DNA from: Hydractinia symbiolongicarpus
Lineage: Eukaryota; Cnidaria; Hydrozoa; Anthoathecata; Hydractiniidae
Direction: 5' to 3'
NCBI RefSeq assembly: GCF_029227915.1
Contig: NC_079882.1
Span: 17,622,501 to 17,686,500, forward strand
Length of the DNA: 64,000 nucleotides
A model generated the notes under the pieces. It had not been told where the DNA came from. It did not search any database and saw only the letters and a program-made list of their open reading frames with translations. Made by a program: the position numbers and the translations under genes. Below are positions 1 to 64,000 of this stretch, in pieces. Every line of letters begins with the position of its first letter. Position 1 is the first letter of the stretch.

Positions 1-2
1 AC

Positions 3-260
3 ACAGATGTATGCATGAATTGTGGAAAAAATCCAACTTCGATTGCATGCAATGATTGTGCACCTTACTGCAACTTTTGTGTGGCATGTGATTACGCGTT
101 GCACCAAATTGATTCATGTCATAATAGAAAGGCTTTTAATGGTAACTGTTATGTCTCGCTTCGTGCCAGAGAGTCATTTCATAATATGCAAGTTATCACC
201 ATTGGTACGCCCTGTTGTTTTACTGTAAAGTTAGGAATTGATGTAAACAAGTCGGTGTGA
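3..260 (+). CDS. partial zinc-cluster ORF, KDZ-transposase-like CxC region
   Basis: The frame is open from the left edge of the window and ends at 260. It is Cys-rich: CMNCGK, then CNDC, CNFC, ACDYALH and SCHNRKAF. The C-x2-C series followed by CD...LH...H.R resembles the zinc-binding CxC cluster that precedes the catalytic domain in KDZ (Kyakuja-Dileera-Zisupton) transposases. This is family-pattern recognition; no catalytic domain is present here, and the frame stops soon after the cluster. It appears unrelated to the Polinton genes that follow. A B-box-like host zinc finger is the main alternative. From 261 to 425 I see no gene or clear repeat. Confidence 0.35.
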   Translation, partial: TDVCMNCGKNPTSIACNDCAPYCNFCVACDYALHQIDSCHNRKAFNGNCYVSLRARESFHNMQVITIGTPCCFTVKLGIDVNKSV

Positions 261-425
261 TTTGTTTTGTTTTTTCCTATAGAAAAAACGTTTTCCCTTC
301 CCATGAGCAGATGTACACAATGCCATCATCGCTGCAGTCAGTGTGAAATCCAAATGTCCGACAGTTTAATTGCAGTTATCACCACAAATGGTATTATGCA
401 ATTCATCTATATTGTCCATATGTAA

Positions 426-1685
426 TATTTATCACGTCAAAAAGTAATTGTAACACACAATCCAAGTGAGATTGATCAAAACCAGTTATTGTTGGTTAGG
501 TTTCCTAATTTGGGTAGTGATGACGTTATTATTCCTGGGACGTCGAAACTAAGTTTTGACATTGACCTCGAGTCAAAATCTAACACAAAAAGAACATTGG
601 TCTCTAATATTGGAAGAGCGATTGTTAAAAAGTTGGCTGTTAAGTTTGAGGGTAGCGAGATTTTGAGCATTGATGACTTTGATCTTTTTGGGTGCTACAG
701 AGATTTATGGTTAACCAAGTCTGAAAAAAGAAATGCAATAAGACAAGGTATCATCTTTGATGAAGGGTGTGCAGAAAACTGTATGAAATTGAGGATCAGT
801 GCTTCAGATAAAGACACATCTGATGTCTCAGACAAAGCCATTGCTGATGCATACAAAAACAAGTTTACCATTCCGCTCAATTTTGAAATGTTAGACAGCA
901 CTATCCCATATTATCAAGCTGGATTAGGTAATAGGCTCTGCTACGAAATCACATTTAACGACTACAACCGAGTTATTTATTCCAATCCCCCAACATCTGC
1001 CGCAGGTCAAAAAGTAGCCCCAGACGCTAAATATAAAATTTCCAACATATCTCTCGAATATGAGATTGTGACACAACCCAACTTGGCCAGATTTATTTCA
1101 TATGAATACCAAAACATGGCTTTACTATACGATAGAATTTTGAGACATAGACAAATTAGAGTAAACAAGTCGGACACTACTTGGAATTGGTCCTTCAATA
1201 CCCCTTGTAAATCTTTGAAGGGAATATTGGTTTTGTTTGAAGACGAACAAGCCTACAAACGAAATACCGGTAAATTCTACAATCCGGAAATTAAAAAGGT
1301 ATCTGTCATTGTTGAAGGTAAGCCTAACCAACTTTTTGATCAAGGGATGCAGCCGTTTGAACATTACAATGAAATTTGCAAGTATTTTGCTGAAGGAAAA
1401 CCAAAAGATGACAATGCCAACGAAATCCAAAAACATTTGCAATTACACGATATAAAAGTCTCTGATTACTTGACAGACAAATATGCTCTATGGTTAGATT
1501 TCAGAACCATAGATGAAAATGCTTTGCATGGGACCGGTCAACGTATTGAAAATGCAAGTGAAGGAATCACTTTACAAATTGAAAAGACCGCCGAAACTGA
1601 AGGCTCCTTAAACGCTTATATATATTTAATCATGGACGCCCAATTAAACATTCAAAACGGTGAATTTATGTCTATCTTGTATTAG
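426..1685 (+). pseudogene. MCP: major capsid-like protein, 5'-truncated (element A)
   Basis: The open frame begins at 426, after a TAA at 423-425, and runs without interruption for about 420 residues; no ATG lies near the expected start. The first residues (RQKVIVTHNPSEIDQN) align with residues 25-40 of the element B copy, so roughly 25 N-terminal residues are missing. Family features are GTSKLSFD, TKRTLVSNIG, CYRDLWL, YKISNISLEYE, KSLKGILVLFED, EFYNP-type FYNPEIKK, and a C-terminal stretch LHGTGQRIE...ITLQIEKT...YLIMDAQLNI. I assign it as the double-jelly-roll-type capsid protein of these elements from that pattern and its position before the ATPase. The sequence alone does not prove the fold. 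It is longer than the B and C copies and is the best preserved. Confidence 0.65.
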
Positions 1686-1689
1686 TAAA

Positions 1690-2028
1690 ATGGCGAAACA
1701 AAGTAACACACTTTACATGAAAGAGCCTCACACGGCATTATTCATTGGTCCCACGGGTTGTGGAAAATCTAAACGTGTTGTAAAATTATTAGAAAATGAA
1801 TACTTTGATCACTTTGATTTCATCGTGATTATATGTCCAACATTAAGATGGAATAAAACATACAGAGAACAAAAATGGTTTTGGACTGATAAATTCGTTA
1901 TTTTAATTGAGCCGGAAGGTATGTTATATGAATGGATTAAGAAAATGGACTTTTTCTGTGCTGGATACAAAACATTTTTTTGTTTTTTGTTACAAGAGTC
2001 TTGTAACAAAGCTATAAGAATACTATAG
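1690..2028 (+). pseudogene. ATP: genome-packaging ATPase, truncated after Walker A (element A)
   Basis: The ATG at 1690 lies 4 bp after the capsid stop. The product begins MAKQSNTLYMKEPHTALFIG and has a clear Walker A loop, GPTGCGKS, at about residues 20-27, followed by VIICPTLRWNKTYRE and FVILIEP. This is the start of an FtsK/HerA-like (A32-type) packaging ATPase. Homology ends near LYEWIKKM (about 1945); the rest of the ATPase, including Walker B, is absent and the frame runs into a hairpin. The B copy also breaks shortly after the same point. In related elements this enzyme would pump DNA into the capsid; this copy cannot. Confidence 0.7.
1986..2010. terminator. junction hairpin, 12-bp arms
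   Basis: Perfect palindrome TTTGTTACAAGA / TCTTGTAACAAA with a 1-nt centre. It lies at the 3' end of the truncated ATPase, overlapping its residual frame. Same architecture as the other junction hairpins. Confidence 0.6.
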
Positions 2029-2171
2029 GCTCTTGCAAGACTGCTATAAGACTGCTATACAGCAAATTTCAACAAGCTCATAAGAAGATAGCAAACTCTT
2101 ATACAGCAAATTTCAACAAATTACAGCACAGATACAAGAAGATATAAGAAAATTACAACAGATATAACAAA
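2011..2171 (+). repeat. leader with direct repeats
   Basis: The 160 bp before the next gene hold two copies of TATACAGCAAATTTCAACAA (near 2055 and 2100) and several shorter CTATAAGA/GATATAAGA variants. No coding potential. It may be a promoter or leader region or deletion scar replacing the rest of the ATPase. Confidence 0.4.
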
Positions 2172-2788
2172 ATGATAGAATATGTCAACTTCATGCTATT
2201 AAGCATCCTACTGAGCTTTTGCTATTTTTGTATTAAAAAATACCTCTCCCTAATAAAAATGGTGGAAACAGCAATCGATAATTTAATTGGACATGATATT
2301 CCAGGTCAATTTCCACCACCACCCGAGGATGATAAAAAGCAAAAATTGCTCGAGTGTGTGTTAACTGGAAATAGCAAGCTATACCTAGGGAAAATGTATA
2401 CGGAAGAGCAAATTCAAAAGCTCAAAGATGAAGAGGTAAAAAAACTTTTTAGTATCTATGAAGCTAAACTATCAGGTCAGATGGTGAAGTCCTTAGGGCA
2501 ATCATTCACATGTATTCTATGGGAGCTTGTACAGTCTTAGGAATAAACAATCAAGATGCATTGAGCAATGACCTGGAAAATGACCCCTTCTTAAACTCTA
2601 CCCTTCAAAGATTCACATGCGACTTGTATTATAAATTCGGCTCATTATTAGCACCATTCAGTGTTGGTCTTATTACCGGAAGGCATTATATCAATGGAAG
2701 AAATTTAAACACAAATAATATAAATATAGCAGATAATAAAAATGTCAGAGGAACAGACCCCCATTCAAGTGACAACGAAGAACCCTAA
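2172..2788 (+). pseudogene. TM-anchored protein, frameshifted (element A)
   Basis: Two overlapping frames (2172-2540 and 2510-2788) together match one gene also seen at 41359-41943 and 52722-53150. The N-terminus is a membrane segment (FMLLSILLSFCYFCIKKYLS) followed by a charged region and the conserved C-terminal block NDLENDPFLNSTLQ...GSLLAPFSVG, which parallels EEDPIIRDSMTDLG...GRCLAPLLV in element C. The frameshift is at about 2510-2540. No known domain. Conserved position directly before the GKRLAE protein suggests a structural or membrane-associated role, but function is unknown. Confidence 0.6.
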
Positions 2789-3098
2789 AAAGGTTGAAGC
2801 AGGTAAAAGGTTGGCGGAATACAACCGTAAAAAGCGAGAAAAATTAAAACAACAGTCGATAACACAGACACAAACACACTCATCTCTTAAAGAAAGTGGA
2901 GAGGCAGATTCTACCACCAAACCAAATGAAAAGCCTATGAACTGCGCCATAGGTGGAATAATAGCTCTCAGTTTAGTTGGTGGCTTTGCTTATTTTGTGT
3001 ATAAAAAGAAAGACCAAAATACCAAGCCAAATAGTGTACCTTCCCCTCCGCAAAAATTTAAAATACCTGTGAAAATAAATAAACTTGAAATGGAATAA
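2742..3098 (+). CDS. small basic membrane protein with GKRLAEYN motif (element A)
   Basis: 118 residues, start ATG at 2742 preceded by TAATAAAA. Residues 21-28 are GKRLAEYN, inside a strongly basic block (NPKKVEAGKRLAEYNRKKRE). A Ser/Thr/Gln-rich linker follows, then one membrane segment at about residues 66-87 (CAIGGIIALSLVGGFAYFVY) and a lysine-rich tail. It overlaps its upstream neighbour in another frame and is intact. Four homologues occur in the window, always between the TM-anchored protein and the short xGKKxL protein. The basic motif could bind nucleic acid or act as a nuclear signal; that is inference. Confidence 0.65.
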   Translation: MSEEQTPIQVTTKNPKKVEAGKRLAEYNRKKREKLKQQSITQTQTHSSLKESGEADSTTKPNEKPMNCAIGGIIALSLVGGFAYFVYKKKDQNTKPNSVPSPPQKFKIPVKINKLEME

Positions 3099-3336
3099 AA
3101 GGATAATCCTGCAATATATAATCTCACAATATATAATAACATGGACATCGGTCGTCTGCGTTTTCGCTATCGGCTATTCGATGCTAGGAAAAAAGGTGTT
3201 AAAAATGTCACCTCCCTCAATTCAAAAGTTTGATTTGGAAGATACTGGAAAACTAGTTGCTATTGTTGCTGCTAGTGAAATAACAAGAGAATACTTAATT
3301 AAGCAAAAGATTTTACCTGAAAATATCAATATCTAA
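3085..3336 (+). CDS. short conserved xGKKxL protein (element A)
   Basis: The frame contains a hydrophobic stretch (TWTSVVCVFAIGYSMLGKKVL) and the block FDLEDTGKLVAIVAASEITRE, which aligns with MDTNHVLKMVAYFAAGRASRE at 42485-42739 and a partial copy at 51871-52046. The expected ATG is missing in this frame, so the N-terminus is probably decayed; homologues begin at a position equivalent to about 3100. It overlaps the end of the GKRLAE gene by 14 bp and stops 2 bp before the next ATG, a compact virus-like arrangement. Function unknown. Confidence 0.5.
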   Translation: MKWNKRIILQYIISQYIITWTSVVCVFAIGYSMLGKKVLKMSPPSIQKFDLEDTGKLVAIVAASEITREYLIKQKILPENINI

Positions 3337-3338
3337 AT

Positions 3339-3761
3339 ATGGCTTCAATTGCAATGATGTTGGGAGGTGCTTTAGCTAACGCTTTAGCTTTCACAGGATC
3401 AAGCTATCTCTTTTCAAGTTTATCCAAAGACAGAATCGATAAGGAAAGAAAGCGACATGATTTAGCAGTTGAACAATTACAAAAAGCCCAGGTTTTATGG
3501 CAACAAAAAAGACAAGGGAGAATAGACTTTATCAATAAGCAGCTCAGACTTGAAAAGAAAGCTCAAGGCAAATTCATAGAATTAAACGATGCAATGTGCG
3601 AATATAGCAGAGTGTTTGGAGATAAACTTGAACCTTTACCACGGGAGCCTGTATTGAGCGACTTTTATACACCGAGTCAGGATCAACACGAAAGGGAATT
3701 GGCATTTATCGCGCTAAGTATGATCGGTGTCGGTGGTGCTGTGAGGTATTTTGAAAGATAA
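3339..3761 (+). CDS. conserved N-terminally hydrophobic protein (element A)
   Basis: 140 residues, intact. It begins MASIAMMLGGALANALAFTG, a hydrophobic Gly/Ala-rich N-terminus, continues with a charged helix (KERKRHDLAVEQLQKAQVLW) and ends with LSDFYTPSQDQHERELAFIA and a hydrophobic tail. Homologues are at 49664-49950 (MATLAIMAGGALINALAFSG ... LSDFFTPSKQQTDGELTFIV) and a C-terminal remnant at 24264-24375. In B and C the gene sits between capsid and integrase; here it follows the xGKKxL protein. Two membrane segments around a coiled region suggest a virion membrane protein, but no known family is recognised. Confidence 0.6.
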   Translation: MASIAMMLGGALANALAFTGSSYLFSSLSKDRIDKERKRHDLAVEQLQKAQVLWQQKRQGRIDFINKQLRLEKKAQGKFIELNDAMCEYSRVFGDKLEPLPREPVLSDFYTPSQDQHERELAFIALSMIGVGGAVRYFER

Positions 3762-3778
3762 ACATGGGGAGCAAAAAC

Positions 3779-3803
3779 TATGTTACATGTATCATGTAAC
3801 ATA
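3779..3803. terminator. junction hairpin between convergent genes, 11-bp arms
   Basis: TATGTTACATG / CATGTAACATA, perfect, 3-nt loop. Lies 17 bp after the + stop at 3761 and 15 bp from the - stop at 3819. Confidence 0.7.
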
Positions 3804-3818
3804 TAAGCTGTAAGAGCA

Positions 3819-5099
3819 TTAACGCTTTGTCATGAGATAGGTGTATATCAGACCTCCGATTCCAACTACCAAAGCCCACAGGTTTTGACTCAACCAACCC
3901 ACCACTTCTTTCGCTCGATTGAGTATCCATGACACGATGGATCCTAATATGCCTGGTAGAGCTGCAGCGGCTTTACCCGCCAGCCTTCCCGGGAGAGACC
4001 CCAACGCCTCCAACTTGTTTTTTATCCATTCCTTTGCACCGTCCTTTTTATCATCACCCTTGTCAGGATTTTGTGAGTGACTTGTTGACCCTCCAGCTCC
4101 AGGTAACAAAGCTTCCACAAGGACACCAATAGCCATGCCAAAAGCTGTCAGAATGCTAACGATTGTGATACCTTGTTCACGGAATAATGTTCGTATCTTT
4201 TCACCCAATGTGGTATCTTTGTTGAGGACTTTAGCAATGGTTTCTCTTATGCTCGTAACCTGACTGTTTAATTTACCCTTGAGAATATCGATACTTTCCT
4301 GTCTAGTTTTCAACCCATCGTTTATTCTTTTCATTCTATCCTTAACTTCCTCTCTCTGTTCATCTGTGTATGTTGTATCATTTGCCATTTCTTCCAACTT
4401 GTTTTTCTCTCTATCAATATGCTGTTCTAGCTGAACCTTTTTTGCGACTTCACTCTGAAGACTTCCTCGTATGTTTCTCAATGCTTTATCCAATCCTAAC
4501 AATTCACGCACAGGATATTCAAATAGATCATCAGTCCGAGTTGTTTCATGATCGATTGATGATTGGTGAACCAGATCTTCCGTACTATCACTTATATTTT
4601 CAATAATTGTATCCAGCTCAATGTCAGTTGCATTTGTTATTCTAGACGATGAAGGTAGTTCTTCTTGTATTTTGTTTAGCTTAATTGCTTCTCGTGTAGA
4701 CAAATTATTCTCAGGTATATCAAACCCTAAATTACGCAGCCTTTTCTTGCCTAATATTTCTGCTATAGTACCAGTACTCCTTAGTCTTTCATTGTTTGTC
4801 GTCAATGGTTCGTTACGGCCCTTGTAGTATAATTCACCATCTCTAATTTCAAACAGGTCGGTATGTAGCCCCTCAGGGTTTTGCTGAAGTTTTTCTGTTA
4901 ATCTATCATACAGCCCTTCAACTATTTCTTTCAAAACCCTAGTATTCAGACTGAGACCTCCGAATGATGTTTCTTTTTCACCTGATGTATGTATTTGTAC
5001 GCCTGTACGGTCTCCAGTGGGTATGAGAGGAAACGTCTCATCTGTTGTTTCATCTGGCCTCCCATGGTCTTCAAAAGTGTCAATGTCAATGTCCGTCAT
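3819..5099 (-). CDS. coiled-coil multi-pass membrane protein (element A)
   Basis: 426 residues, uninterrupted. The N-terminal third is acidic and polar (MTDIDIDTFEDHGRPDETTD), followed by FEIRDGELYYKG and LGKKRLRNLGFD. A long charged coiled coil spans about residues 205-300. It ends with KIRTLFREQGITIVSIL (first membrane segment, about 313-337), a short Gly/Asp linker, and LAGKAAAALPGILGSIVSWI plus NLWALVVGIGGLIYTYLM (two further segments). Homologues are at 25378-26682 and 47421-48661; the FREQGITI...LAGKAGAALPGI core is the best conserved part of the window. It is common in these elements but its role is unknown; a virion membrane or attachment-type component is one possibility. Confidence 0.7.
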   Translation of the reverse strand: MTDIDIDTFEDHGRPDETTDETFPLIPTGDRTGVQIHTSGEKETSFGGLSLNTRVLKEIVEGLYDRLTEKLQQNPEGLHTDLFEIRDGELYYKGRNEPLTTNNERLRSTGTIAEILGKKRLRNLGFDIPENNLSTREAIKLNKIQEELPSSSRITNATDIELDTIIENISDSTEDLVHQSSIDHETTRTDDLFEYPVRELLGLDKALRNIRGSLQSEVAKKVQLEQHIDREKNKLEEMANDTTYTDEQREEVKDRMKRINDGLKTRQESIDILKGKLNSQVTSIRETIAKVLNKDTTLGEKIRTLFREQGITIVSILTAFGMAIGVLVEALLPGAGGSTSHSQNPDKGDDKKDGAKEWIKNKLEALGSLPGRLAGKAAAALPGILGSIVSWILNRAKEVVGWLSQNLWALVVGIGGLIYTYLMTKR

Positions 5100-5160
5100 T
5101 TTACTTATTTAGAGGGTAGTTTTTCTCTTTTTTAATAAGATAATTTCTCTCTAAAATAAA
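5100..5160. promoter_or_regulatory. divergent intergenic region
   Basis: 61 bp of AT-rich sequence separates two divergently transcribed genes starting at 5099 (-) and 5161 (+). It must contain both start regions. TTTTTTAATAAG and CTAAAATAAAA occur on the + side; on the - side CTAAATAAGTAAA precedes the ATG. Confidence 0.45.
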
Positions 5161-5769
5161 AATGAGTTTTAAGATTTATCCAAAGTTACCCACTGCTCCT
5201 GAGTATTCGAGTGAGCAAGACAAGTTTAACACAAGTATAGTGAATTCTCAACTTGAAGAGTTGATAAAATTAAAAAACAAATTCAACACCAAATATGAGA
5301 AATACAACAAAGTACTACACCGATTCACCGATTAATGCTTTTAAATGTCAGCTCAAGCGCTTTAACCATTAGCTCTGGTATTGGTTCAATAGCAACAGGC
5401 GCTACTCTTATTGAAATTCCCATTTCTGTCGGATTAGGTGGCGTGGCCCTAGCCGGCTCTATTTCCGCTAGCATTATTACAGCGTTGATTAAAAAATATC
5501 AAAAGAAACTCGACAAAGCTATGAAATTATATGATGTTGTAACATCTGCAATTGCTGTGTTTGAAACCACTATCTCACAAGCATTAAATGATGGAAAGAT
5601 TACCCACAAAGAATTTCAAGCTTTGGGTGGTATATACTACGAAGCTCTGGAAAAGATGACCAGAACAGATAGAAAGATGGAGAGTGAAACACGCAGTCAG
5701 TTTGAGAAAAGTTTAATGGCGGAAATTCAAAATCTAAAAAAGACGTTAAATCCAGAACAAAGTTCGTAA
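5161..5769 (+). pseudogene. two-helix membrane protein with in-frame stop (element A)
   Basis: The ATG at 5161 opens a 57-residue segment (MSFKIYPKLPTAPEYSSEQD...) that ends at TAA 5332-5334 and is followed in the same frame by ATG at 5335 and 144 more residues. Homologues at 44899-45552 and 28473-29116 show both parts belong to one protein: a short N-terminus with LP.AP, then a hydrophobic hairpin (here SGIGSIATGATLIEIPISVG and VALAGSISASIIT) and a charged helical C-terminus with ALEKMTRTDRKMES. So the TAA is most simply a nonsense mutation; reinitiation at 5335 cannot be excluded. Role unknown; probably membrane-associated. Confidence 0.6.
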
Positions 5770-5874
5770 TATGTGCTTGTGTACCATTCATATATTTCAT
5801 TTGCTATTTGAAAAATTAATAATTGAAAATGGTATAAAGAGATATAATCGCGTATATATAACCAAAAACAAACA

Positions 5875-6213
5875 ATGGAATTTCCAACAGTTGAAACATT
5901 TGAACAAAACATCGAACAATTTGTTCCAATTATAAAGTGGAGAGAACTACCTGAAAACGTGATTTACCTTGTTAAATCTGTGAGTGTGATAGACACACCT
6001 GCGTCTAAACCTGGTTCTGGAACAGCTATGTATGCAGAGCTCCAAGACATAAAAGGAAATATATATAAGACGTGGTTGCCCTCAAAACTTTGCGTTGAAT
6101 TAAAAGATTATAGTTGGGGCTCTAGGGAAGCCTTTGTCAGATCAAAAGGTCTCGAGCATTCTCAAAAGAATCATGAAAAACAGTTTTTTAATTATGACAT
6201 TATGTGGCGCTAA
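5875..6213 (+). CDS. small conserved protein, possible OB-fold-like (element A)
   Basis: 112 residues, intact, MEFPTVETFEQNIEQFVPII at the start. The middle, LPENVIYLVKSVSVIDT followed by AMYAELQDIKGNIYKTWLPS, is the pattern of small proteins often found beside polymerase and integrase in such elements (a strand-rich segment ending in a [W/F]LP turn). A single-strand DNA-binding OB fold is plausible but is inference. It lies convergent to the integrase with a shared hairpin between the stops. I do not see a homologue in B or C/D. Confidence 0.5.
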   Translation: MEFPTVETFEQNIEQFVPIIKWRELPENVIYLVKSVSVIDTPASKPGSGTAMYAELQDIKGNIYKTWLPSKLCVELKDYSWGSREAFVRSKGLEHSQKNHEKQFFNYDIMWR

Positions 6214-6237
6214 ACCCTGCAAGACAAAATCACAATC

Positions 6238-6262
6238 ATCTTTACTAGAAACAAGTAAAGAT
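6238..6262. terminator. junction hairpin between convergent genes, 9-bp arms
   Basis: ATCTTTACT / AGTAAAGAT with a 7-nt loop, between the + stop at 6213 and the integrase stop (-) at 6286. Confidence 0.65.
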
Positions 6263-6285
6263 ACTTTTTATGTATCGCCCCTTTT

Positions 6286-6957
6286 TCACCAACCTTGCAC
6301 ATAATCAGGAGATAATTCTGTATCTTCAGGTATTAACATCAATTCTTCTTTTACAAAAGCTCGCCTAGGTCCATCTTGAACATAGTACATTACACGGTTA
6401 CCTTGTTGCGCTATTACCTCACGCAATCTTTATGTGTTTTTTGACCATATTCTATCGGTTGCCGTCTCCGCCCATCATCATGCTCTTCACCCGGTTGTAG
6501 TAAATATCTATACAAGCCATTTTTAGGTAATTCTACTTCAGGTGGACAATTCTCTCGTTTAGTAAGAGGCACCTCTTTCATTTTAATAGCCTCTTTTGGT
6601 TTCATACCAATCATCTGCGTCTTTGTATCGTTTAATCTATCAATCAGTTTATACAAATGCTTAACCCATGTAGATGATACCTTTTCCGAATCATTCAGTT
6701 CTTGAGCATCTTGTATTTTGAATAAATTTTTGGCAAGTATTTTGTTCAACGCCTCAACAAAAGCTGTGTGGGTATGCTTATATTTTGTAGTCGCTCTTTT
6801 AATTTCAACCTTATGCTTATCCAACAATTTTGATACATCTGCTTTGAATTCTGAACCATTATCACATTGGAAAGTTTTCGGATAAGTTAATGGTCCAGCT
6901 TTGTAAATGTCTTCAATCATAGCAGCGACCTCTTTGGCTTTCTTAGTCTTCAAAGGT
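6286..6957 (-). pseudogene. INT: integrase, N-terminus deleted (element A)
   Basis: C-terminal two thirds of a retroviral-type (rve, DDE) integrase. Homology to the copies at 50221-50966 and 23250-24240 starts at PLKTKKAKEV and includes FQCDNGSEFK (second catalytic Asp), KRATTKYKHTHTAFVEALNK (catalytic Glu in FVEA), GMKPKEAIKMKEVPL and YLLQPGEEHDDG. The part with the first Asp is gone: at about 6957 the gene runs directly into the antisense of the polymerase N-terminus. A frameshift near 6415 precedes the C-terminal tail (NRVMYYVQDGP...FVKEELM...YVQGW stop at 6286). The enzyme would insert element ends into the genome; this copy is dead. Confidence 0.8.
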
Positions 6958-9900
6958 TGGCCTACACCTACTAGACCTGTGCCAGCGCCGAGACCCACTA
7001 GACCTGTGCCAGCGCCGGGACCTGTACCAGCGCCTAGACCGATGAGGAATGTAAAACCTGTCACAATTATTCCCAGCCAACAAGATATGGATTTGTTTGA
7101 GCAGCAAGAAATGGCTAAAACTAGACCTCAGGTAAAAAGTAAGTTGAATGAATGGAGAGAATGGTTAGTAAATCATGTACCGAAAGTTATAAGGGAGAAA
7201 ACAACTAAAGCTTTCAGAACCATGAAGGATAAGGTTCTGGGTTTATTTAAAAAGGGCAGCGGAGAGAAAGAGGTGGAAGAGGCGGAAGGAGGAAAGGTGG
7301 AAGAGGAAAAACCTTATACTCCTATTGAGGAAGCGTTTGACGGTTCCTACAAAAGGTTCAAGATAAACTCCGATGGGAAGAAGAGCGTCAAAGTCTTTTT
7401 CAAAAGGGTTCAACCTATCGTTAAGAGGTTGATGAGGGGCGTGCTCAAGCAGAAAAAGTCGTTGAAGACTCAGGCGACCTTATGAGTGAAATGGGTAAAG
7501 GAGGAGGAAGGCAATAAAAAGATCTATGTCGATAAAGCGTTCAATAGCTATATGAAGATAATCCATAACAAGGATAACATTTCTGATGTTTTCGATCGGA
7601 TGCGTAATAAGATAATCGAGCAGAAAACCCTGCGCTACCCGCCAGCGGGTTCACAATCGATAAAATCTTGCATATGCATGTGGACTTTTATAAGCTAAAA
7701 TTAACGAGAGGTAGCTCTTATTTACCTGTACCTGTCAATTTCAGTGGGAAGCGATCTGTGATTAACCCTCATAACGAGGATGATGATGAATGTTTCAGAT
7801 GGGCTATTATTGCTGCTCTCAATCATGATAAGATCGATAATCATCCTGAACGAATCTCAATTCTTAAGAAGCATGATAAGTATAACTGGGATGGTCTATC
7901 TTTCCCGATGGCGCTAAATAAAATAGATTTGTTTGAGAGAAGGAATCCTGATATCGCTGTGCATGTTTTAACAAAAGACAGGGTAGGAGGTGTCTATTTA
8001 TGTCGTAAGTCGAAGCATCTTGATCGCAAAGAAACGGTTGTTTTGTTTTTACTGTGCGAGGGGGATAAGAGACATTATATCGCTGTTAAGAACTTGAGCG
8101 GTGTCCTGAGCAAGGCCAACTCGAAGCATGAACATAAAGAAAATTATTGCTTGAATTGTCTCTATGGTTTTTCAAGCGAACAAAAAAGGGATGAACACTT
8201 TGAGTATTGCAAGAATAACGATGCTGCTAAGATTCAACTCCCTAAAGAGGGTAGCACCGTTAATTTTAATAAGGGTCAGTATCAGCTCAAAGCCCCATTT
8301 ATCATGTATGCCGATTTCGAAGCTTTCACAAAAGAGTTGCCTGAAGAAGAGAAAAAATGCGGATCATCCACTGAGAAAGTTGGTAAACATGTTCCCACAG
8401 GTTTCTGTTGTTATAGTAAATTTGCTCATGGTGAAGTTCCAGATCCTCTGACGCCTTACCGTGGTGAAGACTGTGTTTTACGCTTTGTGAATCATATAGT
8501 TTCTGAGGTGAAAAGGTTGTATAACATGTTTCCAAAAAGAAGGATGCAAGATCTCACTGATGAAGAGCTACAAGGGTATAGCTAGTAAATGTCATCTATG
8601 TTTGAATAATTTTAAGAAGGATAGCATCAAGGTTAGAGATCATTGTCATTTTACTGGTAAGTTTCGCGGAGCTGCTCATCGAGAATGTAATATCCGATAC
8701 AAAGTGCCTAATTATATTCCAGTTGTCTTTCATAATCTTAGCGGGTATGATGCACATCTATTTATCAAAGAGCTTGCGAAGCAGCATGGAGAAAAAAATA
8801 TGAGCGTCATCGCTGAAAATAAAGATAAATATATCTCTTTCTCGATGGATGTTAAGGTGGGTGAATACATTGACAAAAATGGAGAGCAAAAATGGCTAGC
8901 AGCTTGGATTCGTTGGTAAACAATCTATCTGATGATCAGTGTAAAAATCTTCGAAAATTCTTCAATGATGATGAGCAATTCAAAATAATGAGAAGAAAGG
9001 GTGTATACCCATATGAATATGTTAATTCATTCAATAGGTTTAATGAAACTAAGCTTCCGGTGAAAGATGATTTTTAAGCAAGTTGAACATGAGTGGTATC
9101 AGTGATGCTGATTATGCGCATGCTCAGAAGGTATGGAAAGACATAAAAGTTGAAAATATGGGTGTTTATCATGATATCTACCTCAAGACAGACGTTCTAT
9201 TGCTTGCTGATGTTTTTGAGACTTTTGGGGAAACATGCTTGACAAACTATAAACTGGATCCTTCACATTTTTACACAGCTCCGGGATTAGCTTGGCAGGC
9301 CTGTTTGAAAAAGACAGAGGTTGAGCTAGACTTGTTGTCCGATATGGATATGTTCCTGTTTATGGAGCGGGGTATTAGGGGCGGTCTCTGTCAGGCTGTT
9401 TATAGACACGCCAAAGCTAATAACAAATATATGGGCGCTAGATATAAGGTGGATGAAGAGGACAGCTATCTCCAGTATCTTGATGCAAACAATCTGTATG
9501 GATGGGCTATGATTCAAAAATTACCAACAGGAATGTTCAAGTGGGTTGATGCTAGTAAATTTACCGCTAAACTCATTTCAAAGTTGGCTGCGGAAAATGG
9601 TGAAGAGGGTTACTTCCTTGAGGTTGATGTGATATATCCAAAAGATCTACATGATACTCATAACGATCTTCCTTTCATGCCCGAGAGGAAGGAGATTAAT
9701 GGCGTCGAAAAGCTGACACCGTGTCTTTCAGACAGGAAGAACTATGTCATTCATATCCGTGCGCTTGATCAAGCGTTGAAGCATGGTCTTGTTCCTGAGA
9801 AGGTTCATAGAGTGCTTAGATTTAAGCAAAGAGCATGGTTAAAGTCGTACATAGATTTTAACACTGATTTGCGTATCAAATCAACAAATGAGGTCGAAAA

Positions 9901-10695
9901 GGACTTTTTCAAGCTGATGAACAATTCAGTCTTTGGTAAAACTATGGAGAATCAACGTAGGCACAAAGACATACGCTTGGCTACCAAGAAAGAACAATAT
10001 GAGAAGCTGGTGATGAAGCCCAACTTCAAGGGTGCTATCTGTTTCTCAGAAACACTGATGGGTGTTGAAATGCAGAAAATCAAAGTCGTATTGAACAAGC
10101 CAATCTACCTAGGACCAGCGATCCTCCATCTATCGAAGTTGGTTATGTATGAGTTTCACTATGATTACATGAGACCAAAATATGGTGACAAACTAAAGCT
10201 CTGCTACATGGATACGGATTCATTCGTCTACCACATCAAAACCAACGACTTCTACAAAGATATCGCTGGTGATGCAGCATTGAGATTTGACACTTCAGGG
10301 TACGATAAGAGAGATGGCAGACCTCTACCATTAGGTTTGAATAAAAAGATCATTGGTCTGATGAAGGATGAGTTAGGTGGCAAGGTAATGACGGAGTTTG
10401 TCGCTCTAAGACCGAAGAATTATGCGTATAAACAGCTAGACGAAAAGAAGACAAGAAGTGCAAGGGAGTCAAGAAGTGTGTGGTGAAGAAGACCGTAGGT
10501 TTTGATGATTATAAGAGATGCCTGTTCGATGGTGAAAATGTTTACAGGGAACAGATGACCTTCCAATCGATTAAGCATGATATTTACACCATAAAAACAA
10601 ATAAACTCGCTCTCAATGCAGATGATGACAAAATAATCATCGTTGATGGTATTTCTACATACGCTAGGGGCCATTATAGACACATAGAGGAATAG
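6958..10695 (+). pseudogene. POLB: protein-primed family B DNA polymerase, type 1 (element A)
   Basis: About 1,240 codons broken into at least seven frames (changes at 7483, about 7650, 8570, 8890, 9070 and 10480). In order: Pro-rich repeats (RPTRPVPAPG); an N-terminal helical domain (QQDMDLFEQQEMAK); a domain with DDDECFRWAIIAALNH and KRHYIAVKNLSG; a CxxC...H...C finger (YCLNCLYGF...HFEYC); exonuclease motif I YADFEAF; an inserted treble-clef nuclease-like segment (CHLCLNNF...RDHCHFTGKFRG); Exo II FHNLSGYDAHLF; Exo III region YLKTDVLLLADVFE; motif A YLDANNLYGWAM; motif B NNSVFGKTME; motif C CYMDTDSF; end RGHYRHIEE. It would replicate the element by protein priming. An upstream ATG at 6907 lies inside integrase antisense and is not a native start. 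Confidence 0.85.
6967..7041 (+). repeat. 27-bp coding repeats at the integrase/polymerase junction
   Basis: Units of the type CTAGACCTGTGCCAGCGCC repeat here, two full and one or two partial, encoding RPTRPVPAP-like residues. They begin within about 10 bp of the deletion junction. Confidence 0.6.
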
Positions 10696-11102
10696 TATAG
10701 CATGGTATGGAGGGACACAGGGCTCGGGGGATATAGGGGAACGCTGGGGGATATAGGACAACACGGTGGGATTTTGAGGTTGGAATTTGGTGAGGATTTT
10801 TTTGCTATTTAGCGATTTAGCGAAATATCGTTAATTTAACGGACGTGCTCGCTGATTTTGACGTAATTGTCCTAACATCGGAAGTTTTTGAGATGACCCG
10901 TTAAATTCAGCGGGGATAATGCAATTTTGAGCTGGAAAGATGATCGTCACACTTTTGTCCTAACATCGGCATTTCACTATCTCTCGTACTTGCTTAAATA
11001 AACTTATTTCCAAAATAAAGCACACAGCTATAGCTTTTATAAATCAATTTTACAAGCTAATCCGATGAAATAAATCTAAAACGGTGTCTAAAAATCTGGG
11101 TA
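10696..11102. other. non-coding sequence with short repeats right of element A
   Basis: No gene. GGGGGATATAGG occurs twice (near 10725 and 10746). TTGTCCTAACATCGG occurs near 10867 and TTTTGTCCTAACATCGG near 10953. CGTTAATTTAACGG near 10831 is palindromic. Repeats of this kind could mark the decayed right terminus of element A, but no partner was found near its left edge. Confidence 0.35.
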
Positions 11103-11995
11103 CTAATAAGTAAATAAATAACAATACAAATGTAAATATTGTCCTTTAATTTTACAGCGTTCACAGGAATGATAACCAGTATGACCAATAATACATTTGA
11201 GGAAAGAACGAGCAGAAGCGTCGCAAATTATCGCTTGAAGATTAAATTGGTATAGCTTATTTTCTATTCTGACACCATCCTGCAACAGGGTTTTTGCCTG
11301 AACAATAAATTCTGACAAATAATCTGCAAGTAAATTTGGTTTAGCATAGCCATGAAAAATAGCAATAGGAAATACATGATTACTGTTATTAATGGAACCA
11401 AGTATTGACCACAGCTGAGAACCAGAGGATTTCGACAAAAGCAACCATCAATGTTAACAACTAATTTAATGGCATCAGCGTCCAAAGACGGAAAAGAAAA
11501 AACTTTATTGATTCCATTTTCTATGCCCACATACTCAAAGATCCCTCCACACTTTGTGGTAGTCTGTACTGTTCTTGGTGTTCTCAGTAGTGCCTGTAAG
11601 TCTTTTAGAAGTTCTGACAAACCACTATTTCTCAGTAAACACAATAGTTCATTAATGTATTCTCTAGAGCAGTTGTACTTAACTGCCCATGTAGCTAAAT
11701 TAAATTGCAACTTACACTGTTTTTCAACATCTTCACCAATCACATCTACGTCATCCATTGACAGAGAGGAACTTGATGACGACTCTGCACCTTCAAGATC
11801 TGACACAAAACTACAGTCAGCACTACCTAAATCTGATTTATCACTTCTAATAGCATTTTCTGCTGACATCGACTGCAGGCATAGGCTCATCATTACTATC
11901 ACTATTGAACTCTCCAAACAATCTTTCTGTCTCACGCTGGAGTTTCCTTCTAGCATGCCTTTTCTTTGACTTTTCCGTATTAGATAGGAAGACAT
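11103..11995 (-). pseudogene. transposase fragment, CACTA/tnp2-like
   Basis: Two overlapping frames (11264-11995 and 11103-11444). The first begins MSSYLIRKSQRKGMLEGNSS, contains an acidic Ser-rich linker and LQFNLATWAVKYNCSREYIN, then NELLCLLRNSG and VVNIDGCFC. The second continues SSGSQLWSILGSINNSNHVF, IAIFHGYAKPN, IENKLYQFNLQAIICDASAR and GHTGYHSCERCKIKGQY. The order ID(G)...SQ.WP/SILG...HG..KPN...ICDA.AR.F.K...GH...CE.C is typical of animal tnp2-like (EnSpm/CACTA-type) transposases. The frameshift is near 11430. The catalytic domain is incomplete and no termini were seen. Not part of the Polinton. Confidence 0.55.
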
Positions 11996-12563
11996 ACATA
12001 TATACTACAAATAACTACATAAAAATAATAGTATTCTAACTAAAGGCCTTAGCTATACCTCTGTAAAAGACGCTTAAACTCATAAAAACTAAAATACTAT
12101 TCTTTTCGCAATATAGCTAAGCTAGCTAGCTAGCTAGCTATAGGTTAAACTTAACTCAAAGTTTTCATTAGCTGAGATGTTACATTTCAAAGTAATCTTA
12201 AACTTGCCTAAACAAAATTAATGCTAGCAGATATTGCTTTATTTTGAAAAAAAGATCACTCTTCTTTCAAGAAAGAACCAGACACACGTGATTGCCATTA
12301 TCAGTCTTTGTTGTGTTATGCTGGTCAATGTTTATTAGAAAAAATGTAAACTTACCGACAAAGATGACAACTCTTTCAAGCGTTTCATTAAAATCAAACA
12401 ATGTCGATGAAACTAACTGAGGTGTTGCAGCAACTAGCTGGGTGTTATTGTGAGAAGGAAATACTCTTAATTCATGTACTTTTAAAAAAAGGTTTAGGAT
12501 CAAATTATTTCTAACATAACTTAATCGTGCATTTAATTATTTTATTATTTTATTATTATTCCA
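11996..12563. other. AT-rich spacer with AGCT microsatellite
   Basis: No gene seen. At about 12116-12140 there is a run of (AGCT)n, about six units. Otherwise unremarkable AT-rich sequence up to the first Helitron terminus. Confidence 0.5.
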
Positions 12564-13720
12564 CTAGTCGATAAGGCCCGTGGAAAAATCCACTGAGGCA
12601 GTATAAAAATGAAAAAGAAGCCTTATTTGAATTTTGATGACGTCAGCAACCCATCCACAAAAAAATAATTCAGAAGCTTGTTTTCACGTTGCCTCTATTG
12701 TGTAGATCTTAAACTGCTGATCCGGAAAATGTATATGATCATGTGCTTTTGATGAGCAGTTAATGAGATATAAAGGGTTTAAAAAGTTTGCTGACGTCAG
12801 CAAAGACTTGCTAAAATACTAAAATAATTTTTTAGAAATTTGTATACATGTTGCTTTCATCGCATAGATCTTGAAACGCCGATCAAGAAAATGTACAGGA
12901 TCATGTACTTTTGACAAACGGTTGCAGAGATATTAGAGTTTGAAGATATTTTGATGACGTCATCAAACCGTCCAGTCCGAAACGGATTTGGGGACCTAGG
13001 TTTGGGGAACTTACCCAAATTGGTCCCAGGTGGTCCCTAGTTACCCACGCGGTGAAAAATCATTGACGTCACCAACTCGTTTCCAAGTTATTTGGCCTCA
13101 AAGTTTTAAGTGCACTGTAATGGCTTCATTAATTTAATATATAAGATATTGACGTTAAAAAAACTCGAAAAACTCGCGCATTCGAGTGGTAAAAAATATC
13201 GTCTTTGCAAAAGTCACAGACAGACAGAATATTTGGATTCATTACGTAATATTTGTTATGGTATGGAATTGGAACTTCATCCCCCTCTAGACCTTGCTTT
13301 TGCATAAGACTTACATTCGTACTTATAATTCTTGGTGTCACTTCTTGTGTTCAATCCTCCATCATGTTAACAACTACTTTACTTCTAGCTCTAGCTACCA
13401 CTTCTTAATTCACTTCTTGGACTTTTCTTTGTCTGAATTACTTTTTGCACTTTTTTCAAGACGAAGGGACCGTTCTTTTTTTGTTGTTGTTTTCGGTGTC
13501 GAGGGACACCATTTTTGTACAGAAAGCCGTTAAATTTATTTCAGCAAATCAAGTTGATCCATTTTGATCACGTGATGTAAACAAAGTAAACCTGCTAGCA
13601 AAATGGATATAACTTTTTCGGAGACTTGAAAGGAAATTTCGGCTACATCAAAGGAAAATGAACACATCCACTTTGCCTGTCACAGACAGACGGACACACT
13701 TAGCGTATTATTATAAGAGA
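12564..13720 (-). mobile_element. non-autonomous Helitron H1
   Basis: On the minus strand it begins TCTCTTATAATAATACGCTA (13720 downwards) and ends with the hairpin GTGGATTTTTCCAC, about 12 nt, then CTAG (12567-12564). It lies between A and T as Helitrons do. The core CACCGCGTGGGTAACTAGGG (reverse-complemented near 13035) is shared with all other copies. It is longer than the others (1,157 bp) because about 400 bp near 13180-13580 is extra sequence. No protein coding. Confidence 0.75.
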
Positions 13721-13846
13721 TTAAAAAATTTGTTGAAGAGAACGATTTATAGAGCATTCCGTACGAGAACTATATAGAAACTCAAGAATTCCACAAATTT
13801 GAGGTCAAATTCTCCCAAAAAAATAATTTATTATTATTAATTATTA

Positions 13847-14418
13847 CTAGTCAATAAGGCCGTGGCAAAATCCACTTAGGCAGGATAACAGAGAAAAACA
13901 ATGTCTTTTAAATTTTGCTGACGTCAGCACTGACCCGTCAAAAAACCCCAAAATTTTTTTAAGAAATTTGTATACCTGTTGCATTCATCGTATAGATCTT
14001 GAAACGCTGAGCAAGAAAATGTATAGGATCATGTACCTTTGACAAATGGTTGCAGAGATATTAGGGTTTGAAGGTTTTTTTGATGACGTCATCAGCCTGT
14101 GCATTCCGAAACGGATTCTGGGACATAGTTTTGGCAAAATCAATTGGTCCTAGATGGTCCCTAGTTACCCACGCGGTGAAAAATCATTGACGTCACCACC
14201 TCGTTTCCAAATTATTTGCTCTCAAAGTTTTAGGTGCACTGTAATAGCTTCATTAATTTAATTTAGGATATTGACGTTAAAGTAGTGTTACTGACGTCGC
14301 ACCGTAACGTCAGAAAATATAACATATTAGACATGCATTTTTCGGTAACATCAAAGAAAAATAAGCACATCCACTTTGCCTGTCACAGAGACACGGAACT
14401 GGCGTATTATTATATAGA
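13847..14418 (-). mobile_element. non-autonomous Helitron H2
   Basis: 572 bp, ends as in H1: minus-strand 5' TCTATATAATAATACGCC at 14418 and 3' CTAG at 13850-13847, with an imperfect terminal hairpin. Its 5' end abuts the 3' end of H3 with no base between them. Confidence 0.75.
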
Positions 14419-15152
14419 CTAGTCAATAAAGGCCGTGGAAAAATCCACTGAGGCAGGATAAATATGAAAAAGAAGCGTCATTTGAATTTTAATGAAGTCA
14501 GCAACCGATCCACAAAAAAAAGAACCTTGTTTTCACGTTGCCTCCATCGTGTAGAGCTTAAACTGCTGATCAAGATAATGTATATGATCATGTGCTATTG
14601 ACGAACGGTTAAGAAGATATAAAGGTTTAAAAATTTTGCTGACGTCAGCAATGGCCCGTCAACACCTTAAAAAAATTTTTTTAGAAATTTGTATACCTGT
14701 TGCCTACATCGTATAATTCTTGAAACGCTGATCAAGAAAATGTGTAGGATTATGTACTTTTGACAAACGGTTGCAGAGATATTATGGTTTGAAGGTTTTT
14801 TTATGACGTCATCAACCCGTCCATTTCGAAACGGATTTGGGGACCCAGGTTTGGAAAAATTACCCAAATTAGTCATAGGTGGTCCCTAGTTACCCACGCG
14901 GTGAAAAATCATTGACGTCACCACCTCGTTTCCAAGTTATTTGGCCTCTAAATTTTAGGTGCACTGTAATGGCTTCATTAATTTAATATAGGATATTGAC
15001 GTTAAAGTAGTGCTATTGACGTCGCGCCGTAACGTCAAAAAATTTAACATATTAGACATGCATTTTTCGGCAACATCAAAGGAAAATGAAGATATACACT
15101 TTGCCTGTTACAGACACACAAACAGACACACTCTCCGTATTATTATAAGAGA
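14419..15152 (-). mobile_element. non-autonomous Helitron H3
   Basis: 734 bp. Minus-strand 5' TCTCTTATAATAATACGG at 15152, 3' hairpin GTGGATTTTTCCAC and CTAG at 14422-14419. Head-to-tail with H2. Confidence 0.75.
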
Positions 15153-15647
15153 TTAATCATATTTATACAGGTTTACATCTTCAGTATGATATAATATATC
15201 AGCACTGTTATCAACGAGTAACCTGTTAAAACAAAAATAAACAAAGAGCCAAAAATTGTTTTTTGTTTTTAAATAATATATATAAAATTATGAGAATGTT
15301 AGAAAAAAAGAAAGAAAATAAGAATCAAATAGCAGACTTTGGACAGAAAATTAGCAAAAATAGGAATTAGAAAAAACTGATTTTGGTAAATATTTTACAC
15401 CAAAAAACAATTCATGGGCTGAAAAGAAATGACAGAAATACCTTATTACATTCTCCCAAACAAAATATTTTAATAAATATTTCCCTTAAGAAAAAAATAT
15501 TAAAAGTTTGTGCAGTACATGAAATGTGGGGAAATTTGCGACAAATTCTACATATATGCTCTTAGATTCTTTTAGAGCATAGTGTTAGTAAATTTTTTGT
15601 TTAAAAGAACTTTCTAAGTAGTGTTTAGTGCAAGAAATAGGTGGCCA
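15153..15647. repeat. degenerate satellite segment left of H4
   Basis: AT-rich, no gene. Contains diverged copies of the core TTCTCCCAAAACAACATATT (near 15447 as TTCTCCCAAACAAAATATTT), which recurs at 17549-18045 and 30890-33350. Confidence 0.5.
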
Positions 15648-16230
15648 TCTCTTATAATAATACGGAGAGTGTGTCCGTCTGTCTGTGACAGGCAAAGTTG
15701 ATGTCTTCATTTTCCTTTGATGTTGCCGAAAAATGCATGTCTAATATGTTAAATTTTCTGACGTTACGACGCGACGAAAATAACACTACTTTAACGTCAA
15801 TATCCTATATTAAATTAATGAAGCCATTACAGTGCACCTAAAAATTTGAGGCCAAATAACTTAGAAACGAGGTGGTGACGTCAATGATTTTTCACCGCGT
15901 GGGTAACTAGGGACCAACTAGGACCAATTTGGGTAATTTTCCCAAACCTGGGTCCCTGAATCCGTTTCGGAATGGACGGGTTGATGACGTCATCGAAAAA
16001 CCTTCAAATCCTAATATCTCTGCAACCGTTTGTCAAAAATACGCGATCCTATACATTTTCTTGCTCAGCGTTTCAAGATCTATACGATGAAGGCAACAGG
16101 CATACACATTTCTGAAAAAAAACATTTTGTGTTCTGACATGTCTCTGCTGACGTCATCAAAATTTAAATGACGGTTGTTTTTCTCTGTTATCCTGCCTAA
16201 GTGGATTTTTCCACGGGCCTTATCGACTAG
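15648..16230 (+). mobile_element. non-autonomous Helitron H4
   Basis: 583 bp: 5' TCTCTTATAATAATACGG preceded by A, 3' hairpin GTGGATTTTTCCAC, then GGGCCTTATCGA and CTAG followed by T. The cleanest copy, opposite in strand to H1-H3. Confidence 0.8.
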
Positions 16231-16233
16231 TGA

Positions 16234-16822
16234 TCAATATAATAATACGCCAGTTCCGTGTGTCTGTCTGTCACTTTTGCAAAGTGGATTACATTCTTCA
16301 AAATTTTCTTTAAGAAATTCTATAAAACATCGCCTATAAAATTGTTCTGTAATTTACCAAACTTTACCGATAAAATAGCATTGACGTCAAAGGAAAGTTA
16401 ATTAAGATTAGTGAAGCCATTACAATGCACTTAAAACTTTGAGGCCAAATAACTTGGAAACGAGGTGGTGACGTCAATGTTTTTTCACCGCGTGGGTAAC
16501 TAGGGACAACCTGGGACCAATTTGGGTAAGTTTTCCAGACCTGGGTCCCCGAATCCGTTTCGGAATGGACGGTTTGATGATGTCATCAAAAAACCTTTAA
16601 ACCTTGATATCTGTGCAACCGTTTGTCAAAGATACATGATCATATACATTTTCTTGATCAGCATTTCAAGATCTATACGATGAAGGCAACAGGTATACAA
16701 ATTTCTAAAAAAATATATTTATTTTGTATTTGCACTGCTGCCGTCAGCAAAAAAACTAAAACAACCTATTTTTCCATTGTCCTTCTGCCTAAGTGGATTA
16801 CTCCACGGGATTTATCGACTAG
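16234..16822 (+). mobile_element. non-autonomous Helitron H5
   Basis: 589 bp: 5' TCAATATAATAATACGCC only 3 bp after H4, 3' hairpin GTGGATTACTCCAC and CTAG. It abuts H6 directly. Confidence 0.75.
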
Positions 16823-17548
16823 TCTCTATAATAATACGCTAGGTGTGTCTGTCTGTGTGTCTGTGTCAGGCAAATTGGATGTCTTCATTTTCCTTTGATG
16901 TTGCCAAAAAATGCATGTCTAATATGTTAAATTTTCTGACGTTACGACGCGACGAAAATAACACTACTTTAACGTCAATATCCTATATTAAATTAATGAA
17001 GCCATTACAGTGCACCTAAAACTTTGAGGCCAAATAGCTTGGAAACGAGGTGGTGACGTCAATGATTTTTCACCGCGTGGGTAACTAGGGACCAACTAGG
17101 ACCAATTTGGGTGATTTTCCCAAACTTGGGTCCCCGAATCCGTTTCGGAATGGACGGGTTGATGACGTCATAAAAAAACCTTCAAATCCTAATATCTCTG
17201 CAACCGTTTGTCAAAAGTACACGATCCTATACATTTTCTTGATCAGCGTTTCAAGATCTATACGATAAAGGCAACAGGTATACTAATTTCTAAAAAAAAA
17301 TTTGAGGGGTCTAGACGGGTCAGTGCTGACGTCAGCAAATTTTTTAAACCTTTATATCTTATTAATCATTTATCAAGCACGTGATTACATACATTTTCTT
17401 GATCAGCGCTTTAAACTCCGCACAATAGAGGCAACGTAAAAACAAGGTTTTTTGCAGATGGGTTGCTGACGTCATCAAAATTCATATGACGCTTATTTTT
17501 CAAATTTATCCTGCCTCAGTGGATTTTTCGACGGGCTTTATCGACTAG
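16823..17548 (+). mobile_element. non-autonomous Helitron H6
   Basis: 726 bp: 5' TCTCTATAATAATACGCT immediately after the CTAG of H5; 3' end GTGGATTTTTCGAC (one mismatch in the hairpin), then CTAG followed by T. Confidence 0.75.
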
Positions 17549-18045
17549 TGTATGATAAACTAAATTTAGCATATGTGCCCTTAGATTCTAATATAATATG
17601 TAGGTGGAGATATTTTCCAAATTTTCACATCTTTGTTCCTGATTCTCCCAAAACAACATATTTTAGTAAATATTTTGTACGAGAACACGATCCAGAGGCT
17701 TCTGCATGAGAAAAAATCCGACTGCTTTTTACTAAAACAGAATAAAACGATTAATTCTCTTGAGTATTGTATATGGATATGAAGTGACTTTAAAAATAGA
17801 TTGATTTATCGATGTTTAATGACGCAGTTTAAAATACAAAAAAGTTATTTGTTAGTTCCTCCCAAAACAACATATTCTAGTCTAAACTTTTGCAAAGAAA
17901 ACGACTCAACCAACTCAGTGAAATAAATAACTAATTATATATCTCAAAACAACATGTTGTAATTATTTTTTACCACTTTTTATGTGCCGCTTTGAACAAA
18001 AAAAAAAGATTATTAGTCCGCTTTCAGGGAAACAATACCCAACTA
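17549..18045. repeat. degenerate satellite segment left of element B
   Basis: No gene. Cores include TTCTCCCAAAACAACATATT near 17642, TCCCAAAACAACATATTC near 17861 and CTCAAAACAACATG near 17943. Between cores GAACACGAT/AACGACTCA and AAATAAATAACTAATTAT recur. The same monomer resumes right of element B. Confidence 0.6.
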
Positions 18046-21000
18046 TATTCGAAGCAAGTAGCAAGTAGACGACGTGCTGGATGGGATGTTTGCTGATAGC
18101 ACCACACACGTGGAACATCCGGCCATACCCCAGAGTGGCTTCACCATTAGTCGAATCCTACACCTTGATGTAGATTTTCATAGGCTACAACTAACAAGGG
18201 TTCATCATGTATAGAAGTACCTAAATGGATAGCCTCAAAGAAGGCCATCATTAACGCAGTGAATGAAGATGAGGAATATTTCAAGTGGGGCGTTATAGCA
18301 TCCCTACACCATGCAGAAATAGGAAGGAACCCGAATCGAATCGACCTCTACAATCTACCAATTGTGGAGGTCTGTATATCTCAGACAAAAACTATCAAGG
18401 ACATATCAAAGTTTGAGAAGAACAACAAGGTACTCGCGGTAAACGTCTTGTACGTGACGGGAAAGAAGATCAACATCCTGCGGCGATCCGAGTATAATAT
18501 TAAGCGTAATAGACAGGTGAAGCTGCTGCTTATCACAGATGGTAAAAAGATCCACTACACCGTCGTCAAAAGCCTATCGTGACTATTGGGGAAGGAGACC
18601 TCGAAAAATAGGAATGCGATGCATTTTTGCCTGAACTGCCTACAGGCCTTTCCTACGGTTGAATCGAGAGACAAACATTATAGATAATACAGGTACCACG
18701 AGGCGGCTAAAATCACGATGCCAAAAGAGTCTGAAAACTGGTTACAATATAGGGATGGTCAGATGTAGTTCAGGGTACCTTTTGCTATCTATGCGGACTT
18801 TGAGAGCATACTCGTCCCAGTAGAAGATGCAAGGGGGATAAAGACGAGAAAACTGAAAAAGCATGTACCATCTGGTTGGTGTACCTATACCACATTTGGC
18901 TATGGGGATGTACCGGACCCACTAACAGTGTACCGCGGTAAGGACAGTGTCACGTGGTTCGTTAATCATCTGGAGGAAGAAGTAAAGCGGCTATGCTATA
19001 CATTCCCACAACAACCCATGCTAGAACTGATAGAGGTGTTAAAAAGGGAACATAGCGAGGCCACAGAATTTCGGGACCATTGCCATTATACGGGGCTGTA
19101 CAAAGGTGCAGCGCATAACAATTGTAACCTCAAATATAAGATACCTAGTCATATACCTGTGATCTTCCATAATTTAAGTGGGTATGATGCCCATCTCTTC
19201 ATACGGGAATTAGGGGAAAGTACAACACGCAGGACATCAGTTGTATTGCTGAGAATACCGAAAAGCACATCAGCTTTAACCTTAGAATCAAGGTACCACT
19301 TGCAGGTATAGGATATGGTGATGGTGAAGTCTATAAGAAGATCGAAATCAGTTTCATCGACAGCTGTAGATTAATGCCATCAAGCCTAGACAAATTAGCA
19401 AGCAACCTGAACGATGAACAGTGCAAAAATCTCCGCTGGTTTTTCAACAAGGATGATACATTAAACTCGTGCGTAGAAAGCGGGTATACCCTTACGAGTA
19501 CATGGATGGATGGCAACGATTCGAAAAGTCGGAACTACCTCCCAAAGAATAATTTTACAGCAAGCTGAATATGAGGGGGATCAGTGATGATAATTATGCC
19601 TATGCGAAAAAAGTCTGGAATTGCATTACCCCAGAGGGTGATGTAGTCACCATGGGCGACTATCACGATGTGTACCTCGCCACGAACGTCCTGCTATTAG
19701 CCGATGTTTTCGAAACATTTCGGGATGTGTGCTCGACAAACTACAAGCTTGATCCTGCCCATTTCTACTCCGCACCTGGCTTGGCATGGAAGGCGGCACT
19801 CAAGTATACCGGGATTAGGTTAGAGCTCCTTACGGATCTCAACATGCTCCTGATGTTCGAGAAGGGTATTAGGGGAGGTATAACCCAGCTTGTACACCGG
19901 TATGCCAAGACAAACAACAAGTATATGGGAGACCGGTACGATCCAGAGGTTGAATCCTCCTACTTGCAGTACCTAGATGCTAACATTCTCTATGGCTGGG
20001 CCATGCGTCAAGACCTACCAACGGATGACTTCAAATGGATCTCCAACGTTGAGGAATTTACGGAAAAGCGAATTGCGAAACTTGTCGAAAAGAACAAGTG
20101 GGGTACTTGCTCGAGGTAGATATCGACTACCCAGAGAGGTTGCATGATACACATAATGAGTTACCATTTTTAACCGAACGCATGACGATCAACAAAGTCG
20201 AGAATCTGGTACCTAATTTGAAAAGCAAGCGTGGGTACGTACGTATCATAGCCTTAAATGAGGCTATAAAGCATGGGCTTGAGCTTAAGAAGGTGCATAG
20301 AATAATTCAATTTAATCAAAAGCCCTGGTTGAAAGGGTATATAGATCACAACACCGATTTGAGAACAAATGTGGCAAATGAATTCGAGAAGGATTTCTAC
20401 AAGCTGATGAACCTCTCGGTGTTTGGGAAAACCATGAAAAATATCCGGAACCACCACAACATTCAGCTGGTCACCAACGAGGAAAAGTATATGAGGCTCG
20501 TCATGAAACCAAATTCAAGGGTGGAAGCTGGTTCAGTAAACACTTCCTAGGTGTAGAGATGGGTAAAACTGAGGTCAAGATGAACAAACCCGTATACACT
20601 GGTCAGGTGATCCTCGATTTATCAAAGCTAATCATGTATGAGTTCCACTACGATTTCATGCAGCCCAAATATGGTAGCAAGCTGCAGCTCTGTTACATGG
20701 ACACGGACTCCTTTGTGTACCATATAAGAACAGAAGATTTTTATCGTGACATTGCGCAGGATGTTGAGGACCGTTTCGATACGAGTGCCTATAATCCAGA
20801 TGATGGGAGACCTCTTCCATTGAGGAAGAACAAAAAAGTCGTCAGCCTCATGAAGGATGAATTAGGTGGAAAAATTGTGACCGAGTTTATCACCCTGAGA
20901 GCAACGTTATATGCTTATGAGAGTCTTACAAAAGAGGGGGTGACAGGAAGGCAAAGGGCGTTAAAAGATGTATTACGAAGAAGTCCATCACCTTTGACGA

Positions 21001-21195
21001 TTATCGAGGTTGTTTAGAGGATGGAATTGATATATATAAAAGTCAGGTATTGATTCAGAACAAAAACCATCAAGTATATACCCAAAAGGCGAACAAGTTA
21101 GAACTGAACAGGGCCGATGACAAAAGGCTCGTACAACCAGACCAAATTACAACACTAGCCCGTGGCCATTGCCGCCGGGTGTCTACCCGAGAATA
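18046..21195 (+). pseudogene. POLB: protein-primed family B DNA polymerase, type 1 (element B)
   Basis: Homologous to the type 1 polymerases of A and D but lacking the N-terminal helical domain. Readable blocks: KWIASKKAII and NEDEEYFKWGVIASLHHAEI (18210-18320), where Tyr replaces the Cys of DDECF in A; exonuclease motif I near 18795 (YADFES); FRDHCHYTGLYKGAAH (19068-19115); FHNLSGYDAHLF; YLATNVLLLADVFE; YLQYLDANILYGWAM; KLMNLSVFGKTMKN; LCYMDTDSFVYHI (20690-20730); LARGHCRR near the end. Several stops and frameshifts (for example 18582, 19310, 19566, 20119, 20550). All three polymerase motifs remain readable but the gene cannot encode an enzyme. Confidence 0.8.
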
Positions 21196-21200
21196 AAGTC

Positions 21201-21500
21201 ATGGATATATGCCTACTAATCGCTGTAATACTAGGAAGAGTTGCACATGCTGCCTGGATAAAGCAAAGGAGAAGCAGAGTGCCAAAAACAAAGGCTGTAA
21301 TATTGAATATGAAGTAGACCCCATCAAAATAGACGAGGAGATTCAAGAGTCTCAACAAGACAAGTTTTACATACTTCTCTGTAGCCTGTTCAAATTGATA
21401 TTATACCCCAGTACGCCGAACTCATCAGAGCACCCTCCAAGTCTGTCAGCCAGGAAAAGGCACAGCTCGTCAAGAGGTGCATTTCCTGGAGGGTAAGATA
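21201..21500 (+). pseudogene. TM-anchored protein remnant (element B)
   Basis: ATG at 21201 starts MDICLLIAVILGRVAHAAWI, which matches the membrane N-terminus MEVRLYMAVILPYVMMAYIV in element C, in the same position directly after the polymerase. Stops appear after about 38 codons. Near 21455 a frame reads KAQLVKRCIS, matching KGHLLPKKCTE in C. The rest is lost. From 21500 to 21726 one frame encodes PLPLEYQTRNTKLCLAYRGS and more, of unknown origin. Confidence 0.45.
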
Positions 21501-21726
21501 GTGTTTGATCCTCTACCCCTCGAATACCAGACTCGAAATACCAAGCTCTGCCTTGCCTACCGGGGGTCTTTAGTGAACCATCACGGAGGTGTGTGGATCT
21601 ATTCTACCTGCGCCGCGATATACCTGAAAATCCATTCCAAAAAATGGGGCTATTAATAAATGGTAGACGTTGTAAGCGATAAAACAAGGCTTGTATAAAC
21701 GTCACTAAAGACAAATAAAAATCAAT

Positions 21727-22456
21727 ATGGATGGGAGGACTAGGAAATGCACGCAATGTAAGCACTATTTTTCTTTGGACAATTTTAGGGTCAAGGGAAA
21801 TGGACATCTGACAAAATGTTGCATCAAATGCTTGAATGTTATCAAGGCGTCACTTGAATGTACAAGGTGCCACCACAAAGGCGAAGAATAACGTGCAAAG
21901 AGTGTAAGGGGGGGGGCATATTTGCAGGCATGGTAGGGTAAGATCCAAGTGTTAAGACTGAGGGGGGAGTCAGATCTGCCCTCATCAAAGAGTGAGGTCC
22001 GTTTGTAAAGACTATGGAGGTGGAGAAATATGTGGGGAACATGGTAGGGTGAGGTCTCGTTGTAAAGAATGTGGAGGGAATCAGATCTGCAGCAAGCATA
22101 AAAAACGTAGAGAAATATGTCCCATTTGCAACCCTCCTGGACATCTAGCTGGTGTTGTACGCAGCCAAACTTACGAGACCCTAAAGAAAAACAAGGAGCG
22201 CAGTTCTCGGGAGTATCTTGGGTGCCATATCGTTACATTGAGGGCCCATATCGAAGCCCAGTTTTCCGAGGGGATGACCTGGGACATTTATGGTAAGTGG
22301 CATATCGATCACAAAATACCGATTAAGTATCGAGAAAATGGAGATGCTCCGTCACTTGCTGAGATTGCTAGGAGATTGCACTATACCAACAGCCCATGTG
22401 GACGAGAGAGAACATCTAAGGCAATCGATACACTATGGAATAGGTGTGGCCTGTAA
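21727..22456 (+). pseudogene. zinc-ribbon plus HNH endonuclease (element B)
   Basis: Starts at ATG 21727 (MDGRTRKCTQCKHYFSLDNF), with CCIKC and CTRC pairs, then a frame break near 21888. From 21992 the frame has repeated knuckles (GGGEICGEHGRVRSRCKECG, then GGNQICSKHKKRREICPIC) and an HNH-type core: GKWHIDHKIPIKYRENG with the paired His-Asp-His, then LHYTNSPCGRER. This zinc-repeat plus HNH layout is known from large DNA viruses. It probably cuts DNA, perhaps as a homing or repair nuclease; the role in the element is unknown. A decayed homologue is at 42781. Confidence 0.65.
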
Positions 22457-22462
22457 AAATTG

Positions 22463-23188
22463 ATAATGAAATCTCTCAGCAAGAATAAAATGTTTAACGT
22501 TATTAAAGAACTGCATACGGCAATCTTCATAGGGCCTACAAGTTGTGGGAAAACACAACGTGTTTTGGATATCATCATCCTGTGCTCAACAATTAGATGG
22601 AACAGTACCTACCTTGAGAGAGCCTCGCTTTGGCGCGACAAATATATGTTCCTGATCGATCCCAAAGATCAATTTTTTGAATAGATAGCGAAATTATCAT
22701 CGCTGCTGGCAGGTGAAGATGTAATAAAATAGCAGCGCCAAGCCCTCGAGGACAGGAATATTGACGTCGCCATTCTCGAGAACGCTCTGGTTTCTAGGGA
22801 TGAACAACTTGTGGAGCTGGGGTACGAACTCGAGTTACAGATCCAGGAAAATACGACGCTTCGAGAAAGACATATACCCAATGCTAAGGACCCCGGAAAA
22901 GACAACATCATCATAATCCATCGCAAGCACAGTGTACATGATGACGACGAATACCATCATCGTCCCTATTACTGCACGCGTGTTCAGAGGCGCAATATTA
23001 GCAAAAAGAGATTGTGGTTAAAGGAAAACTACTCGGGGGCGGAGGAGATTGTTGTCGTTGACAACCCCAACGGTATACACGCCTGTAATCGGTTTGAGGA
23101 AGACAGGCATGTGGAGCGTTTCAAAAACCACTTTGGGCTTACTCGCGATGACCTGTATGACCTGGGTGTTCCAGCATTAGAGGACTAG
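22463..23188 (+). pseudogene. ATP: packaging ATPase 5' part joined to BRO-like C-terminal domain (element B)
   Basis: The first part (from MKSLSKNK) has Walker A GPTSCGKT and continues through STIRWNSTYLE to FLIDPKDQFFE, with an in-frame TAG at 22682 and IAKLSSLLAGED after it. Around 22720 homology switches to a coiled segment (LVSRDEQLVELGYELELQIQ) and a C-terminal domain with RPYYCTRVQRRNISKKRLWL, GAEEIVVVDNPNGIHACNRF and LYDLGVPALED. That end matches the C-terminal domain of BRO/MSV199-type virus proteins and the gene at 43277-44087. A deletion has removed the ATPase Walker B half and the BRO N-terminus. No intact function is expected. Confidence 0.65.
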
Positions 23189-23197
23189 GAAGACGCT

Positions 23198-23229
23198 AAT
23201 TTTTACTACTCTTGTAAGTAGTGAAAATT
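23198..23229. terminator. junction hairpin between convergent genes, 12-bp arms
   Basis: AATTTTTACTAC / GTAGTGAAAATT with loop TCTTGTAA; all pairs hold if one T-G is read as U-G. Lies 9 bp after the BRO stop at 23188 and 20 bp from the integrase stop at 23250. Nearly identical to the hairpin at 44096. Confidence 0.75.
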
Positions 23230-23249
23230 TTAGGCAAAAGTGAGAGGGT

Positions 23250-24240
23250 CTACCACTCTTTAAGACCCTCCGAAGGTACCTGAACATCCTCCGGTACCTA
23301 CATCAATTCCTCCGAGACGAAGTTTCTTTCAGGGCTGTCCTTTAGGTAGTATAAAACACGGCTAACCGCCACAATAGATCCAACCTATACGCTTTCCTAC
23401 ACCAAAAGGCGTCGGTGGCACGTCTTTTTGAGTCACTGTGCTCCTCTCCTGGTTGTAGCAGATAGAGGTATAAACAATCGTCAGCCAATGGTCTGCAGGA
23501 TATTCTTCGCTTTTCGCAAGTGGCACCTCATCGAGTTTAATTGCCTTGTTAGTTTCATCTCAATCATGGCAGTCTCGATTTTGTTGAGATTTTGACTATA
23601 GCGTACAGGTCTTGACCCAAATGCTTGACATATCGCCAGAAACCAGCTGTTGCGTATCTTGGGGTTTAAAGAGTCCTTCCGCGAGTACCTTGTTATAAGA
23701 CTCTACAAAGGTTGTGAACGTATGGTGGTACTTGGTGGTGGCCCGTTTCAGTTCCACCCCTTTACCCTCTAACAGTTTTGTTACATCCGACTTGAATTCA
23801 GAACTATTATCACACTGAAAGATCTTGGTATATCGAAGAGGTCCTGCCTTGTAAATGTCCTTCAACATATCCACAACCTCGCTAGCTTTTTTGGTACGCA
23901 GAGGTCTCGCCACCTTGTACCTCGAAGCCACGTCAATACTTGTCAGAATATACTTATATGTATTGCCATATACCCTATTGTAGGGCATGTATAGTATATC
24001 AAACTTTTCGTTGGGTGTTATAATGGTGAAGGGTGGGTAGTCGAATATTTTAGGACTCTTGATGTGTCTCACAACAGTTGTCTACTCAACCAATGAGTGA
24101 CTAGCTTTTTGGCTAAGCCACTCTCCTTCGTGAGTAACTTGATGGCTTTTCGTCCAGTCCAGGGACGTTCTGGCATGTAGTATATACTGCTTAATTTTCC
24201 TTCTTCCTCCTCGGTAACACTATGTGATTCTTTTGACATG
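23250..24240 (-). pseudogene. INT: integrase (element B)
   Basis: ATG at 24240 gives MSKESHSVTEEEGKLSSIYY, then PWTGRKAIKLLTKESGLAKK, the small N-terminal region. After a break near 24065 the catalytic core follows: FDILYMPYN (first Asp), YILTSIDVASRYKVARPLRT, FQCDNSSEFK (second Asp) and TTFVESYNK (Glu). The C-terminal tail (VLYYLKDSP...NFVSEELM) contains stops and ends at 23250. All three catalytic residues are readable. It inserts element DNA in intact relatives. The start codon sits in the loop of a hairpin (24231-24258). Confidence 0.8.
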
Positions 24241-24258
24241 CTTTATTATATGTCAAAA
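24231..24258. terminator. junction hairpin at integrase start, 9-bp arms
   Basis: TTTTGACAT / ATGTCAAAA with a 10-nt loop. The integrase ATG (minus strand 24240-24238) lies at the hairpin edge. The hairpin at 49951-49979 in element C, at the same gene junction, has TTTTGACA / TGTCAAAA arms. Confidence 0.7.
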
Positions 24259-24263
24259 ACGTT

Positions 24264-24375
24264 TTACAGATACTTGTATGCTACAAGCCCTAGTATGGAC
24301 AATGATCCAACAATGAAGGTCAATTCCCCATCTTGTTGTTGCTTTGAAGGTGTATAATAATCTGATAATTTTAGA
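24264..24375 (-). pseudogene. C-terminal remnant of the hydrophobic MASIAM-type protein (element B)
   Basis: Minus-strand reading gives KLSDYYTPSKQQQDGELTFI, VGSLSILGLVAYKYL and a stop at 24264. This matches LSDFFTPSKQQTDGELTFIV at 49664-49950 and LSDFYTPSQDQHERELAFIA at 3339-3761. The N-terminal two thirds are deleted and the remnant is joined to the capsid gene's broken 3' end. Confidence 0.65.
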
Positions 24376-25346
24376 ACCTTCTCGTTCGAAGCAATGTAGT
24401 ACTTATGTAATGTAGTACTTTTGGGTTATAGAAGACCTCGTTGACACCAGCACAGGCCTTAACTTTTGGAGGGTCCACAAACAATAGTAATACACCTTTG
24501 AGGCTCTTGGCTGAATTGTCGATTTCGAGGTTGTAACTGGTATCAGCCTTTTTCATTGTGACAACCTTTTAACAGAGTATTCTCGCGTAGGGTAGTGCCA
24601 GTCTTGCATACCTTGATATCATGACACTTGCTAGGCCTTCATGGGTAATCTTGTCAAACTCCAGCTTGATATTGGTGATGTTGTAGGCTGCGTCAGCTGC
24701 CTTGGCTGCCGTGCTTCCCGAGGCCGCCGTCCCTGCATGTTTGATCACGTCACCGTATGGTGCGAAGTGCAGAACAAAACTGTAGCCTGTCATTGGGCCC
24801 TGCCTGGTAAAACGGCTGGGCTCTCATCAACTCAAAGAGCTTGCCCAACGGCATACAGAAGGTCTTGCCATTGCCTGCAGCTATGGCCTTCTCCTCGTCG
24901 GTCCCAACATGGTCACTTACATTGACCTGTAGGGCGCTGATGGTCCCGTCATAAGGGTTAATACCCTCCAGTATGAGGTTGTTATTTCTGTCAAATTTGG
25001 GTAGCCAGAGGTCACAGGATACTGCTAGGGTGTTATAGTCGCTAATATTCTGTACCTCGTTACCGTTAAGGGTGATACGTAAGTCTCTCACCAGGCTTTT
25101 GCCTATGTTGCTGACGATGGTGCGTTTCGTATTGGTTCCCGTCAGCACCAGGTCAAATAAGAGCTTGAGACTGCCAGGAAAGATGAAATCATTCTGGGAC
25201 ATAATGGGGATATCAACATAGAGGTCTTCGTTCTGGTTAATGGTGGAGGGTATGTTGGATATTTGGACACGTTGTTTTCGGCCTTTAATACCAAAAAGCT
25301 GCTTCGTTTCTTCGTATGGGTACAGAGTAGTTCCGAATGCACTCAT
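24376..25346 (-). pseudogene. MCP: major capsid-like protein, 3'-truncated (element B)
   Basis: ATG at 25346 gives the only complete N-terminus in the window (MSAFGTTLYPYEETKQLFGI), then RVQISNIPSTINQNEDLYVD, TKRTIVSNIGKSLVRDLRIT, SCDLWLPKFDRNNNLILEGI and MPLGKLFELMRAQPFYQAGP. Frame changes occur near 24780 and 24560. The middle part has YNITNIKLEFDKITHEGLAS, KKADTSYNLEIDNSAKSLKG and NEVFYNPKV. Homology stops at about 24415; the C-terminal third is deleted. A 16-bp duplication, ATGTAGTACTT twice near 24393-24420, lies at the break. Proposed virion shell protein. Confidence 0.65.
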
Positions 25347-25377
25347 GTTTATTTTATATAGGGAAATCTTCTAATAA
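25347..25377. promoter_or_regulatory. 31-bp divergent intergenic region (element B)
   Basis: Separates the capsid-like gene (-) from the coiled-coil membrane gene (+). Contains TTTATTTTATATAGGG and TTCTAATAAATG on the + side. It is the only space available for both start regions. Confidence 0.45.
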
Positions 25378-26682
25378 ATGGCTGATAATCCAGTATTTAC
25401 GCATGAAAATGATCTTGGGGTATGATAAACATGAAGATGATAATGGTCATCCATCAACGCAACAACTTCCTGGAACGCCGGGCACTTCAACGTCAGGACA
25501 ACAATCGGGTACACGTAGGCGACTGTGGTTGGGTACGGAGTCGGCAGAGACCGTACTTTTTAAATCGAAGGTTGATAGTCTCTACACGAATCTTAGGGAT
25601 GGGCGGGGGCTGATGCCTAATGTGATACATTACGACATGTTTAGAATGGAGAGACAAAATCAACTTATCGTTAAGAGAATTGTAACAGGGAAAAGAACTT
25701 TACCATAAATAGTACTCACATTGCAAGATGGTAACTTTCCAACTATTGGAGAGCTCACAAAGAGGTTAGGTAGTACGCGTATAAAGGCCATTGGATTTGA
25801 TGACTATCAAACACCCAACAAAGGTGGTAAAGCAACGGCCCAGAACCTCGTGAATAGGGTTGATATCCTTTTGTTGAATGAGGCCGAAGGGAAGGAGGAG
25901 GGTGGAGAGGAGGCCTCGGGTGAGGAGAAGGCCTCGGGTGAGGAGAAGGCCACGGGTGAGATCATCCAGATGGAAACGATTGACTCTATGCAAAATATTA
26001 CATACAATCTGCAAAGCTTTGTAGACACTTCGTTTGTTGACACCGGCAACATTGATATATGAGGAATCAACCTCGGAATTCAAAACTTACAGGATAATAT
26101 TAAAAAATTGAGGGGTGATATGGTTTCGTACGATAGCGAGATCAGAACAAAAGAGGGTAAGTTGAAAAACTCAAGAAGCAGAAAGCCGGGAGACAAAGGG
26201 ATAGGCATATTGCTGATCTTGAGAAAAAAATTGAAATATTGAAGAAGGATAAAAAGGTTGTGATGAATAAACATGGAAAATATCTGAAAAATATCAAGGA
26301 AATGTTGATGAAAATCGCCGAAGACGATATGCCTTTGCTTGAAAAGCTTAAGGTTTTGTTCAGAGAGCAGAGTATAACTATAGCTAGTATCGTCTCTGCT
26401 ATTGGACTGCTGGTTTCCACCATTGTACTATCCGTTACAGGAGGTTCTGCCGCAGTAGGAACTGCCGCGGCGGGTGGTGGAAAAGGGTTTGTGGAAAAGC
26501 AGCTTGAAAGACTGGGAAACTTCCTCAAATATCTGGCAGGTAAGGCAGGTGCTGCATTACCAGGGATTATTGGTTGTCTTGTTCTTTCTCAGAGTAGCGG
26601 CAACTATCGTCGAGTATGCAGCAAAACATCTGTATATGTCCATCGCGTCTGTCGCTGGCTTTGTTCTCTACCCCCGTTCTGA
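25378..26682 (+). pseudogene. coiled-coil multi-pass membrane protein (element B)
   Basis: ATG at 25378 (preceded by AATAA) starts MADNPVFTHENDLGV and stops; the next frames read LPGTPGTSTSGQQSGTRRRL, DGNFPTIGELTKRLG and an acidic repeat EEASGEEKASGEEKATGE (25910-25970). A third segment has the coiled region and KLKVLFREQSITIASIVSAI (26345-26405), then GKGFVEKQLERLGNFLKYLA and GKAGAALPGIIG. Orthologous to 3819-5099 and 47421-48661. At least four breaks. Its last membrane segment runs antisense into the end of the convergent structural gene, so both 3' ends were probably lost in one deletion. Confidence 0.65.
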
Positions 26683-27811
26683 TCAATGCGGTCTTGGTAT
26701 CCTCGTGCTGGTTTTGTGTTGGTTGTTCAGGCGATGTAGTAGACCTAGGAGATATAGTATGATCAGGAGGCGTGGGTGATATGGCATGCTTGGGGGGTGT
26801 ATATGGTATAGCCTGCATAGTATGATCAGGAGGTGTAGGTGGTATAGCCTGCATAGGAGGTGTAGAATGCTTAGGTGTTTTGATAGTATGCCTAGGCGGT
26901 GGTTTGTTATTCACGTCAACCTGGACACCAACACTTACATTGGCAGGTGCAATTAAAATATTGTTTTTATACCGTTGAATTTTGCCTATACGCAAGTTCA
27001 CGTCTGAGGGCAGCATGTACACGCTGAGCATAACGGCAAAATTCACTGGAGTTCGGGCATATTGAAGCACCTTCTGGAATTCCGTGATGTCATGCCCTAC
27101 ATTCTCCTGACGTTGTACCATGGCCTCGAATTTTTGCAACAAAATCTGCCTTGCTGTGTAGTTGTCAGCACCAGACCCAATTAAGGATGACTTGGCACCT
27201 GGGTGCGACCCAAGCAACAAGACCACGTAGACGCGAATGCTCTCGCGTAGCTTGGACAAACTTTCCAATGTCAAACCCTGACTTGTGAGGATGATGAACT
27301 TCGCCCAATCACCGTTAACTTGAGGCCACCATCTACCATTTGTCAATGAGGACATGACAGACTTGAATTTGTACAGGCTATTAGAGTTAGCGCCGTATTC
27401 GCGACACACTTGTGCATATTCGGATGTTGAGTATGGATTTTTGTATTGGGCAAACCCATCGTCATACGGCATGGGTACCTTCATTCTTGTCAGAATATGA
27501 CGCATGTGGTAATAGACGTGTAAATTAAAGATGGAGTTGACAAGGGGTACGGAGCTCGTCGTGTGCTTAGTAGAGATGCCTAATGCCGTAGTTGCGCAGT
27601 GGGTAGAGAAATTAACCTGGATATTCCAGTAGTCTAACGCCTGTCCTGTCCAATCCACTCTAACAGGGTCATTTAGCAGGTTGGTGGGGATTTTTATGGT
27701 ATATTTTGTAAACTCAGAGAATGCCACAGAAATGTGTGATTCTGTAGACACGTACAGATCTTGATGCTCAAGGTTTGTAATACCAAAAGCCCATTCTCCC
27801 CTGTTTGACAT
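26675..27811 (-). pseudogene. putative structural protein with Pro-rich repeats, 3'-truncated (element B)
   Basis: ATG at 27811 starts MSNRGEWAFGITNLEHQDLY. About 300 residues of globular sequence (YWNIQVNFSTHCATTALGIS, VYYHMRHILTRMKVPMPYDD, WPQVNGDWAKFIILTSQGLT, NYTARQILLQKFEAMVQRQE, TPVNFAVMLSVYMLP) are followed by a Pro/His repeat region (PPMQAIPPTPPDHTMQAIP, TPPKHAISPTPPDHTI). QHEDTKTALIRTGV matches QHEDTKAALVTVGV at 46226-47396, where a membrane anchor follows; here the frame instead continues into antisense of the convergent gene. Conserved in two elements next to penton- and capsid-like genes, so a virion role is plausible. No known family recognised. Confidence 0.6.
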
Positions 27812-27827
27812 GTACTTTACTTTAAAG

Positions 27828-28471
27828 ATGAGGCAAGTCTATATCACAGATATTGATAAACCTATGATGTTTGAAGACAGGGATTATTTATATCTATCTT
27901 GGACAGGACACTCGTATAGCTCTGAAATCGATAAGTATTCGACCCGTGTGGCTGAACCTTTATAGTGACAATAAGTTTGCTATACGTAACATAGTGCCTG
28001 ATTAGAGTGTTACTCGAATTGAGATCCTGAATGGTCTGTACAAGATCGAGGATCTGGCAACTATCGTCAACAGTAAGGCAGAGGATAAAATCAAACTGTT
28101 TGTCCTGAAAAATGGACTTTGCAGGCTTCGTATCAGTAACGGGTACTCAGTGGTGATTAACATGCCTCTGCAAAATCTCCTGGGCCTACCCTACGATCCA
28201 GCGAGTTTTTACCAAAGATTGAGACTCGTTTGTCCACAGTTGGATGAAGACGACTGCCTACTTGAGGGTAAAAAGTCGAAAATTCTGGCCTTGCTTTCCA
28301 CGAAGGAGCTAAACGCTTGGGGGGATATGTTGATCTGGAGTTTTTGACACTCCGATCTAGCTACCACTAAAAGGCTCTGCGGACCATCTCGAATTCATGT
28401 TACCGGACGAGTACTATTACGAGAAGAATGTCTCCTTCACCGGATTAACGATGTGCTTACTGATAGAGTAA
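27828..28471 (+). pseudogene. penton-like / minor capsid candidate (element B)
   Basis: ATG at 27828, 16 bp from the divergent structural gene. It begins MRQVYITDIDKPMMF and stops at 27965; a second frame from about 28013 reads YKIEDLATIVNSKAEDKIKL, CRLRISNGYSVV, KSKILALLSTKELNAWGDML and IWSF, then a stop, then HLEFMLPDEYYYEKNVSF and CLLIE. About 215 codons in total, near the length of single-jelly-roll penton proteins of Polintons. The C-terminal run WGD...LPL.G....LEFML.DEY...V.F..LT..LLIE is strand-like. Homologue at 45553-46209. The fold is inference. Confidence 0.5.
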
Positions 28472-28472
28472 A

Positions 28473-29116
28473 TAAGCGATATAACCAAGCTGTACCCAAA
28501 TTTACCGAGTACACCTGCGGAGGACGATACTATTTATAAAAACTAAAAATATAGACTTGGTAAGATCAGAGAGATTGAAAAGTATCTGCAGGATGACATT
28601 AAGGAGCGGAACAGACTCGCAAAAAAATAAAATGCATGGGACCTGGGTGAGGTATTGCGATCACGGACTGCTGAGTATTAGCATTATCACCTCGGGCGTT
28701 GGAATCGGGGCGTTAGCTACAGGTTTGGGAGCTCCTCTCTGTATTGCCATGGGCGGTATTGCAATAGCGATGGGAATAGGGCAAGCCGGTGTGCGGAACG
28801 CCGGGAAGAGATTGGACGTCAAATCCAAAAAACATGAGACTATAAGGCTGTTGGCGGGGACAAAGCTGAATTCCATAATTGATCTTACTTGAAAAGCAAT
28901 TGAAAATGGAATCATCATCGACTATGAGTTCACCCTCATTATACATGAACATAAAAAGTATATGCTATTAAAGGAACAGATACGTCAACCTGTTAAACAG
29001 ATCCTTAACGCCATCAATGAACAGGAGCGTGCTCAGCTAGTTGCGAAAGGTCGAGAGGAAGGCAGAAATGACGTTTAAAAAAACTTCAGTCTGTACAGTA
29101 TGCAAGCGCTACGTAG
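28473..29116 (+). pseudogene. two-helix membrane protein (element B)
   Basis: The start is ATA AGC GAT at 28473 where the C homologue has ATG ACA GAC, so the start codon is lost. DITKLYPNLPSTPAEDD, then IREIEKYLQDDIKERNRLAK, and after a stop the hydrophobic pair SISIITSGVGIGALATGLGA and PLCIAMGGIAIAMGIG, followed by RNAGKRLDVKSKKHETIRLL. The C-terminal helix is broken by stops near 28892 and 29077. Ends at TAG 29114-29116. Same order as in element C: it follows the penton-like gene with almost no gap. Confidence 0.6.
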
Positions 29117-29147
29117 AGCCTCCACCTGTTTACACACCTTAATTTTG

Positions 29148-29183
29148 TATATTTTATAGGTCTTGTAGTGCCTATAAAATATA
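29148..29183. terminator. junction hairpin between convergent genes, 13-bp arms
   Basis: TATATTTTATAGG / CCTATAAAATATA, perfect, loop TCTTGTAGTG. Lies 31 bp after the + stop at 29116 and 16 bp from the - stop at 29200. Loop start TCTTGTAG is shared with 44108 and nearly with 23210. Confidence 0.75.
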
Positions 29184-29199
29184 TGGGTTTTTTTAATCC

Positions 29200-29772
29200 T
29201 TATTTAGCAACCATTCTTTTTTTGAAGTCTTTATACCGACATTCCACAACATGTACCTGAGGGTAGTTTTTTTTACCTTGTACATACACCGATGATAGTG
29301 CCAGGATGGCACCGACTTGGCATGGCTTATCATAGGGTCCTGGCATACCGTGGAATTTAGTTGTGATCGCGTCCTTGTAGTGTTTAAGCTTGGCGTTCAC
29401 GTAACGGTCCTTTTCCACAGGCTCCGTCGTCAATTGATCACAAATCAACACTTCCACTTTGTTCCAGATTTGACGATACTTCGCAACCCAGTCGGGGTAC
29501 TCTTCGAAATCAAGACTCATTGCTGGTACTGCACTGGCGTTGTACCGGCTGACCCCATGCGGGGACCAGATTTTTGGTACTTTTACCCTGAGGGCTACTA
29601 CGAGGTCTCGTGTATGGTAGCCTATAATGTACCTATTATCCTTCCCTCCATTGGCTGAAATGGGGTCTGACACTGTTAGATAATCCACGTTGATATCGTT
29701 GATGTCTGTGAAAGTAGCAGCAAATGGTTAGAAAAGTTTAGGGTTGACAATCTCATTCTCAAATTGTAGCAT
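29200..29772 (-). pseudogene. conserved protein of unknown function (element B)
   Basis: ATG at 29772 (MLQFENEIVNPKLF) is followed by a stop after 14 codons; from 29688 the frame is open for 162 residues: VDYLTVSDPISANGGKDNRY, LVVALRVKVPKIWSPHGVSR and the C-terminal KDRYVNAKLKHYKDAITTKF, CQVGAILALSSVYVQGKKNY, VVECRYKDF. The last 80 residues align with KGRYLTTKLKDWEGKVRTKF and KAIIKLASIYNQGCNYYAQT at 44171-44527. Ends facing the hairpin at 29148. No recognised domain. Confidence 0.55.
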
Positions 29773-29778
29773 CTTGTT

Positions 29779-29964
29779 TTATTGAAATTCAAACGACTTC
29801 AGAGGATTGCTTCTCGTTTTGCATACACAGCTACCCCCATTATAGGTGATGTATTCCTGGTAACAGTACCAGCACAATATTTTAGCTTTTACCACAAAGC
29901 TTCGTCCACAGGTACACCTGTCATACTCGTCAAGTACCCGTTCACAGTCCTTGCATTGTTGCAT
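29779..29964 (-). CDS. small cysteine-rich zinc-ribbon protein (element B)
   Basis: 61 residues, intact: MQQCKDCERVLDEYDRCTCG, then ILCWYCYQEYITYNGGSCVC. Four CxxC/CxC pairs suggest two zinc sites. The ATG at 29964-29962 overlaps the stop of the gene upstream (TAAATG, forming AATAAATG). No homologue elsewhere in the window. It might be a transcription or DNA-binding accessory; unknown. Confidence 0.55.
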   Translation of the reverse strand: MQQCKDCERVLDEYDRCTCGRSFVVKAKILCWYCYQEYITYNGGSCVCKTRSNPLKSFEFQ

Positions 29965-30096
29965 TTATTTACAGTTATAAGCATCATCCTCTAGGTCTTG
30001 AATCATTCGTTCATTCTCTTTCTCCTTCTCTGATTCTTGTACTTATGCTAAGGCTATAAGTGGGAGAGAGAGACCAATACCGGCCAGGAAGGTCAT
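29965..30096 (-). pseudogene. very small membrane protein with in-frame stop (element B)
   Basis: ATG at 30096 gives MTFLAGIGLSLPLIALA, a single hydrophobic segment, then TAA and, in the same frame, VQESEKEKENERMIQDLEDD ending at 29965. A hydrophobic head plus an acidic tail within 44 codons resembles small virion membrane proteins. Compact spacing (stop overlaps the next ATG; hairpin 75 bp upstream) supports a real gene, but it has no homologue here. Confidence 0.4.
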
Positions 30097-30170
30097 GACT
30101 ACTTCAGTTCCAAATATATTGCATTTGTTTGATTGACAGTTAATGCACATTTATTAATAATATTTTTTAC

Positions 30171-30189
30171 CTTACAACAAGGTTGTAAG
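30171..30189. terminator. junction hairpin, 8-bp arms
   Basis: CTTACAAC / GTTGTAAG, perfect, 3-nt loop AAG. Lies 12 bp beyond the stop of the minus-strand zinc-finger gene at 30202, between two tandem genes. Confidence 0.6.
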
Positions 30190-30201
30190 ATAACTTTGGT
30201 A

Positions 30202-30585
30202 TCAAACCAACCCTAAAAATTCCTTTTGCGTCAAGTCACCCCCAAATCTTCCGAGGCGTCTCCAGTTTGGAGCAGGCCTTCCTTTATAGCGCCTTTTTAA
30301 TAACCACACCGATATTTCGTACGCGCTGTCATACAACTTTCGCTCCTCCACGTAAGCCAAGTAGCATGCATTACTACAAAAGTAGCCCTTGTACACATAC
30401 CCACCGCCGTCGTTCATATGGGCAGCTTGATTTTCCTTCACATGAAAAAAGCCAGATTTCGTCGTATGTTTTGTACTCACCTGTGGAGGGTTGTATCTCA
30501 TAGCGCACCTGGCGCCTATTTTATCGCACAGTTCTACAGAGCACCAGTAACAGAGTACCATTTTATATATCCATTTCAACAACAT
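30202..30585 (-). CDS. FCS-type zinc-finger protein (element B)
   Basis: 127 residues. Begins MLLKWIYKMVLCYWCSVELC; ATG choice is uncertain. A CYWC pair near residue 12, then GYFCSNACYLAYVEE at about residues 67-81, make an FCS/MYM-like zinc-finger pattern (CxxC ... FCSxxC). The C-terminus is basic (KRRYKGRPAPNWRRLG). Intact. A late-transcription-factor-like or DNA-binding role is possible but is inference. It is the rightmost gene of element B. Confidence 0.5.
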   Translation of the reverse strand: MLLKWIYKMVLCYWCSVELCDKIGARCAMRYNPPQVSTKHTTKSGFFHVKENQAAHMNDGGGYVYKGYFCSNACYLAYVEERKLYDSAYEISVWLLKRRYKGRPAPNWRRLGRFGGDLTQKEFLGLV

Positions 30586-30689
30586 CTGAGGATTTCACCT
30601 ACATATTATTCATCTCTTTACTGCGCATGCGTTGATATGCAGGGGAGTTCCCCTCTAGGTGTGCCAGAACTTTTTTACTCATTTACCGC

Positions 30690-30802
30690 ATAGGGACTTT
30701 ACCTCATTATGCATAACTAAGCACAGCATACTAGGAACCTTACCTCATTATGCATGACTAAGCACTGCATACTAGGGACTTACCGCACTAGGTATTGGAT
30801 GA
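30690..30802. repeat. about 44-bp tandem repeat near element B right end
   Basis: Two and a half units of the type GGACTTTACCTCATTATGCA ... CTAAGCACAGCATACTA. Could be part of a terminal repeat of element B; no matching copy was found near 18046. Confidence 0.55.
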
Positions 30803-30889
30803 TCATGGATTTGTTGTGTTTAGCCATGCGTGCGCGTGTGCGCCTGTGCAAGAAGTAACATTTATCTATCTCTCGGGTAATTAACATTG

Positions 30890-31660
30890 TTAATGTTGTT
30901 GCTTACTGGGTTTAAAACGACTTATTTGCAACAAACAATAAAAGATTTTGTAATAAACACAATAAATTTTAAACAGTCTCTCGAAGTGGATTTCTTCAAA
31001 AGTTTAAGTAACTAGTAATGTATAATTTGTTGAGGAAACGATTCACAGGCCACTCAGTGCAAATAAATAACCGATTATATTGTCGCAAAACAACATGTTA
31101 TAATAATTTTTGCTCAAAAGAACGAGAGAAAGAGAGAGAGTTTACCGCTCGTGCAATGTGCGAAAATACTCTTAAGTTTTTAGTATAGTTCTCCCAAATC
31201 AACATATAGTTTTTTTGCACAAGCGTAAAACAAAGAACTCATAGTGCGTTTAATGCCTTAGCATATCAAATTGTATTTTCCCGTGTTTTTTTTAATGGAG
31301 TGTTTAAAAGAGTTTTAAGTACAAGATATATGTTGTGTTTCTTGATAATTTTCTCATATTTGTTGTTGATTCTCCCAAAACAACATATTATATTGAATAG
31401 TTTGTACAGGAGAACGATGAACATTTTATTGACTGTCCAGGTGTAAGAACATCCAAATGTATCCTCTGAAACAACATGTTTTAGTTTGTCCTTTTTCAAT
31501 TTTTTTGTAAGGAATTATTTGAATATTTTTAAGTGGGAGATATGTGTGGCAATTCTTGATAGTTTAACATATTTGTTGTTACATTGTTGTCTTTGCGGTC
31601 ATACAGCGGCGATATAAAAATATGGTGTCTTAGCCGTGCTATGCGGAAAATTATCTAATT
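30890..31660. repeat. degenerate satellite segment right of element B
   Basis: No gene. Cores near 31082 (CGCAAAACAACATGTTATAA), 31190 (TTCTCCCAAATCAACATATA), 31371 (TTCTCCCAAAACAACATATT) and 31461. GAACGAT and AAATAAATAACCGATTATAT recur between cores as on the left of element B. Confidence 0.6.
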
Positions 31661-32592
31661 GAATTTCCGCGCCCGAAGGCGTAGGAAATTCTTTAAAACC
31701 GTCGTTTTTTCTTTTGGAGCATTTTTTGAGAAAAAATCGACCCTGGGATTACACGTTCCTCCGTCACAGATGTAAACTTCGTACCCAAGCTCCCTAACTA
31801 CTGGGAACTCATCTAAATGACGTTTCAGGACAAAATTTGTTTTCGACAAAATTTGGCACAGTTAACAAAAAAAGTATGCTGAACATAATGGTGACATAAT
31901 AATTTTGATTTTTTGCCACCTTAAATGTCATTTTAGGACAAAATTGGTCCAAAAATTAAAACTACTTCATTTTCAACAAAAATTGGCAAAGTTAACAAAA
32001 AAAGTATGCTGAACATAATGGTGACATCGAAATTTTGATTTTTGTCACCTAAATGCCATTTTAGGTCAAAATTGATTCAAAAATTAAAACCACTTCATTT
32101 TTGGCTAAATCTGGCACAGTTAACAAATAAAGTATGCTGAATATGATGATGGTACAAAAGTTTGATCTTTTGTCACCTAAATGTCATTTTAGGCCAAAAT
32201 TTGTCCAAAAATTAAAACTACTTTATTTTCGACAAAAATTGGCACAGTTAATAAAAAAAGTATGTTGAAAATGATGGTCACAGCAAAATTTTGATTTTTT
32301 GTCAACTAAATGCCGTTTAAGGGCATAAACGTTTCAATCGCAAGACTTTCAACCATAAATGATAGGCTGTATTTTTTGTTAGCAATTTATTTTAAAATGT
32401 GAGTTTATTATAACACGTTTCGTTTTGTTTGCGTTTGTTGTAAGATATAATGTCACTTGTGTGCTTTATCTTCAGAGGTTCATGCACCAAACCTCCTCGA
32501 ATGTTTGGCACAATAACACAACGAATTAGCAGGTTTTCTTCAAATATTTTGGTAGCGAGCGGAAATTCTTAGAGCCCCCAGGGCTTCTTGTT
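31661..32592 (+). repeat. 0.9-kb interspersed repeat with internal minisatellite, copy 1
   Basis: Starts GAATTTCCGCGCCCGAAGGC and ends GCGAGCGGAAATTC followed by AGAGCCCCCAGGGCTTCTTG. Between about 31840 and 32330 it holds four diverged units of about 130 bp with the core AAGTATGCTGAACATAATGG and AAAATTGGTCCAAAAATTAA. The shared GAATTTCCGC at both ends is an imperfect inverted terminus. No coding capacity. Copy 2, inverted, is at 60361-61262. Confidence 0.7.
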
Positions 32593-33708
32593 CTATTCTT
32601 CATAAACAGCAAGTTTTAATAATTGTTTTAAGGAGAACGTTTTAAAGAGCATAAAATGCAAAATATATGTCGCAAATCCCCATAATTTTTGACATGTTAT
32701 AGATGCTCCAAAAACAACACATTCTAGTGAATATTTTGTCAAGAAGACGATTCATATTTGTTAGAAAAATGATCTGAGATATACACTATAATTTTCACAT
32801 CTTTAATGTGATTCTCCTAAAACAACGTATTAGAGTCAATGTTTCGTTCAAAAGTGCGAATCATATGCCAAACTGTGTAAAAAATATTTAATTATATTCT
32901 CCCAAAACAACATTAGTATTTTATACAACAAAATGCTTCATTGGCTGCTTTGTTTGAAAAATATCTAATTATATTCTCCTAAAACAACACATTATTGTAT
33001 TTCTTAAACCATTCATAAACTGGTCAAAATAAATACTCCTTTATAGTATCCAAAATTCTATACAGATTCGCCATAAAATGCAGCACCATAAGCTTTAGAT
33101 TTTCCAACAAACAATACTCTGTTTAGACGAACAATGCATATTGTTTCTACATACTTTACCTTTTATTCCATCAGAACAAAATCTTTCAGTATTTGTATTG
33201 TGATAAAACGTATCATGTTTTTAGAGCAAGAAATATGATTAAATCCCAGTAATTTAAGATACTAAGTTAGATTCTTTCTAAATAAAATATTACATTAAAT
33301 ATAAAAATATATAGAAAAAAAACCGAAGAGTTATTTTTACTTAAACAAAATAGTCGTGCACCCTATGAATTTCTTTTCTATTTGCCGTTGAATTTTTGCA
33401 AGTAGCATATGTGTGCAAATTTTTGTTAACGGGAATGTTTTACACGTGTGACTAAAATTCTAGCGAAACCTCATAGTTAGATTTGTTATAAAGAAACGAA
33501 CGCATTTGCATTTTCGTTAGTTTGATAAAAATATTTTTATGATTTTTCGCCATTATTTCATCAAATGCAAAAAAGGAAATACTTTAAAGCGTCTGTTATT
33601 ACAATAAAGGCACCTTCACTAAGTAACTAACTGGAGACTAAAATACTAAACCTCTTTATAAATAGTGTCAATAGAGAATTTTTAACTTAATACATTGATT
33701 GATCAAGA
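32593..33708. repeat. degenerate satellite segment left of the LINE
   Basis: No gene. Cores near 32704 (CTCCAAAAACAACACATTCT), 32813, 32897 (TTCTCCCAAAACAACATTAG) and 32976. From about 33050 the periodicity fades into plain AT-rich sequence. Confidence 0.55.
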
Positions 33709-34551
33709 TGGCGGCAGGACGTGATCTTTCTGAAGGGGAGATAGAAAATCGCATTTTAGTATCTATAAATGTTTACAAACGGTAAAGAAGAAAAAAGTAA
33801 CACTACATAATATACTTAATTTTATTAGTAAAGGTACGTGCTCTGTTTCTGAAAGTAGGATAAAGGATGCTTTGGAAAACCTATAGAGGTGCAAAATGTT
33901 TATAAGAAGGGACTTGACGAAGATGCTTCGTATTTTTATACTGATACTACTACGTATATGGAATTTTCTGTGACATCGCCAAACACTGGAAACGAAATTG
34001 TTATAGGTACGAAAAAACAGAACACTACTCTCGATGAGTTTGGTAAATTTTACATGATGTTGGATGAGACGCTCACAAAAATGAAAAATAAATCTGTAGT
34101 GGATACGTTTTTCCCATGTACACCATCTCCAGGACGTTTTAAATTTAGTAAGGGCATTGGCAAAAACGCACATCTGCCAGAGGGCTACCTACATGATGAG
34201 GTAATATTTTTACGTAAAGAGCTTGACAATAAACAAAAAGTTATTGACAATTTGTTGTTACTTCTGGAGAAAAAGTCCACCATTTTGAATTGTCAAGGAA
34301 AAAATTCCACTCATATTTCTACATTGGAATCGGATAAATCTGCTAATGTTGTTGTAAATGATTCGGCAATTAATTTAAGGAGAAGTATTCCCGCAGGAAC
34401 GGAACAAGTCGATTTAACTATACAAACATGTGAACAGCAATTAGCAAATTGCAGAAAGAAATGTCATAGTAGTTATTATTCAAACGTAAATGTGAAAAGT
34501 GTCACAACAGCTGAGAAAAATAATGTTGTTTTAGAGTTTTGTTGTAAATAA
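33709..34551 (+). pseudogene. LINE ORF1, coiled-coil part
   Basis: ATG at 33709 gives MAAGRDLSEGEIENRILVSI and breaks within 30 codons. From 33889 a 220-residue frame includes TTLDEFGKFYMMLDETLTKM and a heptad-like coiled coil (EVIFLRKELDNKQKVIDNLL) at about residues 104-125, ending with Cys residues (CEQQLANCRKKCHSS). The expected role is RNA binding and trimerisation of the retrotransposon particle; inferred from position and the coiled coil. Confidence 0.5.
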
Positions 34552-34569
34552 AGAGAATTGTTATGTTGT

Positions 34570-35109
34570 AAATAACGAAGACGGAAGGAAAGAAGATGAA
34601 TCGGTAATTCCATGGAAACCTGGTACAACACTCGTTGTCGTGATTCTATGTTGTACGGACTTGATGAACAAAGAATGTCAGCACGTCGTAACGTTAAAGT
34701 TCGTTCATTCCCTGGAGCGAGGGTAGAAGATATGTTTCATTATGTAAAGCCTCTGTTACAAAAGAAACCGGATAAAATAATTCTACATGTTGGAACCAAT
34801 AATACTATTAATGAAACCTCGCGATTGATTTTGGACAAACTATTGAGTTTGAAGACTTTTATTAACACCAAACTTCCTAGATGTAAAGTGATTTTTTTGT
34901 CCGTGATTAAAAGAACTGATAATGCAAAAGCCGCAGTAACGGTAAGCCATTTGAATAGGCATTTAAAAGAACTGTCTCTGAATGTTATTGATAATGACAA
35001 TATTTCATCTGAATGTCTTGGAAAAAGGAAAAAAGGGTTACATTTGAGTGGGTTGGGGGCAGGGAAATTAGCTGTAAATTTTATTAGAAAAATGAAATCT
35101 CGAGATTGA
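34570..35109 (+). pseudogene. LINE SGNH esterase domain
   Basis: From about 34612 the frame reads RDSMLYGLDEQRMS, VRSFPGARVEDMFHYVKPLL, PDKIILHVGTNNTIN (block with GTNN) and GLHLSGLGAGKLAVNFI near the end. These match the ordered blocks of SGNH/GDSL esterases found in CR1-type ORF1. The first block is RDSM rather than GDSM, and the usual Asp two or three residues before the last His is absent (KKGLH), so the catalytic set is degraded. Proposed role in intact elements: lipid or membrane interaction. Confidence 0.65.
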
Positions 35110-35172
35110 TGTCAGGAATATTCTGCGAAAGACAATGTTGAACTACCAGTAAACTGCAGTGTAGAAAATATC

Positions 35173-36211
35173 TTGGGTGAAAACAATTACGAGAATACGA
35201 AAAAGGTTCTTGACAATTTGAGATCACAAAACATAAATAGACTAATTTTTGGGCATGTTAATATCAATTCACTACGAAATAAGTTTGAGCCTCTTATTGA
35301 TCAAGTTAATAGAAACCTTGATCTCTTTTTAATTTCAGAGACAAAATTAAATGAATCATTTCCTACTAATCAGTTTTTGGTTCAAGGCTATAATGCATAC
35401 CGTTTCGACAGAAATGGCAATGGGGGAGGAATGATTCTCTATGTACGAAATGATATTCGCTCAAAACTTTTAAAACCCAAATGTGAAAGTAGTGAGTTTG
35501 AAATTTTTTATATTGAACTAAATTTAAGAAGCAAAAAATGGTTAGTTGTGTGTTTATATAACCCAAAAACTAATCTTATTGCTCAAAACTTAAATCACAT
35601 AAGTAAAAACATTGATTCGTTTTCCTGCAAATATGAAAACTATGTAATACCCCAGTATTACATAGTATTACATAGATTTTAACGCTGAAATTAGCAACCT
35701 ACATGTAAATGAATTTTTAACAACATATAAACTTAACTCTTTAATAAAAAAGCCTACATGCTTCAAAAACATAGATAACCCTACAAACATAGATCTCATC
35801 TTGACAAACCACCCAAGATCTTTTTGTCACTCCAGGGCTATTGAAACACGCTTGTCTGATTTTCATAAATTGACAATGACTGTTTTAAAGGCCAACTTTG
35901 CTAAACGAAAACCAAAAATTATAAATTATAGAGCATATCGGAATTTCAATAATGTAAATTTCCACCATGATATAATGGATGCTCTAAATGATGACAACAA
36001 TCTCGATGATTTTAAAATTTTTAAAAATTTCAAAAACAATGTTTTAAGCATCTTAGATAATCATGCTCCTCGAAAGAAAAGGTATATACGTCATAACCAG
36101 GCACCTTTTATGAGTAAAGAAATAAACAAGGCAATTATGAACAGATCAAAACTTTTAAATAAGCATAGGAAGGATAAAAAGCGCAAAAAGCAGCACAAAA
36201 TTTTCTTTTAA
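35173..36211 (+). pseudogene. LINE AP-like endonuclease domain
   Basis: MGENNYENTKKVL leads into FGHVNINSLRNKFEPLIDQV, LFLISETKLNESFP (metal-binding Glu in SETKL), FDRNGNGGGMILYVRND and KWLVVCLYNP. At 35645-35672 a duplication of AGTATTACAT shifts the frame in front of DFNAEISN (35682), the GDFNAE-type catalytic motif. The next frame continues TNIDLILTNHP and LSDFHKLTMTVLKA. It nicks target DNA for reverse transcription in active relatives. The link to the reverse transcriptase near 36210 is also shortened. Confidence 0.7.
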
Positions 36212-37082
36212 ACAAATTGCATTTGAAGATGTTGAAAAATACATTCGAAAACTTGATCCAAAAGAGACGCAGCAGAAAGATGATATTCCTACTAACATCA
36301 TCAAAGAAAACAGTGATATTTTTAGCCAATTCATTACTGAAAATTTTACTCAATCGTTAAAAAGTTCTGAATTCCCAACATCTTTAAAAAACGCAGAAAT
36401 TACTCCTACACACAAGAAAGGACTGCGCACTGAAAAGGTGAACTATAGACCTGTAAGCGTCCTATCGAACATCTCAAAAATCTATGAAAGATGCATGTAT
36501 GACCAAATATACACCTTCTTCGAGCCATTATTTTTGAAACTTCAATTTGGTTTTCGCAAGGGAAACAGTTCACAACAATGCCTCATAAGTATGATTGAAA
36601 AATGGAAAAACAGTCTTGACAAAGGTGCCACATTTGGAGCGCTTTTAACTGATTTGTCTAAGGCATTTAACTGCATACCACACGAGCTCTTACTAGCAAA
36701 ACTTCATGCATATGGCTTTGATATGAAATCTTTCCTGTTTATAAAATCGTACCTAATGGACAGGAAACAGCGAGTACGTATAAATAACAATTATAGTGCA
36801 TGGACAAAAATAAAATACGGCGTACCGCAAGGATCAATTTTGGGTCCTTTGCTTTTCAATATATTTTCATGCGATCTTTTCCTTTTTGTCCCATATATTG
36901 ACATTGTCAACTATGGTGATGATACAACCCCATTTTCAATAGGAAAGAATATCAACGAAGTTATTGAAAAGATTGAATATGCAGCAATTATAATATTTAC
37001 TTGGTTTGAAAATAACGGTATGAAAGCCAACCCAGAAAAATCACATTTTTTTACTAAAAAAAGTACGATTAAAAGTTTGTAA
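36212..37082 (+). pseudogene. LINE reverse transcriptase domain
   Basis: VNYRPVSVLSNISKIYERCM, LKLQFGFRKGNSSQQCL, ALLTDLSKAFNCIPHELLLA (first catalytic Asp in TDLSKAF), YGVPQGSILGPLLFNIF and NYGDDTTPF (the usual YADD is YGDD here). It ends FTKKSTIKSL at 37081 and is then out of frame. The RT copies the LINE RNA at the nick. Order and motifs are those of the Jockey/CR1 group. Confidence 0.8.
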
Positions 37083-37741
37083 TGAACTTCTAAGCAATTC
37101 TCAAACTGCTTGGTATAACCATAGACCACAAACTTTCTTTCGAGGAACATGTTAATCAGCTCTGTAACAAGGCAGGCCAAAAAGTTGGTGCGCTTGCAAG
37201 GTTATCTTCCTTAATGACATTAGAACAGCGAAAGCTGATTATTAATGCTTTTGTCACTAGTCATTTTTCGTACTGTCCATTAGTATGGATGTTTCACAGT
37301 CGTAAATTAAGCAATAGGATAAACCATATACATAAAAGAGCACTAAGAATTATCTATCAAGACTATCAATCCTCATTTGAAGAGCTTTTATCAAAAAATG
37401 GGAGCGTTACAATTCACCAAACGAACTTACGCATCCTTGTTACTGAGCTGTATAAAGCTAAAACAAAAACAGGTCCAGAAATGTTGAATGAACTTTTTAT
37501 CTTTCCTGAACCAGTGTATAATTTGAGGAAGGACAAACTCAGGAGTAACAAAATATTTTCAGTGAGATATGGGATCGAAACACTGTCTAATGTTGGGTTA
37601 AAGCTTTGGAACTCTTTGCCTAACGAGTGTCGGAACACTGGTACTTTAATTGAGCTTAGAAGCAAAATAAGAAACTGGATTCCAAACCATTGTCCTTGCA
37701 GAATATGCAAAACTTTTATACCTGAATTAGGTTTTCTTTAG
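37083..37741 (+). pseudogene. LINE C-terminal domain
   Basis: After the frameshift near 37080 the frame from 37214 gives LEQRKLIINAFVTSHFSYCP, LVWMFHSRKLSNRINHIHKR, ALRIIYQDYQSSFEELL, LWNSLPNECRN and the closing WIPNHCPCRICKTFIPELGF. This thumb and Cys-rich tail is typical of CR1/L2 ORF2. The stop at 37741 is the natural ORF2 end, followed by about 330 bp of 3' untranslated sequence. Confidence 0.75.
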
Positions 37742-38070
37742 TTTTCCCGCTGTTTTCCTTTGTCAGTTGTGAAACGAGAACTCAGTTAAACATGTCTTGC
37801 GGTACGTCGGTTTAAGTGGGATGCTATCATATAAGGATATTCTAGCCTTGTTATCTTGTTGCATATTATTTTCTCTCGGCCCGCCTGCCTCCTCGGCCCC
37901 CTGGAACCACAACTACATAGTCTATCCTTTGACATATTATTTAAAAAATTTAAAAAATTGTATATACGGTATTCTTTATAGATTTTTTATATTTAGTTAT
38001 TTATTGTTTTTAATATTTTTAAAGTTGACTTTAATTAGCCTCAGAGCTACATTTTCTTGTAAACTTGTCA

Positions 38071-38349
<279 letters not shown>

Positions 38350-38369
38350 CCGAGAAAGCACCATGGTGA

Positions 38370-41349
38370 CTCGTCTATGGCCAAAAGCAGTACAAAAGGG
38401 ATTTAGACACTATCAATCTTGGTATGCTGGACGGGCACTGTTTTTACATCAGTGATTTAGATGTGCTGACCCAACACTGGCAATGCGAGGTATGCCGCCA
38501 AGTTATTAACGAGGTTTGGAATCTCACGCGGCATAAGAGGAGAAAATGCACGGGCGTCAAGACGACGATTATCTGCAAAGGGGGGAAGGTCAAACATATG
38601 CCGAGCAAGGCGGACAAGGTCTTTTATAATGAGGGGTACAGCTATGATGCATCAAAATGGATAGAATACATGTCAAAAAAAACCGGAAGGCATATCCATC
38701 ATGCCTTATGCGGTAATGGTGGTGAACGTGGTATCCGTGATGGCGAAAAAAGGAGTGGAAAGTTGAAGGCTATGAGCCTGTCGCAAAAACCGTTTACGAG
38801 TACAATGGTTGTAGGTGACACGGATGTCCCTGTCTGTCCAGGAGAACCAAGGCGGACAAAGCTCATTACGCCGCAACCCTGTCTAAGGAAAGGATGATAC
38901 GGGAAAAGGGCTATAACCTCGTCACCGCTTGGGAATGTGAGAAATCACCCAAAATCAGGAGGTACTTTTAGAAGGAGTTCAGACCATATCCCCACTACCT
39001 AGTATTTGATTTTGAAGCCCTCCCATCACCTTTAGATTACCGGCAAACCTCCGATCTAACATACCTTTCGAGACATGTTCCAATAAGTATTGGTATGGCC
39101 GATAGTTTGAATAGTCTCCCGACGTTCATTCAGCACAAAAATCCCAAGATCCTGGTTAAACGGTTTGTGGAGGAGCTGGAAAAGAGGCATGCCCTCATTG
39201 CGAAAGAGGTCGAGAGAATGTACCCGAAGCCCGACGACTATGACATGCTCTCCAAAAAGAACCGGGAGTTGTGGGAAGAGTGGGTAAATCAAGTAGCTGT
39301 AATAGGGTTTAATTCCGGCAAGTACGACATCAACCTGATCAAGCAGTATTTTGTTGAAGAGATCGCGCAAGGCGATAAGATCAAGGTGGCGAAAAAAGGT
39401 AAGGACTACATGTTCCTCACTACCTCGAGATTTAAATTTCTAGACATCAAAAATTTCCTTGCACCTGGCCTAAGCTATGACGGTTGGTGCAAGTCGTTGG
39501 AATGTAAGCTCGAACAGCTCATGTTTCCATATGAATGGTTGACGAGCCACGAGAAACTGAACCATGTTTGGCCTGTGGCTCACGAGGAGTTTTATAGCCG
39601 TCTAAGTGGGAGAAACACACTATCCGGCGAGGAGTACGAGACATTCCGCTCCGAGTTTTACAGGCGAGGCTGCGCCACCATGATGGACTGGCTGCGCAAG
39701 TACAAACTAGCCGATGTGGAACCTTTCATTGAAGCCGTGGACAGGACGAGGTTGCAGTATTACGATGACGAGATAGATATTTTGAAGGACGCGGTCAGTA
39801 TTCCAGGAGTGTCAATGCGCTACGTATTGAACAAGTCTCTACGGCTGAACCCAAAGTTAGAGCAACACGCTCCGGGAGACCCATGCAGGCATAGGCGTAA
39901 GGACTCTTGTTATAGCAAGACTTGTAAGGCCTGCAAGGAGGTAAGGAAAGCGTGTGAAAAATGCACAAGAAATGAGGCCTACGAGCTCCTACGGACGGGG
40001 ATGGTGGATGGCACCGCGATCGTATTCTGTAGATACCACGAACGACACGTGATTAGTATCAGATCTCACGTGTACGAGGAACCCCACAAGTGCAAAACCA
40101 TTCTAGGGTACGACACAAATATGCTCTAGCACCCTTATGCAAGACTTTCCCTGTGGTAAGGATCAGCTGATCAAGCTGGCTACACCAGCATCACCGCATA
40201 AATTAGAGCTATTAACGCGAGGTGTGCGAGATGGATCGCTCTTTGGCTTTGCACAGGTCGATATCGAGGTACCTGAAGATTTGCGTGACAAATTCAGCGA
40301 AATGGCCTGTTTGTGGTGAAAGGAATACCTGAGGATCAAATTCCAGGGAACATGCATGAGTACCTGAAAACTACGGGGCGCAAGCGTGTTCCGGGTACAC
40401 GCAAGCTTATGGGGTTGCTAAAGGCCTAAAAAATCCTACTGTGTACCCCTGTCCTAAAATTGTACCTTGACCATGGGCTGAAAGTGACCGCCTTTTACCA
40501 ATTTCTTAAGTATGCTAGGGGTAGGCCCTTTGAATGGTTCCCAGAAGACATTGCCGATGCACGACGACAGGCTGATAAGGACCCCGACAAGCGTGTTGCG
40601 GGAGATACGACAAAGTTGAAAGGCAACTCGTTTTATGGCAAAATAATAGAGGATCTGGCAAGGGATGCAAATACTACATTTACAAGGGATGAAAAAGAGG
40701 TTGATGTAGCCCTGAGGAGTCCGTACCTGGAGGACCTTGAAGAGATTGAGAATGCGTATGAGGAAAAAAGGGGCAAGCAAAATGTACTATCGATAGAGTC
40801 TACCAGTGCGGTATCGCGGTATATCAACTCGCGAAGTTGTGCATGCACGAATTTTACTATGATTTTCTCGACAAGTACGTGGATCGTCAAGACTTCGGAT
40901 GCATTTATATGGACACTGACAGCGCGCATTTTGCCATTTCTGGAGAAGAGTTGAGAGATGTCATTCGTTCCGAACTACTTGACGAGTACGACAAAGACGT
41001 ACAAAACTGGCTCGCCACTAATAAGTACTTGAGTCGAACAGGAGGGCTATTTATGGTGGAGTTTATTGAGTTTCGGATGATTGCCCTGACAGCCAAGTGC
41101 TACTTTGTTGAGGGTAAAGAGGGTACTAAATTTTCATGTAAGGGTATGTCAAAGAGACAAAATGCTGTGACCTGGGGTAGATACGTGAGTGCGCTGAAGG
41201 GTGGTTTGGACATTGCCACAAACGTGGGTTCTTGGGTACATCAGCAGGGTATGATCACGTACGAACAAAACAAGCTCGGGCCCTCGGCCTTCTGCGACAA
41301 AAGAGATGTGCATGACGATGGTGTACATACCTCCCCGTTTGTGGTTTAA
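38370..41349 (+). pseudogene. POLB: family B DNA polymerase, type 2 with VSR-like nuclease region (element C)
   Basis: Open from 38370, directly right of the microsatellite, so the N-terminus is missing. A finger-like start WQCEVCRQVINEVWNLTRHK is followed by KADKVFYNEG, and near 38790 a VYEYNGC...HGCPC-type motif split over two frames, then LVTAWECEK: a VSR-like nuclease pattern. Exo I FDFEALP (39009), Exo II IGFNSGKYDINLIKQYF (39300), motif B KLKGNSFYGKIIED (40614-40660), motif C GCIYMDTDSAHFAI (40890-40932), and a C-terminal KCYFVEGKEGTKFSCKGMSK. Breaks near 38893, 38969 (TAG), 40129, 40319 and 40840. It lacks the HNH insert of type 1 and is clearly a different lineage. Confidence 0.8.
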
Positions 41350-41358
41350 GGGAATAAA

Positions 41359-41943
41359 ATGGAAGTGCGTTTGTATATGGCTGTAATACTACCGTATGTC
41401 ATGATGGCCTACATAGTTATGCGTTTTCGACTGCTATTAAAAAAGATGTCCAATATTGCACAAGTCTTTGACAATGCCTCTGCAGAATATGAACATGTGG
41501 AAACCCTACCCAATAAACGCCAAGTCCTGAAAGACGCCCTACGTAAGGGCAAGGGGCACCTTCTTCCCAAAAAATGCACGGAGGGCGCTATTGACAAAGC
41601 CTCTGACGAGGCAATCGACAAGATCCATACCGAATACCTTCAACGCGAGCTTCGGGAAAAGGGGGAGAAAACAGCTAGGGCACTGTCTACCCACGTTGTC
41701 AATCTGTATGCGAACATGATTGGCAACTTTGTGGATATCGACAATGTCGAGGAACTCAGAAAGGAAACCGAGGAAGACCCTATAATCCGAGACTCTATGA
41801 CAGATCTCGGGATCCTGGTGCATTGCACCATCGGCAGATGTCTTGCACCGCTCCTGGTCCTGTCTCACACGGCTCGGCATATGAGCAAAAGAAAACAGGA
41901 GGAGGTTGTGGCCAAAAATAACAAAGATGAGCAGTGCGTGTAG
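41359..41943 (+). CDS. TM-anchored protein (element C)
   Basis: 194 residues, intact, 9 bp after the polymerase stop. Starts MEVRLYMAVILPYVMMAYIV, one membrane segment, then basic residues. The body is helical and charged: KGKGHLLPKKCTEGAIDKAS, IDKIHTEYLQRELREKGEKT, NLYANMIGNFVDI, EEDPIIRDSMTDLGILVHCT, GRCLAPLLVLSHTARHM. Homologues are 2172-2788, 21201-21500 and 52722-53150. Conserved position after polymerase in B, C and D. Function unknown; the topology suggests a membrane-tethered cytoplasmic or virion-interior protein. Confidence 0.65.
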   Translation: MEVRLYMAVILPYVMMAYIVMRFRLLLKKMSNIAQVFDNASAEYEHVETLPNKRQVLKDALRKGKGHLLPKKCTEGAIDKASDEAIDKIHTEYLQRELREKGEKTARALSTHVVNLYANMIGNFVDIDNVEELRKETEEDPIIRDSMTDLGILVHCTIGRCLAPLLVLSHTARHMSKRKQEEVVAKNNKDEQCV

Positions 41944-42217
41944 CATTATCATCAATCAACAGCAACCCGAGACCGTAGAAAAAACTGTTGAGGTAACCAA
42001 AAAGCATCCGGGAAGAGTTGCTGCAGGTAAGAGACTTGCCAAATGGAACCGGCTTCGAAAGCATCAAAGGAAAGAACCCATGACGTTTAGGGAGTTCCTG
42101 TGATACTTCGAGAAGGACTTAAACACCCCCGAAGGTATACTCAAAGGGATAAAAGAGACTATGGAGATCCTTGAGGACCAGGGCCTTACTATCCATCTTG
42201 TAGTAAAAAAGAATTAA
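41927..42217 (+). pseudogene. small basic protein 1 with GKRLAKWN motif, one in-frame stop (element C)
   Basis: ATG at 41927 overlaps the previous gene by 17 bp. MSSACSIIINQQQPETVEKT, then KKHPGRVAAGKRLAKWNRLR and KEPMTFREFL, TGA at 42101, then YFEKDLNTPEGILKGIKETM and ILEDQGLTIHL to a stop at 42215-42217. The right-arm copy (52437-52735) keeps the sequence open across this stop (FREFLRYFKRDL), so the TGA is a mutation. It combines the basic motif with a C-terminal helical MTFREFL domain and has no membrane segment. Function unknown. Confidence 0.6.
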
Positions 42218-42248
42218 TTTGTTATAAGTCTTTTTCGCTTATAACAAA
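42218..42248. terminator. junction hairpin, 11-bp arms
   Basis: TTTGTTATAAG / CTTATAACAAA, perfect, 9-nt loop TCTTTTTCG. The left arm starts immediately after the stop at 42217 and the right arm ends on the A of the next ATG. Confidence 0.75.
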
Positions 42249-42460
42249 TGAGTGAGGAGTCTACTAACCATGTCATAACCAAGAAGATCGAGGGTCGTGT
42301 TGCTGCAGGAAAGAGACTTGCTGAATGGAACCGAAATAACAAGGCCGACTTACAGAAGAACGTGGGCAATAGTAGAGGCAAAAATGAATCTCACAAGCCA
42401 GCGATTCATCCAGAGCCCCAACAGGACAAGCCTCAGATTATCATCTTAAAGATGCATTAA
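42248..42460 (+). CDS. small basic protein 2 with GKRLAEWN motif (element C)
   Basis: 70 residues: MSEESTNHVITKKIEGRVAA, GKRLAEWNRNNKADLQKNVG, then a hydrophilic tail ending QIIILKMH. The right-arm copy at 52059-52409 and the A copy have a membrane segment after the linker; here that segment is missing, probably by internal deletion, while the last few residues are similar (FKIK/ILKMH). Start ATG abuts the hairpin. Confidence 0.55.
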   Translation: MSEESTNHVITKKIEGRVAAGKRLAEWNRNNKADLQKNVGNSRGKNESHKPAIHPEPQQDKPQIIILKMH

Positions 42461-42484
42461 ATTTTTTCAAAAATGCTTTAATAA

Positions 42485-42739
42485 ATGAGTACAAGCAACG
42501 TAACCCCAAAAGAAAAGGAGATTTTGGATATGCTCTACGAGACCGTCGTAGACCTTAGTTTCACCTTCGCTTATGCCATGGCAGGTAAAAAGTTCCTTGG
42601 AATTACGAGGCCCTCTACCAAGATGGATACCAATCATGTTTTGAAGATGGTGGCGTACTTCGCAGCAGGTAGGGCGAGTCGTGAAATGGCTGTCAAGAAA
42701 GAGTGGCTTCCTGCAACTATTGTCCCCAAACCGAAATAG
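42485..42739 (+). CDS. short conserved xGKKxL protein (element C)
   Basis: 84 residues, intact: MSTSNVTPKEKEILDMLYET, VVDLSFTFAYAMAGKKFLGI, TRPSTKMDTNHVLKMVAYFA, AGRASREMAVKKEWLP. The start is TTTAATAAATG. A weakly hydrophobic helix precedes the GKK. Best copy of this family (others 3085-3336 and 51871-52046). It always follows the basic protein. Function unknown. Confidence 0.6.
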   Translation: MSTSNVTPKEKEILDMLYETVVDLSFTFAYAMAGKKFLGITRPSTKMDTNHVLKMVAYFAAGRASREMAVKKEWLPATIVPKPK

Positions 42740-42750
42740 ACCACCAGATA

Positions 42751-42782
42751 ATTTCTATTTGTCCTTAGGGACAAAGAGAAAT
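42751..42782. terminator. junction hairpin, 14-bp arms with one mismatch
   Basis: ATTTCTATTTGTCC / GGACAAAGAGAAAT, 4-nt loop TTAG. Begins 11 bp after the stop at 42739; the right arm includes the first two bases of the next ATG (42781). Confidence 0.7.
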
Positions 42783-43109
42783 GGAGGAGAGCAAGACATG
42801 TTCAAAATGTAAACACCATCTTACCCTGAACCATTTTAGGATCGGGGGAGATGGTTGAACGCTAAAGCAATGTAATAAATGCCTTGATGCCAACAAGGCT
42901 TCATGGGAACGCACAAGGTGTCCATATCATCGTCAAAAATACCATTGTAAAGACTGTAAGGGTGGTGGGATTTGCACTCATGAAAGGCAAAGGTGCGGAT
43001 GTAAAAATGTGGTTATATCGCTAATGCTGTAATCAATGGACCACGCAAGGCTCTACGTGAAAACAAGGAGCTTATAGCTATCTGTAGGGCCCATATCGTT
43101 CAGGCATGA
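42781..43109 (+). pseudogene. zinc-ribbon/HNH protein remnant (element C)
   Basis: ATG at 42781: MEESKTCSKCKHHLTLNHFR, stop at 42856, then QCNKCLDANKASWERTRCPY and HRQKYHCKDCKGGGICTHER. These match the element B gene at 21727 (CTQCKHYFSLDNFR, CIKCLNVIKASLECTRC). ENKELIAICRAHI near 43055-43095 parallels the region just before the HNH core of B. The HNH core itself is gone and stops are frequent. From 43110 to 43276 another short frame (MIDEEKNLIFDWDDIKAELK) has no clear partner. Confidence 0.55.
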
Positions 43110-43276
43110 AAATGATAGACGAGGAAAAGAATTTGATATTTGATTGGGATGATATCAAGGCTGAACTGAAAAAATCTACACATGCATGCCTATACGTGAG
43201 GTTGGAACATCCTAGGGCCTGGTAAATCCTCGACTGACCACGGTGAAATGCTCTGGGTAAGCATTGGTATATAAAA

Positions 43277-44087
43277 ATGTTTTCGCAGCTTTCGCTATTC
43301 AACGCAACACCCGCAGGAGCCATTGAGACTTTGTTCGATGAACAAAATCATCCTCTGTTCAAACGTGCTGATCTGGGACGTTTTCTGGGTATTGAAAAGA
43401 TTGTATGGTGATACCTCCAATGTTTCTATCTACTAGGTCTGAAATAGTAGGGTTATCGGGGACCCATGGGATGGCCCCCGATCAGGTATGCGAGGAGGAG
43501 CGAAAAACCAGCATGACATCCTCGTCACGCTAGGGGGCTCCATAGAGATTGTTGTCAAATCAAGAAAGCCCAGGGCCGTATAGCTTACAAAATGGCTCAT
43601 GAAAAAAGGTGTCGAGAAATTACAGGAGATCATCGAGGCCCTGGCCTTCCTCGTTGATTAAATTGAGAATAAGGACAACCAACTCGTGGCACTCGGGGAT
43701 GAAATTGAGGATAGGGATGAACAACTTAGTGTCCTTAGGCAAAACAACTCGGAACTACGGCAGAGACATGTCCTGCACCGATATGAATATGACACCGTGC
43801 TATGCGTGGTTGATGAAAACGATCCTCACAAGCATGGAAAAAAGGGCGGGCATAAGCACTACATGATCCGATGCCAGCGTAAGCAACTCAGCACAAGAAT
43901 AAGCACGTTAAGGGCGATGTACCCTGAGATGGAAACCTGAATGCGACGATCTGAATGCCGTACATGCCTGGTGCCGATCCAAAGACGATACCCTAGCCAT
44001 CGAGAATTTTTATCTCCACCATTTCACATACCTGACAATGATGCGCGGGAGCTATTTGAGGGAATGTTTGACATTGATATGTCGTAG
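43277..44087 (+). pseudogene. BRO/MSV199-like protein with DUF3627-type C-terminus (element C)
   Basis: ATG at 43277 after TATATAAAA: MFSQLSLFNATPAGAIETLF, then NHPLFKRADLGRFLGIEKIV, a BRO-N/MSV199-type start. After frame breaks: SIEIVVKSRKPRAV, LTKWLMKKGVEKLQEIIEAL, a coiled coil (LVALGDEIEDRDEQLSVLRQ) and HYMIRCQRKQLSTRISTLRA. This order (BRO-like DNA-binding domain, coiled coil, C-terminal R[VC]Q[R/K]R domain) is typical of large DNA virus proteins thought to bind DNA. Ends at TAG 44085-44087. At least four breaks. Only the C-terminal part remains in B and D. Confidence 0.6.
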
Positions 44088-44095
44088 GCAGACGC

Positions 44096-44127
44096 TAATT
44101 TTACTACTCTTGTAGGTAGTAAAATTA
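44096..44127. terminator. junction hairpin, 12-bp arms
   Basis: TAATTTTACTAC / GTAGTAAAATTA, perfect, loop TCTTGTAG. Starts 8 bp after the BRO stop. Orthologous to 23198-23229 after the B copy of the same gene; preceding bases GACGC are also shared. Confidence 0.8.
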
Positions 44128-44170
44128 CCACTTTAAAAAAATATATATATACATTGACCCTTTTGGCTGT

Positions 44171-44527
44171 ATGTTAAAAGCCAGTGAAATATTAAAAGAT
44201 GGAAGCCTATGTACAAAAAAAATCAATTTACAGGTACAGACCCTGGAGGGCCACTGCTTCACCAATGTCAGCGTAAAAAAAGGGCGGTACCTCACCACCA
44301 AACTGAAGGATTGGGAGGGCAAGGTCAGAACAAAATTTCACAAGAAAAAGATACCACAAAAAAGCTGCGAGTGTAAGGCTATCATCAAGCTGGCGAGCAT
44401 CTATAACCAAGGGTGCAACTACTACGCACAGACCTACTTGGAAGAGTGTAAATACAAAGAGGTTGAAGGATACGGCGCTTGCTACTTTAGTGACTCTGAT
44501 GGTGATGAGAGTTTCACCGTCTTGTAG
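44171..44527 (+). CDS. conserved protein of unknown function (element C)
   Basis: 118 residues: MLKASEILKDGSLCTKKINL, KKGRYLTTKLKDWEGKVRTK, CECKAIIKLASIYNQGCNYY and an acidic end (CYFSDSDGDESFTVL). The central 80 residues match the C-terminal half of 29200-29772. The N-terminal part of the B protein is missing here, so this may be truncated at the 5' side although an ATG is present. Function unknown. Confidence 0.5.
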   Translation: MLKASEILKDGSLCTKKINLQVQTLEGHCFTNVSVKKGRYLTTKLKDWEGKVRTKFHKKKIPQKSCECKAIIKLASIYNQGCNYYAQTYLEECKYKEVEGYGACYFSDSDGDESFTVL

Positions 44528-44541
44528 GGGCTTGTCGAGGC

Positions 44542-44573
44542 TTTTGGTATATTGTTCATCCAGCATACCAAAA
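44542..44573. terminator. junction hairpin, 9-bp arms
   Basis: TTTTGGTAT / ATACCAAAA, perfect, 14-nt loop. Begins 14 bp after the stop at 44527 and lies 5 bp before the next ATG. Confidence 0.6.
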
Positions 44574-44578
44574 CAAAC

Positions 44579-44842
44579 ATGGAAGCATTGAATAATATGG
44601 AATAAAGTCTCAAGCTACTCCACGATAACAAAGCCCTTCTTCTTCAGGCGATCCGCAAGGCCAAGTACACGGACGTCTCAATACAATCGGATGGCCCCTA
44701 TTGCGAGCCCTGTACCAGGATTAGCTGGCAGAAAAATCTCGAACAATACTCTAGAGAGCTCGCTGAAAAGCAGCGACGTGTCGTACATGACAGTGGTCTT
44801 ATCATCGATCAAGACAGTGGAGAACTGCTCAAGATTGTGTAA
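44579..44842 (+). pseudogene. small protein with one in-frame stop (element C)
   Basis: ATG at 44579: MEALNNME, TAA at 44603, then in the same frame SLKLLHDNKALLLQAIRKAK, SIQSDGPYCEPCTRISWQKN, and RRVVHDSGLIIDQDSGELLK to a stop at 44840-44842. One CxxC pair. Hairpins flank it on both sides, which supports it being a gene unit. No homologue seen in the window. Confidence 0.4.
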
Positions 44843-44845
44843 GGT

Positions 44846-44875
44846 GATCTACTGTGTTGTTCAACACAGTAGATC
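44846..44875. terminator. junction hairpin between convergent genes, 14-bp arms
   Basis: GATCTACTGTGTTG / CAACACAGTAGATC, perfect, 2-nt loop; the longest of the set. Lies 3 bp after the + stop and 23 bp from the - stop at 44899. Confidence 0.8.
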
Positions 44876-44898
44876 CTACAAATATGCGGGCGGAGACT

Positions 44899-45552
44899 CT
44901 AAGTAGACCTGACATACTGCGCAGATTGAAGTTTTTTCAGCAGTTCATCCTTCGCCTCCTCTCGACCTTGCGCGACAAGCTGCTGTTTCTCCCGTTCATT
45001 GATCGAGTCCACGATTTCGCGTGTTCGTTGTCGAGCTTGCTCCTTCAGAACCATGTACTTTTGCTTTTCTTGCATGATTAGGCTAAACTCGTAGTCGCTA
45101 ATGACTCCATTCTCCACGATTCTCGAGATCAAGTCAACGATAGAGTTGAGCTTGGTCTCCGCAAGTAGTCTTATCCCCTCGTGCTTTTTGCTCTTGGCAC
45201 CTAGCCTCTTCCCGGCGTTTCGTAGAGCCATTTGTCTCAGACCTACGGCGATAGTGATCCCACCCATGGCTATGCACAGGGGAGCTCCCAGGCCCGAAGC
45301 CAGCGCCCCTATTCCGACGCCCGAGGTGATGATGCTGATGCTTAACAAGACGTGGTCGCAGAACCTAACCCACGTAACATGCAACTTTACCTTTTTAGCG
45401 ATCTTGTCCCGCTCTTTGATCTCGGCTCGCAAGTACTGCTCAACCTCTTCGATTTCCTTCAGCCTATAGGCCTGTGAACTGTCCTGCTCCTCCTCCGTAC
45501 CCTCGGGAGGTGCAGAAGGTAAGCTCGAGTAAAGCTTAGTAATGTCTGTCAT
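44899..45552 (-). CDS. two-helix membrane protein (element C)
   Basis: 217 residues, intact. MTDITKLYSSLPSAPPEGTE, a charged helix (RLKEIEEVEQYLRAEIKERD), two hydrophobic segments (LSISIITSGVGIGALASGLG and PLCIAMGGITIAVGL, about residues 72-105), then RNAGKRLGAKSKKHEGIRLL and a long charged helical C-terminus (MVLKEQARQRTREIVDSINE). The ATG forms AATAAATG with the stop of the gene before it. Orthologous to 5161-5769 and 28473-29116. Gly-rich paired helices suggest membrane insertion, as in small virion membrane proteins. Confidence 0.65.
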   Translation of the reverse strand: MTDITKLYSSLPSAPPEGTEEEQDSSQAYRLKEIEEVEQYLRAEIKERDKIAKKVKLHVTWVRFCDHVLLSISIITSGVGIGALASGLGAPLCIAMGGITIAVGLRQMALRNAGKRLGAKSKKHEGIRLLAETKLNSIVDLISRIVENGVISDYEFSLIMQEKQKYMVLKEQARQRTREIVDSINEREKQQLVAQGREEAKDELLKKLQSAQYVRST

Positions 45553-46209
45553 TTATTCTATAAGCAAATGCATCGTTATTTCCACGAACAAAACGTTCTT
45601 ATCGTTGTGATACTCGTCTGTCAGCATGAACTCAAGCTTGCCCGTTGAACCCATTAAGGGGAGGTACACAGGAGTGTCGAAGCTCCACGTAAGCATATCT
45701 CCCCAAGCAGTTAACTCCTTCACTGGAAGTATGGCGAGGATTTTCGATTCCTCCCCATTCAGCAGACAATTCATTTTATCCAACTGAGAGCAAACTAGTC
45801 TTGGAGAAGCTTTCGTAGTCGCCCTTGGTAAACAATACCTTATTATCGAAGGGCTGTCCCATACTGTACTGTAGTGGTTGATCGATCACACTGTGCACCT
45901 CGTTAACCCGGAGTCTACAGATTCCGTTCCTGAGTACAAACACTTGAATCTTATTCCCCGCTTGACTATTGACAATAGTCGCAAGATCCTCGATTCGATA
46001 CAAACCCCCACGATCGAGATGAGGACTTCCAAATTTCCGACTTCAGTCGAATTGGACCCAGCCTTATAGATGTTTATCTCACTTTTAGTAAACAGGTGCA
46101 GCCACGTAGGTCGAATGCTGATCGATTTCAGAGCGATCCTCGTGCCCTGCTCTAGACGAGGTTTGAATTTCGTGGGTTTCTCTATATCCGTGACGTGGAG
46201 CTGTCTCAT
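45553..46209 (-). pseudogene. penton-like / minor capsid candidate (element C)
   Basis: ATG at 46209: MRQLHVTDIEKPTKFKPRLE, RIALKSISIRPTWLHLFTKS, INIYKAGSNSTEVGNLEVLI. After a frame change near 45990: YRIEDLATIVNSQAGNKIQV and FVLRNGICRLRVN; after a third break near 45780: CLLNGEESKILAILPVKELT, AWGDMLTWSFDTPVYLPLMG, KLEFMLTDEYHNDKNVLFVE and LLIE. About 218 codons. Alternating hydrophobic and polar residues suggest a strand-rich fold; size and linkage to capsid-like genes favour a penton-type protein. Orthologue at 27828-28471. Assignment is inference. Confidence 0.5.
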
Positions 46210-46225
46210 GTTTCTTTAAGAAAAG

Positions 46226-47396
46226 ATGAAAATTTACTCGTACAACCCGAAGGCAAAGTACAAGCCCAAACAGAGGTGAGTGGCCTCCCGGTGTAACCAA
46301 CTTGGAGCGCCAGGACCTGTACGTGTCTACCACTCAGCATGTTCCCGTGGCCTTCCCACAGTTCACCAAGTACCTCATCAAAGTATCCACTAACCTGTTG
46401 AGCGACCCTTGAGTGAAAATTGGGAGGGGCAAGCCCTGGGCTATTGGAACATACAGGTGAATTTCGCTTGTCATTGCGCGACAACGGCGTTAGGGATCTC
46501 TGCCAAGCACATGAGTGGCTCAATACCCCTCGTTCAATCCATATTCAAGTTCCACGTGTACTACCACATGAGACGTGTTCTCGCGAGGATGAGTGTGCCT
46601 ATGCCCTACGACGACAGCTTTGTCCCATACGAGAACCCCTATTCCACCTCGGGGTATGCGCAAATATGTCGTGAGTACAGTGCGGACCCCAACGCTTTGT
46701 ACAATTTCAAAGCTGTCGTGTCGTCGTTGACAAATGATAGATGGTGGCCTCAAAAGGCTGACGACTGGGCCAAGTTTATCATCCCCACAAGCCAGGGTTT
46801 AACATCGGAAGGCTTGACGAAGCTCAGCGAGAGTATTCACGTTTACGTGATCTTGATACTAGGATCCCAAGCAAGTGCCAAGACCTTCATCCTAGACTCT
46901 AACGCCGATAACTTCACGGCGAGACAGATCCTCCCTCAGAAATTCGAGGCCATGGTTCAACGTGAGGAGAACGCGGGTCGTGACATCAGCGAGTTCTAAA
47001 AGGTGCTCCAGTACGCATGGACTCCGGTAAACTTCGCCGTAATGCCCAGCGTGTACATGCCCCCCTCCAACATGGATCTCCGCATTCGAAAGATTGTAGG
47101 GTACAACAACAATGTTCTGATCTAACGTAGGCGTAGGGGTGGAGCTAGACCTGAATACCAAAGCCTTGAGCTATGCTGTCAAGCATGAGGCAGCCTTCAC
47201 CATACCTCCTAGGCAGACTATCAAGTCAAAGTAAATCACGCCTCATCCTGATATCAGGCGGGATGCAGCTGCCGCATCCCTTCCCAAGGAAGCCCACGGG
47301 CAGCACGAGGATACCAAGGCCGCGTTGGTTACGGTAGGAGTAGGCCTCATCCTAGGCCTATATTGGCTCTTAAGAAGGCTTAGTCTAATGTGTTGA
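46226..47396 (+). pseudogene. putative structural protein with C-terminal membrane anchor (element C)
   Basis: ATG at 46226 (MKIYSYNPKAKYKPKQR) then a stop. Next frames: LERQDLYVSTTQHVPVAFPQ; from 46409 a 196-residue stretch with YWNIQVNFACHCATTALGIS, VYYHMRRVLARMSVPMPYDD, WWPQKADDWAKFIIPTSQGL and FTARQILPQKFEAMVQREEN, TAA at 46997; then VNFAVMPSVYMPPSNMDLRI. The Pro-rich repeats of the B copy are short here. It ends DTKAALVTVGVGLILGLYWL, a membrane anchor, with the TGA (47394-47396) inside a palindrome. The anchor implies the protein sits in a membrane with its bulk outside or inside the particle. Confidence 0.6.
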
Positions 47397-47407
47397 TCAA
47401 CACATTA
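47386..47407. terminator. junction palindrome between convergent genes, 22 nt
   Basis: TAATGTGTTGA / TCAACACATTA, perfect, no loop bases. Contains the structural gene's stop codon and lies 13 bp from the - stop at 47421. Confidence 0.75.
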
Positions 47408-47420
47408 AACGTGAATACGA

Positions 47421-48661
47421 CTACCTCCCTCTCTTCCCGAAGTAAGCCACGACGAAAGCGGCTACGGCAGCGATTGCCATGTAAAGATGCTGGGCTGGGA
47501 ACTCGACATCTCCCGCCGCTACCCTAAAAAAGAAAAAGACGATGCTGCCGATGATCCCTGGTAGTGCCGCACCTGCTCTACCCGCTAGGTACTTGAGAAA
47601 CCGTCCGAGTCTTTCAAGCTGCTTATGTACAAAACCCTTGCCGCCAGCATCTCCTCCAGTACTTCCTGCTACGACACCTGTACTTCCTCCAGTAACAGTG
47701 GGCACGATGGTAGAAATTAGTAGACCCACAGCTGAGATGATACTGGCTATAGTAATACCCTGCTCTTTGAATAGGATCCTGAGTTTTTCGACCAAGGTTT
47801 TATCATCCCCGGCAATCTTGATCAAGGTGTCTTTGATGTGTAGCAGTTGGCTCTGGGTGCTGGAGGAAAGTATACCGTGTGTTTTTAGTGCTTTTTCCTT
47901 AAGATCATGGAGTCCCTCTGGATCTTTCTTGGCCTTGTCTATATCCTTGTCCAATTTGGCTCACTGCTCCTCGGTTACTCCGGGCGCGGCCTTTTCTCCC
48001 TCAAGATCCTTCACTTTGACTTTTACTTTTTCGATCTTGCTGTTGTAAAAGACCATCTTGCTTTCTAATATCTTGATGCTACCATGAATCGTTTTAAGTT
48101 TGCGATCGAGCCTTTTTCGTTGACGCTCCATGAGGGCTTCGCTGCCTGAGGTATCTTTGATAAGGCTCTCCGTCCCATCTCGAACGTTCCCAAGTAGTGG
48201 CAACATTTCGATGTCATCAGCCTTTGCCTTTTCATTGACATTATCCAATTTGTTAAGGAGCCCCCGAGCCATCGTCTTACTGTCATTGTGTGATTGGCAT
48301 AGTCGATAAACCCCATGGCTCGCAATCGATCCTCGCCCAACATCCTCACTATCGCGGAAGCTTTCCTCAGTTCACCATTTTGTTTCGCGAGCTTCTTACC
48401 ATCGTAAAGAAGCTGATTCCCATCGAGTTCAAACTCGTTGTAGAATCTCCCGCTCGGCTCTCCCAGCTCATCACCAAGAGCTTCGTAACGTCTATTAACC
48501 ATCGAATTTTTCACTTCCTCCATCTGCCTTTTCAGGCGTTGACCCTGCTCTTCTGTTGTTAGCGTAGTGCTGGACCGTGGAATATCCTTAGGCCGAAGGA
48601 TCTCGCTCTCACTACTACTCCTCGGGCTCGTCTTGAATATCTTCCTCTGGCGTAAATTCAT
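47421..48661 (-). pseudogene. coiled-coil multi-pass membrane protein (element C)
   Basis: ATG at 48661 (MNLRQRKIFKTSPRSSSESE) follows antisense capsid sequence, so the true N-terminus is probably lost. Then EEQGQRLKRQMEEVKNSMVN, NEFELDGNQLLYDGKKLAKQ and LGEDRLRAMGF; frame break near 48290; coiled coil (QRKRLDRKLKTIHGSIKILE); TGA at 47960; KLRILFKEQGITIASIISAV, FVHKQLERLGRFLKYLAGRA, GAALPGIIGSIVFFFF and a final segment IAAVAAFVVAYFG. Three membrane segments as in 3819-5099. Confidence 0.65.
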
Positions 48662-48681
48662 CTTTGTATGCTGGGTTAATC

Positions 48682-49656
48682 GGCATTTATTCAACCCGCA
48701 GATCTCTACTAATAAACCTGGCAGTATATCGGGACCTGTGGCTCCCCAAGTATGATGCGAGAACAACCTAATTCTGGAGGGAATCAATCCCAACGATAGT
48801 ACCATCAGGGCTCTGCAAGTCAAAGCCAGCGACCATGTCGGCAATGTTGAACAAAAGGCCATCGTGGCGGCGTATGGCAACACTTTTGCCATCCCGCTAG
48901 GGAAGATGTTTGAGTTGACGGCAGATCTACCCTTCTACCAGGCAGGACTCCACGACAGGTTGCAATTCGTACTGCACTTCGCACGGCATAGCGACGTAAT
49001 CAAAGACTGTGGTACGACAGCCTCTGGAAGCACGGCAGCTAAACCAGCTGATGCCACGTATAAGATCACCAACATTGCGCTCGAGTTTGACAAAGTAACC
49101 CACGAGGGTCTCGCGAGCGCTATGATGTCACGATACTCGAGATTGGCCCAGCCCTACGAAATGATCCTCCGCAGCAAGGTTATCACGATGAAAAAAGCCG
49201 ATACCTCCTATAACCTCCAGATCGATACTCCTGAAAGGTGTCCTCCTACTGTTCGTAGACCCCAGCAAAGTGCAAACTGGTGCTAACGAGGTCTTTTACA
49301 ACCCAAACATCGAGAAGATCTCGATCATTGTCGAGGGTGAGCCTAACGAGCTGTATAGCCACGCGATGTTGCCGAAAGATCATCTCGAGCAACATCATCT
49401 CTTCGGGGATGCACATAGCGAAGTGACGATCGGGCAGTTCTTCACGAAAAGATACGCCATGTTTGTTGATTTCCAAGCAACCCCGGACTAAAGCCTCCAC
49501 GGTAGTGGTAGGCCCCTACAACGCCCGTCAGACGGCATAACCTTCCACATGACGAAGAAAGCCGACGGAACCGGGGATATCCGATGCTACGTGTACTTAC
49601 TGCAGGACGCGCAGTTGAACATCTTGGATGGGCGCTTCCACTCTGTGGAATACTAA
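48682..49656 (+). pseudogene. MCP: major capsid-like protein, 5'-truncated (element C)
   Basis: Capsid homology begins near 48715 (RDLWLPKYDA); everything upstream is replaced by the antisense start of the divergent coiled-coil gene. A frame at 48864 has AIPLGKMFELTADLPFYQAG, YKITNIALEFDKVTHEGLAS and KKADTSYNLQIDTP; after a break near 49235, NEVFYNPNIEKISIIVEGEP and FFTKRYAMFVDFQATPD; TAA near 49490; then LQDAQLNILDGRFHSVEY to the stop at 49654-49656. The C-terminal end matches that of A (MDAQLNIQNGEFMSILY). Confidence 0.65.
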
Positions 49657-49663
49657 AATAAAT

Positions 49664-49950
49664 ATGGCAACTTTGGCAATTATGGCGGGAGGTGCGTTGA
49701 TCAACGCCTTAGCATTCTCGGGAAGTAATTACCGGGATAGACTGGTTACAAAAGCAAAGAGAGCTGAAGAGGCAATCCTCAAAGAGCTCGATGAGGGCAT
49801 GCGAGAGTACTATAGCGCCACGATCGAAAAAGCTCCGAAACTATCCGATTTTTTTACACCAAGCAAGCAACAAACTGACGGTGAATTGACGTTTATAGTT
49901 GGCTCCTTGGCCATCCTTGGTTTTCGCGGCGTACAAGTATATGTAAAGTC
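49664..49950 (+). CDS. conserved N-terminally hydrophobic protein, fused to integrase (element C)
   Basis: ATG at 49664 after AAAATAAAT. MATLAIMAGGALINALAFSG, a charged helix (RAEEAILKELDEGMREYYSA), LSDFFTPSKQQTDGELTFIV and GSLAILGFRGVQVYVKS. The central coiled part is shorter than in 3339-3761. The expected stop near 49945 is missing and the frame runs through the hairpin into the integrase, giving one 373-codon fusion. Confidence 0.6.
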
Positions 49951-49979
49951 GCTTTTGACATCTAATAATTGTCAAAAGC
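49951..49979. terminator. junction hairpin, 10-bp arms, translated in the fusion
   Basis: GCTTTTGACA / TGTCAAAAGC, perfect, 9-nt loop TCTAATAAT. Same junction and related arms as 24231-24258. Confidence 0.75.
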
Positions 49980-50966
49980 ACATATCGTTACTTCTGAAAA
50001 AGCAGGAAAGCTACACCTCGGAACATCTTTGGACTGGTCGGAAGGCGATCAAATTGCTCGATGAGCAGAGCGGTCTCTCCAAGAAGAAATCACAACATTG
50101 GTTGACTCGTCAACTGCTCTGGCTCCAACACATCAAGGGCCCGAAACGCATTCAATACCCTCATTTCACAATCACGAAACCGAACAAAATGCATCAGTTT
50201 GACCTTCTCTACATGCCCCATGACAAGCTGTATGGAAACACGTACAAGTATATACTCACGGGCATCGATGTAGCATCGCGCTACAAAGTAGCTAGACCAT
50301 TGCGCACCAAAAAGGCCAGCGAAGTCGCGGACATGCTCAAGGATATATACAAAGCCGGACCTCTCCGTTACCCGAAGACCTTCCAGTGCGACAACGCCTC
50401 CGAGTTCAAGTCTGCCGTGAGCAAGCTGCTAGAGGCCAAGGACGTCGAGATCAAGCGTGCAACTACCAAATACCACCATACTTTCACGGCGTTTGTCGAG
50501 AGCTACAACAACATACTTGCGGAGAGGCTTTTCAAACCCCAAAATGCGCAAGAGTTGGTTTCCGCGGAACAAAGTACCACTTGGGTGAAACACTTGTACA
50601 CCGTCGTTAAGGGCTTGAACAATACCAAGACTGCCATGATGGGTATGAAGCCTTCGAAGGCGATAAAGCTCATGGAGGTCCCACTCGCGAAAAGCGAAGA
50701 ATATCCCGATGAAAAGCCTCTAGCCAAGGATGGTCTCTACTTGTACCTCCTGCAACCTGGGGAAGAGCATGGTGATCAATAAAGACGCGCGACTGACGCT
50801 TAGTGGAGCAAGAAAACATACAGACTCGATCGTATCGTGACTGGTACCCGTCTCCTGTACTATCTCGACAGTGGGCCCGATTGCAGCTTCGTGTCAGAGG
50901 AGTTAATGCTAGTCCCCAAGGATGTGGAAGTACCTCCGGAGCATGTAAAAAAATGGTAAATTTCTC
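49980..50966 (+). pseudogene. INT: integrase (element C)
   Basis: The best integrase core in the window, uninterrupted to 50782: KKQESYTSEHLWTGRKAIKL, SQHWLTRQLLWLQHIKGPKR (N-terminal region), FDLLYMPHDKLYG (first Asp), ILTGIDVASRYKVARPLRTK, FQCDNASEFKS (second Asp), KYHHTFTAFVESYNNI (Glu), MMGMKPSKAIKLMEVPLAKS and YLLQPGEEHGDQ. A frameshift at about 50775 precedes the tail (YRLDRIVTGTRLLYYLDSGP, SFVSEELMLVPKDVEVPPEH) ending at 50966. Its own start codon is not evident because the frame is fused to the upstream gene. Confidence 0.85.
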
Positions 50967-50992
50967 AAGTCAGTTGCCACTTGTGGGCGTAG

Positions 50993-51019
50993 TTAATGTG
51001 AACCTGTGGCTCACATTAA
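50993..51019. terminator. junction hairpin between convergent genes, 9-bp arms
   Basis: TTAATGTGA / TCACATTAA, with inner CC/GG pairs after one mismatch. Lies 26 bp after the integrase stop and 19 bp from the - stop at 51039. Confidence 0.65.
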
Positions 51020-51038
51020 TACTTACCAACAAAAAGTC

Positions 51039-51599
51039 TTAGTCATCCTCGGAGTCCTCAGCGTTGTCGGAGTCAATCGGATGAAGGCGCGTATAATCAT
51101 AAGGATGCAGGGTGTAGAATGGGTAGCCATAGACGATCTCCTTGACAACATTTGACTCGCTATCAAGATCGATGATGTCAACCAATGCTCTGTCCTCTAT
51201 CGGAAAGCTGAGCATGTCGCCAATTTCCTTTAGGTCTGCCAGATCTGAGAGCTTTAACTCAAAAACCTTGATAACCTCGTAGTAGAGCATGCCCCACTTG
51301 ATCACCCCGGCGGAAACAATATGCAGGCCCAGGTGCTCAATATCAGCGTCGAGCCCCTCATCTTCCTCCTCACATGGAACTGTTGCCCACGGCTTTTCAC
51401 CCGATGCTACTCTCTCTAGAAGTTTGTCATCATCCGGATATTCAAACCCCTCGTAGTATAGCCCATTTCTAAATCTAAAATTTTCCAGGCAAGTAGAGCA
51501 ATACCCGGTAGTAGACCCCGCCTTGTTGCAGCATCTCAGCACGGGTACCTGAATGTTGTAAAGATTTCTAAGTTGTCGGCTCTGTACATACGTTTCCAT
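51039..51599 (-). CDS. acidic protein of unknown function (element D arm)
   Basis: 186 residues, intact: METYVQSRQLRNLYNIQVPV, two CxxC-like pairs (RCCNKAG, YCSTCLENF), FRNGLYYEGFEYPDDDKLLE, a middle HLGLHIVSAGVIKWGMLYYE and an acidic tail (DSDNAEDSEDD). No homologue in A or B. Its stop faces the integrase across a hairpin. The Cys pairs could bind zinc. Confidence 0.5.
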   Translation of the reverse strand: METYVQSRQLRNLYNIQVPVLRCCNKAGSTTGYCSTCLENFRFRNGLYYEGFEYPDDDKLLERVASGEKPWATVPCEEEDEGLDADIEHLGLHIVSAGVIKWGMLYYEVIKVFELKLSDLADLKEIGDMLSFPIEDRALVDIIDLDSESNVVKEIVYGYPFYTLHPYDYTRLHPIDSDNAEDSEDD

Positions 51600-51657
51600 C
51601 TTTTTGACATTTGACTACCTTTTAACATACGGTTGAAGGGGTCAAGCAGCATTATCA

Positions 51658-51701
51658 GGCGTGTTTTTGTGGCTTTGATAACCCACAAAAATGCATACGC
51701 C
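51658..51701. terminator. junction hairpin, 9-bp core plus 5-bp outer arms
   Basis: Core TTTTTGTGG / CCACAAAAA (51664-51672, 51683-51691) inside GGCGT / ACGCC (51658-51662, 51697-51701). The outer arm touches the minus-strand BRO stop at 51702. Confidence 0.65.
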
Positions 51702-51870
51702 CTAGTCTTCTAGTGCTGGAACACCTATGTCGTAAAGATCTCAGGTAAGGTCGATCAGCTTGAAGTGACATCGTTTCCGCTCTACATGCCCTTCCTCTTC
51801 GAATCTATTGAAAGCATGAACACTATTGACGTTGTCGATCACCACAATCTCTTCAGCCTCAGGACGTGCT
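51702..51870 (-). pseudogene. BRO-like C-terminal fragment (element D arm)
   Basis: EAEEIVVIDNVNSVHAFNRF followed by EEEGHVERKRCHFKL, TGA at 51741, then DLYDIGVPALED and a TAG at 51702-51704. Matches GAEEIVVVDNPNGIHACNRF ... LYDLGVPALED in B. The rest of the BRO gene and the HNH gene have been deleted, and the fragment is joined in frame to the xGKKxL protein. Confidence 0.65.
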
Positions 51871-52046
51871 GAAAAATAAGCGATCATCTTCATCACGTCA
51901 CTGGTGTCCATCTTGGTGCTGGGGCTCGTTATACCGAGGAATTTTTTCCCTGCTATGACATAAGCAAAAGTAAAGCCTAGGTCCACGACAGTCTCGTAGA
52001 GCATGTCGATTATCTCTTTCTCCTTTGGGGTCACGTTTGAACTCAT
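51871..52046 (-). pseudogene. short xGKKxL protein, 3' end replaced (element D arm)
   Basis: ATG at 52046 after CTAATAAAC: MSSNVTPKEKEIIDMLYETV, VDLGFTFAYVIAGKKFLGIT, TKMDTSDVMKMIAYFSA, then the BRO fragment. About 58 residues remain of the 84 in element C; nearly identical over that length. Confidence 0.6.
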
Positions 52047-52058
52047 GTTTATTAGGGG

Positions 52059-52409
52059 CTATTTTATCTTGAAAGTGTCAATGTCGGGCTGGGGTATGCT
52101 TTGCTTTTTCATGTGCTCCGGCGTTTCAGCGGGCGGGTGCTTGGTTGCACCCTTACGTGGGAAAATATAATAGACTGCCACGCAAGCCGCGAGTATTACA
52201 ACAAGACTTCCGCCAAGGTATACGCTGTTAGGAACCTGTGAAGTACCTTTGTCAGATTCCTGACCCTCTTGTGAAGTACCCGCGACCACGTTCTTCCGTA
52301 ATTCGATCTTTTTATTCTTGTTGTATTCAGCAAGTCTCTTGCCAGAGGCGACGCGACCTGGGTGCTTCTTCTTGGTTATGACTTGAGTAGTAGTAGATTC
52401 CTCGCTCAT
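52059..52409 (-). CDS. small basic membrane protein 2 with GKRLAEYN motif (element D arm)
   Basis: 116 residues, intact. MSEESTTTQVITKKKHPGRV, ASGKRLAEYNKNKKIELRKN, a polar linker, one membrane segment at about residues 62-80 (VYLGGSLVVILAACVAVYYI) and a tail ending DTFKIK. Same architecture as 2742-3098 and a full-length version of 42248-42460. TM protein with the basic motif on one side; orientation unknown. Confidence 0.65.
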   Translation of the reverse strand: MSEESTTTQVITKKKHPGRVASGKRLAEYNKNKKIELRKNVVAGTSQEGQESDKGTSQVPNSVYLGGSLVVILAACVAVYYIFPRKGATKHPPAETPEHMKKQSIPQPDIDTFKIK

Positions 52410-52436
52410 TTCTTGTAAGTCGTGAGATTTACAAAA

Positions 52437-52735
52437 TCACTTCCTTTTTACATCAAGATGGAGGGATAGACCCTGTTCCTCTAGGATCTCCATAGTCTCT
52501 TTTATCACCTTGAGTATAGCCTCGGGAGAGTTTAAATCTCTCTTGAAATATCTCAAGAACTCCCTAAACGTCATGGGTTCTTTCTTTGGTGGGGCTATTC
52601 CAAGCTTCCTATCCCTCATCAGCGCCGCTAGTCTGTGCCCCTGGGAAATCTTTCCCGATGCTTTTTGTGTGCTTCAACAATTTTTTCTGTGGCCTCGGTT
52701 TGCTATTGATTGATGATAATACTATATGCGCTGGT
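52437..52735 (-). pseudogene. small basic protein 1 (element D arm)
   Basis: Minus-strand start near 52735 (MTSAYSIIINQ, then TAG) matches MSSACSIIINQ in C. KKHRERF and GHRLAALMRDRK follow in shifted frames where C has KKHPGRV and GKRLAKWN. From 52619 the frame reads PPKKEPMTFREFLRYFKRDL, NSPEAILKVIKETMEILEEQ and GLSLHLDVKRK, without the stop seen in C. The motif itself is eroded here. Confidence 0.55.
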
Positions 52736-53150
52736 CATCCTTTTGTTGCTCTACATCATCCTCCTCCGAACGCTCCCTGGACACCTTGAGCTGCGTATGG
52801 TTGATTGTATGAGCCGCGACGAGTGGTGGGGCAAGGAATCTTCCAACGGGTGAATAGACTAGTATCCCCAGGCCCGCCATAGATTCTCGGAATATAGGGT
52901 CCTCCTCCAGGTTTTGACGTAGAGCCTCGGGACTATCGAGGGACACCACGTTGCCTATAGCCTTCGTATACATGGTGATGAGTTGACAATGCATTGGCAG
53001 TCTTCTCGCCCTTTTCCTGGAGCTCACGCTGAACGTACTCGGCATGTATCTTGTCGATCATCTCGAGTGAGGCTTTGTCGATGAAGACTTCGGTGCATTT
53101 CTTCGGTAGGAGGTGCTGCTTACCCTTGCGTGCATCCTTATAGTCTATTA
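52722..53150 (-). pseudogene. TM-anchored protein, N-terminus replaced by polymerase (element D arm)
   Basis: KGKQHLLPKKCTEVFIDKAS and IDKIHAEYVQRELQEKGEKT (53127-52990) continue in frame from the polymerase; a shift near 52980 leads to TMYTKAIGNVVSLDSPEALR, LEEDPIFRESMAGLGILVYS and GRFLAPPLVAAHTINHTQL. These match 41359-41943 closely. The membrane anchor is missing because the deletion removed it together with the polymerase C-terminus. Confidence 0.6.
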
Positions 53151-56100
53151 TAGCTTGGCCAATGTACACCGGTTTGTTCATCTTTACCTCCATTTTACCC
53201 ATTTCCACACCCATGAGGTGGCTGCTGAAGTAGTTTCCACCCTTGAAGTTCCTCTTCATGACAAGCTTCGTGTACTTCTCCTCGTTGGTATCCAGTTGGA
53301 TGTTGTTGTGATTCCTCAGGTTCTCCATGGTCTTGCCGAAAACCGAAAGGTTCATAAGCTTGTAAACGTCCTTCTCAAACTCATTTTTGGCGGCCATTCT
53401 AAGCCTCGTATTGTAATCGATGTAACCCTTCAGCCAGGGCTTCTGGTTAAACTGGATGACTCTGTGCACCTTCTTGAGCTCGAGTCCGCGCTTCACGACC
53501 TCGTAAAAGGCTCTGATGTGCACCACGTACCTCCGCTTGTGTTCCAAATTTGGTATCAGTTTCTCGGCCCTGTGAACCACCTTGCCCTCCGGTAGAAAGG
53601 GTAGCTCGTTGTGCTTCTCGTGTAGGCTCTCCGGATAGTCGATGTTAACTTCCAAGATATAGCCGTGCTTCTTGTCAGCAACGGGCTTGCTGATGCGCTT
53701 CTCGGTAAAAGTCTCCACATTTGATAACCATTTGAACCCGTGCGTGGGCAGGTCTTGACGCATCGCCCAGCCGTACAAATTGTTGGCGTCGAGGTACTGC
53801 AAGTATGATGACTCAATCTCCGGATCGTATTGGTCCCCCATGTACTTGTTGTTGGCTTTGACATACCTGTGCACAGCCTGGGTTATGCCTTCTCGGATAC
53901 CTCTCTTGAACATCAGAAGCATGTTGAAGTCCGTAAGGCGCCCCAGCTTGATTTCGGTATACTTCAACGCAGCCTTCCATGCCAAGCCTGGTGCACTGTA
54001 GAAGTGGGCAGGGTAGAGCTTGTAGTTCTCCAAGCACACGTTTCGCAAGCTCTCGAAGACGTCGGCCAGTAGCAAGACGTCTGTGGCGAGATACGCGTCG
54101 TAGTGGTCGCCCATGGTGACCTCGGGGTTCGACGAGGGTATGATAGTCCATACTTTTTTCGCGTGCTCGTTGTCGTTGTCGTTAATGCCCTTCATATTCA
54201 ATTTACTGTTGAATGCCTCCTTGGGAGCTAGCTCCGTCCCGCTAAATCGCTGCCAGGCATTCAAATATTCGTAGGGGTAGGCGCCTTTTCGAAGCACCAG
54301 CCTGAATACATCATCCTCTGCATTGAATTTAGCCATGGCTGGTACGTTTGCCTTTACCTGCTCCATGTCTAGCTGCTTCGTGGTACTAGAGCCGCAAGCC
54401 ACTCAACAAAATCTTGCTACATGCTCATCATCGATGCCCTGAAATTTCAGACATGTATTTGCGCATTGCTGAAATTTCATACCTGCAGCGTTTGTGCCGA
54501 TGAGGTTGCTTGCCAATTTCTCTAAGTTTGAGGCCATGAAGCGGCAACTGTCGATGAACCTGATCTCGATCTTCTTGTACATTTCACCATCACCGTACCC
54601 CATACCTCCAATGGGTACCTTGATTTTTACGTTGAAGGAGATGTACTTTTCGGTGTTTTCGACGATGCAGCCAATATCCTGGGTGTTGTACTTCTCTCCG
54701 AGTTCTCGGAGAACAAGTGGGCGTCGTACCCAGAGAAATTGTGCAAGATCACGGGCACGTGGCTGGTTATCTTTTATTTGAGGTTGCATTGTGCGTGCGC
54801 GGCACCTCTGTATACCACTGTATAGTGGCAATGGTCCCTGACTTTGCGGTTTTTCACGTCATTATCGAAGGGCTTCATGCAGATATGACCTTGAGGTTGA
54901 GGTCTCGTCGTATTCTTTCATTAGTATCTCCGTTAGGGGCAGCATGTCCCGCTGACGATAGGTGTTGTAGAGTCGCTTTACCTCGTCCTCCAGATGGTTG
55001 ATGAACCTCGTCACGGAGTCTTCACCCCTGTAGACTGTCGGTGGGTCTGGCATTGGCCCATAGGCGAAGGTACTATTCTTCGATGTCTCGCTACCCAGGA
55101 GCCGTGAGAAATTTTTTACGGCTGTCTTTTTGTCGTCCGCAAGAAGGAGTAGATTAACCTGTTTGTCGCGTCCGTTGTTTGTCGATCGACGCAGGATATT
55201 GATCGTCTTCCCCGTCACGTACAAGACGTTCACCGCGATGTCAGGATTGTTCTTCTCAAACTTGGAGATGTCCTTGATGCTCGTGGGAAACTCGATACCC
55301 TGCCAGTTGTAGGCCTCCGCATAGGGTCTCAGCTTGCTTATTCTCTGTGGATCTCTGGCTATCTCCTCATGATGCAGAACAGCTATGATGCTCCACTTGA
55401 AGCACTCCTCATCCTCGTTTTTCGGTTTAATAATAGCTTTTTTGTTGGCTATCCACTTGGGTGCTTCGATGTACGAGGAACCCCTCGTCAGCTTGTGAAA
55501 GTTTACGTCGAGGTGCATAATTTGACTGATCGTAAAGCCACTTTTGGGCAGCGCAGCATTTTCCACGTGCGTCCTGACCTGGGCAAACATCATATCCAGC
55601 ACCTCGTGCACGATGCTATCCTGGAAGACCGGTGTCATGTTGCTGTGGAAGACCTTATCCACCTCGATGAACTTGCTGGTACCCTCTACTGGCTTCTTCC
55701 AAAGAATCCAGAGGGAGCACTGTACTTTCGCAGACCCCATGTCTTTTACCTGCTTCTCAACCAAGGTTTTTACGTGTGGTCGCACCATCCCCAAGTATCT
55801 GTCGACGTCCGTGCCGCGTATACCGGGGATGCAGAAACTTCGGAAGGTCCTGCCGTGTGCTTGCTTGTGCTCTTGAGATGTGAAGTCTTCTTGCGCCTCT
55901 TCTTTAACCTCCTCACGAAGCGTCGCACCTGTTGCCCTGTTGTAGAGATCCATCACCTTGCGTTTAAACGTTGTATATGCGCTATTGACCCCCTCCTTTA
56001 TAGGTTTTTCTATTAGCCAGTTGTACCACCCCTTTATTCCCTCCATGACAGCTGAGCGACTCTTTGACATTTGCTGTCTCTCGAAGACATCCATGGCCTC

Positions 56101-56211
56101 TGGTATTGGTAGTAGAGTCACTGGCCTGACCGGCTTTCGTTGTCCTGCCCTCCTTGGAGGTCTTCGTGGAAACGCTCTGATAACTGAAAGCTGGCATACA
56201 TTTATTTTCAA
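53151..56211 (-). pseudogene. POLB: protein-primed family B DNA polymerase, type 1, motif C deleted (element D arm)
   Basis: Readable over about 1,000 codons. N-terminal block RKPVRPVTLLPIPEAMDVFE, IMHLDVNFHKLTRGSSYIEA, the DEECFKWSIIAVLHH domain and VNLLLLADDKKTAVKNFSR; exonuclease I is deleted between LLGSETSKN and FAYGPMPDP. After breaks near 54860 and 54402: YLATDVLLLADVFES, YLQYLDANNLYGWAM (motif A), KLMNLSVFGKTMEN (motif B), VKMNKPVYIGQAI. Homology ends at 53150, before the DTD motif C, which is lost. Start is unclear: AATAAATG at 56198 is out of frame with the open frame. Same order as A. Confidence 0.8.
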
Positions 56212-56434
56212 TTTGACACCATGTTCTCTTTAATTTGTTATTTTAAGACACCTGTAGTTTTTAAGGATATAAGAATATAATGGATTGTTTTATCAAACAA
56301 AACCCTAGCTATATGCCTGGTATTTTTTATGGTGTACATGAGTGGCTAACTGTGGCACAATTTTTGATGTTCAGATTTGCTAAAAATCGAGACAAAGATT
56401 ATTTTGCTTTGTAATAAAACCAGTGGTAAGCATA
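56212..56434. other. spacer right of element D arm
   Basis: 223 bp AT-rich, no gene, no terminal repeat recognised. The element boundary is somewhere here. Confidence 0.4.
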
Positions 56435-56787
56435 TTATTTTATTTTTCTCCTTTTTAGCTTTGGTTTTATTGTAGCTGCCTTAGGGCATGTCAGCAAGTG
56501 TTGGTTCATAGTATATCTTAACAGCTCGACAGGATCCTTCACGTTGCTGTATCGGTTTTTCATCACCTTAATCTCGTGATGGGCACTCTCGCCTCCTTGT
56601 TCTCCATAAAATCCACAACCAACTTTCCATTTTTGTAAAAATCCAACCATGTGGTCTTCAAGCATGTGCAGCTTCGACTGATGTTTATTTCTGTCAAGTT
56701 ACCCCGCAGGTATTGGAAAAAATTGTCAATCGAATCCGTTAAATCAATGATAAAAAGTGTTTCAGTATGAATATATTTAGCTACCAA
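56435..56787 (-). pseudogene. transposon-derived fragment with GEQGGESAHHE motif
   Basis: Two frames. 56563-56787: IIDLTDSIDNFFQYLRGNLT. 56435-56665: MLEDHMVGFLQKWKVGCGFY, GEQGGESAHHEIKVMKNRYS and LLRYTMNQHLLTCP. The LEDH...W..G.GF.GEQGGES.H pattern is a recurring C-terminal domain of unclassified animal transposon proteins. Only about 75 residues remain and no termini were seen. Confidence 0.45.
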
Positions 56788-57437
56788 ACAGGTTTAAGTC
56801 TTGAAGTTTTACTTACCCAAAACATCAATTTCCTATTCTGTCAAATAATCAGAAGAATTGTACACTCTGCGACAACAACCAAATCTTATAGGGAAATAAG
56901 GTTTTCTTTAATGTTAAATTAATCCTTTGTCTGTACATCAGCATTACCGGCTTTCATACAGCGCAGTCTGGGCACGAGTAAAGCGCTTGTAGGGACAAAT
57001 TTTTGGTAGCACAACAAGAAGAAAACAATAACAACCTTAACAGAAAATTTAACTTACCCATGGAGGTATAACAGAACTTTTATACCTCCCTGCTTTACTA
57101 TTGTAACACTAAAATTAAAGGAGGGTATTCTTTAATGGTTTATGGACTGTATTCTATCCAAAAGACACAAAATTCAAGGTTATTAAATGACTAGAAGGTT
57201 AGCCTAGCTAAAAGTCAAGTGTCCAACGTGTTAAACCATAAAGAAATGTTATTGTTGCTAATTTTTATTGTTACCTTTAAAAAGTAATGTCCCCAATAAT
57301 TCAGGCGCGGATTTAGACTAGGTCAACCCTGTCACGCGACCTAGTAAAAAAATGCCGTGGATCGAAATCGAATTCTGTCAAGTTTAACCGGAATGTGAAG
57401 ATCGAAGTATTCCGCCTTGTTTTCTCATAACGCAAAT
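56788..57437. other. AT-rich spacer
   Basis: No gene or clear repeat. GGATTTAGACTAGG near 57307 resembles the edge of some interspersed repeat but could not be placed. Confidence 0.4.
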
Positions 57438-57662
57438 TGGATCAACCTATGTTGACCTGACCTGTGATAGCCAGTCTTTGCTCTGGGTTATCCCGTGAGG
57501 CTTTTACCGTCGACTAGAATCAAACCTATGTGTGCCTGACCTATTTTTAGTCAGAAATTTTGAGGTCAGTCAGTCTTGGCTATAGGTTATCCTGCGAGGC
57601 TTTCACAGTCAATTAGAATCAACCTATGTGGGCCTGACCTATTTTTAGTCAGAAAGTTTTGA
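57438..57662. repeat. about 100-bp tandem repeat
   Basis: Just over two units with shared segments AACCTATGT, CTGACCTATTTTTAGTCAGA, GTTATCC[TC]G[TC]GAGGCTTT and AGTC[AG]A[CT]TAGAATCAA. Non-coding. Confidence 0.6.
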
Positions 57663-57733
57663 ACAAACCTGTCAAAATAAATAGTTTCGTTTTGGTAAAA
57701 TGTTGGTAGCGGAAGATTCTTTCTGTTCTCAAC

Positions 57734-57940
57734 ATGGCTTGCGAGAGCTTGAGAGAGCGTGTGAATTTAGATTTCGAAAACGAGAATTTTGATGAGCTAC
57801 CTCAAATTTACGCTGAATTAATTAAAAAGGTTAAATGTAATTCTGTTTTGTCATCTACTGACGTTGCAAAAGCAACTTACTGTTGGTTTTATCCGAAGAA
57901 ATTCCCATGCAGAATACTACCTGCCTGCCTACCTATGTGA
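57734..57940 (+). CDS. short ORF of unknown origin
   Basis: 68 residues: MACESLRERVNLDFENENFD, ELPQIYAELIKKVKCNSVLS, TDVAKATYCWFYPKKFPCR. About 30 bp after the stop there is GAAGTGAGT, a possible 5' splice site in another frame. It could be a first exon or a transposon remnant. No domain or homologue recognised; may not be a gene. Confidence 0.2.
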   Translation: MACESLRERVNLDFENENFDELPQIYAELIKKVKCNSVLSSTDVAKATYCWFYPKKFPCRILPACLPM

Positions 57941-60360
57941 AATCAAAGAAGGATAGTTGTGCAATTACGTTGAAGTGAGTTGTTTATGTTTATCTTTTGT
58001 TGTTTCTATAATAGCTATGCGTTTTTGTTACTATGACCACTAACTGTATGTAGCTAGCTAGGGAGCTAAATTTTTAAATTCATGTATTTTATCAGGTAAG
58101 AATTATTTTATATATAAGTGGAAAAAGTGTGCTTGCTAGCTAGCTAGCTAGCTATCCCAATTTTTTGGTGCTGATTTGGATCTCTTTTTGATTGGTGCTG
58201 ACTTTCACTAGTTATTAAGCTAGCTACCTATACAAAAAAGTGCTCTGATTAGAGCGCCTTTTTATCGCCAGCAACAAAAAACCGTTGTCCTGCTTTGCGA
58301 AATTTTTCCATGAGGGGCTGAACACTCATCTCTTGTTCTTTTGGGAAAAGGGGGGCAAAAATAACTTTATCAGATAAAAAGATTTTCCTCACAGGATTTT
58401 TTTTATATCTTCTGCAGAAAAGTTGTCAAACGTTTATTGTTGCTTGCACCAAACAGTCAGGGGTGAACTGGTGTTCAACTTTTTGGATTTGTCACACAAA
58501 ACAATGAACCAATTATTTTCTTCAAAATGAAAAACTGCAACTAATCAAACTCTCCAAAAAGAAATTCAAATTCGAGAATCTGGATAATAAATGATAAAAT
58601 TTGTTGAATTCAATATTAATCATTTTCGACAAAATACATCCTGTATACATCGTCCACAGGTTTTAAAGTCATTTATCGCCTGCTTAATATGTTACGTGTT
58701 TCACAAAAATATCAAAAGCCAGCTTGATGAAATTTATGCTCATATATTTATATATGTATATATATGTAATATACCTTGTGCATCACATGGCATTGATTTG
58801 TATCTTTTTACTAAATTCCCTCTTCAAATCAAAAAGACAAAGGAGAGAATAATAAAACAACCTGGTGTTAATTATGGTAAAATTGTATTCATGTTTCTCA
58901 TTTTGTACTTTCTTTTTCAGATCAGCTGTTATCAAACCATGCACCATCATCATTTTCAAAATATCTTCAATGAGAGTGAATTTTAAAGGCCTAAAAACTG
59001 AAATATTCAAATGCTAATACGTATTTATTGCTGAATTAATTGAATAATAATTCATTGAAATTGAACTTGTTTAGAAGTTATATTCAAATCTTCATGTTCA
59101 TACATAACAAGATTTGTATCCTAAAATTTCCAGAATTTTCCAGATCAGTTTCAAAAATTTCCAGTTAAAGTTTTACTATTATTTTAGAGTACTATATATA
59201 TAATATGTAAAAAAAAATATTTTATTTTTTATTTATTAAGTTGTATTTTAACATAGGTTAGTTACAATAATAACTGAGAATAGTATACTCAATGATTTGT
59301 TTACCCCATTCTCCGTTTTTAAAGGTCTACTTCAAATTTTAGAATTTTCCAGACTACGACGGAATTCTTCGAGCCCCAGGGTCTTCTTGTTTTCTCTTTG
59401 AAGTGTTTATGTGGTGCTGGGGCCTTTATGAGAATGTTTCGTTTCTGTTATCAAGGCTTAGAACGTCTGCGTACGAGGTTGTTTTTTTGTCCACGTTTAA
59501 GCCTATTTCAGGGTTCGCAAACCCCGTTTTAGCGAAAGCTTCCGGGGCTCCGCCCCAAACCCCCAGTTGTATATTAAAATTTTCTGCGCATCATGACGTA
59601 CTAGGACAATTTCCTAGATCCGCCTCTGATAATTACTACCATTATATTTCAAAATAAAGCAAGTGCAGTTAGCTAAATAGCTAGGTAAATAGCTAACGAA
59701 AGGTGTGGTGAAAGGTGTAGTTTAAACCAGTTAGCTTTAGTTAGCCTGGTCAGTGTGCAGGGACAAGGAAAACATCACTGTAAATACTTTTCTTATATTA
59801 TCATTATGTTAGCTGTTAGTTACATCTACCTTAACCCTAAATTTACAAAAAAAATTAAAATCCAACATCCACAAATTTGTACCACAAAGTTTTTCATTTT
59901 TATCCACAATAAAGTTTTCATTATTTAACAATACTGATTTTTCTTTCACTAAAACTACTAAATCTTCAGCATCAGCAAAACTGTTTTTGCAAAAATCTTC
60001 AGACATATATAATCTTTTAGTTAATAATAAATACCCGATATCAAAAAATTAATTCTCGCAAAAAAACTCCAAAATTGCCAGATTAGCCAAAATTTAATAA
60101 TTAGTATTAAAAGGGGAATTACATGTAAGTTACATGTAAGTAAGAAAACATTCTATAGTTATTGACAAGAATTTATTTCAGCGAATAAGTTGTAAACACA
60201 TGCAAACACATGACTGACTCTTAAAATTTTTTGTGAACTTGTAAACTAAAGAAAAAAACCTAAAAAAAAACATGAATTTTTTCTGTAAAAGTCCATCTCT
60301 TAAAGATTACCTTCATCCTCAAAAGAAAAAAGTTAGCCAGAAAAAGTTGAATTAAAAAAT
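57941..60360. other. AT-rich region with scattered repeat fragments
   Basis: No gene supported. (AGCT)n at about 58135-58154. At 59362-59393 there is a partial terminus of the 0.9-kb repeat (GAATTCTTCGAGCCCCAGGG then TCTTCTTGTT). At 59540-59565 a GC-rich palindrome GGGGCTCCGCCCC followed by AAACCCCC, resembling the end of another dispersed repeat. Confidence 0.45.
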
Positions 60361-61262
60361 AACAAGAAGCCCTGGGGGCTCTAAGAATTTCCGCTCGCTA
60401 CTAAAATATTTGATGACAACCTGCTAATTCGTTGTTATCGTGCCAAACATTCGAAGAGGTTTGGTGCTTGAAGCTCTGAAGATAAAACACACAAGTGACA
60501 TTACATCTTACAACAAACGCAAACAAAACGAAACGTGTCAAAATAAACTCACACTTTAAAAGAAATTGCGAACAAAAATTATAGCCTATCATTCATGGCT
60601 GAAACGTTTATGGTCTTAAACGGCATTTAGTTGACAAAAAAACAAGATTTTGATGCCACCATCATGTTCAGCATACTTTTTTTATTAACTGTGCCAAATT
60701 TTGTCGAGAATAAAGTAGTTTAAATTTTTGGACCAATTTTGGCCTAAAATGACATTTCAGGTGGCAGAAAATCAAAATTTTGATGCCACCATCATGTTCA
60801 GCATATTTTTTCTATTAACTGTGCCAAATTTTGTCGAAAATAAAGTAGTTTAAATTTTTGGACCAATTTTGGCCTAAAATGACATTTCAGGTGGCAAAAA
60901 ATCAAAATTTTGATGTCACCATCATGTTCAGCACATTTTTTTGTGATCTGTGCAAAATTTTGTCGAAAATAAAGTAGTTTTAATTTTTGGACCAATTTTT
61001 GCTAAAATGAGATTTAGGTGGCCAAAAAATCGAAATTTTGATGTCACCATCATGTTCAGTATACTTTTTTTGTTAACTGTGCCAAATATTGTGGAAAATA
61101 AAGTAGTTTTAATTTTTGAACCAATTTTGGCGTAAAATGACATTTAGGTAACAAAAAATCAGAGGAACGTGAAATCCCAGGGTCGATTTTTTCTCAAAAA
61201 ATGCTCCAAAAAAAAACCCGACGGTTTCAAAGAATTTCCTACGCCTTCGGGCGCGGAAATTC
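60361..61262 (-). repeat. 0.9-kb interspersed repeat with internal minisatellite, copy 2
   Basis: Inverted relative to copy 1: begins AACAAGAAGCCCTGGGGGCT and GAATTTCCGCTCGC, ends TACGCCTTCGGGCGCGGAAA. Four to five internal units with ACCATCATGTTCAGCATACT and GTCGAAAATAAAGTAGTTT between about 60640 and 61150. Non-coding. Confidence 0.7.
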
Positions 61263-61589
61263 AAAAAAACTTTTAAAATTCAATTTTAAACCCAACAGGA
61301 TTAACAATGAATCTGTTAGCGAAATTTGGCATTAGCATTTATCAATATATCTATATTCCAATATGTATAACAGTTCCTTATACATTGTCTGAAAACACGT
61401 CTTGATCACGTCTTTGTTGGCATCCACAACTTTGTCTGCATCAAAACAACAAAATTATAGTAGCTAAATGGATGTTTGAATGTTTTTACTAATTCGCTTT
61501 TCCATCTGATGACTTCCCATTCAATCACAATTTTTTAAAAATTATTTTTAGAGATGCTACACCATAAAGTTATGTAGTTGGCGAAGTTA

Positions 61590-62048
61590 AATATTTGCTC
61601 TTAAATAATCACGTAACAAGGACAGTACAGTGATGGATGCGTCTTTATTGGACATACCATCCTCCAAGTCACGGAGAGCTTCATATTTTGTTTTTAAAGT
61701 GAGTTCTTTATGCTTTCTTTTCCCCATCTTGTCTTGATAAGAAATGGAAGCCAAAAGCAGTGGACGAGCTCCAATCGAACGTAAAAAAAAAAACATTCGA
61801 TTGCAAATTATCGAGTTGGTAAGCTTCAAAAACTCAAAAAATTCGAAAATTCGAATTACATGATTAAAATTTCTTAATGGGACCGGAAAATCTGTTCGAT
61901 TTACATGATTTTTCGAATTACATGGGTTCGAATTATAGGAGTTTTTTTGTAAGGTTTTCAAGGTAAATTCTGAGGGGACCACAGAATCTGTTCGAATTAA
62001 GTGAGTTTTCGAATTATAGGAGTTCGAATTACATGAGTTCAACTGTAG
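61590..62048 (-). mobile_element. Tigger/pogo-like DNA transposon fragment
   Basis: On the minus strand it starts near 62048 with CAGTTGAACTCATGTAATTC after TA, followed by repeated TTCGAA-containing segments, the layout of Tigger terminal repeats. Then a frame (61733 downwards) gives MGKRKHKELTLKTKYEALRD and LEDGMSNKDAS, the start of a CENP-B/Psq-type helix-turn-helix. Homology ends near 61640; the rest of the transposase and the other terminus are missing. Confidence 0.6.
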
Positions 62049-62169
62049 TATATAGTAGTACAAGTACATAGTTTTACCAGATAAAGCTTTTTACATAACT
62101 GTTGTTAGACACCTGCGATTTTGCTAGAACTCTTTCATTTTTATTTTTTTTAATTTTTTTTTGTTGTTG

Positions 62170-62769
62170 GGCTCCATAAAACGGTTCCGTAATTTATCAA
62201 ACTTTAACGTTTAAATAGTATAGACGGCAAAGGAAAGTTAATTAAGATTAGTGAAGCCATTACAGTGCATTTAAAATTTTGAGGCCAAATAACTTGAAAA
62301 CGAGGTGGTGACGTCAATAGTTTTTCACCGCGTGGGTAACTAGGGACCACCTAGGACCAATTTGGGTAATTTTCCCAAACCTGGGTCCCCAAATCCGTTT
62401 CGGAATGGGCGGGTTGATGACGTCACCAAAAAGCTTTAAATCTTAATATCTCTGCAACCATTTGTCAAAGATTCATGATCCTATACACTTCCTTGATCAT
62501 CGTTTCAAGATCTATACGATGAAGGCAACAGGTCTACAAATTTCTAAAAATAAATTTTAAGGTTTTGACGTCAGCAAAATTTTTAATCCCCGATAACTTC
62601 ATAGGCGTTCGTCGAGAACATATGATCCTGTATGTTATTTTGACCAGCGTTTCAACCTCTACACAATACCGACAAAGAATAAACAGATATCGCGAACAAC
62701 TTTCTAAAAAAACTTTCTTTTTATTGACCTTTTGCCTTAGTGGATTTCTCCACGGGCTTTATCGACTAG
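62170..62769 (+). mobile_element. non-autonomous Helitron H7, 5'-truncated
   Basis: Same family as H1-H6. The core CACCGCGTGGGTAACTAGGG is at about 62326 and the 3' end has GTGGATTTCTCCAC, GGGCTTTATCGA and CTAG followed by T. The 5' TC...ATAATAATACG end is absent; similarity to H5 begins near 62190. Confidence 0.7.
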
Positions 62770-64000
62770 TAAGAAAATATAAACAACAGATCACCAGATT
62801 AAAGAAGTCCAGTTAAAAAAAGTTAACAAGAAATCTACAGTCATATTGGCAAAAATAGTGTACAATTTTCGGTTGAGAGGAAACATGGACGTTTCACGTT
62901 CAAACTCTCACAAAAGAAGCTTTGATTAAACAAGAACTACAAGCATCTGAATTAAGGTAAAGTTAAACAAAACTCACCTAAAACTAGCAAAAACTCACCT
63001 AAAACTACACAATATGACAGGTTTGAAGTTAGAAAACAAAAAATCTGTAAAAAATTCAGCCCTTATTTATAAAGAGGTGACCGGGTGAATGGCGTGTTTT
63101 CCCTCAAATAATATTGGTTACCCTGAAAAATGCGGACTTGTAATTGGTTTAAAAGTATCACGTGACATTTTCCGACCCGGATAATGCCCCAGCAAACGCA
63201 AAAAGGAGATGTAAACTAAAACTTATTTATAGCTATATACAATGTCAAAGTATAGGTATATACACACATTTATGGTTTTAATATTTCAAAATTTACCTAA
63301 ATATTAATCAGCAGGATTCTCTAGTGTAATTTCCACTTTACATCATATCTCCAAATGTATCAAGAGACAATCAATACACGTCGCAACATATTTCTTCTTG
63401 TATATAAACAAACGACCCGATGAAGTAACGTAATGTTTTTTGTAAAAATCCAGTGAAATGTACATCATGCATGGATATCAAAGAGATGCCGGAACAATAA
63501 CAATTTGAATAGAATTTTAATGCGCACTAAGATGAGTTCAATCTCCGTCTCTATTTCTCCCTCTATGATTAAAACAAGGTTTTGTAAACATTCTTGCTAC
63601 AGGGAATGTAATACACTTTATTCAATATATAACAGATTTAATTGTGGAAACCAAAAAACACAAACTTGACTAGAAGCTATAGAGCAGCCAGCTAGCTAAT
63701 AAACTCTTATGAAAAAATATTGGAGCCTGCGAAAAAAAAATTTCTAATGTTTGCCATGCAAAACGACAGCAACAAGAATATTGATGGAGGATCTTGGCCT
63801 TTATTGTAATGTTGCCCACACACACCTATTTAATAGGCAGTAAGGAAACTGCTAACTAATCAGGTACTGTTAATTAGGCAAAACAATATTTAGGCTATAT
63901 ATAACCTTTTTTTTAAGAACATCCCCATTTGATACGCAAGCACTAAATCTATCGTTATACCTTCCTAAACAAGGCTAGGCTCTGTAGTAGCTATGTACTC
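62770..64000. other. AT-rich sequence without recognised features
   Basis: No gene, RNA gene or clear repeat seen on either strand. Only short frames full of stops. Confidence 0.4.

Follow-up and report, generated by a model that had tools for sequence, protein, structure and literature searches.

Signals of this kind, hairpins at the 3′ ends of genes, have already been published for virophages, giant viruses and yeast linear plasmids. A literature search found no published description of a hairpin 3′-end signal in Polintons. The "hairpin rule" of mimivirus reportedly goes back to Byrne in 2009. The virophage Sputnik, which has a wider kinship with Polintons, is thought to borrow the machinery of its mimivirus helper; for the Polintons of animals, no helper is known to us. 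The yeast cytoplasmic linear plasmids pGKL1/2 resemble Polintons in having a protein-primed polymerase.

According to the available text of PMC4402537, the mimivirus rule describes a palindrome at the transcript end that is unconserved in sequence and is not an AATAAA consensus. Excerpts of PMC8557863 quote limits of a stem of at least 13 bp and a loop of at most 5 for mimivirus, and of at least 10 and at most 10, respectively, for pithovirus. For the Marseilleviridae (Noumeavirus, Melbournevirus), palindromes are tied to the upstream stop codon, whatever the direction of the next gene, in the available sections of PMC5413956. In Sputnik, the mimivirus hairpin is located at 16 gene ends (PMC6723459, excerpt). 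Stem loops of the yeast linear plasmids lie a median of 26 nt from stop codons and set the 3′ ends, as established by mutation and rescue (PMC6211774, available part).

Polinton copies and their hairpins

The window, which is the whole stretch of DNA analyzed here, comprises 64,000 nt of Hydractinia symbiolongicarpus (GCF_029227915.1, NC_079882.1, 17,622,501–17,686,500, forward strand). It is the sole source of the three Polinton copies A, B and C, all of which are decayed. A family-B polymerase of the Polinton kind, a retrovirus-like integrase and a double jelly-roll capsid gene identify these elements as Polintons. Homologue searches returned numerous relatives of the polymerase, the best match carrying PF03175, and numerous relatives of the capsid protein, for which the Pfam match to Capsid_N is only below cut-off. 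Pfam rve matches are found in all three copies, with that of copy A below the curated cut-off. The following genes are referred to below.

426..1685, + strand, major capsid protein gene, copy A; open frame with homologues, Capsid_N below cut-off; no 3′-end hairpin of score ≥8
7051..10689, + strand, polymerase B region, copy A; decayed
6289..6965, − strand, integrase (rve), copy A
23253..24242, − strand, integrase (rve), copy B
50012..50959, + strand, integrase (rve), copy C

All 16 hairpins listed in a first-pass annotation of this DNA are present where it placed them, although the one given as 42218 is better described as starting at 42217. Their arms measure 8–14 bp and their loops 0–14 nt, with imperfect arms only in 23198 and 42751. 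The weakest member is the hairpin at 30171–30189. Predicted RNA folding energies range from −6.0 to −17.8 kcal/mol over the 23 hairpin sides computed.

1986..2010, hairpin, 12-bp arms, 1-nt loop; 20 bp past where homology to a truncated ATPase-like gene ends; copy A
3779..3803, hairpin, 11-bp arms; flanked by the stops of gene P (3761, +) and the coiled-coil gene (3819, −); copy A
6238..6262, hairpin, 9-bp arms; flanked by the stops of a + ORF (6213) and integrase (6286, −); copy A
23198..23229, hairpin, 13-bp arms with a single T-G wobble; flanked by the stops of gene X (23188, +) and integrase (23250, −); copy B
24231..24258, hairpin, 9-bp arms; after gene P (stop 24264, −), 3′ arm overlapping the start codon of the integrase gene that follows (24239, −); copy B
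29148..29183, hairpin, 13-bp arms; flanked by the stops of gene Y (29116, +) and a − gene (29200); copy B
30171..30189, hairpin, 8-bp arms; after a − ORF (stop 30202); copy B
42217..42249, hairpin, 12-bp arms; from the last stop base (42217, +) to the ATG of the following gene (42248, +); copy C
42751..42782, hairpin, 14-bp arms, one mismatch; begins 11 bp past stop 42739, +; copy C
44096..44127, hairpin, 12-bp arms; after a second gene-X-like copy (stop 44087, +); similar to hairpin 23198, left flank included
44542..44573, hairpin, 9-bp arms; after stop 44527, +; copy C
44846..44875, hairpin, perfect 14-bp arms; flanked by stop 44842, +, and the stop of gene Y (44899, −); copy C
47386..47407, palindrome, 11-bp arms, no loop; spans stop 47396, +, of a structural-type gene and is followed by the stop of the coiled-coil gene (47421, −); copy C
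49951..49979, hairpin, 10-bp arms; just past the end position of gene P (frameshifted); copy C
50993..51019, hairpin, 9-bp arms; between integrase (stop 50959, +) and a − gene (stop 51039); copy C
51664..51691, hairpin, 9-bp arms; 13 bp after the gene X homology end (51705, −); copy C

By our reading, 3 of the 18 Polinton-region hairpins of score ≥9 lie away from gene ends:

1487, in the capsid gene; not at a gene end
54440, in the decayed polymerase; not at a gene end
57062, outside; not at a gene end

Excess over chance

The chance level for inverted repeats was estimated at each score threshold from local dinucleotide shuffles (40 per stretch). At score ≥10, the Polinton regions contain 11 inverted repeats versus 0.7 in shuffled sequence (A, 2 versus 0.28; B, 1 versus 0.20; C, 8 versus 0.22), whereas three non-Polinton stretches contain 3 versus 1.9 (1, 1 and 1 versus 0.42, 0.68 and 0.80). 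At score ≥9, the counts are 18 versus ∼3.3 for Polinton regions and 10 versus ∼5.0 for the other stretches. Thus weaker palindromes are slightly overrepresented in those stretches also, with each of the three counts within its shuffle maximum.

Placement at gene ends

Two placement tests, with open-frame stops and with gene ends set solely by homology between copies, were blind to the hairpins; a list of 35 stops and a hand count of convergent and divergent junctions were compiled with the hairpins already known. Hairpins of score ≥9 lie within 40 bp after homology-defined ends in 10 of 18 cases (random mean 0.5, maximum 5 in 5,000). One of these ten, 54440, marks a break inside the polymerase, leaving 9/18 without it. 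At score ≥10, 6 of 11 are near such an end, and none of the 18 precedes a homology-defined start. With stops of ORFs of at least 100 aa, 8/18 hairpins are near a stop (1.84 expected, maximum 9 in 4,000), and just 3/11 at score ≥10. Taken by itself, the open-frame test is weak.

On the stop list, a hairpin of score ≥8 is found at 22 of 35 stops, when 2.0 are expected. The remaining 13, which include all three capsid-gene ends, carry none, and the original statement that hairpins mark junctions "throughout" the elements is therefore too strong. At this threshold a hairpin follows the integrase in 3/3 copies and gene P in 3/3, but the capsid gene in 0/3. Convergent junctions carry a hairpin in seven of eight cases and divergent junctions in none of six (Fisher P = 0.0023). 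As in giant viruses, palindromes are thus enriched directly after stops and not at starts, with two hairpins at tandem junctions (24231, 42217) reaching into the downstream gene's start codon.

The seven convergent pairs described earlier do have one hairpin each. Placement between the two stops holds generally, except that at 47386 the stop of the + gene lies inside the palindrome. For the pair in copy C the hairpin is confirmed, but the integrase stop, formerly given as 50966, is read here as 50959, and the hairpin therefore begins 33 bp after it. Hairpins were also said to follow stops closely, yet those at 1986 and 49951 are not directly preceded by an in-frame stop of the gene concerned: the ATPase-like gene at 1986 is truncated, and gene P at 49951 is frameshifted. 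The eighth pair (B, 26212–26668, +, versus 26573–27805, −) shows overlapping homology tails, which is consistent with the deletion that had been proposed.

Arm sequences between copies

The observation that arm sequences differ is borne out: at some homologous junctions the coding sequence aligns and the hairpin arms do not. When A is compared with B and B with C at the end of the integrase gene, and B with C at the end of gene Y, alignment halts before the hairpins and the arms are unrelated. The pair 23198/44096 has matched changes in both arms, in an ambiguous alignment. Copies B and C have gene P hairpins of related sequence, and some arms have words common to these two copies. As in giant viruses, arm sequence is not conserved and the structure is kept.

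Other 3′-end signals

AATAAA shows no excess near hairpins (3 of 23 segments versus 2.7 in shuffles). AATAAA or ATTAAA occurs within 120 nt of hairpin-bearing stops in 7 of 22 cases, with ∼3 expected from random stretches of unmatched AT content. At hairpin-less stops, AATAAA is found in 7 of 13 cases versus 2.8 in shuffles (P 0.006). These sites at first resembled a second class of gene end, but four of the seven immediately precede an ATG and are read as start-site context, which leaves three. TAAA close before the ATG is a weak signal (12/25 starts versus 6.3 in shuffles, P 0.004), and no words of 6–8 bases upstream of starts rise above shuffles. Neither RNase III nor poly(A) polymerase was found among the Pfam matches of 20 ORF pieces from these decayed copies.

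Distant relatives

Scans of viral contigs yielded two distinct, distant relatives of Polinton-like virus type, which give mixed support for hairpin ends. In one (L007/L009), a perfect 24-bp inverted repeat with a 54-nt loop starts at the stop of one convergent junction, and repeats of score ≥11 number 6 overall versus 1.1 expected. The other convergent junction (L009 1912/1915) has a space of 2 bp and no hairpin among those listed, and divergent genes have a 13-bp palindrome between them. In the second (L001/L008), repeated palindromes occupy one convergent gap (8705/9003), and the genes overlap at the other junction (2246/2232). The L001 part has 3 hairpins of score ≥10 versus 0.7; with longer loops allowed, L001/L008 shows no excess (2 versus 1.4 at score ≥11). 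A scan of genome contigs gave five of 3–7 kb filed under bacterial bins, one of which (L002) has a 16-bp hairpin at 213–253; hairpins are not clearly in excess in the remaining four.

Interpretation

The shuffle excess, the homology-end placement, the arm comparison and the stop-list survey together support the anatomical part of the first-pass interpretation: a structure at 3′ ends that is symmetric between convergent genes and whose arm sequence is free to change. We consider it probable (roughly 60%), judging from the sequence, that these hairpins are two-way transcript 3′-end signals of Polintons, resembling those of giant viruses and virophages. A palindrome just beyond the stop codon would fold in the nascent RNA during transcription, and the RNA might then be ended at the folded hairpin by cleavage and tailing or by termination. 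Since a palindrome is identical on both strands, one hairpin could serve both genes of a convergent pair, and what is kept would be base pairing rather than letters. The machinery might come from a co-infecting giant virus, be encoded by the element itself or be a nuclease of the host. That animal Polintons are 3′-processed by a giant-virus-type system from a helper virus of the animal, and not by host mRNA machinery alone, is doubtful.

Chance inverted repeats in AT-rich gaps, singled out for their nearness to stops, are an extremely improbable explanation: some stops were selected after the event and weaker palindromes are mildly in excess elsewhere in the window, but the shuffles and the homology-defined ends given above both argue against it. 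Perfect dyad symmetry in 14 of 16 cases, the words common to B and C, and the two overlaps with a start codon would suit DNA-level palindromes serving as protein-binding sites or as replication or recombination signals. This is nevertheless very unlikely, given that arms are mostly unrelated, loops vary in length, and none occurs at the six tallied divergent junctions or before homology-defined starts.

Two further possibilities concern RNA, and each is unlikely. Hairpins might protect or regulate an mRNA ended by ordinary termination further downstream, without setting its end. The predicted folding energies would allow this, but such a role does not by itself predict one palindrome common to convergent genes. 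Histone stem-loops have a shared sequence, and no common sequence of that type is seen here. Bacterial-style intrinsic termination, as proposed for yeast linear plasmids, would use a hairpin and U-tract to free the polymerase without poly(A). Stop-to-hairpin spacing here is similar to the yeast median (PMC6211774, available part). However, no U-tract directly after the stem is apparent: TTTT occurs in the next 10 nt on only 3 of 23 hairpin sides (5% at random, ∼1.2 expected), and mean T is 2.8 of 10, equal to the base frequency. Intrinsic terminators were rejected as the main model because U-tracts are lacking.

With mimivirus, among the closest known parallels, the hairpins share an end-placed palindrome (at the transcript end there, at the gene end here), unconserved arms and the lack of an AATAAA consensus. 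In contrast, the elements described here reside in an animal genome, and no RNA polymerase was found. By the limits in the PMC8557863 excerpts, 12 of the 16 stems are shorter than the mimivirus minimum, only two hairpins (42751, with a mismatch, and 44846) fall within both mimivirus limits, and 10 of 16 fall within those of pithovirus. The Marseilleviridae likewise have palindromes that follow upstream stop codons, but these are giant-virus genomes with an encoded RNase III and one validated transcript end (available sections of PMC5413956). Sputnik, in the PMC6723459 excerpt, offers the parallel of a small capsid-coding virus with hairpin gene ends. From the available part of PMC6211774, pGKL1/2 have stem loops near stops without a common sequence motif, but they encode RNA polymerase, their mRNAs lack poly(A), and they have a T-enriched tract that is absent here.

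The presence of hairpins just after many stops, as in giant viruses, suggests that, in animal Polintons, a virus-style signal may end the message. This bears on how these elements are expressed and whether they still act as viruses. A hairpin end signal would give Polintons a feature of expression in common with giant viruses, virophages and the yeast linear plasmids, would allow gene ends to be predicted when Polintons are annotated, and would make the helper-virus question addressable by RNA mapping. Should a helper virus be involved, Polintons would be functional virophages of animals.

Hairpin abundance in the Polinton copies

The window holds three Polinton copies, all decayed and surrounded by repeats; polymerase B, integrase, and capsid genes are present in every one:

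About 1–10,700, Polinton copy A
18,000–30,700, Polinton copy B
36159–37082, reverse transcriptase, among the surroundings of the copies
38,300–56,300, Polinton copy C

A predicted Hydractinia symbiolongicarpus protein matches the copy A polymerase at 94% identity across 98% of the query, and the runner-up match is from the same species, which makes this hydroid or a close relative the most likely host. The copy A capsid gene (426–1685) still has an open reading frame. Its closest matches (about 76–87% identity) are mostly short contigs, one of them from JGI (P0133), and could possibly derive from free particles, or from hydroid DNA picked up in environmental sampling. Region C has two very unlike polymerase B genes, at 38972–41943 (+) and 53143–56130 (−), and the left one is 27–29% identical to the A and B polymerases where alignable. 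Its small-gene cassettes at 41900–42740 (+) and 51741–52988 (−) are paralogous. From its sequence, the region appears as if two Polintons had merged or nested. A tandem and inverted repeat family with a spacing near 590 bases lies between and beside the copies (12563–17563 and 62097–62784), and some of its repeats contain TGACGTCA palindromes.

Hairpins were sought in this one window of one genome with an inverted-repeat scan in which loops were limited to 20 nt, each pair scored +1, and each mismatch scored −3. The chance level was taken from 40 shuffles that kept dinucleotide composition within 400-base blocks. The scan recovered all 16 hairpins of the first-pass annotation. At a score of at least 10, the three Polinton regions carry 11 hairpins versus about 0.7 expected, whereas three non-Polinton stretches combined carry 3 versus 1.9. 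At a score of at least 9, the values are 18 versus 3.3 and 10 versus 5.0, respectively, and therefore weaker palindromes are in mild excess outside the Polintons as well. The strong excess is a property of the Polintons, chiefly of region C, which contributes most of it (8 versus 0.22 at a score of at least 10).

Position relative to genes

Two placement tests used genes defined without reference to hairpins. With stops of open frames of at least 100 codons, 8 of the 18 hairpins scoring at least 9 lie between −15 and +60 bp of a stop, compared with 1.84 by random placement (maximum 9 in 4,000); at a score of at least 10, the count is 3 of 11. When gene ends were instead taken from frameshift-tolerant protein homology between copies, 10 of the 18 hairpins fall no more than 40 bp past a gene end versus 0.5 expected (maximum 5 in 5,000), and 6 of 11 do so at the higher score. 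One of the ten, hairpin 54440, sits at a break inside a decayed polymerase, leaving nine true gene ends. None of the 18 lies ahead of a homology-defined start, and three (1487, 54440, and 57062) were judged to be away from gene ends. In a third test, 35 stops were listed by hand, not blind to the hairpins and with the copy B capsid stop placed roughly; 22 have a hairpin scoring at least 8 within 90 bp versus 2.0 expected, and the best scores at the other 13 are only 0 to 7. Hairpins 24231 and 42217 overlap the start codon of the following gene. At a tandem junction, a hairpin past one gene necessarily precedes the next.

A hairpin is present at seven of the eight convergent junctions. At the eighth, in copy B, the tails overlap (26212–26668 versus 26573–27805), a layout suggestive of a deletion that fused the two genes. 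The six divergent junctions all lack a hairpin scoring at least 9, although two of these overlap on the homology map and leave little room for one. The difference is significant (Fisher exact P = 0.0023) in a tally made by hand with the hairpins known. Convergence is not needed, since 9 of the 16 hairpins are at tandem or single ends.

AATAAA near the hairpins was at the shuffled level. Among 23 segments, it occurs in 3 versus 2.7, and AATAAA or ATTAAA in 6 versus 4.7. Of 23 hairpin sides, only 3 are followed by TTTT. When the 120 nt around each of the 22 stops with a hairpin are considered, AATAAA or ATTAAA is found at 7, compared with about 3 from random stretches of unmatched AT content, and AATAAA alone at 3 versus 2.7 in shuffles. 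At hairpin-less stops, AATAAA is present at 7 of 13 versus 2.8 in shuffles (P 0.006). Because four of these seven immediately precede an ATG, AATAAA is at most a possible second end signal there.

TAAA lies within about 9 nt upstream of ATG at 12 of 25 gene starts versus 6.3 in shuffles (P 0.004), a context that we take to be weakly similar to the poxvirus late TAAATG. Examples from A, B, and C are the starts at 1690, 2742, 5099, 25346, 41359, 42485, 45552, and 52046.

Conservation between copies

Hairpins recur at equivalent gene ends, with P, X, and Y as our own gene labels. The integrase and gene P ends have one in A, B, and C; the gene X end has one in B and at two places in C; the gene Y end in B and C; and the coiled-coil gene end in A and C. 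At the capsid gene end, no copy has one scoring at least 8.

Arm sequences had been described as different. This is true at the integrase end (A versus B, B versus C) and the gene Y end (B versus C), where coding sequences align, alignment stops short of the hairpins, and the arms are unrelated. The gene P hairpins of B and C are related, and hairpins 23198 (B) and 44096 (C) look homologous. The latter pair has matched changes in both arms, which can be read as two double substitutions or, under another alignment, as a single length change shared by the arms. Thus, the set is in part inherited sequence and in part structure kept while sequence changed. The loops of 23198–23229, 29148–29183, and 44096–44127 have the word CTTGTA in common, and TCTTGTAG is found in two of the three. 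This may reflect descent, since two of these hairpins look homologous.

Among relatives, gene layout was usable only for two contigs of Polinton-like viruses from IMG/VR, with polymerase identities of 47% and 43%. In contig L007/L009, a perfect 24-bp inverted repeat begins at a convergent stop (L009:6317-6418; RNA fold z −8.7), but a second convergent junction is without a palindrome and one lies between divergent genes. In contig L001/L008, palindromic repeats occupy one convergent gap, but genes overlap at the other convergent junction and the overall hairpin excess varies with settings. Support from these contigs is weak and mixed.

A likely role in transcript 3′-end formation

The most likely role of the hairpins, by analogy, is 3′-end formation. 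The pattern, a palindrome just past the stop with a neighbor in either direction and letters free to vary, matches the one described for Marseilleviridae (PMC5413956). The judgment rests on this likeness and on the hairpin ends described for mimiviruses (PMC4402537), the Sputnik virophage (PMC6723459; PMC11172284), and transpovirons (PMC7031253). Pithoviruses and Iridoviridae are also named as users in a review (PMC11814242), and another paper lists users and reports medusavirus as having none (PMC8557863). Yeast linear plasmids rely on stem loops whose ends are enriched in T (PMC6211774). Among the titles and abstract openings listed, with subscription journals largely outside coverage, none described hairpin 3′-end signals in Polintons. 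On the boldest reading, also by analogy, the acting enzyme would come from a helper giant virus, as presumed for Sputnik.
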